NCBI GenBank assembly: GCA_032622095.1
Contig: CP136062.1
Location: forward strand, 151,954,875-152,018,874
Reading direction: 5' to 3'
Length of the DNA stretch: 64,000 bases
Origin: Siphonodentalium dalli
Taxonomy: Eukaryota > Mollusca > Scaphopoda > Gadilida > Siphonodentaliidae
Shown here: piece by piece, positions 1 to 64,000 of the stretch
Position numbering within the stretch: the first letter of the stretch is position 1
Layout: every line of letters begins with the position of its first letter
The notes under the pieces: generated by a model
The model's database searches: none
The model's input: only the letters and a program-made list of their open reading frames with translations
What the model was told of the DNA's origin: nothing
Translations under genes and position numbers: made by a program

Positions 1-547
1 TGTCTGAGCTTGTATTCCTACATTTGGCAGTCAATTTTTTAAGACTTGGCTCAGATATTTAGTACCATAGAAACCTGTGCACCTGCAGTTATAAATGAGG
101 TCTGTTCGACATATGCATGGTACACATAATGCTAACGTCAGGATCTACCATACATTGATCGTCTGTCCATCTGTCTGCCCATCTGTCCATAGACACATGC
201 TATCCGACCCAATTTTATTTTTTATCGGATCGTGTTCATATTTTATGTGGTGCAGGTTTATGATGCCACACTCCTCACTTGTATAGTATTTAGTATCGAT
301 CGGTTTAGAAATTATTAACACTTTATTGTTTCCATCCACCATTAGATATGTTCTATCCGATGCGATAACTCAAGTATTTTTTGTCAGATCGTGTTCATAT
401 ATTATATACAGGTTTATGATGACACACCCCTCACCTGAATAGTTTTTGGTATCAACTGGTTGATTAACCCTTCCCACACATGATTGCTGCATGTATCTAT
501 GAAACATATATTGCTAAAATATAATTCTTTTTCTATATTTATTGCAG
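1..547. repeat. Upstream intron with a duplicated dispersed repeat
   Basis: This precedes the first visible exon and should be intron. It holds a CTGTC-rich stretch (about 150-190), then two similar blocks at about 192-275 and 355-440. Both have TATCCGA, CAGATCGTGTTCATAT or ATCGGATCGTGTTCATAT, then CAGGTTTATGATG and CTCACYT. No exon is visible. A pyrimidine-rich tract ends in the acceptor TTTATTGCAG at 538-547. Confidence 0.45.
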
Positions 548-665
548 ATAACCAAGAGGCTATTGATGAAAAAAGAATGAAAAACTACAATGTTAAAGCC
601 TTGAGACTGCTGGCGCTTAAAACGGCTGCATTTCTGAGATGGAATCTACATGTGCTAGACCAAGG
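548..665 (+). CDS. INTS8: INTS8 exon 1 of those visible
   Basis: Acceptor TTATTGCAG, donor GTGAGT. It starts with the last 2 nt of a split codon and ends with 2 nt of the next. It encodes RLLALKTAAFLRWNLHVLDQ, the match to the first conserved helix of INTS8 (human reads LLALKVAAHLKWDLDILEK). The upstream partner exon is outside the window. Confidence 0.93.
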
Positions 666-3600
666 GTGAGTCATATTAAATTTCTGGGAATGTTTTCCAG
701 CTAACCTGATTGTCGGGAAATCTCCTGACACAATAAATTGCACTACTTCAAATTTGAGATGCGCAATAGCGCACCCAGTTTTCAAACTAGGTGCATCGAT
801 AAGTGCACGCCTTGGGGATTTGCCGATTTAACAAACAAGAAACGACATCGGAATCAACAAGGTTATTTTAGTGTGACTGGCGCAGACACAGCATTTTCAT
901 CAGACAATGTAATTTGATTTGTGCAATCGGGTTACCATCGTTGATCTGTGGCGATGTTTGATCCACAGGCGGTCACCTCACAGCATCGTTTGATCTTTCT
1001 TTTGTCACCTTTGTTATTTGTAGATTACAGCATCACTCTAATGTAATCTTGGATGAAATTTCATAAGGCATTTTTTTGTTATTACTTGGTTTACGGATTT
1101 CCCTATCCAAACAAAGCTGTTTGTCAATAAAAATAAAATTTTAGTTTTTGGTTTTTTTATTTCTGCCAATGGGAATATTAATCCTGACATATAACAAAAA
1201 TTAGAATAAATTATAATTTTACTTAAAATGTACAACATTGATTGAACAGCGAAGCCTTCTGGTGATGTTTTTGGTATTGAATGTCAACGCCAACATGGCA
1301 GACGCTGATATTGGCAATGTGTTTTCATCTATCCGTATCATGCTTTAAAGAAACATGCAAATAAAGAAATATATTTGCCCATGCTTGTTTTAGATGAGGA
1401 GATTATTATACAGCAAATATTTTATTTCTCCCGACCCTATTTTTTTGACAATTTAAATTAAAAAAAATATATACAGATTTTAGTTTTAGTTTTTTTCCTC
1501 CCATCTCCCCTACCTTTAAGCCAAAAAAATAAAATGCCTAATGTCACTAAAGGAACGTCTGTACACACAAACTATCATCACATAGTTACTCATTCTAACT
1601 CTCGAGAAGGAAGCAGTGATTTAATCTTAAATGTTTTACATTGTAGATTACCACCAGTGTACACACAGACTATAATCACTGAGTTACTCATTCTAACTCT
1701 CGAGAAGGAATCAGTGACTTAATCTTAAATGTTTTATATTATAGATTACCACCAGTGTACACACAGACTATAATCACTGAATTACTCATTCTAACTCTCG
1801 AGAAGGAATCAGTGACTTAATCTTAAATGTTTTACATTGTAGATTACCACCAGTGTACACACAGACTATAATCACTGAATTACTCATTCTAACTCTCGAG
1901 AAGGAATCAGTGACTTAATCTTAAATGTTTTATATTACAGATTACCACCAGTATACACACAGACTATAATCACTGAATTACTCATTATAACTCTCGAGAA
2001 GGAATCAGTGACTTAATCTTAAATGTTTTACATTGTAGATTACCACCAGTGTACACACAGACTATAATCACTGAATTACTCATTCTAACTCTCGAGAAGG
2101 AGGCGGAATCAGTGAAGACATCTCAACCAGAGCTCTCCACTTTCTCACCGGAAGCTTTGTTCGCACTGCAGCTCTATCACAGATGGTATGTGATATCCTG
2201 CATAAGTCTGCAAATAGTGTGTCTGTCATTTACAGAATGAGGTCCGCAGAGGAAGAATTTAGTGATGCTATCCTGCACAGCAGTCTAGAATCTCCACATT
2301 CACCCCCTGGGGATGTCATTCTGCTTAATCCTCAACTGCTATCGGAGACTTCACCTCGATTATGCATTTTATTTTCTGCAAATTAGGGGACTCACTCTGC
2401 TTAGGCCTCATCTTCTGGAAAGTATCTATATTCTCAAATTAACATTGTTTTTGGTTACTTTTTCCCTTCTATTCAGTTTCTATATCCCCTAATTTGCAGA
2501 AGTTAAATGGCATAATCGAGGTGAATAATGGGTGAACATCACCAACTTCAACTAGGGAACTTCAATCTGATTCTAGGTCTCCCATGCCAGTTGAGGTCCC
2601 CAGAGGGTGAATTTGGTGATGTTATTCCACTGTATGGGATAGCGTCACTAAATTCACCCTCTGGGGACCTCATTCTTCAAATGTCAGTCACAGTCTTAGT
2701 AGGGATTGAACGTTCAGATGATAACTTTGACAAACTTGTTTAAATTATCAATTCATTTGATGTTATGGCAATTGAGTTGTGCCTCATTGACATGATCATG
2801 GAGAAATTCATCAATAATGGAGGATGTAATGTAGTTTACTGAACACAAGAAAACTGATGTGACAAAAGTGATTGTTATCACTCCATCATATTTTATGATT
2901 TTTATCTTGACAGGTGTGCGCTGTTGATTGTGAAATCGAGTTACCAAGTGAGGCCAACTAGAGGACCATTCACTCAAGGGTATGTATGGCTCATATCAAT
3001 AAAGTCCATATTTAGTCATTAAATTTAAATATATTATTCAAAATTATTGTTGCTTCAGAAAACGATTTTTGAACTTGGTTAAAGTTTAATGTTGACAACG
3101 CAAACCACTGGCTAAAAGTGGCCAATTTATGGAAAATTGTCGGGTACTAATCCTGGGCTATTTTAACTGGATTCGGCTCGTTTGAACATTCACATAATTT
3201 ATATGTAATTGTACAGAGTGAATTCTAAATGCAGGTGTATAATTGTAATTTATAAGTTGTTAGTCTGTGGTAATAAATAATAAATTTCACTGGTATCGTC
3301 ATCAGTTCTGTTACCCATGTGATGGAGCATGCAACGTAACATTGCTTTTCGGCAGTAAGGTTCTCTATATCTTACAAAAGATTGTGTAGTAGTATACAAC
3401 AGGTCCAATGTGATGTTTTATGTCATTTATTTTCTCACCAGGGCTTATCCGAATGATCCAAATAATCTGGCGATTGCCAAAACAGAATCTATAATAACGG
3501 ATGTAAGTATGCTATTCCCTTTAATTTTGTATTCAGATGGGAAAACTGAAAATAGGGTTGAGTGCCATTTGTCTGAAGAAGACAGGTCTATCTCTTCCTG

Positions 3601-6600
3601 GCCATAATTACAACAAAAACATAAATTATATAAATCCAGATTTCAAGACTACAAATAGCTATTTTCTGTTTTTGTGAATAAAATACAGATAAAACTGAAG
3701 ATTAATTGTCTGTATTTAACCCTTTACCCAACAGAACGGCCCTGTGCCAATGCATTCTCTTATATATGCGAGTCGACCATAGGTCGACTCGCATATATAA
3801 GAGAATGCATTGGCTGGCACAGGACATAACTGTAACCATCACAATGTGGTCAATGAGCCGGTTCCAATGATATCCATATTTGTATGGTTTTATTGTGACA
3901 GACCCAAGATAATTTAGGCTGTTGCAGCTTTATTTGGCCGTTTTTGGCCGGTTTGTTGGGTAAAGGGTTAAGGCATAATAAAGTGGTTTATTTTCATCGT
4001 AATTCATGGTAAATACCTTAGCTGATCTGTAATTTGCCTTGATTGAGGGCGCTAACAAGATAGAGTTCTCCCCCTTGATTGAGGGCGCTAACAAGATAGA
4101 GTTCTCCCCCTTGAGCGCTAACAAGACAGAATGCTCTCTTTTGTATGCCCTTGATGCTCCAAACCTTTTCACTCAGATTACTGTTCTAAAAATAGTCCCT
4201 AAAACTATGCCATAAATTTCTAAAGAAATTCTATATAATATTGATATTAATTGATAGAAGCTTTTACGGACAGGTGTCTTTGATTCATATATATTATTTT
4301 ATACCGTGGAATCTATATAAAACTTGCAGGGAGAGTTGGACCATCTTTAATTGTTTGACATCAGGATCAAGGAAAGCTTCAAATGTTGTATCTCTATTGG
4401 ACAACACTTACAATAGACCGATTCTTCTTGGTGATAGCGTTTGGGTTGATGCTGTTTTGGACCGAGTCCCCTCCCGTTATTCTATAACGTTCTTTATGCC
4501 CCAGAATCATTAGCGGGAGTTATCTTGTTTGTATGTTTTCGGATTAGGTCAAATGGATGCTTTGCATAAAGCATATATGAACATAGAGGGCAGCCTTTCC
4601 CAAGCATGATGATATCAAATATGCGTATATGAGAGGTCTGTTAAATGTCAACGCCACAGGATTTATAAGTAAGCAAACTTTTGTTTTCCAGAGAATTTTT
4701 ATTTGTCGCGCAATTAGAAAATGCATGTAAACAATACATTAACCCTTTACCCAACAAAACGGCCAAAAACGGCCAAATAAAGCTTTAACAGCCTAAAATA
4801 TCTTCGGTCTGTCTCAATAGAACCATACAAATATGGATATCATTGGAACCGGCTCCTTGACCACATTGTGATAGTTACAGTTATGCCCTGTGCCAATGCA
4901 TTCTCTTATATATGTGAGTCGACCATAGGTCGCCTCGCATATATAAGAGAATGCATTGGCCTAAAAAAAATCTTTTTTTAACACATTTTACCATTTTTTC
5001 TTACATTCTTTAACAATTTTATAATTTTTAATGTGTTAAGCCAATGCATTCTCTTATATATGCGAGGCGACCTATGCATTGGCACAGGGCCGTTCTGTTG
5101 GGTAAAGGGTTAAATGATTGTATCATCACTTTACCTTTTTCTATCAAGGGATGTGATATTTCAGATATTTCAGATGATTAATCACATTCATGGGTTTGTG
5201 TGAATGCCTGGGCTCCACATGTACATCAAGGGATGTGATATTTCAGATATTTCAGATGATTAATCACATTCATGGGTTTGTGTGAATGCCTGGGCTCCAC
5301 ATGTACATGTAGTATGTCTTTTGAATGAATGAAGACTCGCATATATATTAAGAGAATGCACTAGCACAGTGTTTTCGCAAAATTTCAGGAAGATCCATTC
5401 ATGGAAGGGTTAAGCTATCATAAGCCGTCCTGTGATGATGAAGCGGGTTCGATTTCAGTTCATTCGCACATTCATGTATCTTAGCGCGTGTATCATCACT
5501 AAATTCAACCTCTGTGAACCTCATTCTGCTTAGGCATCATCTATTGCGAAATATCTATCGTCTCAATTTAATATTGCTTTTACTTACTTTTTCCCTTCTG
5601 ATCAGTTTCTATATACCCTAATTTGCAGAAGATAAGATGCATAATTGAGTAGTTTTCTAATCACCAACATAAACTTAGAACTTCAATCTGATCCTAGGTT
5701 TCTCATAGCAGTTGAGGCCAAAGCAGAATGAGGTTCCCAGAGGGCGAATTTGGTGATGCTAGCCCACTGTGCGTGATAGTGTCACTAAATTCACCCTCTG
5801 GGGACCTAATTCTGCAAATATCAGACACACTATATCCAGGCTTGTTGATAATCCCGATCTCTATCTTTGTAGGTGAAGGAACACATCGATACGACCATCG
5901 ATTCCCTCAAGCGATGTGCCCACTGTGGGCAGGAGATGAGGATGCCCACGCTGTCATGTTTTGGTATGCCGATTAAAGGTTCTGAGCACGTCGACCTGTG
6001 GTGGGATATAGGGGTTAACATTCCCAGTAATGAATATATCTGTCAGGTAAGAAATAAATGTTCATGCATGATATCTCAATTCCTCAGGGGGTGTTGACAT
6101 GCATTGGCCTAACAATTTTAATAATTTTTTCTTGTATTCTTTAACAATTTTATAATTTCACCCATACAGAGCCCCAGACAAACATGAGCAGACGATTCTC
6201 TTCTATATGCTTCTATATATGTGTGGGACTCCCTGCAGGGTAATGGATGTTTTTTTTATTTTATGTCCTAAAAATTGTAAGAAACATTTATTTAAAAAAA
6301 ATGATAAAAAATTGTTAGGCCAATGCATTCTCTTATATTTGCGAGGCGACCTATGGTCGACTCGCATATATAAGAGAATGCATTGGCACAGGGTAAAAAA
6401 ATCCTGATTACGACTGGATTTGATATGGCGGGTCACATATATACCTTTGTTTTTAGTCAATTTTATATGGAGGCTAGCAGGGTTCATGCTGTTGGTGGCC
6501 AAATTAACCAGGCATGAGAATATTGTGCCAGATATTTGCAGAATGAGGTTCCCAAAGGGTGAATGCGGTGGGCTAGCATCACGAAATTCATCCTCTTGGG

Positions 6601-9600
6601 ACCTCGTTCTGCATAGGTGACCTAGACTCAGATTGTTAAGTTCCCAGATGGTGAAGGTTGGTGATGTGCACCCATTGTGCACCTCGATTATGCAATGTGT
6701 CATCTGCCAATTTGGAGATATAGAGAAACTAAACTAAAAAAAAAAGGATCTTTGCGAAGAAATGTCTAAAGAAACTAAACAAATTGTTGAATAATAGATA
6801 CTTTCCAGAGAAAATGAGGCCTAAGCAGAATGAGGTCACCAGAGGGTGAATTTAGTGATGCTAGCCCACTGTGTGAGATAGCATCGCTATATTCACTGAA
6901 TGGAACCAACTAGACCCTGGCACAAGATCGCAGTCTGTTGACTTCTTTAACCCTTTTAGTGCCAAGTCCGATTATTGCCACATCATTTCATTACTTATTG
7001 TAAAATTGTGAGGTGCGGGGTATATCTAAGTGGTTAGCAATTGTACCCCAATCCCTGTCTGTCATATACTTTTGTATTGGTAATAAATATGTTTAACTAT
7101 ATTCACCCTCTGGGGACCTCATTCTGCAAATGTCCAGGACCATATTCTCAAGCCGACCATTGAAAAATGACCACAATTTTTTTTTTATTTGACTAAACTT
7201 TATGGTCAAAAGTTTCAAGGCTGCAGTCACCTCTCAAATTATCATCAGATCTCCATGAAACTTTTAATTCATTAACAGGTAATCAGCAGTTACTCGCATA
7301 TGTATGAATAATAATTTATTAAAAGTCACACATGCTTAAAGGCATGTGAGGCCTTAGTTGTCGAAAATATTCATATTTGTTCTAATCACCGTAAACAGAA
7401 AAACATTAAAACGCATACAGTTTCGTTCATATATACCATGACCATCACGTAAACAGCATGTTATCATAAAGACCTACTATATTTTACCTAAGCAAGAGCC
7501 TGATTGTGTTACAGAAGACAGCACAATGCTACTGGCTAATCACACACAAATGGCATAAACGCTCTTTATTAGTTCCATATCAGGAATTCACCAACAAAGA
7601 ACGCTCTTTATGTTTACCATCATAATATAAACAAACACCAGAAAAGTAACTTTTTATGCTTTTGTTTACATAACAATGGTAAAACATTTGACAATAACAT
7701 ACTGTTTATGCGATATTTCTTATTTGTATACGGACAAAGTCTGTCTACATTTTGATGTTCTTTCTGTTTGTGGCGGTTTTTGACGGGTGGAAATATTTTC
7801 ACAGGATACCCACCGCCAAGGCCAACCTTACCTTTAAGTCACTTCAAATTAAGACAGTGTAGGCAAATCGTTGCTAATTTATGTTGATATACGATACCAA
7901 CTAGACCTATTTAAGTTTTTACATTTCCGTTATCATTTTGTCCAACTCGAAACTTATCAGGTATTTTTGTGCATGTGAAGAATAAATTCCTACAATTTTC
8001 CAAGCAATCTATCATCTAATTCCTTTTAGCCATTGCAACTTTAACTGAAACCTATATCAGTTTGAAATTCTTTTAAAATTCTAGCTAATTCTTTTAACCC
8101 AACTTCTCTTTACTCTACAGATTAGTTTTGATGTAGGAAGTTACTTCTTCTACCATGAGAGTTACGAGCAGGCGTCGACAGCATTCCACGAGGCAGACGA
8201 AATGTTACCACAGGTCAGTTCCCTCTCCAAGCCACAGTAAATCCCTTTCTATACTAAATACTCAGACTCTTCAGTTTTCTCATTGTCCCCTGAAAAAACA
8301 TTTCAGGGCCTATAGAAATCACTGGTGTCTGTCATTCCATACATTCGTCCATGCATCCTTGTGGATCGATTAACCTGTCAGCCCATTTTAACCGCAGTTG
8401 TGGTCCTTGTCAATCTGGGCCTAGTTCGAATATGGGCTATGTCCAATGAATTTTGCTGACAACTTCAAATCTGGGCTATGTCCGATGAAATTTGCATCCG
8501 TCATTGTGTGATTTAGAAATAGTAAACATAGACTGTTAAAAGCAAAATTTGATTAAATGGTTGTTCCCAGAATCCAATTTTTCATTTTAAAAAAAAGCCA
8601 CCAGTCAAATTAAGCCACCTTATTCGGGGAACATGTGACCTAGCAGCCTTTTATTTGACTTAGAAATTGCTTTTCTGGTTGTCCGGATGGTAACTTGAGC
8701 AATATTCAACAGAATTGCTTGATATTTGGTACGTTATTCACATTTGAGATGACACAGGCCAAGTTTTAGTTATGGTCACGGTCTGGTGATATTTTACGAG
8801 TTGTGCCCCTTTTTTTTTTAACTTTAACTTAGAAATCGCTTGTTCTCAGGTTGTCCGGATGGTAACTTGCGTAATATTGAAAAGAATTTCTACATGGTTC
8901 ACATTTGAGAATATTCAGGCCAAGATCAAATTTGGTCATGGTCCAATGATTTTTATCAAAGTTATGGGCTTTTTTCGACTACCAGATCATATGGGGGACA
9001 TGGGGTCTGTGACCATTTATGCTATATAATAGGTCAGGGAAGTAAGACTGCATCTTTAACATGAATTTTAATTCTAACTTTCCTATAGCTCAACAATCCA
9101 CAGTATTGCTCAGTTGATGAGAAGAGGTTGAAGGGCTATGTGATAGCCTGTAACAGCTTAGTTCGAACAAAGGGACCAAGCAGGGATGCCACCATCCAGG
9201 ACAGGGTAGAAGAATGCAGAAAACATAACTACACAGTGAGTTAGTCTTAGTTAAATAGCATACAAACATAAACAGTCCAGGACAGGGTGGAAGAATGCAG
9301 AAAACATAACTACACAGTGAGTTAGTCTTAGTTAAATAGCATATAGATATAACAAACAATCCAGGACAGGGTAGAAGAGTGCAGAAACATAACTACACAG
9401 TGAGTTAGTCTTAGTTAAATAGCATATAAATATAACAAACAATCCAGGACAGGGTAGAAGAGTGCAGAAACATAACTACACAGTGAGTTAGTCTTAGTTA
9501 AATAGCATATAAATATAACAAACAACCCAGCTGGACATTTGCAGAATGAGGTCCCCAGAGGGTGAATCCTCTGGGGACCTCATTCTGCATTGCCTCATTT

Positions 9601-12600
9601 GCTATAGGAGACATAGACTCAGATTTAAGTTACCAGATGGTCAATATTGTGATGTGCACCAATTGGGTATCTCGATTGTGCATTGTGTCGTATGCCAATT
9701 TGGGGATATAGAGAAACTAAACTAAAAATTAAAAAATGAATCTTTGTGAAGAAGTTTCTAAAGAAATTAATAAACTTGTTTATTAATAATAAAGATACTT
9801 TCCAGAGAAGATGAGACCTAAGCAGAATGAGGTCCCCAGAGGATGAATTTAGTGATGCTAGCCCGCTATGCCGGTTAGCGTCACTAAATTTACTAAATTC
9901 ACCCTTTGGGGATCTCATTCTGCAAATGTCCAGCCTAAACAGAAAAACCAACACAGCATTGGTATTACAGTAAAACCTGTCTTGAAAGACCACCGTCAAC
10001 GGCGACCATCTGCTATTTCCGACCACATTTCCTGTTCACCGACTGGTTTATTCTATATATCACCTTCAATGTACGACCACCTGTCAAACGCGACCGCGAC
10101 CATCTAATATTTGGTTCAAAACACGAATTTCACCTGCATTGAGAGACCACCCCAATTTATTAACGAAGAAAGAAACAGAAACGTCGGTTAAACTATCTAG
10201 TTTTGCACGCGAAAAGACACTTGATACAACCGGATATGAGTGATGGTCTTCTTCATCAATTTATCTAACCGCTCTGGTAGAGCAACCACACTATACAAAT
10301 GTGTGTATACAGTTAAACATTAAATGCTAAATACACAAAATCCTCTGATGGACCCAAATGTCGCATCCACAAATATAAAAATATGAAAGTCGTTGAGTTA
10401 AGAGTTTGGAGTTTGAACAAACCAGTGTCACATAATATTAGTAAGCGAAACCGAAAGTAAAAATTACGGAATTTCCGATATGACAAATGGACTCGTCTTA
10501 ACGTTTACCTCAGACATAAATGGACACGTTCTGTGCGCTTGCATGTTGCAACTCAATGTTATTCAATGTATGCGTGGTATTATCTGATATATTTAATTGG
10601 CTACAGACTGGAGGCCATTAACAAATTGGTCCTTTGTTAAAGTAGACATGGTTGCATATTTGTTTTGACAAATGATTCAATCAGCCCGTTTGAGAACAAT
10701 AATATAATGAGGGATTATGAGGGATGCCCAAACTGTGAAAAATGGTTTTAGTGGATGCCTGTCCCGCGGCTTACATAATGTAAATGTACTCGTGTTGGCA
10801 TGGATGAATTCTAACGTGTTCCTAGAATGGCTAAATCTGATCAACAGCAAAATGTGCGCCCAGGACAGAAAAATACTTCTTCTACTGGACAACTTCAGCG
10901 GACATCCTGACGTCGAGCAATAAAATTGTTTAAAATGAGATTATATCTTTGTGCTTTTTAGCTCACCTGAGACAAAGTCTCCGGTGGAGCTACCGTCGTC
11001 CGACCATCGTCTGTCCGTCTGTCCATCGTCTGTCCGTCCGTCGTTCCGTCCGTCCATCCGTCAACAATTCTTTGATCATCTTCTCCTCTGGAACCATAAA
11101 ACTGAATGCGTTCATATTTGGTGTGGATGTTCCCTAGGTGGATCTCATTCAGATTTGTTCAAATGAGGACACTGGGTCAAATAGTTGCGAAGCCAGGCCC
11201 ATAACTCTGTAATTCTTACAATGACTTCTTCTCAAATTTCATTGGGCCGAATGGGTTCATATTTGGTACAAAGGGTCCTTGGGGGACTGTTATTCAGATT
11301 TGTTCAAATGAGGTCACTGTGTCGAATGTGGGCAGAGCCAGTGACATAATTAAAAAAAAAAATTAAAAATTTAATTCGGATTTTTGGAATTTTCACCTTA
11401 CTAGTACTCAATTTAACAAACAAAAAATTTATTTTTTAATCATTTTTATAAAATTTGAAGAAGGTGACACCATTATAACATCTGCAGAGTTATGAAACAT
11501 TAATCTTCTGAAATTACAGAAATATTCCTTTACCCATCCCCCTCCCACATGGCCCAGACCCACCACCCCACCCCCACCCTGGAGTGGACTGCACCCAACC
11601 AACATCCCTTCCAAATCTCCAGCTGCCACTTAATACCTGTTCTATTAAAGTTGCAGATATATCTTTGTGGATAGATGGAGAGAGACACAGGTCATTAATC
11701 TAGATTAGAATAATATGTCATCTAGCAGCTTGTGTAAACATTGTAACTGCTAGCAATTTTGAACAAACTCCCTGAATTTAGTGTGTCTGACATTTGCAGA
11801 ATGAGGTTCCCGGAGGGTGAATTTAATGTTGCTACCCTGTACAACAGGCTAGCATAACCAAATACACCCTCCATGGACTTAATTCTGCTTAGGCATCATC
11901 TTCTTGGAAGTATCTTAAGAATCAAATTGAAATTTTGTTTTAGTTAATTTTTGACTTGTTCCCTTCTGTTCAGTTTCTATGTCCCCCTAATTTTCAGAAG
12001 ATATAATGCATAATTGAGGTGCTCAATGGGTGTGCATTACCAACTTCAACTGTAGAACTTCAATCTGTTCCAAGGTTTCCCATGGCTGGTGAGGCCTAAT
12101 CAGACTGAGGATGAATCTGGTGATGCTAGCCCGCCTTGCAGAATATTGTCATTAAATTAACCTTTTGTGGACCTCATTCTGCAAATGTCAGACACACTAT
12201 ATTCAGACTTGGCTGGCATATTATTTTCTTAACCACACTTGCTCATACTGATGAAATCATACCCTGATTTTTTCATCGTACCCTGATTTTTCAAAGAAAC
12301 ATTGGTGGGGGGGGTGTATATTGGCTTGAATTTGTCTTCTGTCTGTCAGGCGGTCCTTCCATCCGTCTGTCTGTTGGGATGTCTATCCATCCATCTATCA
12401 ACATTTGTTTTCGTCTCCATATTAACGACCAAATATGTTTATATATCTCAGTGTGCATGTTCCTTAGGTGACTCACAATCAGATTTGTTCAAATAAGTTC
12501 ATCAGATCAAATAGGTGCAAAGCTACGGCCATAACTCTTTCCCTCCATAGTAAATCTTAAAATAATTTCTTTTCAAGAACCATTAAGCCTATATTAGCTT

Positions 12601-15600
12601 ATATTTGGTATGGATGGACCTTGGGTGACCGGGTTCAGATTTGTTCAAATGGGGTCATTTTTAGGAAATGAGGGCCCCAGAGGGTGAATTCGTTGATGAT
12701 ATTCCACCTTGGGGAATAGTGTCATGAAATTCACCTTTTGGGGACCTCCTTCTACAAAGATCAGACATATCCAATACAGACTTGGCTGTTCCAATATTAT
12801 TTTCTTAACCACCACTTATCCAGGTGAAATCATATCCTATTGAATATGGGGGGGGGGGGGTATATTGATAATACTAGATGAATGGATCTCATAGATGGAG
12901 ATTCACATTTGTTCTAATAGGGGCAGAGCTAAAAGATTTAACTCTCCTCTATCCTGTTTGGTACTGGTATAATAATATTTATTTCTAGGCAGCCTGGGTG
13001 GGGGGCAATGTTTGAGGCAATGGGGAAGGAGTGTAGAGGGGTGGGGTTTTGACCCCCTACTTTGATCAAAATTTAAACAGTTGAAAATTTCATGCCTGGT
13101 ATAACATTTGTTGTAGATTAGATGTTCACATAAAAAATAGGTTAGAATTGTTCTCATAGTTTAGTTTTATTTTCCAACATGTTTGTTTTTATACCAACAG
13201 TCCATATGTTCCTACTTCTGGTTAAACTGTTGGACCAAATTGGCCACAAATTTTAACTTTATGGGGTTAGTAATTTTCAAACGTTTGAGAGAGAGCTTGA
13301 AGTACTGGTACCAGTTGTAAAATTCAACCTAAGAGGGATGTGCAAAATGATTGTTGTGAACTTAGTACTGTGGTATGGTTGTCTTCTTTAAAAGATAAGA
13401 GGTTGGAGATTTGTCACTGGTGTGCAATTAGAAATTTCAAGTTGAAGAGCCCTGCTCAACAGAGAACCTCCAGCTATGTCCATGTTTAGAACTAATTGTC
13501 TTAAGTGATATTGTCACATACTGACTCTTGTAGTCTTCAGAGTCCCAGTCTTTTCAGTCTTTACAGTCTGGTGAGCGACCCACAGTCATTGACTGACTTG
13601 TTGAATAGCTGATACATGTTCTATATAATCAACAATCTTACGGTACATAATTTAAGCTTTTTTGGTATACCACTCTATTGGAAGACCACCTGTCTTGAAA
13701 GACAGGTTTTACTGTATGATTGAAAGGTAGATTTTTATTCCCTGCAACTGGACAAATTTATACAAATTGATTTAAAGAATTGTTGGATTGATAAAATTTA
13801 GTTTCTTCCATAATTGTGACCGTTGTAGAAAATGTTCATGGGGATCTCAAGTAACAAGTGAAATGTTCGTCTATGAAACTAATCAGGGTTTCCGCTACAC
13901 GGCAGCAGGTCCCTATATAAACTAATCTGTGCATTTACAATTGGTAACAACACCATGTTCAAAGCAATGCGAGGTGGCGCTATAAAATTTCTTCAAACTG
14001 AATATTATATTCTTTTTCAGGGGTTGATTGATGTTTTGTTAGAAGACAATCTGAAGCAAGAATTGAGCACAGTATACCGAGGAAGTCTTGAGAACGAACT
14101 ATTATCGAAAAGTCATAGGTACGTAACTAATGCTAATGCTCATTGTCGCATGGTTTCGTGGAAAAAGACACACATGATCTCCTATATGTGCAAAAAGACA
14201 CCCAGGATCTCACAAATGTGCAGAAAGACACCCAGGATCTCAAATTCTCATTAAAAATTGATTTTAAATTTGTTGCGTGTTAATTATTATCACAATCTAT
14301 TATATATTTTGAAAGATCTGTGTGTGTATCTATCTATCTGTCTGTCTGTCAGTAATCGATGGACTCAAATACGGCTGAGCCAATTTCGATGAAACTTGGT
14401 ATGTGGGGGTATTTTCGGGTCAGGACTAACATAGGCCTATTAATTTGTCCGTGCGAGGTCAACTTTTCACGTGCCGAGGTCAAATCTGTTTTTACGCCGT
14501 TTTGCGCTAATATATTTCAGTTCGGTGCTTACAAATCGATTCGAAACAGCGCGAATAATAACATGCCAGTCATAATAATGACACTATGAGAATCTTTCGT
14601 GTTTCCTCTTTCCAACGATATATAATATGTATGTATCCGTTTTAGTTATCTGCCTCAATTATTAAGAAGAAGTGGTACGATCTTCTATCAGGGTAAAAAC
14701 AATGCGTAACTTCTATGACGTCGTTAGAGGTCATAAAGTTAGATCACGTTAACTCTTAACCTGCCGATGCATTTGACTGTTTCAGACGTCTTGGCGATAT
14801 CTCGGGCACCGATGGTAATTTATCTTTACGTTGAAACTTGATAATTAATGAGCGTGTGTATATGAGGCGCGTTTATATACTTGAGTGGAAATCAAATCGG
14901 GTTAAAAGGTCAAATCGGGTAAAACCGGATGGATTTCGACGGGTACTTTTGTTCGGGCAGTGTTTTGGACGGGTCAAATTGTGACCCCACTTGACATTGG
15001 CCTTCAAAATAGACAATTCAAGGTCAAAGTCCGGACGAAGTCGGGTCACCTTCTAGTAATTATATATTTGTGATTAAGTGGGTAGCGTCACTAAATTCAC
15101 CCTCTGGGTTCTTCATTCTGCAAATGTCAGACACACTATTTCAAGGCATGGCAACTGACTGCTGTCCGATAACTGATTTAATGTCGAACAGCTATAAAAA
15201 TATTTTACTTTGAACAAATAATTTATTTCAGTTACAATGACCTTTATAATAAGGTTACCATATGCAATGTGATACGAGGGATACTGGAGGGGAAAGCTCT
15301 TGTTTCTCGAGTTCTGGACGATCTGGAAGAAGAAGATGAAGATGTCATGAGATTCCTTATGCAGGTAAGATTCAAGAAACATAACTCTTTTTATCACATG
15401 ATTAGCACTATTTTCCTATGTAATATTCGAGCTTAATAGACACGTGTAATATCGTCGCGTGCAATGACGTCACGCTGCTCTTTGTGACAAAGTTCTCTGT
15501 CTGTTAATTATTGTTGTTTTCGATAAATTTAAGCGATTATATGACCATGTGATAAAAAGTATCTCAAACTCGTTCTATTTTATACGTAATTTATCAACCT

Positions 15601-18600
15601 CGTCCACTAAATTATATTTGAGCCTCGGTAAACCTCGGCTCAAATCGAATTTAGTGAACTCGGTTGATAAATTCCGTATAAAATAGAAACTCATGTGAGA
15701 TCCTCTATGTATAACTGTAAAACCTGACATGCTTCATTAATGTGATGTGAAATACTCGAGTAGGGTGATCAAATAGAAATTAAGAATAATCTTGTTCAAA
15801 GTAGTTATTTTTTACGAATATTAATGAAATGCAATGACTCGCGATGGTGAAATCATTTGTGTCAGTGTAACATGTATACTTTTCTTAATGTCGCCAGTGA
15901 GAGAGGTTCAAGTGAATTTGAAACTTTATCCTTTTCAGGTTTTATTATTTACAATGAAGGGCGCTTCTTATGGACAAAGATCTAACCTACGATGCTTCAT
16001 TCTGTAAGCAGTACTTAATAGTTATATAATTAGCAGGCCTGAAAATATAGTGCTGGACACAGTGGGCTAGCATCACCACATTCATCCTCTGGGGACCTCA
16101 TTTTGCATGACATCATCTGCTATGGGATACCAAGACACAGATTTTAAGTTCCCAGATGGTGATGTGCACCCATTGGCACCACGATTGTCTGATTGTGCAA
16201 TGTGTCGTCTGATATTTTGGGGATTTTGAGAAACTAAACTAAATTAGAAAAAGAATCTTTCTGAAGAAACTAAAAAACTTGTTAATTTGACAATAAAGAT
16301 ACTTTAGTAATGAGACTGAGGTTTAGGGAATAATAAAGCATTAGTAGAAATAAATCTGACACAGACAACATTTAAATAGAGTTGGCACCACAATTTGCCG
16401 CAAACATGACAAAAGAAGACTTTGAAGAGTCCAATTTTTTTTAAATACATCATCGCACTGGACGACATCATGTCAATACAACTTCTCAATTGTATTCGAT
16501 TCAACAAAAGTGCGACTTTCTGTAATGAAACTTGGTTTATCGCACTTTCATCGCATCTAATTGAATGGTATTCGATGCAATGGAAGTGTGACGTATGTAA
16601 TGGGCCTAAGCAGAATGAGGTCCCCAGAAGGTGAATTTAGTGATGCTAGCCTGCTGTGCGGAGTACCATTACTAAATTCACCTTCTGGGGACCTCATTCT
16701 GCAAATGTCCAGCACCAATTTTCAGGCCAAGTAGTTACATATTAATTAGTGGTATTCCAGGAACCTTTATTTGATAATTGATTAACTCAAAAAGAACACT
16801 ATTTTGCTGGTCTCCAATGATCTAACAATCTTTGGTCTTTTCTTGTAAAGATGCCACCAAATATTTGATATGCTTATTGAAAAGTAAAAGTTTGAAGGTA
16901 TTGAAATATAGCTATCACATCTACAATTTATTTATTATAACCTAATAGTATTATACAGTTCAATGCCATGATTTCTATAATATGTTAGCTGTGGAAAAGC
17001 TAATGTTTCTAGCAACAGCCGATAGATAACAATTCTGTCAAAGGTTTTTTGTTTTGAATATTTGTTTGGTGGCAAATTTTAGCACATGCGAGCAATAGCC
17101 CTTTCATGATGGGAGCTGTGCTTATAGAATTAAAGATTATGTGCCAGTGCATGCTCTTATATATGCGAGTCTTCCATAGGGAGGCTCGCATATATAAGAT
17201 AATGCATTGGCTTACAACGTCAAGGTAAATATTGTTAGGCCAATGCATTTTCTTATATAGTCGAGGCTCCCTTCGGGAAACTTGCATTTAACCCTTTACC
17301 CAACAGAACGGCCCTGTGCCAATGCATTCTCTTATATATGCGAGTCGACCATAGGTCGCCTCACATATATAAGAGAATGCATTGGCTTAACACATTAAAA
17401 ATTATAAAATTGTTAAAGAATGTAAGAAAAATGGTAAAAAGTGTTAAAAAAAGATTTTTTTAAGGCCAATGCATTCTCTTATATATGCGAGGCGACCTAT
17501 GGTCGACTCGCATATATAAGAGAATGCATTGGCACAGGGCATAACTGTAACTATCACAATGTGGTCAAGGAGCCGGTTCCAATGATATCCATATTTGTAT
17601 GGTTCTATTGAGACAGACCGAAGATATTTTAGGCTGTTGAAGCTTTATTTGGCCGGTTTTGGCCGGTTTGTTGGGTAAAGGGTTAAGAGAATACTTTGGC
17701 ACATGGTTTTCGCTAAATTTCAGGAATTCCAGTCATGCATGGTTATACATGGCTTTATTTCCCAAATTCATTGTTATATTCGCAGACACCTGTGTAGTTT
17801 ACTGCCATACAACAGTCGGTTCTCGGAGATGCTCATGCGTAGCGAACTGAAGTCATACTTTCCAGCAGACGAGAGCCTTGAGTCGATGCTTGTAGAAGAC
17901 GTTGAGGATTTAATGTATAAAGACATTGAGTTTGAGGCGGAGTCAACAGCCTGCAGTACATTCTCCTCTATGTCGAAAGGTATGTCTATCTATATACTAG
18001 CTGAAACATGCTCCCTTTGAGAGCCTTTATTCAGCGTCAGAAGGACCTGTGGCCCCTTTGTGCACTCCACGTACATTTTTATTTTAGAGAGCATTTATTC
18101 AGTAGTGGCCCCTTTGTGCACTCCACGTACATTTTTATTTTAGAGAGCATTTATTCAGTAGTGGCTTCTTTGTGCACTTCGCGCACATTTTCATCATTTA
18201 AACATTTTGATAATTAAAAAAAAAAAAAAATTTTTTCACTGAACTCCTTGCTCAATTTAACAAAATTACTTTTATTTTTATTTTTCATAAAATATTTGAA
18301 AATCTAATGCTGTTCTAACATATGCCAGGTTACTCCTAGTCACCACACCACATATATATTTTACTCCTCAACGAACTATGCTATTATATGTTGATTTTGT
18401 GATTCAACAAAAACCATTAAAATAAACATGGATTTCCGATCCTGCATCAGTTGACAAATATGCCAGTTAAGAAGAAGCATTGTTATAGTGTGTCTGATAT
18501 TTTCAGAATGAGGTCCTCAGAGGGTGAATTTAGTGACACTACCCCGGCCTAGCATCACTAAATTCACCCTCTGGGAACCTCATTCTGCTTAGGCCTCATC

Positions 18601-21600
18601 TTCTGGGAAGTATCTATAGTCTCAAATTAACATTGTTTTTAGTTACGTTTTCCCTTCTGTTCGGTATCTATATCCCCTAATTTGCAGAAGATAAATTGCA
18701 TAATCGAGGTGACTAATGGGGTGAGCATCACCAACTTCAACTGTGGAAATTAAATCTGATACTAGGTATCATATAGCCCGCGGTGCGGGATAGCATCACT
18801 TAATTCACCCTCTGGGCACCTCATTTTGAAAGACTGTTTCAAGACTTGATAATGTCTTTCCTTGGCAGAGTCATCCACTATCCAGCTTGGTATAGTGGAG
18901 AAGCAGCTGCTACATATATATGACCCGGACATCATACACAAACTCATCATGGAGTTATGCCAGGTTCATGGATATCAGCCGAAACACATCACTGAACTCA
19001 GTGAAGAGGTCAGTAAATTAACACGCTCAGTTATAAAAGTATATATACATTGGAATGGTCTATTATTCATTTGGAGGAATGATCAGGTAATAAAATCAGA
19101 TGACAGGCAGGGGAAAAGATAATAGAAGTGCAGAAGGATACATATTCATTGGAGGAAATGTTCAGATAATATATTCCGTTGAACTTATTATCTGAACATT
19201 TCCAAAGGGAACTACTCATCAATGAGTATTTAGTATAGAAAGGGTTAACCCTTTACCCAACAGAACGGCCCTGTGCCAATGCATTCTCTTATATATGCGA
19301 GTCGACCATAGGTCGCCTCGCATATATAAGAGAATGCATTGGCTTAACACATTAAAAATTATAAAATTGTAAAAGAATGTAAGAAAAAATGGTAAAAAAA
19401 AGTTTTTTTTAGGCCAATGCATTCTCTTATATATGCGAGGCGACCTATGGTCGACTCGCATATATAAGAGAATGCATTGGCACAGGGCATAACTGTAACC
19501 ATCACAATGTGGTCAATGAACCGGTTCCAATGATATCCATATTTGTATGGTGTTATTGAGACAGACCGAAGATATTTTAGGCTGTTGAAGCTTTATTTGG
19601 GCGTTTTTGGCCGGTTTGTTGGGTAAAGGGTTAACAGATTTCTGTGGAAGAATTACAAGTGTTACAATTGCTGTCAGGGTTTCAAAATCTAAAATTACAA
19701 CAAAACTGGTATGTAACAGAATTATAAGGCCTATTTGTTGTGATAAAAATTTATAATAGTACATGTTGCATTTGAAATTCATATTTCAATAGACATTAAC
19801 ATTAATCTAGCTGGAGGTTATTAATTGAGATAATTTTCAATTGGATTGTTCAATGAGGGGATAATTTGTTGCTGTGTGTTCCCAATATTATTAACAATGC
19901 ATTTTGATTGGTTATTGCTCTTTAAAAAAAATTATGTTATGTTTTTCGTTCATCTGTCAATTTTCAGTTACAAGCCAATTATAAAATATCAGTCTCAAAT
20001 TTAGTTTGCAAGACTCCTTTAATGAAATATGGCTCAAATTTAGTTGTATCTTTGCTCAACCTTTTGATAAAAATGATAGGAAAAGGTGATATTTTTATTG
20101 GCCTGCAAAAGATATATTCAGGCTAAATAAATAAATATTTCATGTTCTCAGGCACATCCGTCGTCCTCGTCATTGAAATTTTCAAATTTCCAGATTTTGA
20201 GAGACAAAAAAACCAACAGATATCCTCCCTCCCTTATCTCAAAATTGAGATCTATTAAATTGCCTGAGAACACAGATAAGATCTTTATTGGCCTTAGTAT
20301 GAGTGAAGATATTCATTCCACATTCAATCTGCTGGATAACTCATGCCCTGTTCTCCAAGGATTTTGACATTCAAGCCTTGAAATAGTGTGTCTGACATAC
20401 GCAGAATGAGGTCCACAGAGGGTGAATTTAGTGATGCTATGCCGCACAGCGTGCTAACATCACCAAATGGTCCCTCTGGGGACCTCATTTTGCTTAGACC
20501 TCATCTCCTTGGAAGTATCTATGGTATCAAATTAACATTGTTTTTAGTTACTTTTTCCCCTTCTGTCCAGTTTCTATATCCCCTAATTTGCAGAAGATAA
20601 TTTGCATAATCAAGGTGACTAATGGGTGAAAATCACCAGCAACTGGAGAACTTCAATCTGATCCTTGGCCTCTCATTGCAGTTAAGGCCTAAGCAGAATG
20701 ATGTTCCCAGAGGGTGAATTTGGGGACGATAGCCTGCCATGCAGGATAGTGTCACTAAATTCACCATCTGGGAACCTCATTCTGCAAATGTCAGGCACAC
20801 TACTCATGCCCAGTTCTGCAAGGATTTTGACATTCTACAAATTGTGTTTCAGTGGAAGCTACCTCGAGAACTGCGACTACCTCTAGACAAACTGCCAGTA
20901 TCTGCTGATCAGTCATATATCTTCATTATGTTAGCTAAAGCTCGCCACTGTATGACAATCAAGGTAAATATTTATGTCTAAATAACTATACCCCCATCCA
21001 AAAGATGGGGTATACTGGATTACATGCATCCGTCCATGCGGATGTCCATCTGTCCGTTCGCTCATATATCTCAACTATGGGTTATTGGATCTCTTTGAAA
21101 TTTAGTATGCATGTTTGGCATCAGGAGGGCTATCAAAAGACTTTGAGTTCATTGACATTGTTCACATTTTCCGTTCAAGAGTTATCCCTTTTTGTTTCTC
21201 TGAAAATGTTTGATTTCCATCTGTCTGCTCATATATCTCAACTGCTGTGCTGGGTAGCGTCACTCTATTCACCCTCTGGGGGACCTTATTCTACAAATGT
21301 CCAGCACCATATTTTGAGTCCTGATCCAAAGTATGGTTACTGGAAGAGAGGTTTAGTAGACAATGTGAAAAATTATAACATTTTATCACATAAAATTATC
21401 AAAATATCCATTATTTATGAAATTCTTGGTAAAAATAAGTATTAAAAGCCCCTACCTCATCATATTTTCCTGAGAACACATCTATTTATTTTTAATAATT
21501 TAATAATTGCATTTCATTTATTTTACAACCTCTGATTTTAGCTATTTGAGAAACCGAGTTCTAACCCTTTACCCAACAAACCGGCCAAAACCGGCCAAAT

Positions 21601-24600
21601 AAAGCTTCAACAGCCTAAAATATCTTCGGTCTGTCTCAATAGAACCATACAAATATGGATATCATTGGAACCGGCTCCTTGACCACATTGTGATGGTTAC
21701 AGTTATGCCCTGTGCCAATGCATTCTCATATATATGCGAGTCGACCATAGGTCGCCTCGCATATATAAGAGAATGCATTGGCCTAAAAAATAAATATTTT
21801 TTAACACTTTTTACCATTTTTCCTTACATTCTTTAACACTTTTATAATTTTTAATGTGTTAAGCCAATGCATTCTCTTATATATGCGAGGCGACCTATGG
21901 TCGACTCGAATATATAAGAGAATGTATTGGCACATGGCCGTTCTGTTGGGTAAAGGGTTAATTATGAAATTCTTGCTAAAAATAAGTATTAAAAGCCCCA
22001 TACCTCATCATATTTTCCTGAGAACACATCTATTTATTTTTAATAATTTAATAATTGCATTTCATTTATTTTACAACCTCTGATTTTAGCTATTTGAGAA
22101 ACGGAGTTGTAATAATATAATAATTACATTGCATTTATTTTGCATCCTCTGAATTTAGCTTTTTGAGAAAGCGAGATTACTGTTGATCACTGCCGAGAAC
22201 ATCGTCAAGGATACATCGTACCTGCTGTCTAAACAGATCCGATGGCAGGTACTGCTCGCTGATCTACAGCAATTCTACCACAACGAATCTCTCGGTGATA
22301 GTTCATCCGTCCAAGATCTCATCAAGAAAACCAAAACCTGTCTCACAAGTGTTCGCCTCGGTCAGGGTATGTTGAAAATCAGTTAAAATTACCGTCCATG
22401 TTCCAAATTTGATTTGAGCGAAAATGACAATGGCAAAATGATTCTCCCATTCAATTATAAACATATACATGTTATTCATAAGTTTATTGGTAATGCATAT
22501 ACAGTAAATAAAGGATTCCCATTCATGTATTCGAAGAGAATATTCACATAATAAGCCCCAAATGAACTACATGTCGGCAAATATCCAGTAATGTTACTAC
22601 ATGTGATGTTCTCTTTAAAAACAATTCTTTATTAAAAATTGGACACTTTTGTTATTCAAGTGATGATTTTCGGCTCATTATCAATTATTAATGGCTATTA
22701 AGGATATGTTTTTGTTCATATTGGCAAAAACAGTTGCACAACTGTACATCATATACTAACATCATCATTTATTAGCTATTAGGCCAAACAAAAAAAAGGT
22801 TTTGGTTCTCAGGCCCCGCCGCATTGAATAAAAAGGGCCGCATTAGGCGTTTTTATTGCAATGCCTGATGTTAAGACAAAAAAACTTGCGAAAACAAAAT
22901 TTGAATTATTTATTTATTTTTTTATTTTTTGGGGGGATTTTATCAACGTGTCCATAGCAGATATGTGTTGAATATTAGTGTGCATTGAGCTCTAACATGT
23001 AATGTGTTAAAAAGTGACTTGCCGGCTTACAACATGAAGTAGATGACTACAATTATGAAAATGATTAGCTGATCCTCATGCTCTTCGTACAATTAGTCAT
23101 TGTGAACAACTTACACTACTAGTAATTGTAACTTTATACAATTGAAAGGCACAGGACTAAATTCAGGATCACATATTAGAATGGGGAGGTATCAGTTTTT
23201 AGACAAAAATAACAGTAGTTAATGTCAGGGGCATTATATATGTTAGGTAATCCCTGTCATACACTGGTAGTACAATGTCATTTTTATATAAGACTAAATG
23301 AGTTTATATGCATAACAGTTCCCTCTACCTTTCTGGTTATTACTAGACAAAGGAAGGTATCTTTGTCCATGCTTCCTATGCGCAGAAAAAAAAAAAAAAT
23401 TAAAAAAAAAACCCTCCCTCCCTCATTGATTTGAAGAAAAAAATTGCCCGAGAACCAAAACACTTTTTTTTTTTGGCCTTAAGTATTTTTTTTCATATTT
23501 GATCGGGAAACTTATATGCTTTTCATGTGGAAATAGTTTATTATTAATCAATACTGATTAAAGTGTGAATATTGTCTGAATTTAGCAGAAAATGGTTTGC
23601 TTCACCAACCTTCACGTTCCTTGCAGAAATACAGCCTACATTGGAGGTGTTAGAGCTGTGTGCCTCGTTTCTGCTTAACATCAGAGAATGGGATTACCTG
23701 ACAAACATGCATGGAGATACAGGGTTCATAGAGGTAATGATAGAGATCAGTGCTTTCATCTGTACTGATCCATCTGCATGTTGAGTCTAGTTTGGTTTGA
23801 ATATCCATTTGTCGCAGGCTTCGGAATGGACATACATTTAGCTTATAGCTTAATATGAGAAACAATATTTCATGCTTATCCATCCTGGAAATGGTGTGTC
23901 TGGCATTTACAGAATGAGGTCTGCAGAGGGTGAATTTAGTGATGTATCCCGCATAGTGAGCCAGTTCACCAAATTCACCCTCTGGGGACCTCATTCTGCT
24001 TAGGCCTCATCTTCTGGGTAGTAACTATAGTCTCAAATTAATATTGATTTCAGTTGCTTTTCCCTTCTGTTCAGTTTCTAGATTCCCTAATTTGCAGAAG
24101 ATAAAATGCATAATCGAGATGACTAAGGAGTGAACGTCACCAATGTCAACTGAGGAACTTCAATCTGATCCTAGGTGTCCCATAGCAGTTGAGGCCTAAG
24201 CAGAATGAGGTTCACAGAGGGCGAATTTTAGTGATGTTAGCCAGCAATGGGGACCTCATTCTGTAAATGTCAGACACATTATATCCAGACTTGATGCTTA
24301 TGGGAATCAACAATAAAGATTTTTTCACTTTCTGATTTAGTTGGAATGGATAATATCACCCCTTGTCAAGTTGTCCTGCTAATGTGCTATGATGCTTGTG
24401 GTTACTGCTGAATTGATATGATGCTGTTAGGGCAAACTGATGCTGTTAAGAAAAAGTACCATTACTTTTTCTAAAGTTGTCATTTTCGCAGTGATTGGAT
24501 AATCTGAACAGATCCAGGATAAGCCATTATGTGTGTCAAACATTCACAAACATATTTTGCAAAATATTTTAATACTGGTTGTATTAGTTGTTGCAATTCG

Positions 24601-27600
24601 ACTATAATCAAGACAGCTATTAATGTTGTTTCTGCAAACACCAGCGAGCGTGGAGATTATTAATGTTTTCAAAAATATTTATGTTCTTGAATGTTTCATA
24701 CAGACTGGCTTGTTCTCAAATCACTTGAAGAAGCCAAACACCACGAAAATGACAACTTTTGAAAAAATAAGGATACTTTTTCGTAACGGCATCAGTTTGC
24801 CCTACCAGCATGATATCAATTCAGCAGTACCCCCAACATCATAGCAGACTAGCAGGAAGGACCACTTGACCAGTGGTGAATATTAAAAATAAAAATAGCG
24901 GGTGTTCAGACATATTTCTCATAAGGCGATTATTAAAACAATTTTATGTGAAGTAACTTTAAAACATTTTCTTCAGCTTGAAGCTATACATAATCAAACC
25001 TTTAGATATATTTATGTTGAAGATCTCATGGTAACATATTATAGCAGTGCAAGTCCTATAAATTAAATTTATTATGTATTCATTAAAGTCATATTATGGT
25101 CATGTTTGGATGCATGAAACTGAGAAGTTATTATTCAGTTGCTGTGCCAAGTGGATGAGTGTAGCATTCTACTAAAATCGCCGAAAATCTCAAGCAAATT
25201 GACCGTAACACTTCATAGAAAACATCGTCTGAACTAGGCTCAATTGTAAATATTTACCTCTCGATTCGGGATGCAACTATCAGCGATAAACTAACGAAAA
25301 TGATTTCGCCACCGAGAGTAACTGCATTTAATTAATAAAAAAGAATGACGATGTATGTTGACAATTTGGATATTATATTTTTAAAAATAACTACTTTGAG
25401 CAAGATTAGTATCCTTTTATATCTGATCACCCCACCGGAGTGTTTCACATCACTTTAATGCCAAAAGATTATCTACAAACCATTTGACTTCATTATTAAA
25501 GCTTAAAAAAAATTTAAGCAACAATTAATTGATGTGGTGATTAATGTTTACTGTGGATATTTTCAGTTCGGCCGGCTGTTATCAGTCACATGTAAAGAAG
25601 TGCACAACCTGAAGAGCGCTCGTAAACCAGCCCGAGATCTCTGGGAAGCAGGTTAGTTATAAAATGTTTTAAATTCGCAGAGTGCTCGCAAACCAGCCTG
25701 AGATCTCTGGGAAGCAGGTTAGTTGTAAAATGTTTTTAATTTGTGGAGTGCTCGTAAACCGGCCCGAGATCTCTGGGAAGCAGGTTAGTGTAAAATGTTT
25801 TTAATTTTTGTTCTGTTCTGCCCGAGATCTCTGGGAAGCGGGTTAGTTGTAAAATGTTTTTAATTTTTGTTCAGTTTTGCTTGAGATCTCTGGGAAGCAG
25901 GCTAGTGTAAATTTTTTTAATTACTGTTCGTTGTAAAATGTATTAAATTCATGTTATGTCCTGTATAACTGGGTAGAAATTATGTAGACCTAGTATTCGT
26001 GATCTGGAGATGTCCAATGTCTTTAAACGAACAAGTGTTGGAGAATAACTTTTACAAAGATCTAGTTTTCCAAGATGAATATAACATTTAACAGCCACAG
26101 GTATTCCTTATAACGTTATAACAGTGTTCCCTATCATTGCCCAAGGCAGACTAGTTATTTCAAGACCGAGTGAAGAGAAGGTATAACAGATCTTGGATTC
26201 ATTTTAGTGGTGCAGATGTTTATGATGAATGTTCAGTCTAAACGATCAGCTGGAGGGCGTGAGTCTGCGATGCAAAGAGACACACAAATCGGTATCCTAC
26301 CTAGACATGCTTTCGTTGGATTTCTGACTAAACTAAAGGTGAGCTTTATATTTAGAAAACACCATGTGTTAACCCTTTCTATACTAAATGGATTCTCCCA
26401 TTCGGTTGTAACATTATATATTGGAATGGTCTGTTGTTCATTTGGAGGGGTGTTTAGGATGAGCAGACACAGATAGACAATAACATAGTAGAAGTGCAGA
26501 AGGATTACTACTCGTTGGTAGGAAATGTTCAGATAATATGGTCGTTTATAGGTAATTTGTTGAATTTATTATCTGAACATTTCCTAAGGGAACTACTCGT
26601 CAATGATTATTTAGCATAAAATTATTATGCTATAGAAATTTGTGTCTTTGTTTAAAATTGCATAGATTTCTTCCTGAAAAGCTGGTCCAATTTGACACCA
26701 AATAATTCAGAATTTCATAAGCAAATTGTACACTTACCAGGAAAAAGAAAAATACTTTTGAATCACATCGCAAAAATCCCCAAATCATGCAAAACTATTA
26801 CGATCAAAATGAGTGCAAGAGTTCATAATTGAAAATGCTCTTTAATATCTAACGCTTTCTGTGTGTTTGGTTGACAAAAACAAGGACGATCTTTATAACA
26901 GAAGATCTTTGGAATTTTTGCTTTTCGGCATGATGCCTTTAAATTGTGTGATTACATTAGGAAACCAAGATTATACCTTAATTGTCTGCATTCAGACTGC
27001 TCAAATTAATAAAATTTTAATCTTCGTCTGTATCTCTATTTTGTGTAATTCTTTATTTTAATATATGCAAATATTTTTTTCAGGATACCACTGTACTTGG
27101 CTTACTGATATCTTGTCTGACTAAGTTCTATAATATACTAAAGGTTAGTTTCTCCCCCTTACACAGAGGGCTAGGTTATGATTGGGCAAACTCATTGAGA
27201 TAAGCAGGTATAGAGACCATACATGTTTACTTCTGGAGTGCCGATTTCGGCAGATTGAACTTCCAAATTTGGGAGATCTGGCTCAAATTCAGGAAACTTT
27301 TTATTCCTAAAATCTTTCTAGTTTTACTCCCAATTATTACCAGATAATGCAATGTGGGTAACAGAATAACAAAACGTAAACATATCAGTTTAACTTGAAT
27401 GATAAATTAAATGCTGTACATCAAGGAAGAAATTGTCTTTGACACCATGCATTCCTGAGGAAAGCACTTGCAGTTAATCCCACTATGACATAATCATCCA
27501 GCTGGTTCGCTTTGTTATTACATGAGAAGTCATCACTACTTTTTATAATTTTTTTTTAAACATGATGTTTTTTTTTGCCGGATTAATAATTATGATGTCG

Positions 27601-30600
27601 TGCACGTGGTCAGTAAATCCACATGGTTACTTTGTTAATTTAATTGAATGAGAGGTGTCATATGAGTTAAGCTTTAGACAGTTGGATGGTGATTAATTAT
27701 CCCGGGCTAATTTTCTTTGCATTTTGTCGCCTTTTTGTAACTGCTATTAGCTGTGAATGTGTTGAGGATATATTTGTCTGGAAAATGTAAATATAGCTTA
27801 TAGCGTCGTAATTCAACCTCAGTGATTGCGTTTTTTGATGCAGGTACTACCCTAACATGAAATTTGAGATATACCCGACCAGAATAGTGAACCAAATATC
27901 CCATGTAAGGGTAGCAACGGTTGCTAAGCAAATACCACAACTGATCGAATGACATAATTGCACTAACCATTCAGTGGTATGTTTTGCCTTAAATTTAGAC
28001 ATTGTCTAGTCGCACGGTGTTGGTTATGTTGAAAGGGGACACCTACCTGAAACTGTGCAGGCATGATATATGCATGCACGGACCACTGATCATTGTAAGA
28101 TCGGGAGACTTTGCCACCCGATCTCGCCTTAGAAACGGTTACTATGCAACTACCCAAAATTTGCAGGATAAACGAATTCTAGCTTATAACGTTGTAATTA
28201 TACATCAGCGAATTGCGTTTCGATGCAACCAATATCCTAATGTGAAATTAAGATATACCTGACCATGCGCGAGTAAGTCAACTTGATATGCGATAGACTT
28301 TTTGCTACATGTGGCACAACAGAGACTGATATTACAGAGACCAGAAACAACGTAATTTTTCCGCCAAGGAGAAGCCCTCAACTGAACTATATGGATTACG
28401 TCTCCGGCCTTGTGTCAATCAGGAGGGTTAAAATTTTATTGCTGTGCCGACCCCACTCACATCCGTGTCCAGATTAGTCTCGCATGAATACACCCGCATT
28501 CTATCTATTGTCTAGTCAGTTTTTATTCCTCCTCGCCAGGACAGGATCGTTTCTATTTTCTCAAGGTTGTATCTTTCTGTGTTGCGAGTTTATCGACTCA
28601 ATATTTATTGTTGATATTACAAACTTGCAATTTATTGTACCCGATAGTTAATTAATATTTCTCACATCCGAAACGGGAACTTTTTTCGTTTCACTGTATC
28701 CGTAATTTGTTTCCGTGTTTTCTGTTTTCCTCAAGACGGCTTTATCTTCCAACAATTGGAATTAAGATGGCCATCTTGACAATGACTAAAGAAGCACATA
28801 GCTTACTTGTGGCAAAACCACATAGTGCATATTGTGCCACACATACGGCGTGATGACTATCATGACTTACAATTGAGGACGCAATGTAGTACGGTATGCG
28901 ATGTCTCCTAATTTCGTGCTACACGTGTTTCACTTTACATAAGTTTCCGTCGACTCGCTTCGGTTATTTCGTAAGTTCCGTTGCTTTGTATCCTAATGTA
29001 TACTGCCAAATCATACATGGCACTGCTCTGTTAATTCGCAGAAAGTTGCACAGGACAGCCATATCCTCCTTTGTAATAATTTACATGAATAAATACGAAA
29101 GATAGTACTTGTTATCACTATCAGATGACAATTCACATTTCTTTCGACTGAGCGATCTGTAATATTGTTTTAACGATCAATACCTGCGAATCTACGCCCG
29201 CCAGTATGTATGAGCGCGTGGTCTTGTTAGACACATGACAAATGTAATAACACATTACATCGACTTCAAGGTATTTCGAAAATTCTACCTTGTCTATCAC
29301 GATTAAATATCATATAACTCATTGTATCATCAGTACAATAGTTACTAACACTCCGTAACAGGGGGATGGTATTCGTTATCACATATATAACCACACTTCG
29401 AATTGATGTGTTGTCTGACGTTCTAAATATTGTGTTGCATTCTTTACATCCATGTATGTACAGTTTGGGTTCCTACGAACTATTGTTCACCAACTGCAAT
29501 GAAGTGAAAACTTTGTGGCCTGACACTAAGCCATCTTACCGTAGGCTCTAATATGCCTCGGCGTGGGCGAGCTTGCAATGATGTATTGCACGCCGTAATA
29601 GTTCCATACATTGTACATGACACTCATATCGTATCAGGGCCTCATGTATGCTGTCAGAACTGACTACTAGTATGCTTACATATGGTGAACAGTTTTCATC
29701 CCAATACTGACATACTTTGCAGTTTCATCAGTGAATGATAACGGCAAACAGCGAAATAGAAAGAATACATATTGTCACGTGCTCCAGATTCACTGCCAAT
29801 AGTCTTTCCAGTAGAGACCATCACTTGGCTCACTAACTTCTATTTCCACATATATCAAAACGATATTCTGCCACATAGCTTTCACTCGTGTATGATGCGC
29901 AGTTACATGCAACACATTTATATTGCGCAGAAAGGACTGCATTTGTATTGTTACATGTCTAAAGCGAGTTTACATGCGCAGCGTTTATATTGCGCACATC
30001 TACTGCCAATATATTTCCGAAACCGGCCATGACATGGCTCTTCGTCTATGGCGGCTGTTCTGGGTGGGGAAGACTCGTTGTCACGTGACGCTCTTGCTCT
30101 CATAGACATAGCGCACCAGCCAAATGGCCTTCTGACTCTTCCCCATGGTGCAGTGGCCCACATCATTACAAGATGGGGTCCAGTCGATCCCCTGGAATAG
30201 TAATACCTTCGGGATACATCCGGGCCTGCTCCTCCGCAGTCATGTGATCATAGTGGTATATCATCGACATATCCACTGATTATGTGACAAAACGATTCGA
30301 TACAATCATGACGAAAATACAGGCATTCGTATCTTCACGTCCGCTGTAAGCGCACTTTCCTAACGGAAACCGCCTAGTTCTTGCCTATGTGCATTCGGAA
30401 CTCATCGTCCTCATATACGAGAAAAGACAGTATCTTACCTGTCATAGCAGGTAAGATCACGTGGCCAGGGGTATAACGTGATTTTATATTAACCTTACTT
30501 TATATTCAATAACCTAGGTTGTATTGTGTTATGTGTATTAACCTTGCTTTGTTATAACTAACAGCATGTCTTGCAGTCGAACATGATTCGAATTTGATGG

Positions 30601-33600
30601 CCACACACCGTGCAGGTTGCTCATTCACGGGTGTATTACTTGTTATAGTTGGGTAAGGGCATATTAGTCAATGATTACCTACTTTGAGCAACCGTACCAG
30701 TCTTTACCTCGGGCAGGACCAGTTCTGGCCCCCCAGGTCCTGCTACGGCAGTTGAACCAATGGTAGGCGGGTGCTGCATGCGGTTGATTCGGGAAACCAA
30801 TCTTCACGGGCGATTGCTCCGGCACCTTTCTCTCAGGTGCCTAATGGTAGTGGCAATACGATTATTAAATTTCGAAAAAATTCACATCGATATACTATTA
30901 TTCCACATAGAGTGAAATTTCCATCAGTATTTTGATTTCGGCCTGGATTCCTGCCACGAAGATCTGTTTATTGGGCACCTGGGAGTAGCCTTTGGCGGCT
31001 GTTCTGGGTGGGGAAGACTCGTTGTCACGTGACGCATATGCTCTCATAGACATAGCGCACCAGCCAAATGGCCTTCTGACTCTTCCCCATGGTGCAGTGG
31101 CCCACATCATTACAAGATGGGGTCCAGTCGATCCCCTGGAATCGTAATACCTTCGGGATACATCCGGGCCTGCTCCTCCGCCGTCATGCGATCATAGTGG
31201 TATGTCATCGACATTTATTCCAGTTTGGTCAGGACCACCTGCATTTGGGGGATTCCATGGAAGGGGCTTCCTCTGATCAAATGGCTCATCAGAACTTATT
31301 CCCTCTGGCCTTGGGGGCGCAGCTTGATGATGCCCCAGAATTTGAGGGGGTGACCTTGGACAGGCCATAGCTACTTATCCCAAATGCAAGAGCATTTGTC
31401 TTGCGTCGAACCATTTCAGAGTAGGCCTCTTCCACAGTCTGGTATCCCAACCTGATGCAGCCAATTCTGTTGGCGTCGATCTTGACATGCTTCTCTGCAT
31501 CGCATGGCGTCGGCAGGTTTGACGACGATGAGCAAGAATCGCGGGTCGACAGTGGGTCGTCAGGCACACTGTCGGACGAGGATTCTTTTATAAAAGAACA
31601 AAGAAGAAAAGAAAAAGAAAGAAGAAATAAAAAGAAGAAAGAGAAAAAATAGCCTTTGGAGGATGTTCTGGGTGGGGTAGACTCGTTGTCACGTGACGCT
31701 CTTGCTCTCATAGTCTAGACATAGCGCACCAGCCAAATGGCCTTCTGACTCTTCCCCATGGTGCAGTGGCCCACATCATTACAAGATGGGGTCCAGTCGA
31801 TCCCCTGGAATCGTAATACCTTCGGGATACATCCAGGCCACTCCTTCACCGGTAGGAAAGAAAGGCTGAATGATCTGGGTGGGGAAGACTTGTTGTTGCG
31901 TGCCTCCAAGTGCTGCACCAACCAACCTTCTAACTCTTCCCCATGGTGCAGGGGCCCACATCTCCACAAGATGGGGTCCAATCCCCTGGAATCGTAATAC
32001 CTTAGGGATACCTCCAGGCCACTCCTTCACCGGTAGGAAAGAAAGGCTGAATGATCTGGGTGGGGAAGTCTTGTTGCGTGCCTCCAAGAGCTGCACCAAC
32101 CAGCCTTCTATCTCTTCCCCACGGTGCAGTGGCCCACATCTCCACACGATGGGGTCCAATCTCCTGGAATCGTAATACCTTCGGGATACCTCCAGGCCAC
32201 TCCTTCACCGGTCATTTTGCAATTTTGATCATTCTGCTACATTTGATCATTTCGAAATGTACCCGACACTCGTTATGTGCGCCATCATAGATCACTGATG
32301 CTTCTATGCTTGTTCATCAAGTCCGCTGTGGTGTTCTCTAATCCCATATATACTGGTATGCAATGATACCTTGGATCATGATGGCGTTCCCTGCTCTCTA
32401 CATTATACGAGGCTGGAGTACAGATGTGTGGCATGATATAATGAAACCTCATACCTCGCTATGATATCTGCAGCATATCATTTTTATATCTGGTTTGTGT
32501 ATCACAGGGAGCAATTTACTTTCGATATCTGATTAGCAAATAATCTCACATTGACATGATTAGATAGCATTTTTATAACATCATACATGTATAAAGAAAT
32601 TCCTCGCTATTACCGGTATCCACATTTCAGTGGCAAATCGCGATGCGATTCCAGTTAATTTGCTCCCTGGTGTATCATAAGCATTCTGATATCTTATGGC
32701 CTACACAATGGCTGCATGTGACATCAGTTCATAATGTGAACTGTCGAGAGAGCGAAGAAGATGACAAAGAGAATAGGATGCAGCAAAGTTATACTTGCTC
32801 GGTTGTCTCGCTAGCATGAATTATATGGCACTACCTGGGATGTTTATTCCAAAAACAAGGGGGGCGGGCGGTACACATTTGAGCAATGTCGTAATCTGAA
32901 TTGGGAGCTCTTTCACGTAACATAATCATATCTGATTCATGACTAAATCACATTTACATGAATCATGTTTCGGAAGAGTACATTCCCATCGAATTTGGAT
33001 ATTAATTAACTTTATTGCTCGTGCCTCCTCCTGGGCTTGCATTCTAATCCATATAGTTCAGTTGAGGGCTTCTCCTTGGCGGAAAAATATAATATTTATA
33101 AATAATATTACTTTTTCCTTAAGGGAAGCCCGAAACTGAACTATCATAGATCCCTCCCATGGTGGTGCCATTCCCAACCCCGCGACTCGCAAATCTCATG
33201 ATTAAGTCGGAAATAAAAAACTGACTAGACAATAGATAGAATGCGGGTGTATTCATGCGAGACTAATCTGGACACGGATGTGAGTGGGGTCGGCACAGCA
33301 ATAAAATTTTAACCCTCCTGATTGACACAAGGCCGGAGACGTAATCCATATAGTTCAGTTTCGGGCTTCCCTTAAGGAAAAAGTAATATTATTTATAAAT
33401 ATTATATTTCCCGTAACATATTGTGGCCCCATTGTTCAAGTAAGCTGTCTAGATTGTGTCTACTGTACTAACATGCAACAAAATGTCATATATAGCGCCA
33501 CATTTCACTTAAACGCATTTTTTAAAATGAATTATAGCCTGCGCCCATGCGCATATTTTCCTAGCCGTTTCTAGCGGGCAGCCAATCCATATACACACCT

Positions 33601-36600
33601 TTGCCAGCGCTGACTTCAATAGGCCAATTTAAATATATATATTAGTGGGTATGTCGTGTATAAGTACGTTATAAACCATTTATTTGTCATTGCGCTAGTC
33701 TGCGCATGCGCGAATAAATCAACTTCATATGCGATAGACCCTTCCCCATATGTAGCAGAACACTGGTTAATATACGCGAGGGTAATTTAAACTGAAATTG
33801 TGTGTCTAAATTATGTCTGTTCTGTACACACACAGGGAACACGAAATTATATGCTGTAAATATAGCGGCACAGTTCGCTTAAAATATCGTATGTTTTTGT
33901 AGATTATATGCTATGCGCATGCGCATATATTTCTACCCGATACTAGCGGTCAACCATTCCATACGCACCATGGGCGCCGCTGACATATGTGGGGGCAATT
34001 TAAATATAAATCAGTCATTAATATCGTTAACGCATAACTTACGGTTTGATGCCGGGCGTTATGGCTTTTTACCATTCGGGTAAAATACTGTTAATCTACT
34101 AGAGAACGCCCTCTAAAGTGGTAATAATAGTATATATTGCAATGGTGTATTATTCATTTGTAGGGATGTACAGGTAATATAAGCAGGCGACATATAACTA
34201 AAAGTGTAGAAGGAGTCTTATTTATTGAGGGAAATGTTTAGACAATATGTTCAACACAATGACCTATGGTTGTTTTTTGAATTTATTATCTGAACATCTC
34301 CTGAGGGATAAACTACTCATCAATGAGTATTTAGTATAGAACGGGTTAATAAAAGAAATTCATTTGAAACATATTCATGACATTCTTGTTAGATTTTGCA
34401 CCTGATTTATCAAACATTGTTGATATAGCAGATGATAGTAAATAAAAGGGACTAACACTTTCATGCCTTTTGACATAGCAGTATTCCCAGATGACAGGTT
34501 CATGATTCATTTTACCAGAGAGCTATCACACAATTTATGATTCCTTCTATAAAACAGATTGTATTTAACCCTTTACCCAACAGAAGGGCCCAGTGCCAAT
34601 GCATTCTCTTATATATGCGAGTCGACCATAGGTCGCCTCGCATATATAAGAGAATGCATTGGCTTAACACATTAAAAATTATAAAATTGTTAAAGAATGT
34701 AAGAAAAAATGGTAAAAAGTGTTAAAAAAAGATTTTTTTTAGGCCAATGCATTCTCTTATATATGCGAGGCGACCTATGGTCGACTCGCATATATAAGAG
34801 AATGCATTGGCACAGGGCATAACTGTAACCATCACAATGTGGTCAAGGAGCCGGTTCCAATGATATCCATATTTGTATGGTTCTATTGAGACAGACCGAA
34901 GATATTTTAGGCTATTGAAGCTTTATTTGGCCGGTTTTGGCCGGTTTGTTCAGGTTGTTGGGTAAAGGGTTAAAGGTATCAAATGGAGTAATTTAGGACC
35001 TTTGTTGCTCTGATTGTAAGCCATTGCACTCTCTTATATATGCGAGGCTCCCTATGGGAGACTCTCATATATAAGAGAATGCACTGGCACAGGGTCTATA
35101 ATACTGCGCAGCTCCATCATGAAAGGGTTAACAATCAAACTATGGTCGCTTATTGAACTTATATAAGTTTTATTCTCTCTTGTTACAGGATGATATAACT
35201 TCAGAGATTTCCAGTGATTTTGTCTCAATATGGCCGGCTGCTATCAGCAAGTAAGCTTTTATAAGTAAACTAAGGGACTGCCCATAAAAAATTGTTGAAT
35301 TTCAACGATTGCACATGCATTGCTATCAATCCAGGTGATGTAACTCTAAATTTATCACATTGCGTTATTACATCTCTGATCACAGGATGATCATTTTGCT
35401 TTTATGACTTTAGAAAGCATGCTATATCTCAGATCGTCTTCTACCGATTGGCCTGAAATATTGCGTGTCGTATTCTAAGATGTGCCACAGTACATGGTCA
35501 ATATTGGGCTCAATCGGACAAGAGGGTGATATATTTTTAATTGCACCAAGGTTGTGATAGAGTTACAGACAGCCACACATACACACACAACCACTTGGCT
35601 TTTACATACAGTAATGCTCTAAATAATCGACCCCTTAACCACAGCAGAATTCTGGGTAACTTTTCAGGATTTAGTCGGAAATATGGCTTGTTGCCATTCA
35701 TTGGAAAGCTCTCACCGAGTGCTTTCCGATGAATGGCAACAAGGCATATTTCCGACTAAATCCTGAAAAGTTACCCATAGTTCTGCTGTGGTTAAGGAGT
35801 CGATTATTTAGGGCATTACTGTAGATAGATGTTAGTTGGTATTTGCCAAGATACTGGCAATTGTTGAGGTCATCCTGAATCACCTGATTTTCACATGCTT
35901 ATTTAAGGTGACATCTGGATGCAATTACTCATTATACCACCCACATACTCCTCCCCTGGTTGTGTGTTATTATTCCAAATGTTTTAATTAAAGAGATGTT
36001 AGGCATTTATGGTGCGTTCATGTGAAATATCAAAATAATTTTTTTTAAAGTCAGTAAAGCAACTATCATCAATAATTACTAGTACATATGAAAATATATT
36101 GAATTTCTTCTAATTTCATTATTCATAACTCTACAATAATGGGATTTCACTTATCCAAACCATTTTTATGTAAACATTACTGTTACAGTGGCATTACCAA
36201 TCAAAGCTCAATAAGATACCAAAGTCAAAACTTGACCCTAGACATTGGAAAAGATCAAAGCATTGGAAAATATTCTAAACTGAAATATTTTAACTTATGT
36301 TACTAAGTGATTATCAATGTTTGCCAACAAATCAGATTTGTTTACATAACATGGTTTCAGCACGCAATTTTTTTTCATTGGAGAATGTTCAATAATTAAT
36401 ATGAAAACAAATTATCTAATTCTACATGTCCTTCTCAGTGGTGATATTTTAACAAACTTGATATTTTTAGAACATTTTAATATTTTCTCCTTATATAAAT
36501 AGAGATAACTTATTCAATATATATACATTCCTTACTATTCCAATTTATTTTCAGTGTGAGTTCCCTGAATACTCCGGCTGTAACAGATGCAGTGACAGTT

Positions 36601-39600
36601 CTCATGACACATGCATTGGAAAAGCACCCTCACCAACCCACATGGCTCAAAACACAGGCTGACTTACACTTTGGTAAGGGTATTAAACATGTATGTAGGG
36701 CTCTCTACACTTTGGTAAGGGTATTAAACATGTATGTGGGCTCTCTTCTTTGGTAAGGGTATTAAACATGTATGTAGGGCTCTCTTCTTTGGTAAGGGTA
36801 TTAAACATGTATGTGGGCTCTCTTCTTTTTCTGTATCATCTCAAATATCTGAAATGAAATTATTAGGTTAATGACTTATGGCCAAAAAAATCTTCCTTTC
36901 AATAGATATAAATATTTTTCACTAGCTGAAACAGGCTCCATTTGGGATTTTAACATCTGCCGGGATAACCCGAGTCACCTCACCAAATATGGATGAAAAC
37001 GTTCAAGGGGTCTGGGAGAAAAATCATGAACAGGCAAACAGACGGATGGAAAGACAGACAGATCCTACTCTTTTATACAATTGATCTATTTATTGTAACT
37101 AATTCATCACTTTTAAGAGGGACAGTAATACTTGTCCAGATGTTAACGTAATCTTTTGAAACTATGTACTGACATTTTTTCAGCTGACCTGAAACTTGAA
37201 ATATGTCCAGCATATAGTTTGGCAATTCAAGAACATTTTTGCCAACAATGATTTAACTTTGACAGTTTGCACTATTGTGTTATGGGTTAAAATTTTTCAA
37301 AATCATCTAATATTGACATTTTGTAAGATGTGTTGAATTTTATTTGCTTCATTTCATGAATTAAAACAATTTACGACAAACAAGCCGTGAAATAATGTGT
37401 CTGTCATTTACAGAATGAAGTCCCCTGAGGGTGAATTTAGTGATGCTACCCCACATGGCAGGCTAGCATCAACAAATTCACCCTCTGGGAACCTCATTCT
37501 ACTGAGGCATCAACTGTTATGGGAGACATAGGATTAGATTGAAGTTCTCAACTAAAAACAATGTAAATTTGAGACTATATAGCTACATCTCAGAAGATGA
37601 GGTCTAAGCAGAATGAGGTCCCCTGATGGTGAATTTAGTGATGTCAGCCCAATGTGCGGGGTAGCGTCACTAAATTCACACTCTTATGGACCTCATTCTT
37701 CACTATATTTCCGCTAAAGGAAGCCGTTCACACTGAACTATATGGATATATGTCCTGCGTTTGTAAACCATAGTAGAAAAGGGGTTAACTTTTTGTGGTC
37801 GCCTACGATCCCTCACGGTCTTCAGTGGCTTGCTCGGAATCAGTCACGCATGCGCAGTCCCAATATAACCGATTGAATTTCGTCAGTTTATTTTCTGCTA
37901 CGAAACCGAACGGAAGTCTAAAGGGAGTATTGTTCCGAATTTGTCGTTTAACAACTAGACAACAAATTCAATTTATTGATACAATAATTACTGGTCGCCT
38001 ACGCGTTAGTTTTTAGAATTATTGTTTCGAATTCACGGACCGTTTCGCTTCAAACATACAATTGTCCGTGTTTTCGAACAGGCGGCGGACTTATCATTTT
38101 TCGAATATGAAAATCGACATTTCGCCATAATCAGCCGCCATTTCAAGGCCTTACGAGGCACATAGATTATTGTGAGCAATTCATCTATGTAATTATTATA
38201 GAACCTATAAGGTATGATATAATTTGTCAGATATAAAAAATGCCACGTGATTCGCTCCTGGAAGTCTCCTAATTTCGTGGGAATTTATTTACGCGTGGAC
38301 ATTTATTTAGCAATAATTACCATCGCTACTGACGCTATCTATCATAATGTTATGAACAACATTCTTTCTCATAATACTTTGTTGTTTTATGGTTCAATAC
38401 AACTGATCCAGATGTGTTGGTCACATTTGAACTTAAAGTTGATTACATCTTGGTTTATCAATGTAAAAACAGATACCTAAGAATAACAGTTGTGTCATTA
38501 TTACTTTAATAAATTGACAGAGATTGATATTTGACAAGTGTTATAATTCTGTTCATGGTTTGATTCTCGTAACGGAGCATCACCTTCAATGTAACAATCT
38601 CAGTCATGTGCTAGCGGACCGGGGATCGCACCCTGGTCAGGGTATTCTGACAGAAATCAGAACTTGGTCCGATACCAAGTTTGTCAGGCTAACAAGTCCC
38701 ATTCGAGATTACTGAATAAAATCCGAATGCAAATGCCGACTTTCCCCATTACAACACTTGTTCAGGTATGTTGTCGTGGGTGCACTACGCTGTGCGATCG
38801 GGTGTGGACAATTAAAACTTAATGGCTGACCCATGTACACGCCTAGGTGTGTGTATGTTACAGAACACTACTGGAGTCACTAGAACTCATCAAAACAACA
38901 TGCTTTTTACATTGATAAACCAAGATGTAACTTTGTGTTTTCTGTTTCAATACTGTCACACATGTCTCCTATGATTTAGATGTGTTTGTCGACGCTTGAA
39001 GTTGACTACAGTTTATCAATATCAGAAAAATAACGACTGTCGTGGTACTAAGATTCGTTAGTGTCATTAATTTCAGACAGGGATTGACATCTGGCAGGAG
39101 TCAGAATTCTGTTGAGTACATGATTCGATTCTCGTACAGTGCTTCAACTTCACTGTCAAATTTTGAACTGCTAGCATTTAATGATTGCAAGCATGACACT
39201 AAAATTAATCGTGATGACAGTTTCACTATTGTCTCAATTCCAGATTTTAGTTATTATTCTGAATTGTATCCAAAATTAACCCATCCTTTCAAAATTGCTG
39301 GGTTGTTTCTCGACTAAATGGTATCTCCTTCCGGAATACAAACATAATTGCTTTCCTTCCTGTGCAGGTTTACCGAAAAGAAGCGGTGGGGGCTGGGTTA
39401 CTGCTCTGGTTTGCATTCTCTAGAGTAAGGCAAGAAGCTTATCGTCACTCTGACAGTGTTTAATCATGGTTTCACTATCTACAAATATATTTGAAGATAC
39501 TTTGGTTTAAAAAACCTTTCCCCTTCTTGATTCAATTATGAGAATGATTCCAGCCTGACAGGTATTTAGAATCGTGGTGACTTGACCCCTCCAGTTAACT

Positions 39601-42600
39601 GGCCCACTGTCAATAACTGGCGACCGTGGCCTGGATGACGTTCCCCAATGAATAACGATATAATAGCAGTGGTATTCCTAGACGAGGAAGGTGGGGGGAG
39701 ACATTATTTATGGCAAGTAACCATATCAAATGTGAGCTTGGTACAAGAACAGGCTGTACATCCAATACAGCATGCATTGTTCATAAAGGGCATGGTAGGT
39801 GTTTTGAAGGTATTCATGGACTAGCTGGAGTCTCAATGAATTTTCAAATATATACGTGTCCCGACCTTTCATACCGTTGATATGGCGAATAGACTTCACA
39901 CACGAATGAAGCATATTTACAGGGAAAGCATTTATATTGTCACGTGTCCCACGACCACTGCCAATAGCCTTTCCGACAAGAGTCCATCAGCATGGCTCTT
40001 CATACTTCTATTGCCCATATCAATTTGATTATCTGGCACATAGACAATAAAACAGGCAAAGACGTTTGCGCTGTCCAGCTAAGCTTTCGAGGAAGCTCAT
40101 TGACCAGCATTACCGACCTTTCCTAAGACGCAGGCAGGGGACCACCCCGTACGAGTGGATCCCATCCCCATGGCACCAGATGCCCGATCGTAAGGGCCTG
40201 AAACCATGCTGCCAACTCTGCGCATTTCGGTCTATGCTGGGTTTGTCCTCTCTTCCTTAAACATGCCATAAGCAGGACCACTTAGGTAGGGGGAGTTCCT
40301 CTCTATCTTGGTTCTTCAAAGTAAAATAATACAACATTATAAAAGGGATGTGTATCCTTTACTAGGAGGATGATAATTTCATTCGTTTCCTTCCTAGGGG
40401 AGCCATTTTTAGAGCGGGTCTTCCCCTAGTTTGCTGCATGCTTCACACTAACATACCTATCACACACCTAGGTTGTTCTACTGCATGTTTGGGGGGGGAA
40501 GAGGCTCAGACCTGAATATTCCGTATGGTGACTGTGAAAATTTACCTGTGTTCATCATCTGACTACATTGTACATCATTTGAACTGATTTCGGTTGTAGA
40601 AGGCGCACCTTCATTTCTTAGAATCGGATCGCGGTGGGTATTCCGCTGGGAACGCGGACTGCTCTCAGGTGCCTAGTGGTCGTGATGGCCTAATAATAGT
40701 AATGTGTGTGGATTTAGGCTGAACATAATACTTGTGATTGCACATTTTGCTGTCTGTCTCCATTCCAAAGGATGGTGCTCGTTGGGAAATTTCTCCAAAA
40801 TTAATACTCGTACCGACACTATTGTTTGGCACCTGAGAGTAGCGGTTTGCTTTCTCATTGGATGCTCTGGTCACCTGCGGTGTTCGGCCATGCGCTCCTG
40901 ATGCTCATGGCTGTTAGTCATGTTCTCTGAGGGGCTATATATATATCTTTAATGATACATTGGATTGTGCCAGGGATCTCTGCTCTGGCTCCGACCATTG
41001 GATTGTTGGCCGCAGCTTTAGTAGGGTCTTCTGACATGATCTCATGATGACTTATATATCACCATGATATATCTATTATATCATTTGTGTCACCGGGTTT
41101 CTGCAATGATATCTTGTGATACATAGGTACCTCAGAGACATGAGACATGTTCTCTGTGGGGTTGTATATCTATATTTAGTGATACGTTGGATCATGACAG
41201 GGAGCTGTGATCTGGCTCCGACCATTAGATTGATGGGCGCAGCTTTGGAAGGGCCTTCTGGCATGGTCTCATGAGGAAAACTTAATATATATATCCCCCG
41301 GATATATATATTATATCATTTTATATATATATATACGCAATGTGTATATTGTGATACATAGGTACCTCAGAGACATGTGAACGTGTGATAACTGTTCTAA
41401 GGGCAGGACCAGTTCACGCTCCCCCGATTACGCATCCGCGGTCAATCAGTCTGTGGGGAAACGTCTGGTGGAATAGACGGGGTACTTGGGACCTCCAGGA
41501 CATTTGTCCCCCACCAAACGCCAGCGGTTCTGGGCGCTAAAGCTGCCAAATCGCGTGCCTACAAATCAACACCGGCAGATGGGCCTCCGGCAGCTTAAGC
41601 GTAGGGCAGGGGCCGTACCCATGAGGTAAAGCGCCGCGTCCCCCTGGTCACGCTCGTCTTAACGACAAAATGCCTTGCCTGCCACTCCTCCGTGAAGGGA
41701 TCGGAGAAAAATGACCTCTCCCCACCCTCCAGCTTGGCCAGGATATTAGCTTGGGCATGACCACCTGCAGCATGCGATGGTGGGGGCTCCCTCTGATCCG
41801 ATGGCTTGACTCGCTTATAGTTGTCTAACCCATTTGGGCTAATGGGCTCTCCATTTGATCCCTGTGCCACAGATTGGGCATCAGGTTATCTGCCATTTGC
41901 ATTGGTGAACAGCAGTTAGTTAACTCTTAATGTTGGTTGTCTTGCCATCTTTGGAGTGGGCCTCCTCCAGTGCAGGTTGTTATGTCGCTAAGGCGGAGAG
42001 GGAGTTAGTCTCCTCGCATCTCAAATCGGCTGGATTCTTAGAACTGACGGATGAAGAACAGAGAATTGTTCGGTTCGCTCGCAATTCTGAATTGAATGGC
42101 ACCACCTGGGATATTGCTTCCAAAAACAAGGGGGGGAGGTACATGTTTGAGCAATATAGCACTCTAATTATATGAGTTATTTCACGTAACTAATCATAAC
42201 AGATTCATTAAAGAGTTCATATTTAGGTACAATCTGTTTTAGAAGAGTGCATTCCCTCCAAAATTTGGCTATTAACTTTATTGCTCGTGCCTCCTCCTGG
42301 GCTTGCATCCTAATCCATATAGTTCAGCGTGAACGGCTTCCTTTAGCGGAAATATGATATTTAAAAAAATTTAATATATATTTCCTTAAAGAAAGCCTGA
42401 ACACTGAACTATCACAGGGCCCTCCCACGGCGGTGCCATTCCCAACCCCGCAACTCGCCAATCTCCTGATTGAGTTGAAAATAAACTGACGAAATTCAAT
42501 CGGTTATATTGGGACTGCGAATGCGTGACTGATTCCGAGCAAGCCACTGAAGACTGAGGGATCGTAGGTGACCACAAAAAGTTAACCCCTTTTCTACTAT

Positions 42601-45600
42601 GGTTTACAAACGCAGGACATATATCCATATAGTTCAGTGTTCAGGCTATCTTTAAGGAAATATATATTACTAGCCGATGAGCCCGACGTTGTCCGGGCTA
42701 TTCAAAAACCAAATTTCAAGTCGATAGCTCCACCCGTTTCCGAGATCCGGTCTGCGCATGCGCGAAGCTGGCGTCGAACGGGCTCGGCGACCCGATAAAA
42801 TTCGTATCAGGGGCAAGATACATTCACATACCAAATTTCAAGTCGATAGCTCCACCCGTTTCCGAGATCTCGTCTGCGCATGCGCGAAGCTGGCGCCGCA
42901 CGGGCTCGCCAATACGACAACGTCCACCGCCTGGTCAAACTACACACACGTACCAAGTTTCGTCCCGATCGGTCGAGAATTGTAGATTTGTATAAATGAC
43001 AAACAGACAGACAGAGGTCTTCAAAATATATATGAGATATTTTTTTAAATATCATTTTGAGGCTTGACAATAAATAAACTATCTGCTCTCTCTTTCAGCG
43101 CATGCACAGTATGGGCCTGCTATGAAGAATTACATGGAAGCTGGTGTTGTTGCCTCGGATTTCTTCTCATACAATGTTCCCAGGAATATATTTGATGATC
43201 AGGTGAAACAGATAACTTCTATTGTTCTTTCACTCCCGTCCCTTATCTACCTTTAATAGTATGGTGGCTGGTTCATTTTTTGTAAAAATTGTTTGACTAA
43301 CCTCTGCCAGTGTTGGACGGAATTACAAACAAATAATAAAACATATGCTAGTATAATAAATGAACCACATCCCAACCACATGCATAAGGGTATATGTGGC
43401 TTTTTTAAAAAGGTCTTATTAACCCTTTACCCAACAAAACGGCCAAAACCGGCCAAATAAAGCTTCAACAGCCTAAAATATCTTCGGTTTGTCTCAATAG
43501 AACCATACAAATATGGATATCATTGGAACCGGCTCCTTGACCACATTGTGATAGTTACAGTTATGCCCTGTGCCAATGCATTCTCTTATATATGCGAGTC
43601 GACCATAGGTCGCCTCGCATATATAAGAGAATGCATTGGCCTAAAAAATAATCTTTTTTTAACACTTTTTACCATTTTTTCTTACATTCTTTAACAATTT
43701 TATAATTTTTAATGTGTTAAGCCAATGCATTATCTTATATATGCGAGGCGACCTATGGTCGACTCGCATATATAAGAGAATGCATTGGCACAGGGCCCTT
43801 CTGTTGGGTAAAGGGTTAAAATAAGTTCATAGATACATATTGCCATCATATAACATTCACATAGGGCTTATTTCGTGGGGTGATTATTTTTAATTACACT
43901 CCGGACACAAGGATTCATCGAAAGAGTGGACCCTAATTGTAATTCCATGTATAAATTAGGTCAATCATACATCCCGGTATCTGAGAAATCCGAGATTCAC
44001 CATGCAAACAAACTACTAGCCCGCTACTTCACATACTTTAAATCTTAAGACACAGTTGTTTTGGTACAAATTATTATAGAATATAATGTAGCTTTCCCCA
44101 TTGACCGAATTCACGCAAACCTGAATGTATTTTCTGCTTTGTTCATAATTATGTTTTCCTTTTCGATTCATGGAAATAATAGGATATCCATGTATTATCA
44201 GATGCATGTATGTACTATGTAGTCTTACGATAATTTTAATGAGAAATAAGGTTTATATGCATCACAAATTTCGATAACACTACTGTTATCTCCCGCCATG
44301 CCAGAGCTGATTGGAATTTGCCATCAGCGCATATCTTAAAGACTTAAGCCTGTCGTTAATATGTCATATTTTCTCAATAAAATGCCAACCACAGCTACGA
44401 ATGAACTTTTAAAATTCAATATGCATAATTCCCTCATTTCGAAATACCGTTAAGCAAGACAAACTAAGAAGCTTTTTTTATTACAACAGTAATGCTTTAA
44501 GCCCACTGTTCTACTCTGCAAGAAAAGTGCTCGCATCTAAAAAAAAATGCTTATATTTTATAAATATATTATATAAAAATTTATGATGTCACAAAGTCAG
44601 ATTAGACTTCTACGAACCAAAGTTTTGGTTTGTTATAAACATGGGCTTGAAACATTTAAACCCACCTTTCCAATATCTAATATGGTTAGCCTTGTCCGTA
44701 AACGAGTGAATGACAAAAGAGCATGCATTGTCAAATTAAAAGGCTAGTTCTTAATATGCTGTATTTGTCACATCAGATGATATCTAACTGCATAAGACTT
44801 TAACCCTTTGAGTGCCAGGGGCCGATATTATCGGCCCTAAACCTACACGATAATTCTGTTAAAGAATATAATAAAATATATTAAAATTGTAAAAAAAAAT
44901 AAAAAAATTGGTAAGCCATTGCATTCTCTTATATATGCGAGGCGACCTATGGTCGACTCGCATATATAAGAGAATGCATTGGCACAGGGTATATGGGTTG
45001 ATACAAAAATCGGACCTGGCACTCAAAGGGTTAAGAAATCAGTATTTGACTTATCAGTTTGCTGATAATTACTTGCACTATACTTAACATGTTTGTCATG
45101 AAAATCAAAGAGCCCAGTGATTTACAAATGACCCTTTTCTTCCTTTAAAGTGGAATTTTAATTAATTTTGATCAGCTGTCCCAATTAATTGAAATAAAAT
45201 CAACTTACCAAGTTATTATAAAATGGCTTGTGAATGATTCCGATAATGGTAATATTAAAATTATTAATTTGTATTTTTCTGTAGGTATATAAAAGGATGA
45301 TTCGATGCTGTTCTTACCTGCAGTGTCACACACAGGTGAGTGTAGAAAACAATATTAATTTTTTTGAACTGCTGGATACCCGAAACATGAATTCCAATAA
45401 CAGTGAAGAACAATTTATTATTTAAAATAAAAGTACAGGATGAAAATCATCAAGTTTATAGCTATTTTACATACACTTGTATATTCACCCAATAATTAAT
45501 TTGACATTCCATTACCAGGACCACAGTGGAAATAAGTATTGTAATATATATCTTGTTATTACACCCTGTAATCCTATGTTTCATCTGCTATAATTGTACA

Positions 45601-48600
45601 TGTATATTTGGCTAAATAAATCTTAATTTGATTTAACCCTTTACCCAACAGAGCGGCCCTGTGCCAATGCATTCTCTTATATAAGCGAGTCGACCATAGG
45701 TCGCCTCGCATATATAAGAGAATGCATTGGCTTAACACATTAAAAATTATAAAATTGTTAAAGAATGTAAGAAAAAATGGTAAAAAGTGTTAAATTTTTT
45801 ATTTTTTTTAGGCCAATGCATTCTCTTATATATGCGAGGCGACCTATGGTCGACTCGCATATATAAGAGAATGCATTGGCACAGGGCATAACTGTAACTA
45901 TCACAATTTGGTCAAGGAGCCGGTTCCAATGATATCCATATTTGTATGGTTCTATTGAGACAGACCGAAGATATTTTAGGCTGTTGAAGCTTTATTTGGC
46001 CGGTTTGTTGGGTAAAGGGTTAAGAGAGAAATGTGCCACAGTTTCATTGATATTTTGTTCTTCATTCAACAGGTTGCAGTGCTTTGCCAGTTCCTTGATG
46101 AAGTTGATTATACGACGGCATTCAAGTCCCTCCAGGAGAAGAATACCTACGACGCCATGGATACTTACTACGGCTGTATATGGGATATCAGTATACTCGA
46201 ATATCTAGTCCGTATCCTTGTCTGATGAAAGAAGACCTATTGAGTAGTCGTACTAGGAGCTTTTAACCCTTTACCCAACAGAAGGGCCCTGTGCCAATGC
46301 ATTCTCTTATATATGCGAGTCGACCATAGGTCACCTCGCATATATAAGAGAATGCATTGGCTTAACACATTAAAAATTATAAAATTGTTAAAGAATGTAA
46401 GAAAAAATGGTAAAAAGTGTTAAAAAAAAGATTTTTTTAGGCCAATGCATTCTCTTATATATGCGAGGCGGCCTATGGTCGACTCGCATATATAAGAGAA
46501 TGCATTGGCACATGGTATAACTGTAACTATCACAATGTGGTCAAGGAGCCGGTTCCAATGATATCCATATTTGTATGTTTCTATTGAGACAGACCGAATA
46601 TATTTTAGGCTGTTGAAGCTTTATTTGGCCGGTTTTGGCCGGTTTGTTGGGTAAAGGGTTAAGAAATACACTGGAGTCAGTAATTATGCCCCTGACCCCT
46701 GGAGGAGGTTTGGGGTATATAGTCATGAGCTCTGGCCATCCATCTGCCTGTCCATCCTCAATCTATTTATCTGCAAACATTTCAGCTTCTTACCCGGGTT
46801 GAATTAATGGATTTGGGTTTCCTTTTATATGGTGGTTTTCCTTTTATATGGTAATATGCTTGTTAACCCTTTACCCAACAAACCGGCCAAAACCGGCCAA
46901 ATAAAGCTTCAACAGCCTAAAATATCTTGGGTCTGTCTCAATAGAACCATACAAATATGGATATCATTGGAACCGGCTCCTTGACCACATTGTGATAGTT
47001 ACAGTTATGCCCTGTGCCAATGCATTCTCTTATATATGCGAGTCGACCATAGGTCGCCTCGCATATATAAGAGAATGCATTGGCCTAAAAAAAATCTTTT
47101 TTTAACACTTTTTACCATTTTTTCTTACATTCTTTAACAATTTTATAATTTTTAATGTGTTAAGCCAATGCATTCTCTTATATATGCGAGGCGACCTATG
47201 GTCGACTCGCATATATAAGAGAATGCATTGGCACAGGGCCGTTCTGTTGGGGTAAAGGGTTAAATTAGTTCACTAGGAAGACCGGTATTAATTTTATTAT
47301 GCATGTTTATGTGGAACTACTAACATTTTGTCGACAGGTCAAAGCTTGATTGAGCAAATTATAATTCTAGCACATTTTGTCATTTTCACAGAAATTTTGT
47401 AGAATATAACGATCTCTCGGGGTATAAATCTCAATATCCACCATTAAATGTTTGTGTTATTATTTGCAGTTCACATACATTTAATTTGATAATCTTATGT
47501 AGCCTTGGTTTCTCTGTGGCTGTGCCATGGAAAGTGCCTGCCTAGCTGTTTACTGATTATCTGATGCCACAATTGGCTGATGGTTAACCCTGACTCCGAT
47601 ATACATGTACATGTGTATGTTGGCAGATTTAATCTATAAATTCATGGAACACTATATTATTTACAGTGTTATGAAACACTTTCAATGTCAATGATATAGA
47701 AAGAAACAGATACACATTGTTGCAAAACTATTTCTGCTGAAGTCAGCTGACACTACCTTTGATAATATGTTGCCCGAAAAAGAATTTTGGGGGATTATAG
47801 AAATGAGCTGTGTACATCCGTCCGTCTGGCAGACCATTTCTGATGGAGTTATGCCCCTTTTTTGACTTAGAATTTGCAGACTATTATTCTGGTAAATAAT
47901 CAAAAATTGTAACAACATAAACAGTTGGAAGAAAAGTTTGTTTCAATGATTGTTCCCAGAATCAATATTTTCATTTTTAAAATGCCACTGGTCAAATAAA
48001 GCCACTATATTCGTGCAATTTGTGGCCTAGCGGTCTTCTATTTATTTTAACAAAGAAATAACAGGTGTCAGCAGTGGTAACTTCTGTGTAATGTTATACT
48101 CACACATAAAGCATGTGCGCACTGTATAAAATGATTGTCTACTTGTAAGATGACCAATTTTTATATCGATATAGGCTCATCACTACAGTGTAGTCCATTA
48201 ATTGTTATCACCAATTGTTGATCCTTAACCTTATAAGACTTACACTTGAAGAGAGGAGAAATGGACAAGAAGCAAACAGCTGTAAGTTAATACATAGATA
48301 ATCTTAATAGATAATCTCTCATACTTAACATAGATAATCTCACAGATAATCTCTCATACTGCCGACTTCTTAAAATTGCTAGCAGCTAAGATTTATTCTC
48401 TTCTGCCTTTTTTAACCCTTCCTTGACTGGATCTTCCTGAAATTTTATGAAAACCCTGTGCCAATCTAATGGGGCTGATAGGTTCAATTTACTATGAATC
48501 AGGTACCTGTTTAAATTGGGGCAAGGGCAAGAAATGTCGCGAAAGGCGTTATCTTAGTTGGTTTTGCAGCATTATCCGTCTCAGAAATGTCAACATATGA

Positions 48601-51600
48601 AATAACCATCTGCGACTTTCTGCGCTCACTTTGTTTAGTTATAAATATGTTTATTCTTGCAGTCCTATCCCATCATTATCTATCTATCTATATAAAAGCC
48701 AAGAGTTTGACTGTGTGTGTATCTGCATTTATCTGTCATGATTTTGGCTCGTTTAAATATATGTCACCCATTGCGCCCCAAATTTTGACCATGGCCTGTG
48801 GCACATCTTAAAATATTACTCGCAAAATATCAGGCAAATCGGTTCAAGATGACTTGAGATATAGCGCATTTGCCAAAGGTTATCAAGGTGATTCCCTGAT
48901 ATAATGTGTTTCTCCGAAGATGAATGTGCTTTCAGTGGTGCCCGTCATTATGAAACACCAAAACCAAATTCCGGACAAACTCTGCATACCGTTTGCTGGC
49001 TTTCTTTTTATGGTTATCAGTAGTGACAATATTTTCCTGCAATCATGTTTTGTCACCCAACATTTTTTACCTCAGATGACTTAAAGGGGCATAAATGAGC
49101 GATACAGAGCATTCCTTATAAGCTTAGAAGATATGTAGGAAAATTGGTACACATATGTTCACATGACCAGGGGAAATCAAATGGCTACTTAAAGGGGGAC
49201 TAATAAATTGCATGATCAATAAAGAGAGTTTATCATCGGCTCAGATGATACAGCACTGCTCAAATTAAGCGACCTGTTTTAACGAGGTGTACATGCGTTA
49301 ATACCGCGGTGCAATACCGCGACATACCGCCGATTTGCGGTTGCACTACCACGCGCGTACCGCGGTACCACCGCGACGTTCACAGTACCACCGCACTACC
49401 AGCGGTAACGAATGTTGGTAGCGCGGTGGCACGCGGTAATGCACCGCACAAACGCGGTGACATTACCGCTACGCGGTAGCATTTTTGTAACGAGGTTAAT
49501 GACGGGATTCGATGGCTGACCGTCAATCTTCCAAAATAGGACGGCCGTTCTCACGATCTCCGTCCATGTTTGTGTACCGTGAAGTGTATTATTAAAATAT
49601 TGAAATAGATGAAACCGAGTATCGGGAAATATGCCCATTATAACGGGCTTCCAGATTAAGTAAAGGTAAGTATAAGTTACTTTGAGAAAGTCATTTTTCA
49701 ATTAATGTGAATATTAAAATATTACAATAACATTTCTAGTCTCGTTTTATTGCCTAAAATTCCCATAAATGACACTATTTGTAATCAGTGTTGGTTATCG
49801 GGAAGGGAACAAATGATTTCGGCCATTTTAGACAGCTCGATAAATCCCGTATCTATACAGTTTATATCAATGTTCAGATGTACGTGATCCCTAAATTGAA
49901 TGATAACGATCGACCACTATTTAAATAGTCCCCAGAATAAATATCGTTATTAACTTTATTGACATTCATTAACTGCAAATCACAAACACCATTTGTTCGT
50001 ATAACGGGAATTATTGTCTTAGCAATAAAAGACACAACGTGGAACTCCCGTATATCCAGGAAAAAAACCACATTCTGGTAAAAGCACGTGTCACTGATTA
50101 CGTCATACTGCAGCTGGCAGACTTTGTTAATATAGGTCACGGGGCACTTAAATTAAGATGTCGTCATGTCTTTTTATAACTGGCCTCAATGGGTGAAATA
50201 AATATTTGTGTTTTGTTGATGGTGCTATTATATAGTAAAACTACACACGTGACGCACGCGCGAATGGCTGTTTTGTGTTTTGGACACTTGTATTTCCATT
50301 ACTTCAATGCGTCCGTTTGGCTTACATAATGCTCGCAGAAGGTAGTTCAGATATTTATCGATCTATTTTTGGTATTGCGAATAATATTATGTGCGAACCG
50401 CTACGTGGCTTTAAACAGACAAGTCTCATTCGATCTTTAAAATGTTGTGCACGTAATAGCTATTTATAAATATTTGTCGCACAAAAGTGAGACAAACGCT
50501 CTTTATTGCTACCGTATCGGGAATAAACTAACAAGGACTAAAACACACCGAATTCGATCACTTGAAATAATTATGTTACAATGTTAACCTCTGTATATAA
50601 CCAAACAAACATATTTTATCTTTCCAACACCATGCATGTTTTTTTCCGAATAACGATTAGATAGGAATACCGGTATGTGATATAATTTATACTGCGACCC
50701 ACCGAGAACTACATTAGTGCACGCCCTCGCCAAAAGTTGCAATTTCACATCAAACGATGCCACCCGACACGCACTCGTACAATGAATGTTCACGTAACAA
50801 AATCAAAGACTGATTTGACAATGTTGTGTCTTTCAATGTTTGGTGTTTTGCGTGTGTCTTTTGTCGCGCACATTGGTGATGATGACAACTTTACTTTGCT
50901 GCATGGCATGTGCCACGCTTTCTTAGTTATACATTTTATTCCCACCGACAATAAATCTTCAGGCGCAAATGTTTGTAAATTGCTTTACTATTTCACGCAT
51001 GCGTACAATCGTACGTCTTGGCGACAATATAGTATTTACGCGCCGATTATGTTTGGCATATGAACACAACTATAGATTTGAACGAATATGAATATTTCTG
51101 CAACGATCGCCGCCCTGGCCTCCAAGACTAAACTCGGACTCAGTGTTACTAATGCACCGTCCCCGCTGGTTTCGACCAAATTTACTTTTCCCATTTTTAT
51201 AAGAAATTTAGATTTCGGAAACACAAAAAAAAAAACACAAAAAATCCGCATGAGTGGAAACCGATATAGGAATCGGGTGCGTAAATCATTTGACGATATG
51301 TAAGATAGATGCTAACAACAAAACTATTACTCCACGGTGTTTTGCGTAATCCAGTCGCCGTAAGCAATTATAGCTGAGTTCAAAAACCACCGACGTGATT
51401 AAACGTGATGTACGTGTACATTTGTAATATGTTACATGTAAACCAGACATGTTCATATGTAATCCGATTGCATTATTATTCATTTATATTCATTACAAAT
51501 ACATAATTACGTGCAGCTTACAGGTATTCATTCAATACAAAAGTTATTCATAATCATTTACCTACCGTGTGACGCCTTGTTTCAGTCGTGTTCTCTCCGC

Positions 51601-53519
51601 GGTGGAGGGCCGTTAGCGGTAATTTGAACGCGGTTACGAAAAAAATACCGCGGTGTACGGCGGTAACGAACACCAATAACGCGGTGACCAACGGTAAAAA
51701 TACCGTACCAGTACCGCAGGTCAACCGCCCTCCGTCGCGGTACAGAATGATAACCGCGGTATTTTGGTGGTAACACCGCGGTAAGTACCGGCCCATAACC
51801 TCGTTAAACAGGTCGCTTACTGAGAGCATAGCTGTATGTTGGAAAATTGGTGCACAGAGGTAAAATGACACGGGGAATGTCATGGGATAGGTGCAGTTGA
51901 TCTCAAATGACTTAAATATGCACTAATAATTATCAATAAAGAGCGTTTATTATCAGCTGAAAAGATAGATGGTAACTTTATCTGGAGACTGTAAGCCAAT
52001 AGGCGCTGTTTACCTCAGGCACTAATAATTTACTTATTCTTCACACGATTTTCCTGCATGTCATGTTTGTCACCTGTCATTTTTGACGGGCAGTCGCCTA
52101 GTTATATGTATAATTAGAGGAATATACAATGTACAAAATTTCCATTGGGGAACTTATAAATAATATACATGAGGAAAGGCGCAGACGATTGTCTCAAAGA
52201 TTAACATTTCCAGGACAGATAACTCTGTATAACCTACGAAGATAACGCCTTTCACAGAACTGTCTCAGTTTGTACTTCACAGAAGTTAAAGTAGAATTTT
52301 AATTATAGACTTTCATCTTAGGGTAGATACAAATGCCTATTGAATTAACATTGCTGTCTAAGCTGTCATCTGCCATCAAGCCATGAAACAGTGTGTCTGT
52401 CATTTGCAGAATGAGGACCCAAGAGGGTGAATTTAGTGATGCAATCCCGCATGGTGGGCTAGTGTCACTAAATTCACTCTCTGTGAACCTCATTCTGCTT
52501 AGGCCTCAATTGCTATGTGAGATCAGATTGAAGTTCCCCAGTTGAAGTTAGTGATGTTCACCCTTTAGTCACCTTGATTATGCATTTTATCTTCTGAAAA
52601 TTAGGGAATATAGAAACTTTCCAGAAGGGAAAAAGTAACTAAAAACAATGTAAATTTGATACCATAGATACTTCCCAGAAGATGAGGCCTAAGCAGAATG
52701 AGGTCCCCAGAGGGTGAATTTAGTGATGCTAGCCCGCTATGCGGGATAGCGTCACTAAATTCACCCTCTGGGGACCTCGTTCTGCAAATGACAGACACGC
52801 TATTTGCAGACTTGGCAAAAAGTAACTAAAAACAATGTTAATTTGAGACTATAGATACTGTACTTCCCAGAAGATGAATTAAGCAGAATTAGGTCCCCAG
52901 AGGGTGAATTTGATGATGCTAGCCCGATGTGTTAGATATAACTAAATTCACCGTCAGGGAAGTCCCCTTTACTTTGATTACGATTACCCCTGCTGGGGAC
53001 CTCATTCTGCATAACAGACATACTATTTGTACTATTTGCAGGCTTATCAGCCATTATTGTTGTGAGCAAGCCTTGAAATAGTGTGTCTGTCATTTGCAGA
53101 ATGAGGTCCCCAGAAGGTGAATTTAGTGATGCTACCCCGCATAGCGGGCTAGCATCACCAAATTCACCCTCTGGGGACCTCATTCTGCTTACACCTCAGC
53201 AGAATGAGGTTCCCAGAAGGTGAATTTGGTGATGCTAGCCCGCTATGCGGGGTATCATCACTAAATTCACCCTCTGGGAACCTCATTCTGCAAATGACAG
53301 ACACGCTATTTCAAAGCTTGGTTGTGAGTGTTCTGTTTATTTCCCCGCACTCAATGTCTCCTGTTGATTATTATTATCAAGTTTGTTTAATAATCTTTTC
53401 AGATGAGAGCTATCGGACAATTAGAATTGAATTGTAACAACCCAGATGAAATATTACAGAGAGCTGTATCGGTGCGGAGGAGCAAATTTCTCAGAGCATT
53501 AGCAAAACAATACATCTGA
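548..53519 (+). CDS. INTS8: Integrator complex subunit 8, 25 exons, 5'-partial
   Basis: Whole-gene entry; exons are listed separately. I joined 25 exons with GT..AG introns and every phase agrees, giving 2 nt of a split codon, 923 residues and TGA. The order of conserved blocks follows animal INTS8 (about 995 residues in human) from roughly residue 75 to the C-terminus. The first part is outside the window, including the N-terminal WFEF motif known to bind PP2A. INTS8 is an all-helical TPR-like scaffold. With INTS5 it forms the phosphatase module that brings PP2A to Integrator, in the nucleus, to oppose Pol II phosphorylation during snRNA 3' processing and promoter-proximal termination. No frameshift or internal stop is seen, so the gene looks functional. 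AATAAA motifs at 54348 and 54738 are possible but unproven poly(A) signals. Several introns are mostly mobile DNA. Confidence 0.95.
666..1548. other. Intron, no feature seen
   Basis: AT-rich intron sequence. I see no exon, hairpin or repeat related to the rest of the window. Confidence 0.5.
1549..2102 (+). repeat. 98-bp tandem array over the exon 2 acceptor
   Basis: ATTACCACCAG recurs at 1647, 1745, 1843, 1941 and 2039, exactly 98 bp apart. A more diverged copy starts near 1549. Each unit has intron tail, an AG acceptor (TTGTAG, TTATAG, TTGTAG, TTACAG, TTGTAG) and the first 60 or so bases of exon 2. Only the last copy continues into the full exon. The inner copies run into an in-frame stop after LEKESVT. 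Confidence 0.95.
2039..2185 (+). CDS. INTS8: INTS8 exon 2
   Basis: It joins exon 1 by completing a Gly codon and reads LPPVYTQTIITELLILTLEK, then FSPEALFALQLYHR, ending inside the Trp codon of the conserved YNRW motif. Donor GTATGT. The real acceptor is the last of the tandem copies. Compared with the inner copies it has 6 extra bases (GGCGGA region) that remove the stop. Confidence 0.93.
2212..2700. repeat. Fold-back MITE (family F), about 490 bp
   Basis: Family F consensus, from copies here: outer ends CAAGCCTTGAAATAGTGTGT and its complement. Near each end lies a 90-bp hairpin with arms AGAATGAGGTCCCCAGAGGG and TGAATTTAGTGATGCTA. An AT-rich middle contains CCCCTAATTTGCAGAAGATA. This copy starts 26 bp after the exon 2 donor. 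Its left hairpin is decayed; its right hairpin (2592-2677) is good. Confidence 0.75.
2914..2979 (+). CDS. INTS8: INTS8 exon 3
   Basis: Acceptor CTTGACAG, donor GTATGT. It completes Trp and reads CALLIVKSSYQVRPTRG, aligning with human WAIRTIVQSSFPVKQAKPG. It ends with 2 nt of a Gly codon. Confidence 0.93.
2980..3441. other. Intron, no feature seen
   Basis: Ordinary AT-rich intron; the acceptor TTTTCTCACCAG ends it. Confidence 0.5.
3442..3502 (+). CDS. INTS8: INTS8 exon 4
   Basis: Short exon encoding G-A-YPNDPNNLAIAKTESIITD with donor GTAAGT, ending in phase 0. Sequence similarity to human is low here (a linker region). It is supported by phase, strong splice sites and its place between well matched exons. 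Confidence 0.85.
3716..3971 (+). mobile_element. TTAA MITE family P, copy 1 (one hairpin)
   Basis: Family P consensus: TTAA at both ends, terminal inverted repeat CCCTTTACCCAACA, one or two 68-nt hairpins (GCCAATGCATTCTCTTATAT arms, GTCGACC/ATA/GGTCG loop), and a right part with CATCACAATGTGGTCAA and GGCCGGTTTGTTGGG. TTAA target plus a CCC start is typical of piggyBac-type MITEs. This 256-bp copy keeps only one hairpin. Confidence 0.85.
4037..4141. repeat. 36-bp tandem repeat, three copies
   Basis: CCTTGATTGAGGGCGCTAAC recurs at 4037 and 4073. A third copy at 4109 lacks 8 bases (CCTTGAGCGCTAACAAGA). Intronic, with no coding role seen. Confidence 0.85.
4739..5113 (-). mobile_element. TTAA MITE family P, copy 2
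   Basis: 375 bp in reverse orientation, with TTAA at 4739 and 5110. It has both hairpins; the right one is shortened. The spacer between hairpins reads TTTACCATTTTTTCTTACAT, as in other reverse copies. Confidence 0.85.
5143..5306. repeat. 82-bp tandem duplication
   Basis: ATCAAGGGATGTGATATTTC starts at 5143 and again at 5225; the two units are almost identical through CTCCACATGTACAT. Confidence 0.9.
5489..5833. repeat. Fold-back MITE family F, left end lost
   Basis: Starts inside the left hairpin (ATCACTAAATTCAACCTCTG) and runs through the middle to a good right hairpin (5727-5811) and the end TCAGACACACTATAT. The end lies 39 bp before the exon 5 acceptor. Confidence 0.75.
5873..6046 (+). 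CDS. INTS8: INTS8 exon 5
   Basis: 58 codons in phase 0, acceptor ATCTTTGTAG, donor GTAAGA. Reads VKEHIDTTIDSLKRCAHC and later GSEHVDLWWDIG..NEYICQ. This matches the human VLKEQAADSILVLEAAL to EEMQCQ stretch in position and pattern. Confidence 0.92.
6098..6395. repeat. Decayed family P-like MITE with one good hairpin
   Basis: Begins CATTGGCCTAACAATTTTAA and has the spacer-like TTCTTGTATTCTTTAACAAT. It ends with a near-perfect 68-nt hairpin at about 6319-6388, followed by GGCACAGGG. The family P termini are not visible. Confidence 0.6.
6527..7135. repeat. Fold-back MITE family F, interrupted
   Basis: Left hairpin about 6538-6615 (decayed), middle with TTTGGAGATATAGAGAAACT, right hairpin split by an insertion at 6897-7096. 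The right arm resumes at 7097 with ATTCACCCTCTGGGGACCTC and ends GCAAATGTCCAG. The middle is in the opposite sense to the copies at 2212 and 18487. Confidence 0.75.
6897..7096. mobile_element. 200-bp insertion flanked by 10-bp direct repeats
   Basis: CTATATTCAC occurs at 6887-6896 and again at 7097-7106, exactly where the fold-back hairpin is broken. This makes it a target-site duplication. The insert contains GGGGTATATCTAAGTGGTTA, faintly like a Pol III A box, and ends TTGGTAATAAATATGTTTAA. A SINE-like or other retroposed origin is possible. I do not recognise the family. Confidence 0.7.
7136..8120. other. Intron, no feature seen
   Basis: AT-rich intron with no recognised repeat or exon. 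It ends in the acceptor TTACTCTACAG. Confidence 0.45.
8121..8213 (+). CDS. INTS8: INTS8 exon 6
   Basis: 31 codons, phase 0 both sides, donor GTCAGT. Reads ISFDVGSYFFYHESYEQAST then FHEADEMLPQ, the counterpart of human VCYDLGAAYFQQGS..KFFRTKELIAE, a TPR-like helix pair. Confidence 0.94.
8420..8970. repeat. Dispersed repeat (GTTGTCCGGATGGTAACTT type)
   Basis: GGTTGTCCGGATGGTAACTT occurs twice (about 8677 and 8849), each followed by similar text. A block with GTTCCCAGAATC and AAAGCCACCAGTCAAAT returns at about 47945-48060. This is a dispersed, internally duplicated repeat of unknown class. Confidence 0.55.
9089..9235 (+). CDS. INTS8: INTS8 exon 7
   Basis: 49 codons, acceptor TTTCCTATAG, donor GTGAGT. 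CSVDEKRLKGYVIACNSL matches human CTIDEKRLAGYCQACDVL, one of the strongest family matches in the window. It ends RVEECRKHNYT, and that tail is part of a tandem array. Confidence 0.96.
9194..9531 (+). repeat. 81-84-bp tandem array over the exon 7 donor
   Basis: CCAGGACAGGGT recurs at 9196, 9277, 9361 and 9444. Each of the four units has the last 40 or so bases of exon 7, the junction ACACA/GTGAGT unchanged, and then the first 40 bases of the intron. Copies 3 and 4 share GAGTGCAGAAACAT, which lacks one A. Only copy 1 is attached to the exon. Confidence 0.95.
9533..9935. repeat. Fold-back MITE family F
   Basis: Starts CTGGACATTTGCAGAATGAG and ends GCAAATGTCCAGC. Its left hairpin has collapsed to two short arms (9548-9590). 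Its right hairpin at 9821-9925 is nearly complete. The middle contains TTTGGGGATATAGAGAAACT. It lies 33 bp from the Tigger-like element. Confidence 0.75.
10717..10922 (+). pseudogene. Tigger/pogo DDE transposase fragment
   Basis: An open stretch reading WMNSNVFLEWLNLINSKM, then DRKILLLLDNFSGHP. This is the pattern around the second catalytic Asp of DDE_1 (Tigger/jerky-like) transposases, where LLLDN..AHP is common. The rest of the protein is gone, so it cannot encode an active enzyme. It supports the class call for the enclosing element. Confidence 0.8.
10958..11345 (+). repeat. CACCTGAGAC dispersed repeat
   Basis: TAGCTCACCTGAGACAAAGT, CTCCGGTGGAGCTA, a CCGTCCGT-rich tract, then GTTCATATTTGGTGTGGATG and CAGATTTGTTCAAATGAGG. 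Related copies lie near 12300, 59981, 60548, 61494 and 62561. I recall this repeat from bivalve genomes (memory, not a search). Confidence 0.7.
11757..12222. repeat. Fold-back MITE family F
   Basis: Ends TTTAGTGTGTCTGACATTTG and GCAAATGTCAGACACACTAT. Both hairpins are mutated, so this is an older copy inserted in the Tigger-like element. Confidence 0.7.
12300..12660 (+). repeat. Diverged CACCTGAGAC-type repeat
   Basis: Keeps the CTGTC/CCATC-rich tract (12330-12410), ATATATCTCAGTGTGCATGT and CAGATTTGTTCAAAT twice, without the CACCTGAGAC start. Confidence 0.55.
12662..12775. repeat. Single family F hairpin
   Basis: AATGAGGGCCCCAGAGGGTG and CACCTTTTGGGGACCTCCTT form a mutated hairpin followed by CAGACATATCC. 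A fold-back remnant. Confidence 0.6.
14021..14118 (+). CDS. INTS8: INTS8 exon 8
   Basis: Acceptor TTCTTTTTCAG, donor GTACGT. GLIDVLLEDNLKQELS aligns with human EVIQIFIEDNLTLSL. Ends with 2 nt of a Ser codon. Confidence 0.94.
14160..14245. repeat. 31-bp tandem repeat
   Basis: AAAGACACACATGATCTC, AAAGACACCCAGGATCTCAC and AAAGACACCCAGGATCTCAA sit at about 31-bp spacing just downstream of exon 8. They do not include exon sequence. Confidence 0.8.
14296..15056 (+). mobile_element. Helitron-like non-autonomous element
   Basis: Starts TCTATTATATATTTTGAAAG, with CTATCTATCTGTCTGTCTGT soon after, and ends CTAG at 15053-15056 preceded by an imperfect hairpin (CCGGAC/GAA/GTCGGG). The flanks are A and T, as expected for Helitron insertion. 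The start matches the element at 42670-43037. No Rep/helicase coding is seen. Confidence 0.6.
15079..15150. repeat. Right half of a family F fold-back
   Basis: GTAGCGTCACTAAATTCACC through GCAAATGTCAGACACACTAT and TTTCAAGGCATGG. It lies 23 bp past the Helitron-like end and about 80 bp before the exon 9 acceptor. Confidence 0.7.
15232..15364 (+). CDS. INTS8: INTS8 exon 9
   Basis: Acceptor TAATTTATTTCAG, donor GTAAGA. TICNVIRGILEGKALVSR matches human CACNTVRDILEGRTISVQ. An acidic run (EEEDEDVM) follows before RFLMQ. Confidence 0.95.
15728..15890 (+). repeat. Dispersed repeat shared with 25270-25460
   Basis: CATTAATGTGATGTGAAATA, GGGTGATC and CTTGTTCAAAGTAGTTATTT occur here. The complement of the same string occurs near 25380-25460 in diverged form. 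An old MITE-like family. Confidence 0.6.
15939..16003 (+). CDS. INTS8: INTS8 exon 10
   Basis: 65-nt exon, acceptor TATCCTTTTCAG, donor GTAAGC, reading VLLFTMKGASYGQRSNLRCF. It supplies the 2-nt phase that exon 11 needs, which is the main evidence that it is real. Confidence 0.9.
16052..16715. repeat. Fold-back MITE family F with an internal insertion
   Basis: Left arm CATTCATCCTCTGGGGACCT, middle with GATATTTTGGGGATTTTGAG, right hairpin 16614-16700 nearly perfect, end GCAAATGTCCAGCACC. About 300 bp of unrelated sequence (about 16310-16600) sits in the middle. Confidence 0.65.
17133..17287. repeat. Hairpin pair of a family P relative (subfamily Q)
   Basis: Two imperfect hairpins (TGCCAGTGCATGCTCTTATA.. 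and GGCCAATGCATTTTCTTATA..) are separated by TTACAACGTCAAGGTAAATA. CCTTTCATGATGGGAGCTGT lies just before. The same spacer and hairpins occur at 53997 and 58735. Confidence 0.6.
17288..17686 (+). mobile_element. TTAA MITE family P, copy 3
   Basis: 399 bp with TTAA at 17288 and 17683, both 68-nt hairpins, and the complete right part. It abuts the subfamily Q hairpins and lies 100 bp before exon 11. Confidence 0.88.
17786..17979 (+). CDS. INTS8: INTS8 exon 11
   Basis: Acceptor TTATATTCGCAG, donor GTATGT. With exon 10 it reads LHLCSLLPYNSRFSEMLM, then SELKSYFPADESLESML, an acidic stretch and FSSMSK. It aligns with the human FLKNVCLGLEDLQYVFMISS region. Read without exon 10 the frame would stop, so exon 10 is required. 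Confidence 0.92.
18050..18190. repeat. 56-bp tandem repeat, three copies
   Basis: GTGGCCCCTTTGTGCACTCC begins near 18049 and 18105, and a diverged GTGGCTTCTTTGTGCACTTC at 18161. Intronic, 70 bp after the exon 11 donor; no exon bases are included. Confidence 0.85.
18487..18838. repeat. Fold-back MITE family F
   Basis: Left hairpin 18506-18592, middle CCCCTAATTTGCAGAAGATA, right hairpin partly deleted (18777-18830). It ends about 30 bp before the exon 12 acceptor. Confidence 0.75.
18869..19008 (+). CDS. INTS8: INTS8 exon 12
   Basis: Acceptor TTTCCTTGGCAG, donor GTCAGT. IVEKQLLHIYDPDIIHKLIM aligns with human QLEHQLILSVDPWRIRQILI. It ends ELSEE in phase 0. Confidence 0.95.
19040..19248 (-). repeat. 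TTAA-ended repeat, family R
   Basis: Ends ATCAATGAGTATTTAGTATAGAAAGGGTTAA. Inside are GGAAATGTTCAGATAATA and its complement TTATCTGAACATTTCC, a fold-back centre. Relatives: 26370-26630, 34126-34348, 55343-55430. Family P copy 4 is inserted at its terminal TTAA. Confidence 0.65.
19245..19634 (+). mobile_element. TTAA MITE family P, copy 4
   Basis: 390 bp, two hairpins, TTAA at 19245 and 19631. The 5' TTAA is also the last four bases of a family R repeat. Confidence 0.88.
20338..20835. repeat. Fold-back MITE family F between duplicated exon 13 flanks
   Basis: The element (about 20371-20804) has two good hairpins. It is bracketed by a 35-bp direct repeat, ACTCATGCCC.GTTCT.CAA to TTTTGACATTC, at 20338-20372 and 20801-20835 (32 of 35 identical). 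The right copy runs into the exon 13 acceptor. Confidence 0.75.
20853..20963 (+). CDS. INTS8: INTS8 exon 13
   Basis: 37 codons, acceptor TTGTGTTTCAG, donor GTAAAT. WKLPRELRLPL, then YIFIMLAKARHCMTIK. Human has WEVPSVY and YILMAKGLHCSTVK. Confidence 0.96.
20985..21310. repeat. Dispersed repeat with a fold-back right half
   Basis: 20985-21240 has CATCCGTCC/CCATCTGTCCG tracts and TATATCTCAACTATGGGTTA, text typical of dispersed repeats here. At 21248-21310 the right half of a family F hairpin (TAGCGTCACTCTATTCACCC to AATGTCCAGCACC) is inserted. Confidence 0.5.
21411..22158 (+). repeat. Duplicated exon 14 acceptor region
   Basis: A block with AAAATAAGTATTAAAAGCCC..CTCATCATATTTTCCTGAGA and ending CTGATTTTAGCTATTTGAGA occurs at about 21411-21560 and 21962-22105. 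A third, shorter version (CTGAATTTAGCTTTTTGAGA) is the real acceptor and exon start at 22149. Copies 2 and 3 are 69 bp apart. Family P copy 5 sits between copies 1 and 2. Confidence 0.88.
21561..21961 (-). mobile_element. TTAA MITE family P, copy 5
   Basis: Reverse orientation, both hairpins, left target mutated to CTAA, right TTAA at 21958. Inserted at the boundary of the duplicated exon 14 flank. Confidence 0.87.
22159..22366 (+). CDS. INTS8: INTS8 exon 14
   Basis: Longest exon (208 nt), donor GTATGT. LFEKARLLLITAENIVKD and IRWQVLLADLQQFYHN align with human AKQLFAACLELVTEFS and LRQVMLNEMLLLDIH. It is followed by SSSVQDLIKKTKTCL. Confidence 0.95.
22782..23478. mobile_element. 697-bp TIR element with TTA target duplication
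   Basis: Left end GGCCAAACAAAAAAAAGGTT..TTGGTTCTCAGGC; the right end is its complement, GCCCGAGAACCAAAACACTT..GGCC. TTA lies on both sides (22779-22781, 23479-23481). A TTA duplication suggests the PIF/Harbinger class. No transposase is seen. A relative with GGCC..TTCTCAGGC ends may lie at 20103-20297. Confidence 0.65.
23627..23733 (+). CDS. INTS8: INTS8 exon 15
   Basis: Acceptor GTTCCTTGCAG, donor GTAATG. VLELCASFLLNIREWDYL aligns with human VIAEECVAFMLNWRENEYL. Confidence 0.95.
23874..24300. repeat. Fold-back MITE family F
   Basis: Ends GGTGTGTCTGGCATTTACAG and GTAAATGTCAGACACATTAT. Left hairpin 23913-23997; the right hairpin has lost part of one arm. Confidence 0.7.
24301..25566. other. 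Intron with one old repeat
   Basis: Mostly featureless AT-rich DNA. About 25270-25460 is a reverse, diverged copy of the 15728-15890 repeat (shared AACTACTTTGAGCAAGAT and TTTCACATCACTTTAATG). Confidence 0.5.
25567..25651 (+). CDS. INTS8: INTS8 exon 16
   Basis: Acceptor GATATTTTCAG, donor GTTAGT. FGRLLSVTCKEVHNLKS then PARDLWEA; human LGQLLAATCKELPGPKESRRTAKDLWE. Its last 45 or so bases start a tandem array. Confidence 0.96.
25613..25925 (+). repeat. 58-66-bp tandem array over the exon 16 donor
   Basis: GAGATCTCTGGGAAG recurs at 25634, 25700, 25766, 25824 and 25883. Copies 1 to 4 keep the exon/intron junction G/GTTAGT and copy 5 has GGCTAGT. Copies 1-3 carry the GCTCG.AAACC exon part; copies 4 and 5 have lost it. 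Copy 1 is the exon. Confidence 0.95.
26208..26338 (+). CDS. INTS8: INTS8 exon 17
   Basis: Acceptor ATTCATTTTAG, donor GTGAGC. VVQMFMMNVQSKRS, ESAMQRDTQIGILPRH, GFLTKLK; human VVVQICSVSSQHKRG, RESTLGIMYR, SFIKKLR. Confidence 0.96.
26370..26632 (+). repeat. TTAA-ended repeat, family R
   Basis: Starts TTAACCCTTTCTATACTAAA and ends AACTACTCGTCAATGATTAT. Central fold-back GGAAATGTTCAGATAATA / TTATCTGAACATTTCC. Confidence 0.65.
27084..27143 (+). CDS. INTS8: INTS8 exon 18
   Basis: 20 codons: D-T then TVLGLLISCLTKFYNILK. Acceptor ATTTTTTTCAG, donor GTTAGT. Human: PLVLTIILSLFVKLHNVRE. It is short but fits in phase and pattern. Confidence 0.93.
27144..27840. other. Intron, no feature seen
   Basis: Start of an 8 kb intron; no recognised repeat before about 27840. 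Confidence 0.4.
27840..28352. repeat. Two-copy repeat left of the DIRS-like element
   Basis: CCCTAACATGAAATTTGAGATATACC (27850) returns as CCTAATGTGAAATTAAGATATACC (28237). TATGCGATAGAC at 28288 matches 33729 on the far side of the DIRS-like element (CATATGCGATAGACCCTTCC), so the flanking repeat was probably split by it. Confidence 0.5.
28353..33409 (+). mobile_element. DIRS-like retrotransposon 1, non-autonomous
   Basis: Inverted terminal repeats at about 28353-28530 and 33210-33409 share TATCTATTGTCTAGTCAGTT, GAATACACCCGCATTCTATC and CTCACATCCGTGTCCAG. Near the right end, 33048-33145 is an internal complementary region. Its first half is the complement of the left terminus (TTGAGGGCTTCTCCTTGGCG) and its second half the complement of the right terminus (CCTTAAGGGAAGCCCGAAAC). 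This layout is diagnostic of DIRS-type elements. I see no long open frame and no RT or tyrosine recombinase, so it is a defective or non-autonomous copy. Orientation is taken from the position of the internal region. Confidence 0.8.
30046..32215. repeat. Repeated modules inside DIRS-like element 1
   Basis: A module with CTGGGTGGGGAAGACTCGTT, CTTCTGACTCTTCCCCATGG, ACAAGATGGGGTCCAGTCGA and CCTGGAAT.GTAATACCTTC occurs at about 30058, 31006 and 31671. It continues as two 178-bp tandem units from about 31880 and 32058 (AAAGAAAGGCTGAATGATCT before each). Long frames read through these are repeat artefacts. Confidence 0.8.
33420..34030. repeat. Direct two-copy repeat right of DIRS-like element 1
   Basis: About 33465-33660 and 33815-34020 are diverged copies: CGCATATTTTCCTAGCCGTT/CGCATATATTTCTACCCGAT, CTAGCGGGCAGCCAATCCAT/CTAGCGGTCAACCATTCCAT, GGCCAATTTAAATAT/GGGCAATTTAAATAT. 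Confidence 0.6.
34126..34348 (-). repeat. TTAA-ended repeat, family R
   Basis: TATATTGCAATGGTGTATTA through TTATCTGAACATCTCCTGAG and ends AGTATTTAGTATAGAACGGGTTAA. Confidence 0.65.
34565..34973 (+). mobile_element. TTAA MITE family P, copy 6
   Basis: 409 bp, both hairpins, TTAA at 34565 and 34970. It carries an extra CCGGTTTGTTCAGGTTG duplication just before its right terminus. Confidence 0.88.
35019..35131. repeat. Subfamily Q hairpin remnant
   Basis: GTAAGCCATTGCACTCTCTT and its partner AAGAGAATGCACTGGCACAG form one hairpin around CTCCCTATGGGAG. It ends GCTCCATCATGAAAGGGTTAA, a different terminus from family P. Confidence 0.65.
35189..35250 (+). CDS. INTS8: INTS8 exon 19
   Basis: Acceptor CTCTTGTTACAG, donor GTAAGC. 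DDITSEISSDFVSIWPAAIS aligns with human NDITAEHISIWPSSI. Ends with 2 nt of an Asn codon. Confidence 0.96.
35609..35821. mobile_element. 213-bp fold-back MITE with TA target
   Basis: Almost one long hairpin: CAGTAATGCTCTAAATAATC to TTGCCATTCATTGGAAAGC, loop near 35709, then the complement back to CATTACTG. TA lies on both sides (35607, 35822). A Tc1/mariner-type or pogo-type MITE is likely. The arms differ at only a few bases. Confidence 0.85.
35822..36554. other. Intron, no feature seen
   Basis: AT-rich; ends in the acceptor TTTATTTTCAG. Confidence 0.45.
36555..36673 (+). CDS. INTS8: INTS8 exon 20
   Basis: Completes Asn, reads VSSLNTPAVTDAVTVLMT, then HQPTWLKTQADLHF. Human: NHSWLIIQADIYFA. 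Donor GTAAGG. Its last 11 or so bases start a tandem array. Confidence 0.95.
36663..36828 (+). repeat. 38-41-bp tandem array over the exon 20 donor
   Basis: TTGGTAAGGGTATTAAACAT recurs at 36671, 36712, 36750 and 36789. Each unit keeps the junction CTTTG/GTAAGG. Copies 1 and 2 also keep ACACTTTG; copies 3 and 4 have TTCTTTG. Confidence 0.95.
36925..37080 (-). repeat. CTAG-ended dispersed repeat, possibly Helitron-like
   Basis: CTAGCTGAAACAGGCTCCAT followed by GACAGACAGATCCTACTCTT resembles the CTAG end and the CTGTCTGTC-rich start of the Helitron-like elements here, in reverse. A short relative starts at 17997 (CTAGCTGAAACATGCTCC). Termini are uncertain. Confidence 0.35.
37383..37703. repeat. 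Fold-back MITE family F, cut by a DIRS-like element
   Basis: Starts CAAGCCGTGAAATAATGTGT. Left hairpin 37413-37500; right hairpin 37608-37697 ends abruptly at CCTCATTCTTCA, where DIRS-like element 2 begins. Confidence 0.7.
40918..41385. repeat. 230-bp direct duplication in DIRS-like element 2
   Basis: GTTCTCTGAGGGGCTATATA and GTTCTCTGTGGGGTTGTATA start two similar units (40919, 41149). They share CTCTGGCTCCGACCATTGGA / ATCTGGCTCCGACCATTAGA and TGTGATACATAGGTACCTCA. Confidence 0.85.
42670..43037 (-). mobile_element. Helitron-like element nested in the DIRS terminal repeat
   Basis: Read on the - strand it begins TCTCATATATATTTTGAAGA, has CTCTGTCTGTCTGTTTGTC, and ends with the hairpin CCCGGAC/AAC/GTCGGGC then CTAG. 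The + strand flanks are A and T. Removing it rejoins the DIRS right terminus to match its internal complementary region. It contains an internal 122-bp duplication (CAAGTCGATAGCTCCACCCG at 42718 and 42840). Confidence 0.7.
43099..43202 (+). CDS. INTS8: INTS8 exon 21
   Basis: Acceptor CTCTCTTTCAG, donor GTGAAA. NYMEAGVVASDFFSYNVPR then FDDQ. Human: YYLQAGAVCSDFFNKAVP..YTDQ. Confidence 0.96.
43419..43819 (-). mobile_element. TTAA MITE family P, copy 7
   Basis: 401 bp, reverse orientation, both hairpins, TTAA at 43419 and 43816. Confidence 0.88.
43820..44799. other. Intron, no feature seen
   Basis: No repeat or exon recognised. Confidence 0.45.
44800..45034. mobile_element. TTAA MITE, family S, carrying the family P hairpin
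   Basis: 235 bp with TTAA on both sides. Its terminal repeat CCCTTTGAGTGCCAGG / CCTGGCACTCAAAGGG is different from family P, but its inside holds the same 68-nt hairpin (44914-44983). Confidence 0.85.
45285..45335 (+). CDS. INTS8: INTS8 exon 22
   Basis: 17 codons, VYKRMIRCCSYLQCHTQ; human VIKRMIKCCSLLNCHTQ. Acceptor TTTTTCTGTAG, donor GTGAGT. Confidence 0.97.
45633..46023 (+). mobile_element. TTAA MITE family P, copy 8
   Basis: 391 bp, both hairpins, TTAA at 45633 and 46020. Its end is 49 bp before exon 23, so the MITE must leave the branch point region intact. Confidence 0.88.
46073..46211 (+). CDS. INTS8: INTS8 exon 23
   Basis: Acceptor CATTCAACAG. VAVLCQFLDEVDYTTAFKSL and DAMDTYYGCIWDISILEYL; human VAILCQFLREIDYKTAFKSL and DAMDSYYDYIWDVTILEYL. 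I place the donor at GTATCC (46212) because this gives V-H-LHLKRGE across the junction with exon 24, in register with human TYLHHKRGE. The donor is weak, and reading on hits a stop (TGA) soon after. Confidence 0.92.
46263..46662 (+). mobile_element. TTAA MITE family P, copy 9
   Basis: 400 bp, both hairpins, TTAA at 46263 and 46659. It starts 51 bp after the exon 23 donor and faces copy 10. Confidence 0.88.
46863..47263 (-). mobile_element. TTAA MITE family P, copy 10
   Basis: 401 bp, reverse orientation, both hairpins, TTAA at 46863 and 47260, one extra G before the right terminus. Confidence 0.88.
47264..48237. other. Intron with a diverged dispersed repeat
   Basis: About 47780-48065 matches the 8420-8970 repeat (GTTCCCAGAATCAATATTTT, CACTGGTCAAATAAAGCCAC). 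The rest shows nothing. Confidence 0.45.
48238..48281 (+). CDS. INTS8: INTS8 exon 24 (44-nt small exon)
   Basis: Reads LHLKRGEMDKKQTA after a split His codon; human YLHHKRGETDKRQIA. Donor GTAAGT is strong, but the acceptor is TTATAAG with a poor pyrimidine tract. Phase 2 in and phase 0 out both fit. Without it the exon 23/25 frame breaks. Confidence 0.9.
48679..52101 (+). mobile_element. Probable Helitron-like element split by a TIR transposon
   Basis: Starts TCTATCTATCTATATAAAAG after A and ends GACGGGCAGTCGCCTAG before T. The right hairpin is weak. Both sides of the nested 2.55 kb element (49268-51817) carry related text (AAATTGGTACACA / AAATTGGTGCACA, CAATAAAGAGAGTTTATCAT / CAATAAAGAGCGTTTATTAT). 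Confidence 0.45.
49268..51817. mobile_element. 2.55 kb TIR transposon with CGCGGTA-rich ends
   Basis: Left AGCGACCTGTTTTAACGAGG and right CCTCGTT.AAACAGGTCGCT form terminal repeats with TA on both sides (49266, 51818). About 200 bp inside each end is packed with ACCGCGGT / TACCGCGG-type words in both senses. The 2 kb centre has no recognisable transposase. Confidence 0.75.
52374..53322. repeat. Cluster of three family F fold-back elements
   Basis: 52374-52810 is a full-length copy; its right hairpin (52697-52786) is almost perfect. 52815-53045 is a truncated copy with a broken right hairpin. 53068-53322 is a compact copy with two near-perfect hairpins joined without the middle. The last ends about 80 bp before exon 25. 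Confidence 0.8.
53403..53519 (+). CDS. INTS8: INTS8 exon 25 (last coding exon)
   Basis: Acceptor AATAATCTTTTCAG. MRAIGQLELNCNNPDEILQ, then RSKFLRALAKQYI and TGA. Human ends IKAIGQTELNASNPEEVLQ..KKKFLQAMAKLYF. The end of this exon is unit 1 of a 59-bp array. Confidence 0.97.
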   Translation: MRAIGQLELNCNNPDEILQRAVSVRRSKFLRALAKQYI

Positions 53520-53880
53520 GGAACATATCGGTGCGGAGGAGTAAATTTCTCAGAGCATTGGCAAAACAATACATCTGAGAACCATATTGGTGCGGAGGAG
53601 TAAATTTCTCAGAGCAATAGTAAAACAATACATCTGAGGAACATATCGGTGCGGAGGAGTAAATTTCTCAGAGCAATAGTAAAACAATACATCTAAGGAA
53701 CATATTGGTGCGGAGGAGTAAATTTCTCAGAGCAATAGTAAAACAATACATCTAAGGAACATATTGGTGCGGAGGAGTAAATTTCTCAGAGCAATAGTAA
53801 AACAATACATCTAAGGAACATATTGGTGCAGAGGAGTACATTTCTTAGAGTGTTCTTAGAGTGTTAGCAAAACAATACAT
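53471..53880 (+). repeat. 59-bp tandem array over the INTS8 stop region
   Basis: GGTGCGGAGGAG starts at 53471, 53530, 53589, 53648, 53707 and 53766, and GGTGCAGAGGAG at 53825. The spacing is exactly 59 bp each time. Unit 1 encodes the last 16 residues and stop; units 2 to 7 should be 3' UTR. The period is not a multiple of three. Confidence 0.95.
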
Positions 53881-53984
53881 CTAAGAACCAAGACTATAGT
53901 GCTGGGTTCCAGAGATGAAATTTTTTTCATTCGGGGGGAAACTCTTTAAGAGAAATTGAAGAGAACTATAATTTCAAGAAGCCA

Positions 53985-54240
53985 TGACTTTAAAAATTTC
54001 ATTAGCGGAGCTGCGCTGGTGCAGCATTAAAGACTCTGTTCCAATGCATTCTCTTATATATTCGAGTCTCCCATAGGAGCCTAGCATATATTAGAGAATG
54101 CACTGGCTTACAAGGTCAAGGTAGATATTGTTAGGCCAATGTTTTCTCTTTCATATGCAAGAATCCCTATGGGAGACTCGCATATATAACAGAATGCATT
54201 GGCACAGTATTTTCACAAAATTTCAGGAATGATTAAAGGC
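53985..54240. repeat. Subfamily Q hairpin pair
   Basis: GCGGAGCTGCGCTGGTGCAG, then two decayed hairpins (54042-54108, 54133-54203) around TTACAAGGTCAAGGTAGATA, ending TTTTCACAAAATTTCAGGAA. Confidence 0.65.
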
Positions 54241-55342
54241 CCACTTAATTTTCGAATCACCAGATCACGTTATATAAAATATGTGCCATATTTTTACCAT
54301 TTGAAAGAGGAAGCTCCAAAACATTGTATTATTAACTGATCCGGTCGAATAAACTGGGAACATGTTGTTTTTGTTGAGGTACCGAGGTGTGTTCTGTGCT
54401 TAATTTTGATCCGCACTGTACTGTAAAGACTATTATTCTCAATGGAAGGGGAATAACTATATCTATTAGTTTGAATTCTGATGCATTCTGGGTTGACAAC
54501 GGGGAAAGTCATGGAATTAATCTGATAATTGGTGGAAACTCCTAGGCCCCAGCTGTTCCGTATTCTGGCGGAATATATATATTTTTGGTTCCTCTTCCAA
54601 GTGGTATATACTATGGAAAATGTTGCATATAATGTTATCTGGGCATTCAAAAATTAAGTAGGCCTTTAACAGATGTTTAAAGGGTTCCAGGGTTCCACGA
54701 ATTATGCTTTGCTTATTATATAGATACTAGTGTATAAAATAAAAAATTTGGAACAAGTTCCACCTGAAAGTCGATATTCTTTTTATTGAATATTTTTATT
54801 CATTTATTTCACACACAGCTTTTAGAGAGATTGCAATAATTATTTTGTGGACTTTTCAATAACAAAATAACTTTCTTTTTATATGCCCGTTTTTTTAAAA
54901 ACGGGACGTACTATGTTATTTGTATGTCTGTCCATGTGTCCGTCCATCCGTTCGCTTTTGGTTTCCAGATGATAACTTTAGATAGTCAGAACTCATACAA
55001 TTGGTATGTTTAATATGTGGATTAAAGATTATGAGTCACTTCACATGGAACTTGCAAACTATCATGTATGTAGTACCCAGTTGTAGTTTCGACCATCTCA
55101 CAGATGAACTCTAATCGGAATAGGGGTACAGCTCTCAGCCAATCAGAGGGCGGGAAAGTCAATTGAGATACAATCTGTGATGTTATACCTGTCAATCCTT
55201 GTTATTGGTCATTCAATCTGTTACTGCAATATATTATTTCACCTTAGTAAATACTATTTGTTAATTCCTATGACTTCTCCATCTCTTTGGATGCTGTCTT
55301 GGTTTGAGTGATTGTAATTTGTAAATACAATGCACCTAGGCT
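54241..55342. other. Downstream DNA, little seen
   Basis: AATAAA at 54348 and 54738. About 54890-54990 has a GTCCGTCCATCCGTTCGC tract preceded by the fold-back CCCGTTTTTTTAAAAACGGG. No gene. Confidence 0.45.
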
Positions 55343-55430
55343 TAACCCTTTCACTAAATACTCATTGACGAGTAGTTCTTTTAGGAAATGTTCAGATAAG
55401 GTCAATAAACGACCATGGGTTGAATTCTTC
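55343..55430 (+). repeat. Family R fragment
   Basis: TTAACCCTTTCACTAAATAC, TTGACGAGTAGTTC, GGAAATGTTCAGATAA. Confidence 0.6.
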
Positions 55431-55856
55431 ACAACATGCATAATTTTTTCTGAGCTCGTGTTCCTACATTTTCCAGTCAATTGTTTTTGGCACCAATATT
55501 TACCGCTGCCGGTATGTGCACCTGCGATTATGAATTTGTCTGACTTATATTAGTGGAGTTATCCATCTTTTTCAGTTAAATTTTTTTTCACAACAGGCAT
55601 AATTTTGTCTAAGATTATATTCCATGTGTATTTTTTTTCAAAGAACAAATGCATTAATATTGGCTACCCGTAATGTAGTAATGTGGCCCAATTACACTGT
55701 GGGGGTATCCTTAGTCCCCCTTGGACAGTCTCAGTCTCACCTTTAGATTACCTTTCAAATGGTTTGATGTATTTTGATCATTGATTCAAGCACCTTTAGT
55801 AGTCATTGTACGAAACGTGTCTATTGTCAAAGCAATTAAGGATTTTCATCGTGACG

Positions 55857-56256
55857 TTAACCCTTTACCCAACAAACCGGCCAAAACCGGCCAAATAAAG
55901 CTTCAACAGCCTAAAATATCTTCGGTCTGTCTCAATAGAACCATACAAATATGGATATCATTGGAACCGGCTCCTTGACCACATTGTGATAGTTACAGTT
56001 ATGCCCTGTGCCAATGCATTCTCTTATATATGCAAGTCGACCATAGGTCGCCTCGCATATATAAGAGAATGCATTGGCCTAAAAAAAATCTTTTTTTAAC
56101 ACTTTTTACCATTTTTTCTTACATTCTTTAACAATTTTATAATTTTTAATGTGTTAAGCCAATGCATTCTCTTATATATGCGAGGCGACCTATGGTCGAC
56201 TCGCATATATAAGAGAATGGATTGGCACAGGGCCCTTCTGTTGGGTAAAGGGTTAA
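55857..56256 (-). mobile_element. TTAA MITE family P, copy 11
   Basis: 400 bp, reverse orientation, both hairpins, TTAA at 55857 and 56253. It lies outside INTS8. Confidence 0.88.
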
Positions 56257-57221
56257 CTGAAAAGGTAATGGTTACCTGGTCAGTACACTTTTTAGGCCCA
56301 TTCCAAGGTCATGCCATGAAACTCTTCTCTTGAATCATATTCCACCAGTTCAAAACCTAGGAACATTTTGTTTGAAATTTCCTAGTTAATAGATGTTCCT
56401 TAATAATATATAACACAGTAGGTGGGGATCCTTGCACAAGATAACATGATTTAGATGAGCCAAATTCGCTTTACAATCAACAATTTTTCCAGGGTGGTCA
56501 ATTTGTATCTATCTTTAAATCGGCTCACAAAGTTTTGTGAATAATAAAATCTTGTGCCAAGATCTTCGCCTTCAATGAACTACAGTACAGAACAGGGTGT
56601 TACTTTCATGGACATCAGCACTCAAAAGTGTTAAATCCGCAGTTTGAAGCAGTGCCATAGATTACATGTTTCATCGGATGATTTGATTCGGCATTCATTC
56701 AGTCATGTGATGTGACATTAAGAAGTCAGACCCGTAACTAATTGAGAAATCGAGTAATCACTATGTTAGTTCACATGCACTGGAGAATCGCAGACAAAAA
56801 GTCAATAACATATTAACCAATCATTCATGCTCGAGGTGATAACAGTATGTTCAATAGCTTACTAGATATATCATCCCCTTGACTGAAGATCATGCCATGA
56901 ATCTCTACTGAGACTAACGCCCGTAGAGATCATATTCCACCAGTACACAACCTGGGAACATTTTGACCAGTTCTGACCGGGAACTGTATAACATTGAACA
57001 AATAAGGCAGGAAATATATTTCTTTGTAAATATTGGTTCCTCAATAACCTACATCACAGTAGAGGGTGGTCCCAGCTCGAGATTGCATGCTTTTTGTGAC
57101 TTTTTGAGCCGATATTGCAATAAACATTGAATTAATTACCCGGTAGAAATTCCATAATTGTAAGTGATGCAAAGCAATATCGCTTAAAACACACAAGAAA
57201 CAGAAGTTAAAGCAAGTTCCC
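56257..57221. repeat. Diverged direct repeat
   Basis: CATATTCCACCAGTTCAAAACC (56336) and CATATTCCACCAGTACACAACC (56933) each lead into GGAACATTTTG, then later CCTTAATAATATATAACACAGTA / CCTCAATAACCTACATCACAGTA. Class unknown. Confidence 0.5.
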
Positions 57222-57226
57222 CTTGT

Positions 57227-57695
57227 CACGGTGGGGAATCACATGGTTCCGAGGTTGGTGATTACGACGCATTCAAAATGTGCAAACGCAAAAAATCATA
57301 ATATACGAGGAACTGACACAAAACATAGCAGTTTGACTGTTACGAGCATATGCTCGTTTATTTTTGAAACAAGTTGATACATTATTTGTTCAGAAATACT
57401 ATGTGGTTTTCTATCACATTCTGACCAAAGTTGCCAGTCGGAGGTGCGTGGAATACGCTAGTCCATACATCTTGGAATATCCTTCGACTGAACAAATGTG
57501 AATTTGGACATAAATGAGGTATCATCTTGTTTGAAAAATAGTATAGCATCTGCTCATAGCTGTCAAAATACTATGTAATATGTCGTATCTTAGTTTTTTA
57601 CCTTTTTTCCTCGCTTCTTGTCGCATTTCAGATTGCCTCGGCCATTTTGAATGCGTGATACTCACCAACTCGAAACCACGTGATTCCCCACCGTG
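57227..57695. mobile_element. 469-bp TIR MITE with CTTGT target duplication
   Basis: Left CACGGTGGGGAATCACATGG, right CCACGTGATTCCCCACCGTG. CTTGT flanks both ends (57222-57226, 57696-57700). GCATTCAAAATG / CATTTTGAATGC extend the inverted repeat. Confidence 0.8.
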
Positions 57696-57752
57696 CTTGT
57701 AGCAACATGTAATGAGTCCTTACCGGATATTGTCGGAATATGTAGGAAATAG

Positions 57753-58290
57753 ATGGACATTCTATACGAGTTGGAGAGAATGAAACGGGTATTTGAATCA
57801 CCACCATTCATTGCGTATCGACGCAATAGGAATCTGGTGGACATTTTGGTGCACCAAAATACAAGCAGATTGAAAACTCCCTCTGTGACATTATGTACTG
57901 ATACATGCAAAACGTTCTCTATTGTAAATTTTGACCAAATTACTAATGCATCGGCTAATACATGAATATACATATTTCCAAGTTAAGAATAATGTTGATT
58001 GTAAAATGCGAAATTTGGTGTATGTACTCTCGTGTAAAAAGTGTGAATGTGCGGTATTTGTGGGGGGAGACAGGTCTCGGAGAGGATCGACGAACACTCC
58101 TGGGACATAAGGCTGCATCCAGATAAGCCAGTTTACCAACATTTTTATGGGACTGGACATTCTATTAAGGACATGATTGTTTCAGTGGTAGAGATAGTCA
58201 GCGGAGGGAAGCAACTAAGACTTGTAAAAGAAAATTCAAGGATTTTAAGACTTGACACACAAAACGGCAGAGGATTCAATTCCCGCGCCA
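57753..58290 (+). pseudogene. Penelope-like element fragment with GIY-YIG remains
   Basis: Broken over two frames. The first part reads PPFIAYRRNRNLVDILV, a motif found before the endonuclease in Penelope-like elements. Then NLVYVLSCKKC, then SERIDEHSWDIRLHPDKPV, YQHFYGTGHSIKDMIVSVVE and a final RLDTQNGRGFN. The order fits a GIY-YIG endonuclease domain. Two frameshifts and a stop break it, and no reverse transcriptase is present, so it is dead. Confidence 0.72.
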
Positions 58291-58299
58291 GTTTGATTA

Positions 58300-58385
58300 C
58301 GTCAGGGTTGGGTCAATTACATTGAAATGTAATTAATTACAATTACATTGAAATATGTCAATTACAATTACATTACGTCAATGTG
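58300..58385. repeat. AATTACATTG low-complexity tract
   Basis: Repeats of TGTAATTAATTACAATTACA type, just after the Penelope-like fragment. Confidence 0.7.
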
Positions 58386-58732
58386 ATTCTCTGAGGTTGT
58401 GATGGACAATTTTGACACACAATGGTCAACTCGACTCCACTGATTGTCATTTAGATAAGTAATCTTGTAACATGTAGCCGAAAGTGTATTTTGGATCATC
58501 ACTGTGGCCAAAAGTTTTTATATTGAGCAGTTATTATATTTTAAATGCTGATATAATTTTTAGGTTTCGTGTCTCATTGTCTACTAAAGAAATTTCTGTG
58601 AAACATTGTATGAATTTAATTAGGAATAGAACAGCTGCCTCACTATTAGATAATATTGTCCCGCCACAGGAATAAGTTATAGTCTGTATGTGCTTGGCTG
58701 GTGAAGTTAGAAGGTTATAAATATAAACCTTT

Positions 58733-58967
58733 ACTGGAGCATCCTGAAATTTTGCAAAAACCCTGTGCCAATGCATTCTCTTATACATGCGAGTCTCTCA
58801 TATATAAGAGAATACAATGGCTTGACAATATTTTCCTTGACCTTGCAAGCCAGTGCATTCTCATATAAATGCGAGGCTCCCTGTTGGAGACTCGCATATG
58901 TAAGAGAATGCACTGACACAGGATAGTTAATGCTGCACCAACGCAGCTCCTGCCATGACAGGATTAA
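58733..58967. repeat. Subfamily Q hairpin pair
   Basis: Two hairpins (58766-58820, shortened; 58850-58918) around TTGACCTTGCA; flanks CTGGAGCATCCTGAAATTTT and CAGCTCCTGCCATGACAGGA. Confidence 0.65.
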
Positions 58968-59980
58968 TTGTGAATAATTTTGAAGATATATTTTCACTCA
59001 TATGAAGATGTTACTGTGTTATGTACTTGGAGCGTGCATCCCTCAGCTCTCCAAAATTAGAAGGATGGACCTTTCTAAAGCTCTATTATATTGTATATGT
59101 AGTTGCTAAGCAGATCAGGCTATCGGTTCATTATATGAAGTATAGGACACTTACCGTGCAGATCCCTTCCTTTTTTTGGCAGAACATTATAGATCACTTT
59201 ATCCTAAATAAAAAAATCTCAAAAGAGAACTATGTATCATCAATGGGCGTGGCATAATCGTTTATCATCTTTTGCTACTCTAGTGTTCTAGCAATGAAAT
59301 ATGCCATTCTTGTGGTCCATGCAGCCCTGTCAAATCCCTCAAAAATTCAAATTGACAGAAAGTGGTATAAAATTTCACCGAAAATCACCTTTGGGGATTC
59401 TAGTCATATTTCAACAAGAAATGAGCAGAACTGTGCAATGTGAGTGAGGCATACCATTACTTATGAATATTTCAACTCAAAGGAACCAAAATTGTTACTT
59501 TGGTTCGAAATGGCTGCCACTATTGCAGTCAAATTATGGAAAGTGGTACATATTGCCCCAGCATTCCTTGCAATCGCTTACAATTTGTTGTTGATGAATA
59601 TTAACATTTTGGATGCACCTTGGTTATTTGTTACTATTGTCAGGAATGGCATACATCATTGCTCCAATGATCAGTTAACATAAAAAATACAAAATAAAGT
59701 CACAACTCTCAACCAGTTCCAAACAGCACAAACCGATCTAGCAGATATTAGTGAAAATATTTTCCAGTTCCTGCGGCCGTTTTGGCAGCCATCTTGGACG
59801 GCGAGTTTCCAATTTTGCCCTAAAAGGTGGCATTTCTTAGCCTCACAAATATATATACACTTGTATACAATTGATAAGATTTTCTCGCTATAATTTCCAT
59901 CAAACTGACTTAGTGCCTAGTCAGAAAAAACGGCAGCCATATTGTAAACCATCTTGTCTGGTGTCTACACGACCACTTTT
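58968..59980. other. No gene seen
   Basis: Dispersed-repeat-like text (GCAGCCATCTTGGACGGC, GCAGCCATATTGTAAACCAT) but no firm boundary and no coding region. Confidence 0.4.
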
Positions 59981-60960
59981 TAGCTCACCTGAGACGAAGT
60001 CTCCGGTGGAGCTATAGTCATCACTCCTCGTCCGTCCATCCGTCCGTCTGTCAACAATTCTTTGAACATCTTAAAATCCATAGGACCGAATGGGTTCATA
60101 TTTGGTGTGGATGTTCCCTTGGTGGCTCACATTCAGATTTGTTCAAATGATAGTTGTGAAGTCAGGGCCATAACCCTTTCCCTCCATAGTAATTCTTAAA
60201 ACAACTTCTCACGTGCCATCAGGCCGAATGGGTTCATATTTGGTATGAAGGGTCCTTGGGTGACTGGGGTTCAGATTTGTTCAAATGAGGTCACTGGGTC
60301 AAATGTGGGCGGAGCCAGGGACATAACTAAAACAAACAAAACATATTCAGATTGAACTCATTGCTCATTAAAAAAGAAAAAATCATATTTAACTCATTGC
60401 TCCAGGGGGTGGTGGGTCGGAAAAAATTTCAGGCACGTATGGCATTTTTTCCCTTTCGATCATTTTTTGTACCCACCCACCCCCACCGCCAATTTTTTTT
60501 CCATTTTCGGCAGTTTTTTCCGACCATTTTTTGACACCCACCCCCCTTTTAACTCCGGTGGAGCTATAGTCATAACTCCTCGTCCGTCATCCGTCCGTCC
60601 ATCCGTCCGTCTGTCAACAATTCTTTGAACATCTTAAAATCCATAGGACCGAATGGGTTCATATTTGGTGTGGATGTTCCCTTGGTGGCTCACATTCAGA
60701 TTTGTTCAAATGATAGTTGTGAAGTCAGGGCCATAACCCTTTCCCTCCATAGTAATTCTTAAAACAACTTCTCACGTGCCATCAGGCCGAATGGGTTCAT
60801 ATTTGGTATGAAGGGTCCTTGGGTGACTGGGGTTCAGATTTGTTCAAATGAGGTCACTGGGTCAAATGTGGGCGGAGCCAGGGACATAACTAAAACAAAC
60901 AAAACATATTCAGATTGAACTCATTGCTCAATAAAAAAGAAAAAATCATATTTAACTCAT
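59981..60960 (+). repeat. Recent tandem duplication of the CACCTGAGAC repeat
   Basis: The block CTCCGGTGGAGCTATAGTCA..ATTCAGATTGAACTCATTGC..TGCTCCAGGGGGTGG occurs at about 60002-60415 and again at about 60553-60972. The spacing is about 555 bp and the copies look nearly identical. A low-complexity A/T/C stretch separates them. Confidence 0.85.
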
Positions 60961-61493
60961 TGCTCCAGGGGGTGGGGGGTCGCAAAAAAATTCATCGGCA
61001 AAATACTAAAAAAACAAGCAGGAATGTTTTTTTTTAGTTGCGGAAAAAATTGCTTGTTGGTGGCTTTGACCACCCACCCACCCCATATGTGGCGAAAAAA
61101 AATAATTTCACCCCCCTGATTGCTCAATTAAAAACAAATATTAAGAACAAAACAGAAAATATTTTCATTTTTTAAAATTAGACTGATTAATTTAGATTCA
61201 ACTCCTTGCTCAATGATTTTTTTGTTTGTTTTTATTTTTTAAACTTATTAAAAGATATAAAAAACTCTTTCCATTATAAATCCCCAGGTACCTGGAGTCC
61301 CAACAGCAAATTCGGTTTTAAATCACTCTAAAATCCAGAACATATGTACACAGCACAATGAGATATAGGAGACAGAATGTTTACTTAATAACAGCATAGA
61401 AGTCAGAAAGGTGATTATAAAGTCATTATGGCAGCTGTGATTGAAATTAAATCTGATATATATGGGAAACTGGATGGAAGAGGGGGCTTTTTA

Positions 61494-63200
61494 TCTCATC
61501 TGAGACCAAGTCTCTGGTGGAGCTATAGTCTTCTCAAGAACCATCAGACCTATTCAGCTTAAATTTCATATGGAGGGTCCTTGGGTGACTGTGGTACATA
61601 TTTTTTTTCAAATGGGGTCACTGGGTCAAATACGGACACAGCCATGGACATAACTTGTCCATCAATTGTAATTCTTAATTTTTTTTTATCAAGAACCATC
61701 AGACCTATTCAGCTTATATTTGGTATTCAGAGTCCTTGGATGACAGGGATTCAGATTTGTTCAAATTTGTTCACCAGGTCAAATAGCGTTAGTACGGTGG
61801 CTGGATGAGGACATGGGAAATTTTATTTTTTATCTCGTTTAAACGAGATAACTATCTCGTTTAAACGAGATAGCAGATGGGAAATTTTATTTTTATCTCG
61901 TTTAAACGAGATAACTTATCTCGTTTAAACGAGAAAAGTGATGGGAAATTTTATTTTTATCTCGTTTAAACGAGATAACTTATCTTGTTTAAACGAGATA
62001 GCAGGTATATAGGTAGTTACCCACCCACCACACCATCCCGCCACCCATAGTATCTTATACGCCGCATGCGCTCGTATATAGGTAGTTACCCACCCACCAC
62101 CCCATCCCATCACTATGGGTGACGTGATGGGATGGTGGGTGGGTACAACCTATATACGAGCGCCTGCGGCGCATTTGGATACTATGGGTGATGGGGTGGG
62201 GTGGTGGGTGGGTAACTATACCTATATACGAGCGCCTGCGGCGCACAATATACTATGGGTGAAGGGTGGGTTATTACCTATATACGAGCGCCTGCGGCGC
62301 ATAAGATACTATGCGTGGCGGGATGTGGTGGTGGGTGGGTAACTACCCAAATACGAGCGCCTGCGGAGCACAATATACTATGGGTGATGGGATGGACTGG
62401 CCACTAGTAACTGTTGTATTATAACTATCTCGTTTAAACGAGATAACGAGATAAAAATAACATTTCCCACCTGCTGTCTCGTTTAAACAAGATAAGTTAT
62501 CTCGTTTAAACGAGATAAAAATAAAATTTCCCATGTCCTCATCCAGCCACCGTACGTTAGAGCCATGGATGCAACTTGTTCCCTCTCTAGTATTTCTTAA
62601 AACACCTTCTTCTTGAGAACCATCAGCCCTATTCAGCATGTATTTGGTATGGATGGTCTTTGTGTGACTATTTGTTCAAATAGGGTCACCAGGTCAAATA
62701 GGGGTTAGACCAGGGACATAACTCTTGACCCCCATGGTAATTCTTAAAACGTCTACTCAAGAAGAATCATTTAGCATATGTAGCTTATATTTTGGTATGG
62801 AGGGTCCTTAGGTGACAGGGATTCAGATTTGTTCAAATAGGGTCACCAGGTCAAATAGGGGTTAGACCAGGGACACAACTCTTGACCCCATGGTAATTCT
62901 TAAAACGTCTTCTACTCAAGAATCATTTAGCATATTTAGCTTATATTTTGGTATGGAGGATCCTTAGGTGACTGGGATTCAGATTTGTTCAAATAGGGTC
63001 ACCAGGTCAAATAGGGGTTAGACCAGGGGCATAACTCTTGACCCCATGGTAATTCTTAAAACGTCTTCTACTCAAGAGTCATTAGGCCTATTTAGCCTAT
63101 ATAGAGTATGGATGGTCATCATGTGACTGGGTTACATTTACAAAATAGGTTAGATTGGCATTTGGTGTGTAGGGTCCATGGAGAGTTTGGATTCAAATAT
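61494..63200 (+). repeat. CACCTGAGAC-type repeats with 157-bp tandem units
   Basis: 61494-61786 and 62561-63200 belong to the same repeat, split by the 762-bp element. From about 62640 to 63110, units with GATTCAGATTTGTTCAAATAGGG, GTCACCAGGTCAAATAGGGG and AATTCTTAAAACGTCT recur about every 157 bp, three times. Confidence 0.75.
61793..62554. mobile_element. 762-bp TIR element with GTTTAAAC palindromes
   Basis: Left TACGGTGGCTGGATGAGGAC, right GTCCTCATCCAGCCACCGTA. The 6-bp target duplication CGTTAG is at 61787-61792 and 62555-62560. Inside both ends are multiple copies of the palindrome ATCTCGTTTAAACGAGAT, plus a centre of about 65-bp units with TATATACGAGCGCCTGCGGC and GGTGGGTGGGTAACTA. Confidence 0.85.
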
Positions 63201-63840
63201 GTTTGAATGGGGTCAGCCATTAAAAAAGGGGGAATGTCAGATTGGAACTTTGCAACAGTTGGGAAAGCTTGTGATATCAGTTGTAAAATTCCAACATGTG
63301 CAAAGCAATTTTTATGAACTTGGAAGTGTGTTTGCTTAAGTTAGGAGGCGACAGACAGGCTATATGGGATGGGAGGTATCAGGGGCGTGTAGTTGAACAG
63401 TTCAACGTGGACACCCCACTGCTTAATGGAGACCCAATTTTCTTGTTTGGAACTACATGTACTTGTTTTTATGTGATTTTGAAAAGTACTAACTTCCAGT
63501 CTTCTCAGTCTTTACAGTCTGGTGAGCTACCCACAGTCTTTGACTGTCTTGTTCGTGTTAACTTTGCTTAAAAGTTGAGGGACATATAATCAGCAAGAGA
63601 GTGAGTACGTGAAGTTAAGTCATGAGGGAATGCAGGGGTACCCTATTGCCCCCCCCCCCCCGGACTAAATAGACCATCGCAGGATAGGACTCAAATCCGC
63701 TGGTAAATAACGTTGGGGCCATGGTCGGGGGAGAGTTTATCAAATTCACAAATGCCCACTTACACTGCTCCGCTATTCAACACGATTATCAATCTTCACT
63801 TTAGTCATCAAGCAATATTTGGGTTAACTCCAAGCCTGAG
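63201..63840. other. No gene seen
   Basis: 63498-63560 (CTTTACAGTCTGGTGAGC.ACCCACAGTC) resembles 13550-13590 in the Tigger-like element. A poly-C run lies at 63650-63661. Confidence 0.4.
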
Positions 63841-64000
63841 TTTAGTGTGCCTGTCATTTGCAGAATGAGGTCCCCAGAGGGTGAATTTAGTGACGCTATC
63901 CTGCGGGCTACCATCACCAAATTCGCCCTCTGATGACCTCATTCTGCATGGTCTCATTTGATATGGGAGACATAAACTCAGATTGAAGTTCCCAAATGGT
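63840..64000. repeat. Fold-back MITE family F, cut by the window end
   Basis: TTTAGTGTGCCTGTCATTTG start, left hairpin 63863-63945, then the middle begins (GGGAGACATAAACTCAGATT). Confidence 0.7.

What the first reader, a model, noticed from the sequence alone, without database searches (positions are those of the whole stretch)
1549..53880. Tandem arrays sit on exon edges in 6 of 25 INTS8 exons
Seen directly: exons 2, 7, 14, 16, 20 and 25 each have a tandem array whose unit spans an exon edge (3' splice site, 5' splice site, or coding end and stop). Periods differ (98, 81-84, 69, 58-66, 38-41, 59 bp), so the arrays arose separately. Extra acceptors lie only upstream and extra donors only downstream, leaving one intact exon. 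Minisatellites placed at random in 50 kb should rarely cover exon edges, because exons are only about 5% of the gene. Possible causes are repair or replication slippage at splice junctions linked to transcription, or selection for decoy splice sites. I know of no described system of this kind, but cannot rule one out.
Basis: partly seen in the sequence, partly recalled or inferred. Interest (0 to 1): 0.9.

Follow-up and report, generated by a model that had tools for sequence, protein, structure and literature searches.

The report
Repeat arrays straddling exon edges
Short DNA repeats have multiplied right across exon borders in this animal gene and in other genes sampled from its genome, each time leaving one working border; such arrays were named 'mirages' in lancelets, and here they look like harmless by-products that arise at exon edges more often than nearby.

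Summary
The six arrays are real: tandem units, 86-96% alike, crossing edges of INTS8 coding exons in a 2.23 Gb unnamed animal genome. In the window 6 of 15 arrays cover one of 48 exon edges; 1.1 are expected for one unit each (P 3e-4). INTS8 is not alone. In 179 exon regions chosen without regard to arrays (183 exons, 366 edges, 59 gene clusters) 15 private arrays span a splice site, in 14 clusters. Counted as duplication events, the edge rate is 5.5 times that of the next 100 bp of intron (P=0.0003) and 3.9 times that of random DNA (P=0.0005). If 60% of the far intron were repeat DNA the excess would be 2.4-fold, and raw base coverage shows none. Extra AG/GT sites decay at background rate (5 lost of 81, 6.3 expected), and 10 of 11 extras are lost in a twin gene copy, so selection for decoys is not supported. 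The phenomenon has a name: 'mirages', tandem repeats spanning exon-intron boundaries in amphioxus (PMC3087553). Verdict: mirages, probably neutral, widespread in another genome, with a modest excess at edges whose cause is open.

The parts
1560..2101 (+).
   Evidence: TRF; read; last copies' unit found only here in the genome
9194..9530 (+).
22041..22170 (+).
25613..25929 (+).
36669..36828 (+).
53467..53850 (+). 59-bp x6.5 array across the coding end and stop of the last exon (53403-53519), running on downstream (presumed 3' UTR)
48292..48360 (+). 35-bp x1.9 array starting about 10 bp after the donor at 48281; does not cross it
14158..14242 (+). 30-bp x2.8 array starting 40 bp after the donor at 14118
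18049..18191 (+). 56-bp x2.6 array starting 70 bp after the donor at 17979
4037..4130 (+). 36-bp array deep in an intron (comparison)
5143..5308 (+). 82-bp x2.0 array deep in an intron (comparison)

Best explanation
These are 'mirages': minisatellites born by tandem duplication of a stretch of roughly 30-130 bp that happened to include an exon edge, then lengthened or shortened by slippage or unequal exchange. Inside a coding exon such a duplication would break or lengthen the protein and is lost. Across an edge it is tolerated, because the copy next to the exon body still gives a complete edge and the extra copies fall into the intron or the 3' UTR. Shown: the arrays, their position, their recurrence at 15 of 366 sampled splice edges, none of 61 sampled arrays inside an exon, background-rate decay of the extra splice sites, and a copy-number difference between one pair of gene twins. 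Inferred: the duplication mechanism, that splicing ignores the extra copies, and that the excess over nearby intron comes from a higher duplication rate in or next to exons.
For: Six arrays in the window read by eye. 15 private arrays over splice sites in 183 exons, read by eye; 0 of 61 arrays wholly inside an exon (after one donor, L011, was corrected by eye). Both ends hit: 5 acceptors, 10 donors. Extra splice dinucleotides lost in 5 of 81 copies against 6.3 expected from other dinucleotides of the same units; by the consensus measure 3 of 78 against 4.0. Twin gene: acceptor array 4.2 copies in L102, at least 12.4 in L181, where 10 of 11 complete extra copies lack AG at the homologous place. 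Same anatomy described for amphioxus Adh3 and globins (passages of PMC3087553).
Against: A purely neutral, uniform process predicts equal rates at edges and in introns, but the edge rate is 5.5 times that of the next 100 bp and 3.9 times that of random DNA, so something more is needed. No RNA was available to show that extra sites are ignored. 76 of 81 extra copies still carry the dinucleotide; L024 (16 of 16) and L193 (12 of 13) keep nearly all, though both are very uniform arrays. The copy-number difference rests on one twin pair.
Confidence: 0.8

Rival explanations
1. Duplication is made at exon-intron junctions by a process tied to transcription or chromatin (R-loops, paused polymerase, nucleosome edges), so edges are mutational hot spots.
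For: Event rate at edges 5.5x the adjacent 100 bp (15 vs 5 events, P=0.0003), 5.9x the far flank (15 vs 20, P=2e-6), 3.9x random DNA (15 vs 12, P=0.0005). Array G+C is about the same at edges and elsewhere (0.345 vs 0.351), so composition does not explain it. Array ages look alike (92.7 vs 90.1% matches, P=0.58), so longer survival is not evident.
Against: Base coverage by private arrays is flat with distance (3.6 and 4.3% at 0-20 bp, 5.0 and 3.3% at 400-500 bp). With all arrays, dispersed ones included, 15 seen against 8.7 expected, P=0.018. One INTS8 array crosses the stop codon, not a junction. The near-edge count is small (5).
Confidence: 0.35
2. Age dilution and survival: exon edges are old DNA protected from deletion and transposon insertion, while much intron DNA is young, so edges had more time to gather arrays.
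For: DNA found in 3 or more other loci rises from 1% (acceptor side) and 8% (donor side) within 20 bp of edges to 8-26% at 20-100 bp and 25-35% beyond 100 bp, a lower bound for repeats. If 60% of the far flank were repeat (assumed), the excess would be 2.4x, P=0.011.
Against: The first 100 bp of intron has less repeat DNA than the far flank, yet the same low event rate (5 in 36.6 kb, 20 in 156.8 kb). Edge arrays are not more diverged than others.
Confidence: 0.4
3. Selection keeps the arrays as decoy or back-up splice sites.
For: Most extra copies still carry AG or GT (76 of 81).
Against: The loss rate equals that of other dinucleotides; 10 of 11 extra acceptors are lost in L181.
Confidence: 0.05
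4. Assembly error.
For: Tandem repeats are often misassembled; one amphioxus mirage appears to have been (supplement legend of PMC3087553, seen).
Against: Copies within the 15 sampled arrays match at 81-97%, with their own substitutions, and the pattern recurs in 14 gene clusters and in two copies of one gene.
Confidence: 0.03

Closest known systems
'Mirages' of amphioxus (Adh3, Canestro et al. 2002, not held, known here only through the citing paper; globins BflGb6 and BflGb9, passages of PMC3087553)
   Same: Minisatellite-like tandem repeats whose unit spans an exon-intron boundary, at 5' or 3' ends of exons, units of different length, 81-100% identity between units of BflGb6, unstable copy number (6 and 3 units in two haplotypes).
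   Different: Here in a 2.23 Gb genome of nine contigs (190-301 Mb), so not a lancelet (their smaller genome is recalled, not looked up). Counted over 59 gene clusters, with an excess over flanks by event counts. One array crosses a stop codon. No RNA evidence.
Intron gain by tandem genomic duplication (Rogers model; potato RdRp case PMC4974935, search listing and start of abstract only)
   Same: Tandem duplication that includes splice signals.
   Different: Here the arrays sit at edges of exons beside existing introns; in the arrays read I saw no new intron formed between copies.
Ordinary intronic minisatellites
   Same: Similar period (median 47 vs 40 bp), copy number (median 4.0 vs 2.8) and similarity.
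   Different: The unit includes an exon edge.

Membership tests
Mirages (exon-boundary minisatellites) | tandem units spanning an exon-intron boundary | tested here: met
   5 splice edges in INTS8 and 15 in the sample
Mirages (exon-boundary minisatellites) | both 5' and 3' exon boundaries affected, units unrelated between genes | tested here: met
   5 acceptor and 10 donor arrays; 14 of the 15 spanning units match at most one other locus held, L141 matches three, which are other SNF2 exon regions
Mirages (exon-boundary minisatellites) | unstable copy number | tested here: met
   one case only: 4.2 against at least 12.4 copies in twin genes; no haplotype or somatic data
Mirages (exon-boundary minisatellites) | regular splicing of the mRNA not disturbed | not testable with these tools
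   no RNA; one complete edge next to the exon body remains in the arrays read
Intron gain by tandem duplication | a new intron lies between duplicated exon segments | tested here: not met
   in the arrays read, extra copies lie on the intron side of a splice edge or beyond the stop
Decoy splice sites under selection | extra AG/GT conserved above background | tested here: not met
   5 of 81 lost, 6.3 expected; 10 of 11 lost in L181

The most novel reading that the evidence does not exclude
In this animal genome exon-intron junctions are mutational hot spots for short tandem duplication, several times above unique intron DNA, so that about one exon in twelve carries a mirage. Such arrays would be a steady supply of spare splice sites from which exon borders can move.
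Probability: 0.35. Interest if true: 0.7.

Novelty: new member of a known kind. Interest (0 to 1): 0.45.

Why it matters
As far as the papers seen here tell, mirages are known from a few lancelet genes. Finding them at about 4% of sampled splice edges in a much larger genome shows that they can be a general feature of an animal genome. It makes the question of whether exon junctions attract tandem duplication countable, and offers natural material for how splicing picks one site among many near-identical ones and for how exon borders or introns arise.

Tried and rejected
Rejected: decoy selection; base composition as cause; greater age of edge arrays; a mobile element carrying the units; assembly error. 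Literature searches for such arrays: in the listings shown (one search listed 20 of 51) the amphioxus globin paper was the only report that I recognised; subscription papers are mostly not in that library. A search for the genome's own paper led nowhere.

Sampling: 227 hits of three Pfam families; 22 dropped beforehand (near-identical gene twins, genes in one long frame, two very long hits full of stops); the other 205 merged to 197 regions, of which 179 were fetched and 18 not, for the caps. The myosin hits were not used because of local amplification. Region L141 showed its repeats in the hit list before sampling; without it 14 seen against 4.5 expected. L134 (array ends 2 bp before the called exon start) and an acceptor-side array of L193 (ends at the AG) were not counted as spanning. 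Edges were called with a rough, recalled splice matrix; those under arrays were read by eye, and the donors of L011 and L078 corrected. The first tallies, on 160 regions, were 11 edges by machine and 12 with L011. In the random control one transposon-like array of 13 was left out. The 60% repeat figure is an assumption, not a measurement. In the window, 11 of 15 arrays were taken as private by eye; by the 3-places rule it would be 14 of 15.

Full report
What was checked. The window lies at C2:151954875-152018874 of an unnamed animal genome of 2.23 Gb in nine contigs. The gene is INTS8: exon translations match PDB chain 7cun_H with E 3.4e-46, and all 15 genome matches of those translations, which cover the first part of the gene, fall in this window. 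Tandem Repeats Finder gave 37 rows. The six arrays named in the finding are there with the periods stated, and reading the DNA confirms that each unit crosses an acceptor, a donor or the stop codon. I placed 24 coding exons, five of them partly by recall of the human protein; the gene begins upstream of the window, since the first exon seen aligns near residue 75 of the human chain.

Is it chance in this gene? I took 15 arrays between 1 and 54000 and placed one unit of each at random in the collapsed sequence. Six cover one of 48 edges, 1.08 expected (P 3e-4). For the 11 that I took as private by eye it is 0.59 (P 1e-5); by the rule of three other places 14 of the 15 count as private. Whole uncollapsed arrays at random give 1.58 (11 arrays, P 0.0016) or 2.40 (15, P 0.02). 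Three more arrays start 10 to 70 bp after a donor, so 9 of the 11 lie at or within 75 bp of an edge. The gene was picked because of these arrays, so a test elsewhere was needed.

The wider test. I searched the genome with three Pfam families unrelated to the finding: SNF2 helicase (73 matches), kinesin (123) and class I tRNA synthetase (31). After dropping 22 hits, 197 regions of about 1.3 kb remained and 179 were fetched, with 20 random pieces of 3.2 kb as control. They hold 183 exons in 59 gene clusters. With period 25 or more there are 61 merged arrays, 21 of them dispersed. Fifteen private arrays span a splice site, in 14 of 59 clusters: five acceptors and ten donors. None of the 61 lies wholly inside a called exon. 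INTS8 has 6 of 24 exons affected, its stop-codon array included, against 15 of 183 (P 0.02); for splice edges alone 5 of 47 against 15 of 366 (P 0.06). So INTS8 is a rich example of a general feature.

Is there an excess at edges? It depends on the measure. Base coverage by private arrays shows none: 3.6% and 4.3% within 20 bp of acceptors and donors, 5.0% and 3.3% at 400-500 bp (160 regions). But an array of many copies stems from one duplicated unit, so events are the better count. Random placement of one unit per array in its own region expects 4.8 private edge arrays (15 seen, none of 20,000 trials as high), or 8.7 with all arrays (P 0.018). As rates per possible start, edges exceed the next 100 bp 5.5-fold (15 vs 5 events, P 0.0003), the far flank 5.9-fold (15 vs 20), and random DNA 3.9-fold (15 vs 12, P 0.0005; one transposon-like random array of 13 left out). 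If 60% of the far flank were repeat, an assumed figure, the excess would be 2.4-fold (P 0.011). DNA found in three or more other loci is 26% of the flank, a lower bound for repeats.

What the extra copies do. The order 'acceptors upstream, donors downstream' is forced: a tandem duplication over an edge leaves the complete edge next to the exon body. If extra sites were useful, their AG/GT should be kept. In 20 arrays (5 of INTS8, 15 of the sample) 81 extra copies cover the dinucleotide; 5 have lost it, against 6.3 expected from other dinucleotides of the same units (by the consensus measure 3 of 78 against 4.0). A twin of the gene in L102 lies 0.76 Mb away (L181). A 917-bp alignment of the two is 91% alike, and both carry the 47-bp acceptor array, 4.2 copies in one and at least 12.4 in the other, where the array runs off the fetched piece; in L181 10 of 11 complete extra copies lack AG at the homologous place. 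So arrays persist and change length, and copies with a broken site can be the ones that multiply.

What it works like and what it is. Tandem repeats over exon-intron boundaries were named 'mirages' in amphioxus Adh3 and found in two amphioxus globin genes, at either exon end, with 81-100% identity between units of one gene, haplotypes of 6 and 3 units, and splicing apparently undisturbed; [quoted passage not shown] the 2002 paper is not held). The present arrays meet the anatomical features tested. Use in RNA could not be tested.

Mechanism. The simplest account is tandem duplication followed by slippage or unequal exchange, filtered by selection: lost inside coding exons, tolerated at edges, neutral in introns. 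The array at the stop codon fits this and needs no splicing. What the account leaves open is the excess. Composition (array G+C 0.345 at edges, 0.351 elsewhere) and age (92.7 vs 90.1% matches, P 0.58) do not explain it. Dilution of introns by young transposons may explain part. A real hot spot at junctions is possible and would be the new finding; I give it about one in three.

Noticed in passing
G000 contig C4, 158-291 Mb: Many similar myosin-head loci, about ten between 274.2 and 275.5 Mb, suggesting recent local amplification of a myosin gene.
   Followed up: no
e.g. C5:65.39 and 66.15 Mb, C7:208.0, 209.5 and 209.8 Mb, C4:298.24 and 298.75 Mb: Several conserved genes appear to have close twins nearby on the same contig (equal match positions and scores); one twin pair (L102, L181) was used to compare array lengths.
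   Followed up: partly
   Followed up: partly
L190 691-1141: A 21-bp x22 array starts about 9 bp after a called donor; not counted because its period is under 25.
   Followed up: no
L083 1141-1243 and L090 27-187: The same 53-bp intronic array has 1.9 copies in one gene twin and 3.0 in the other.
   Followed up: no
window 10711-10920: An open frame that resembles a Tigger/pogo-type transposase (recognised from recall, not searched).
   Followed up: no
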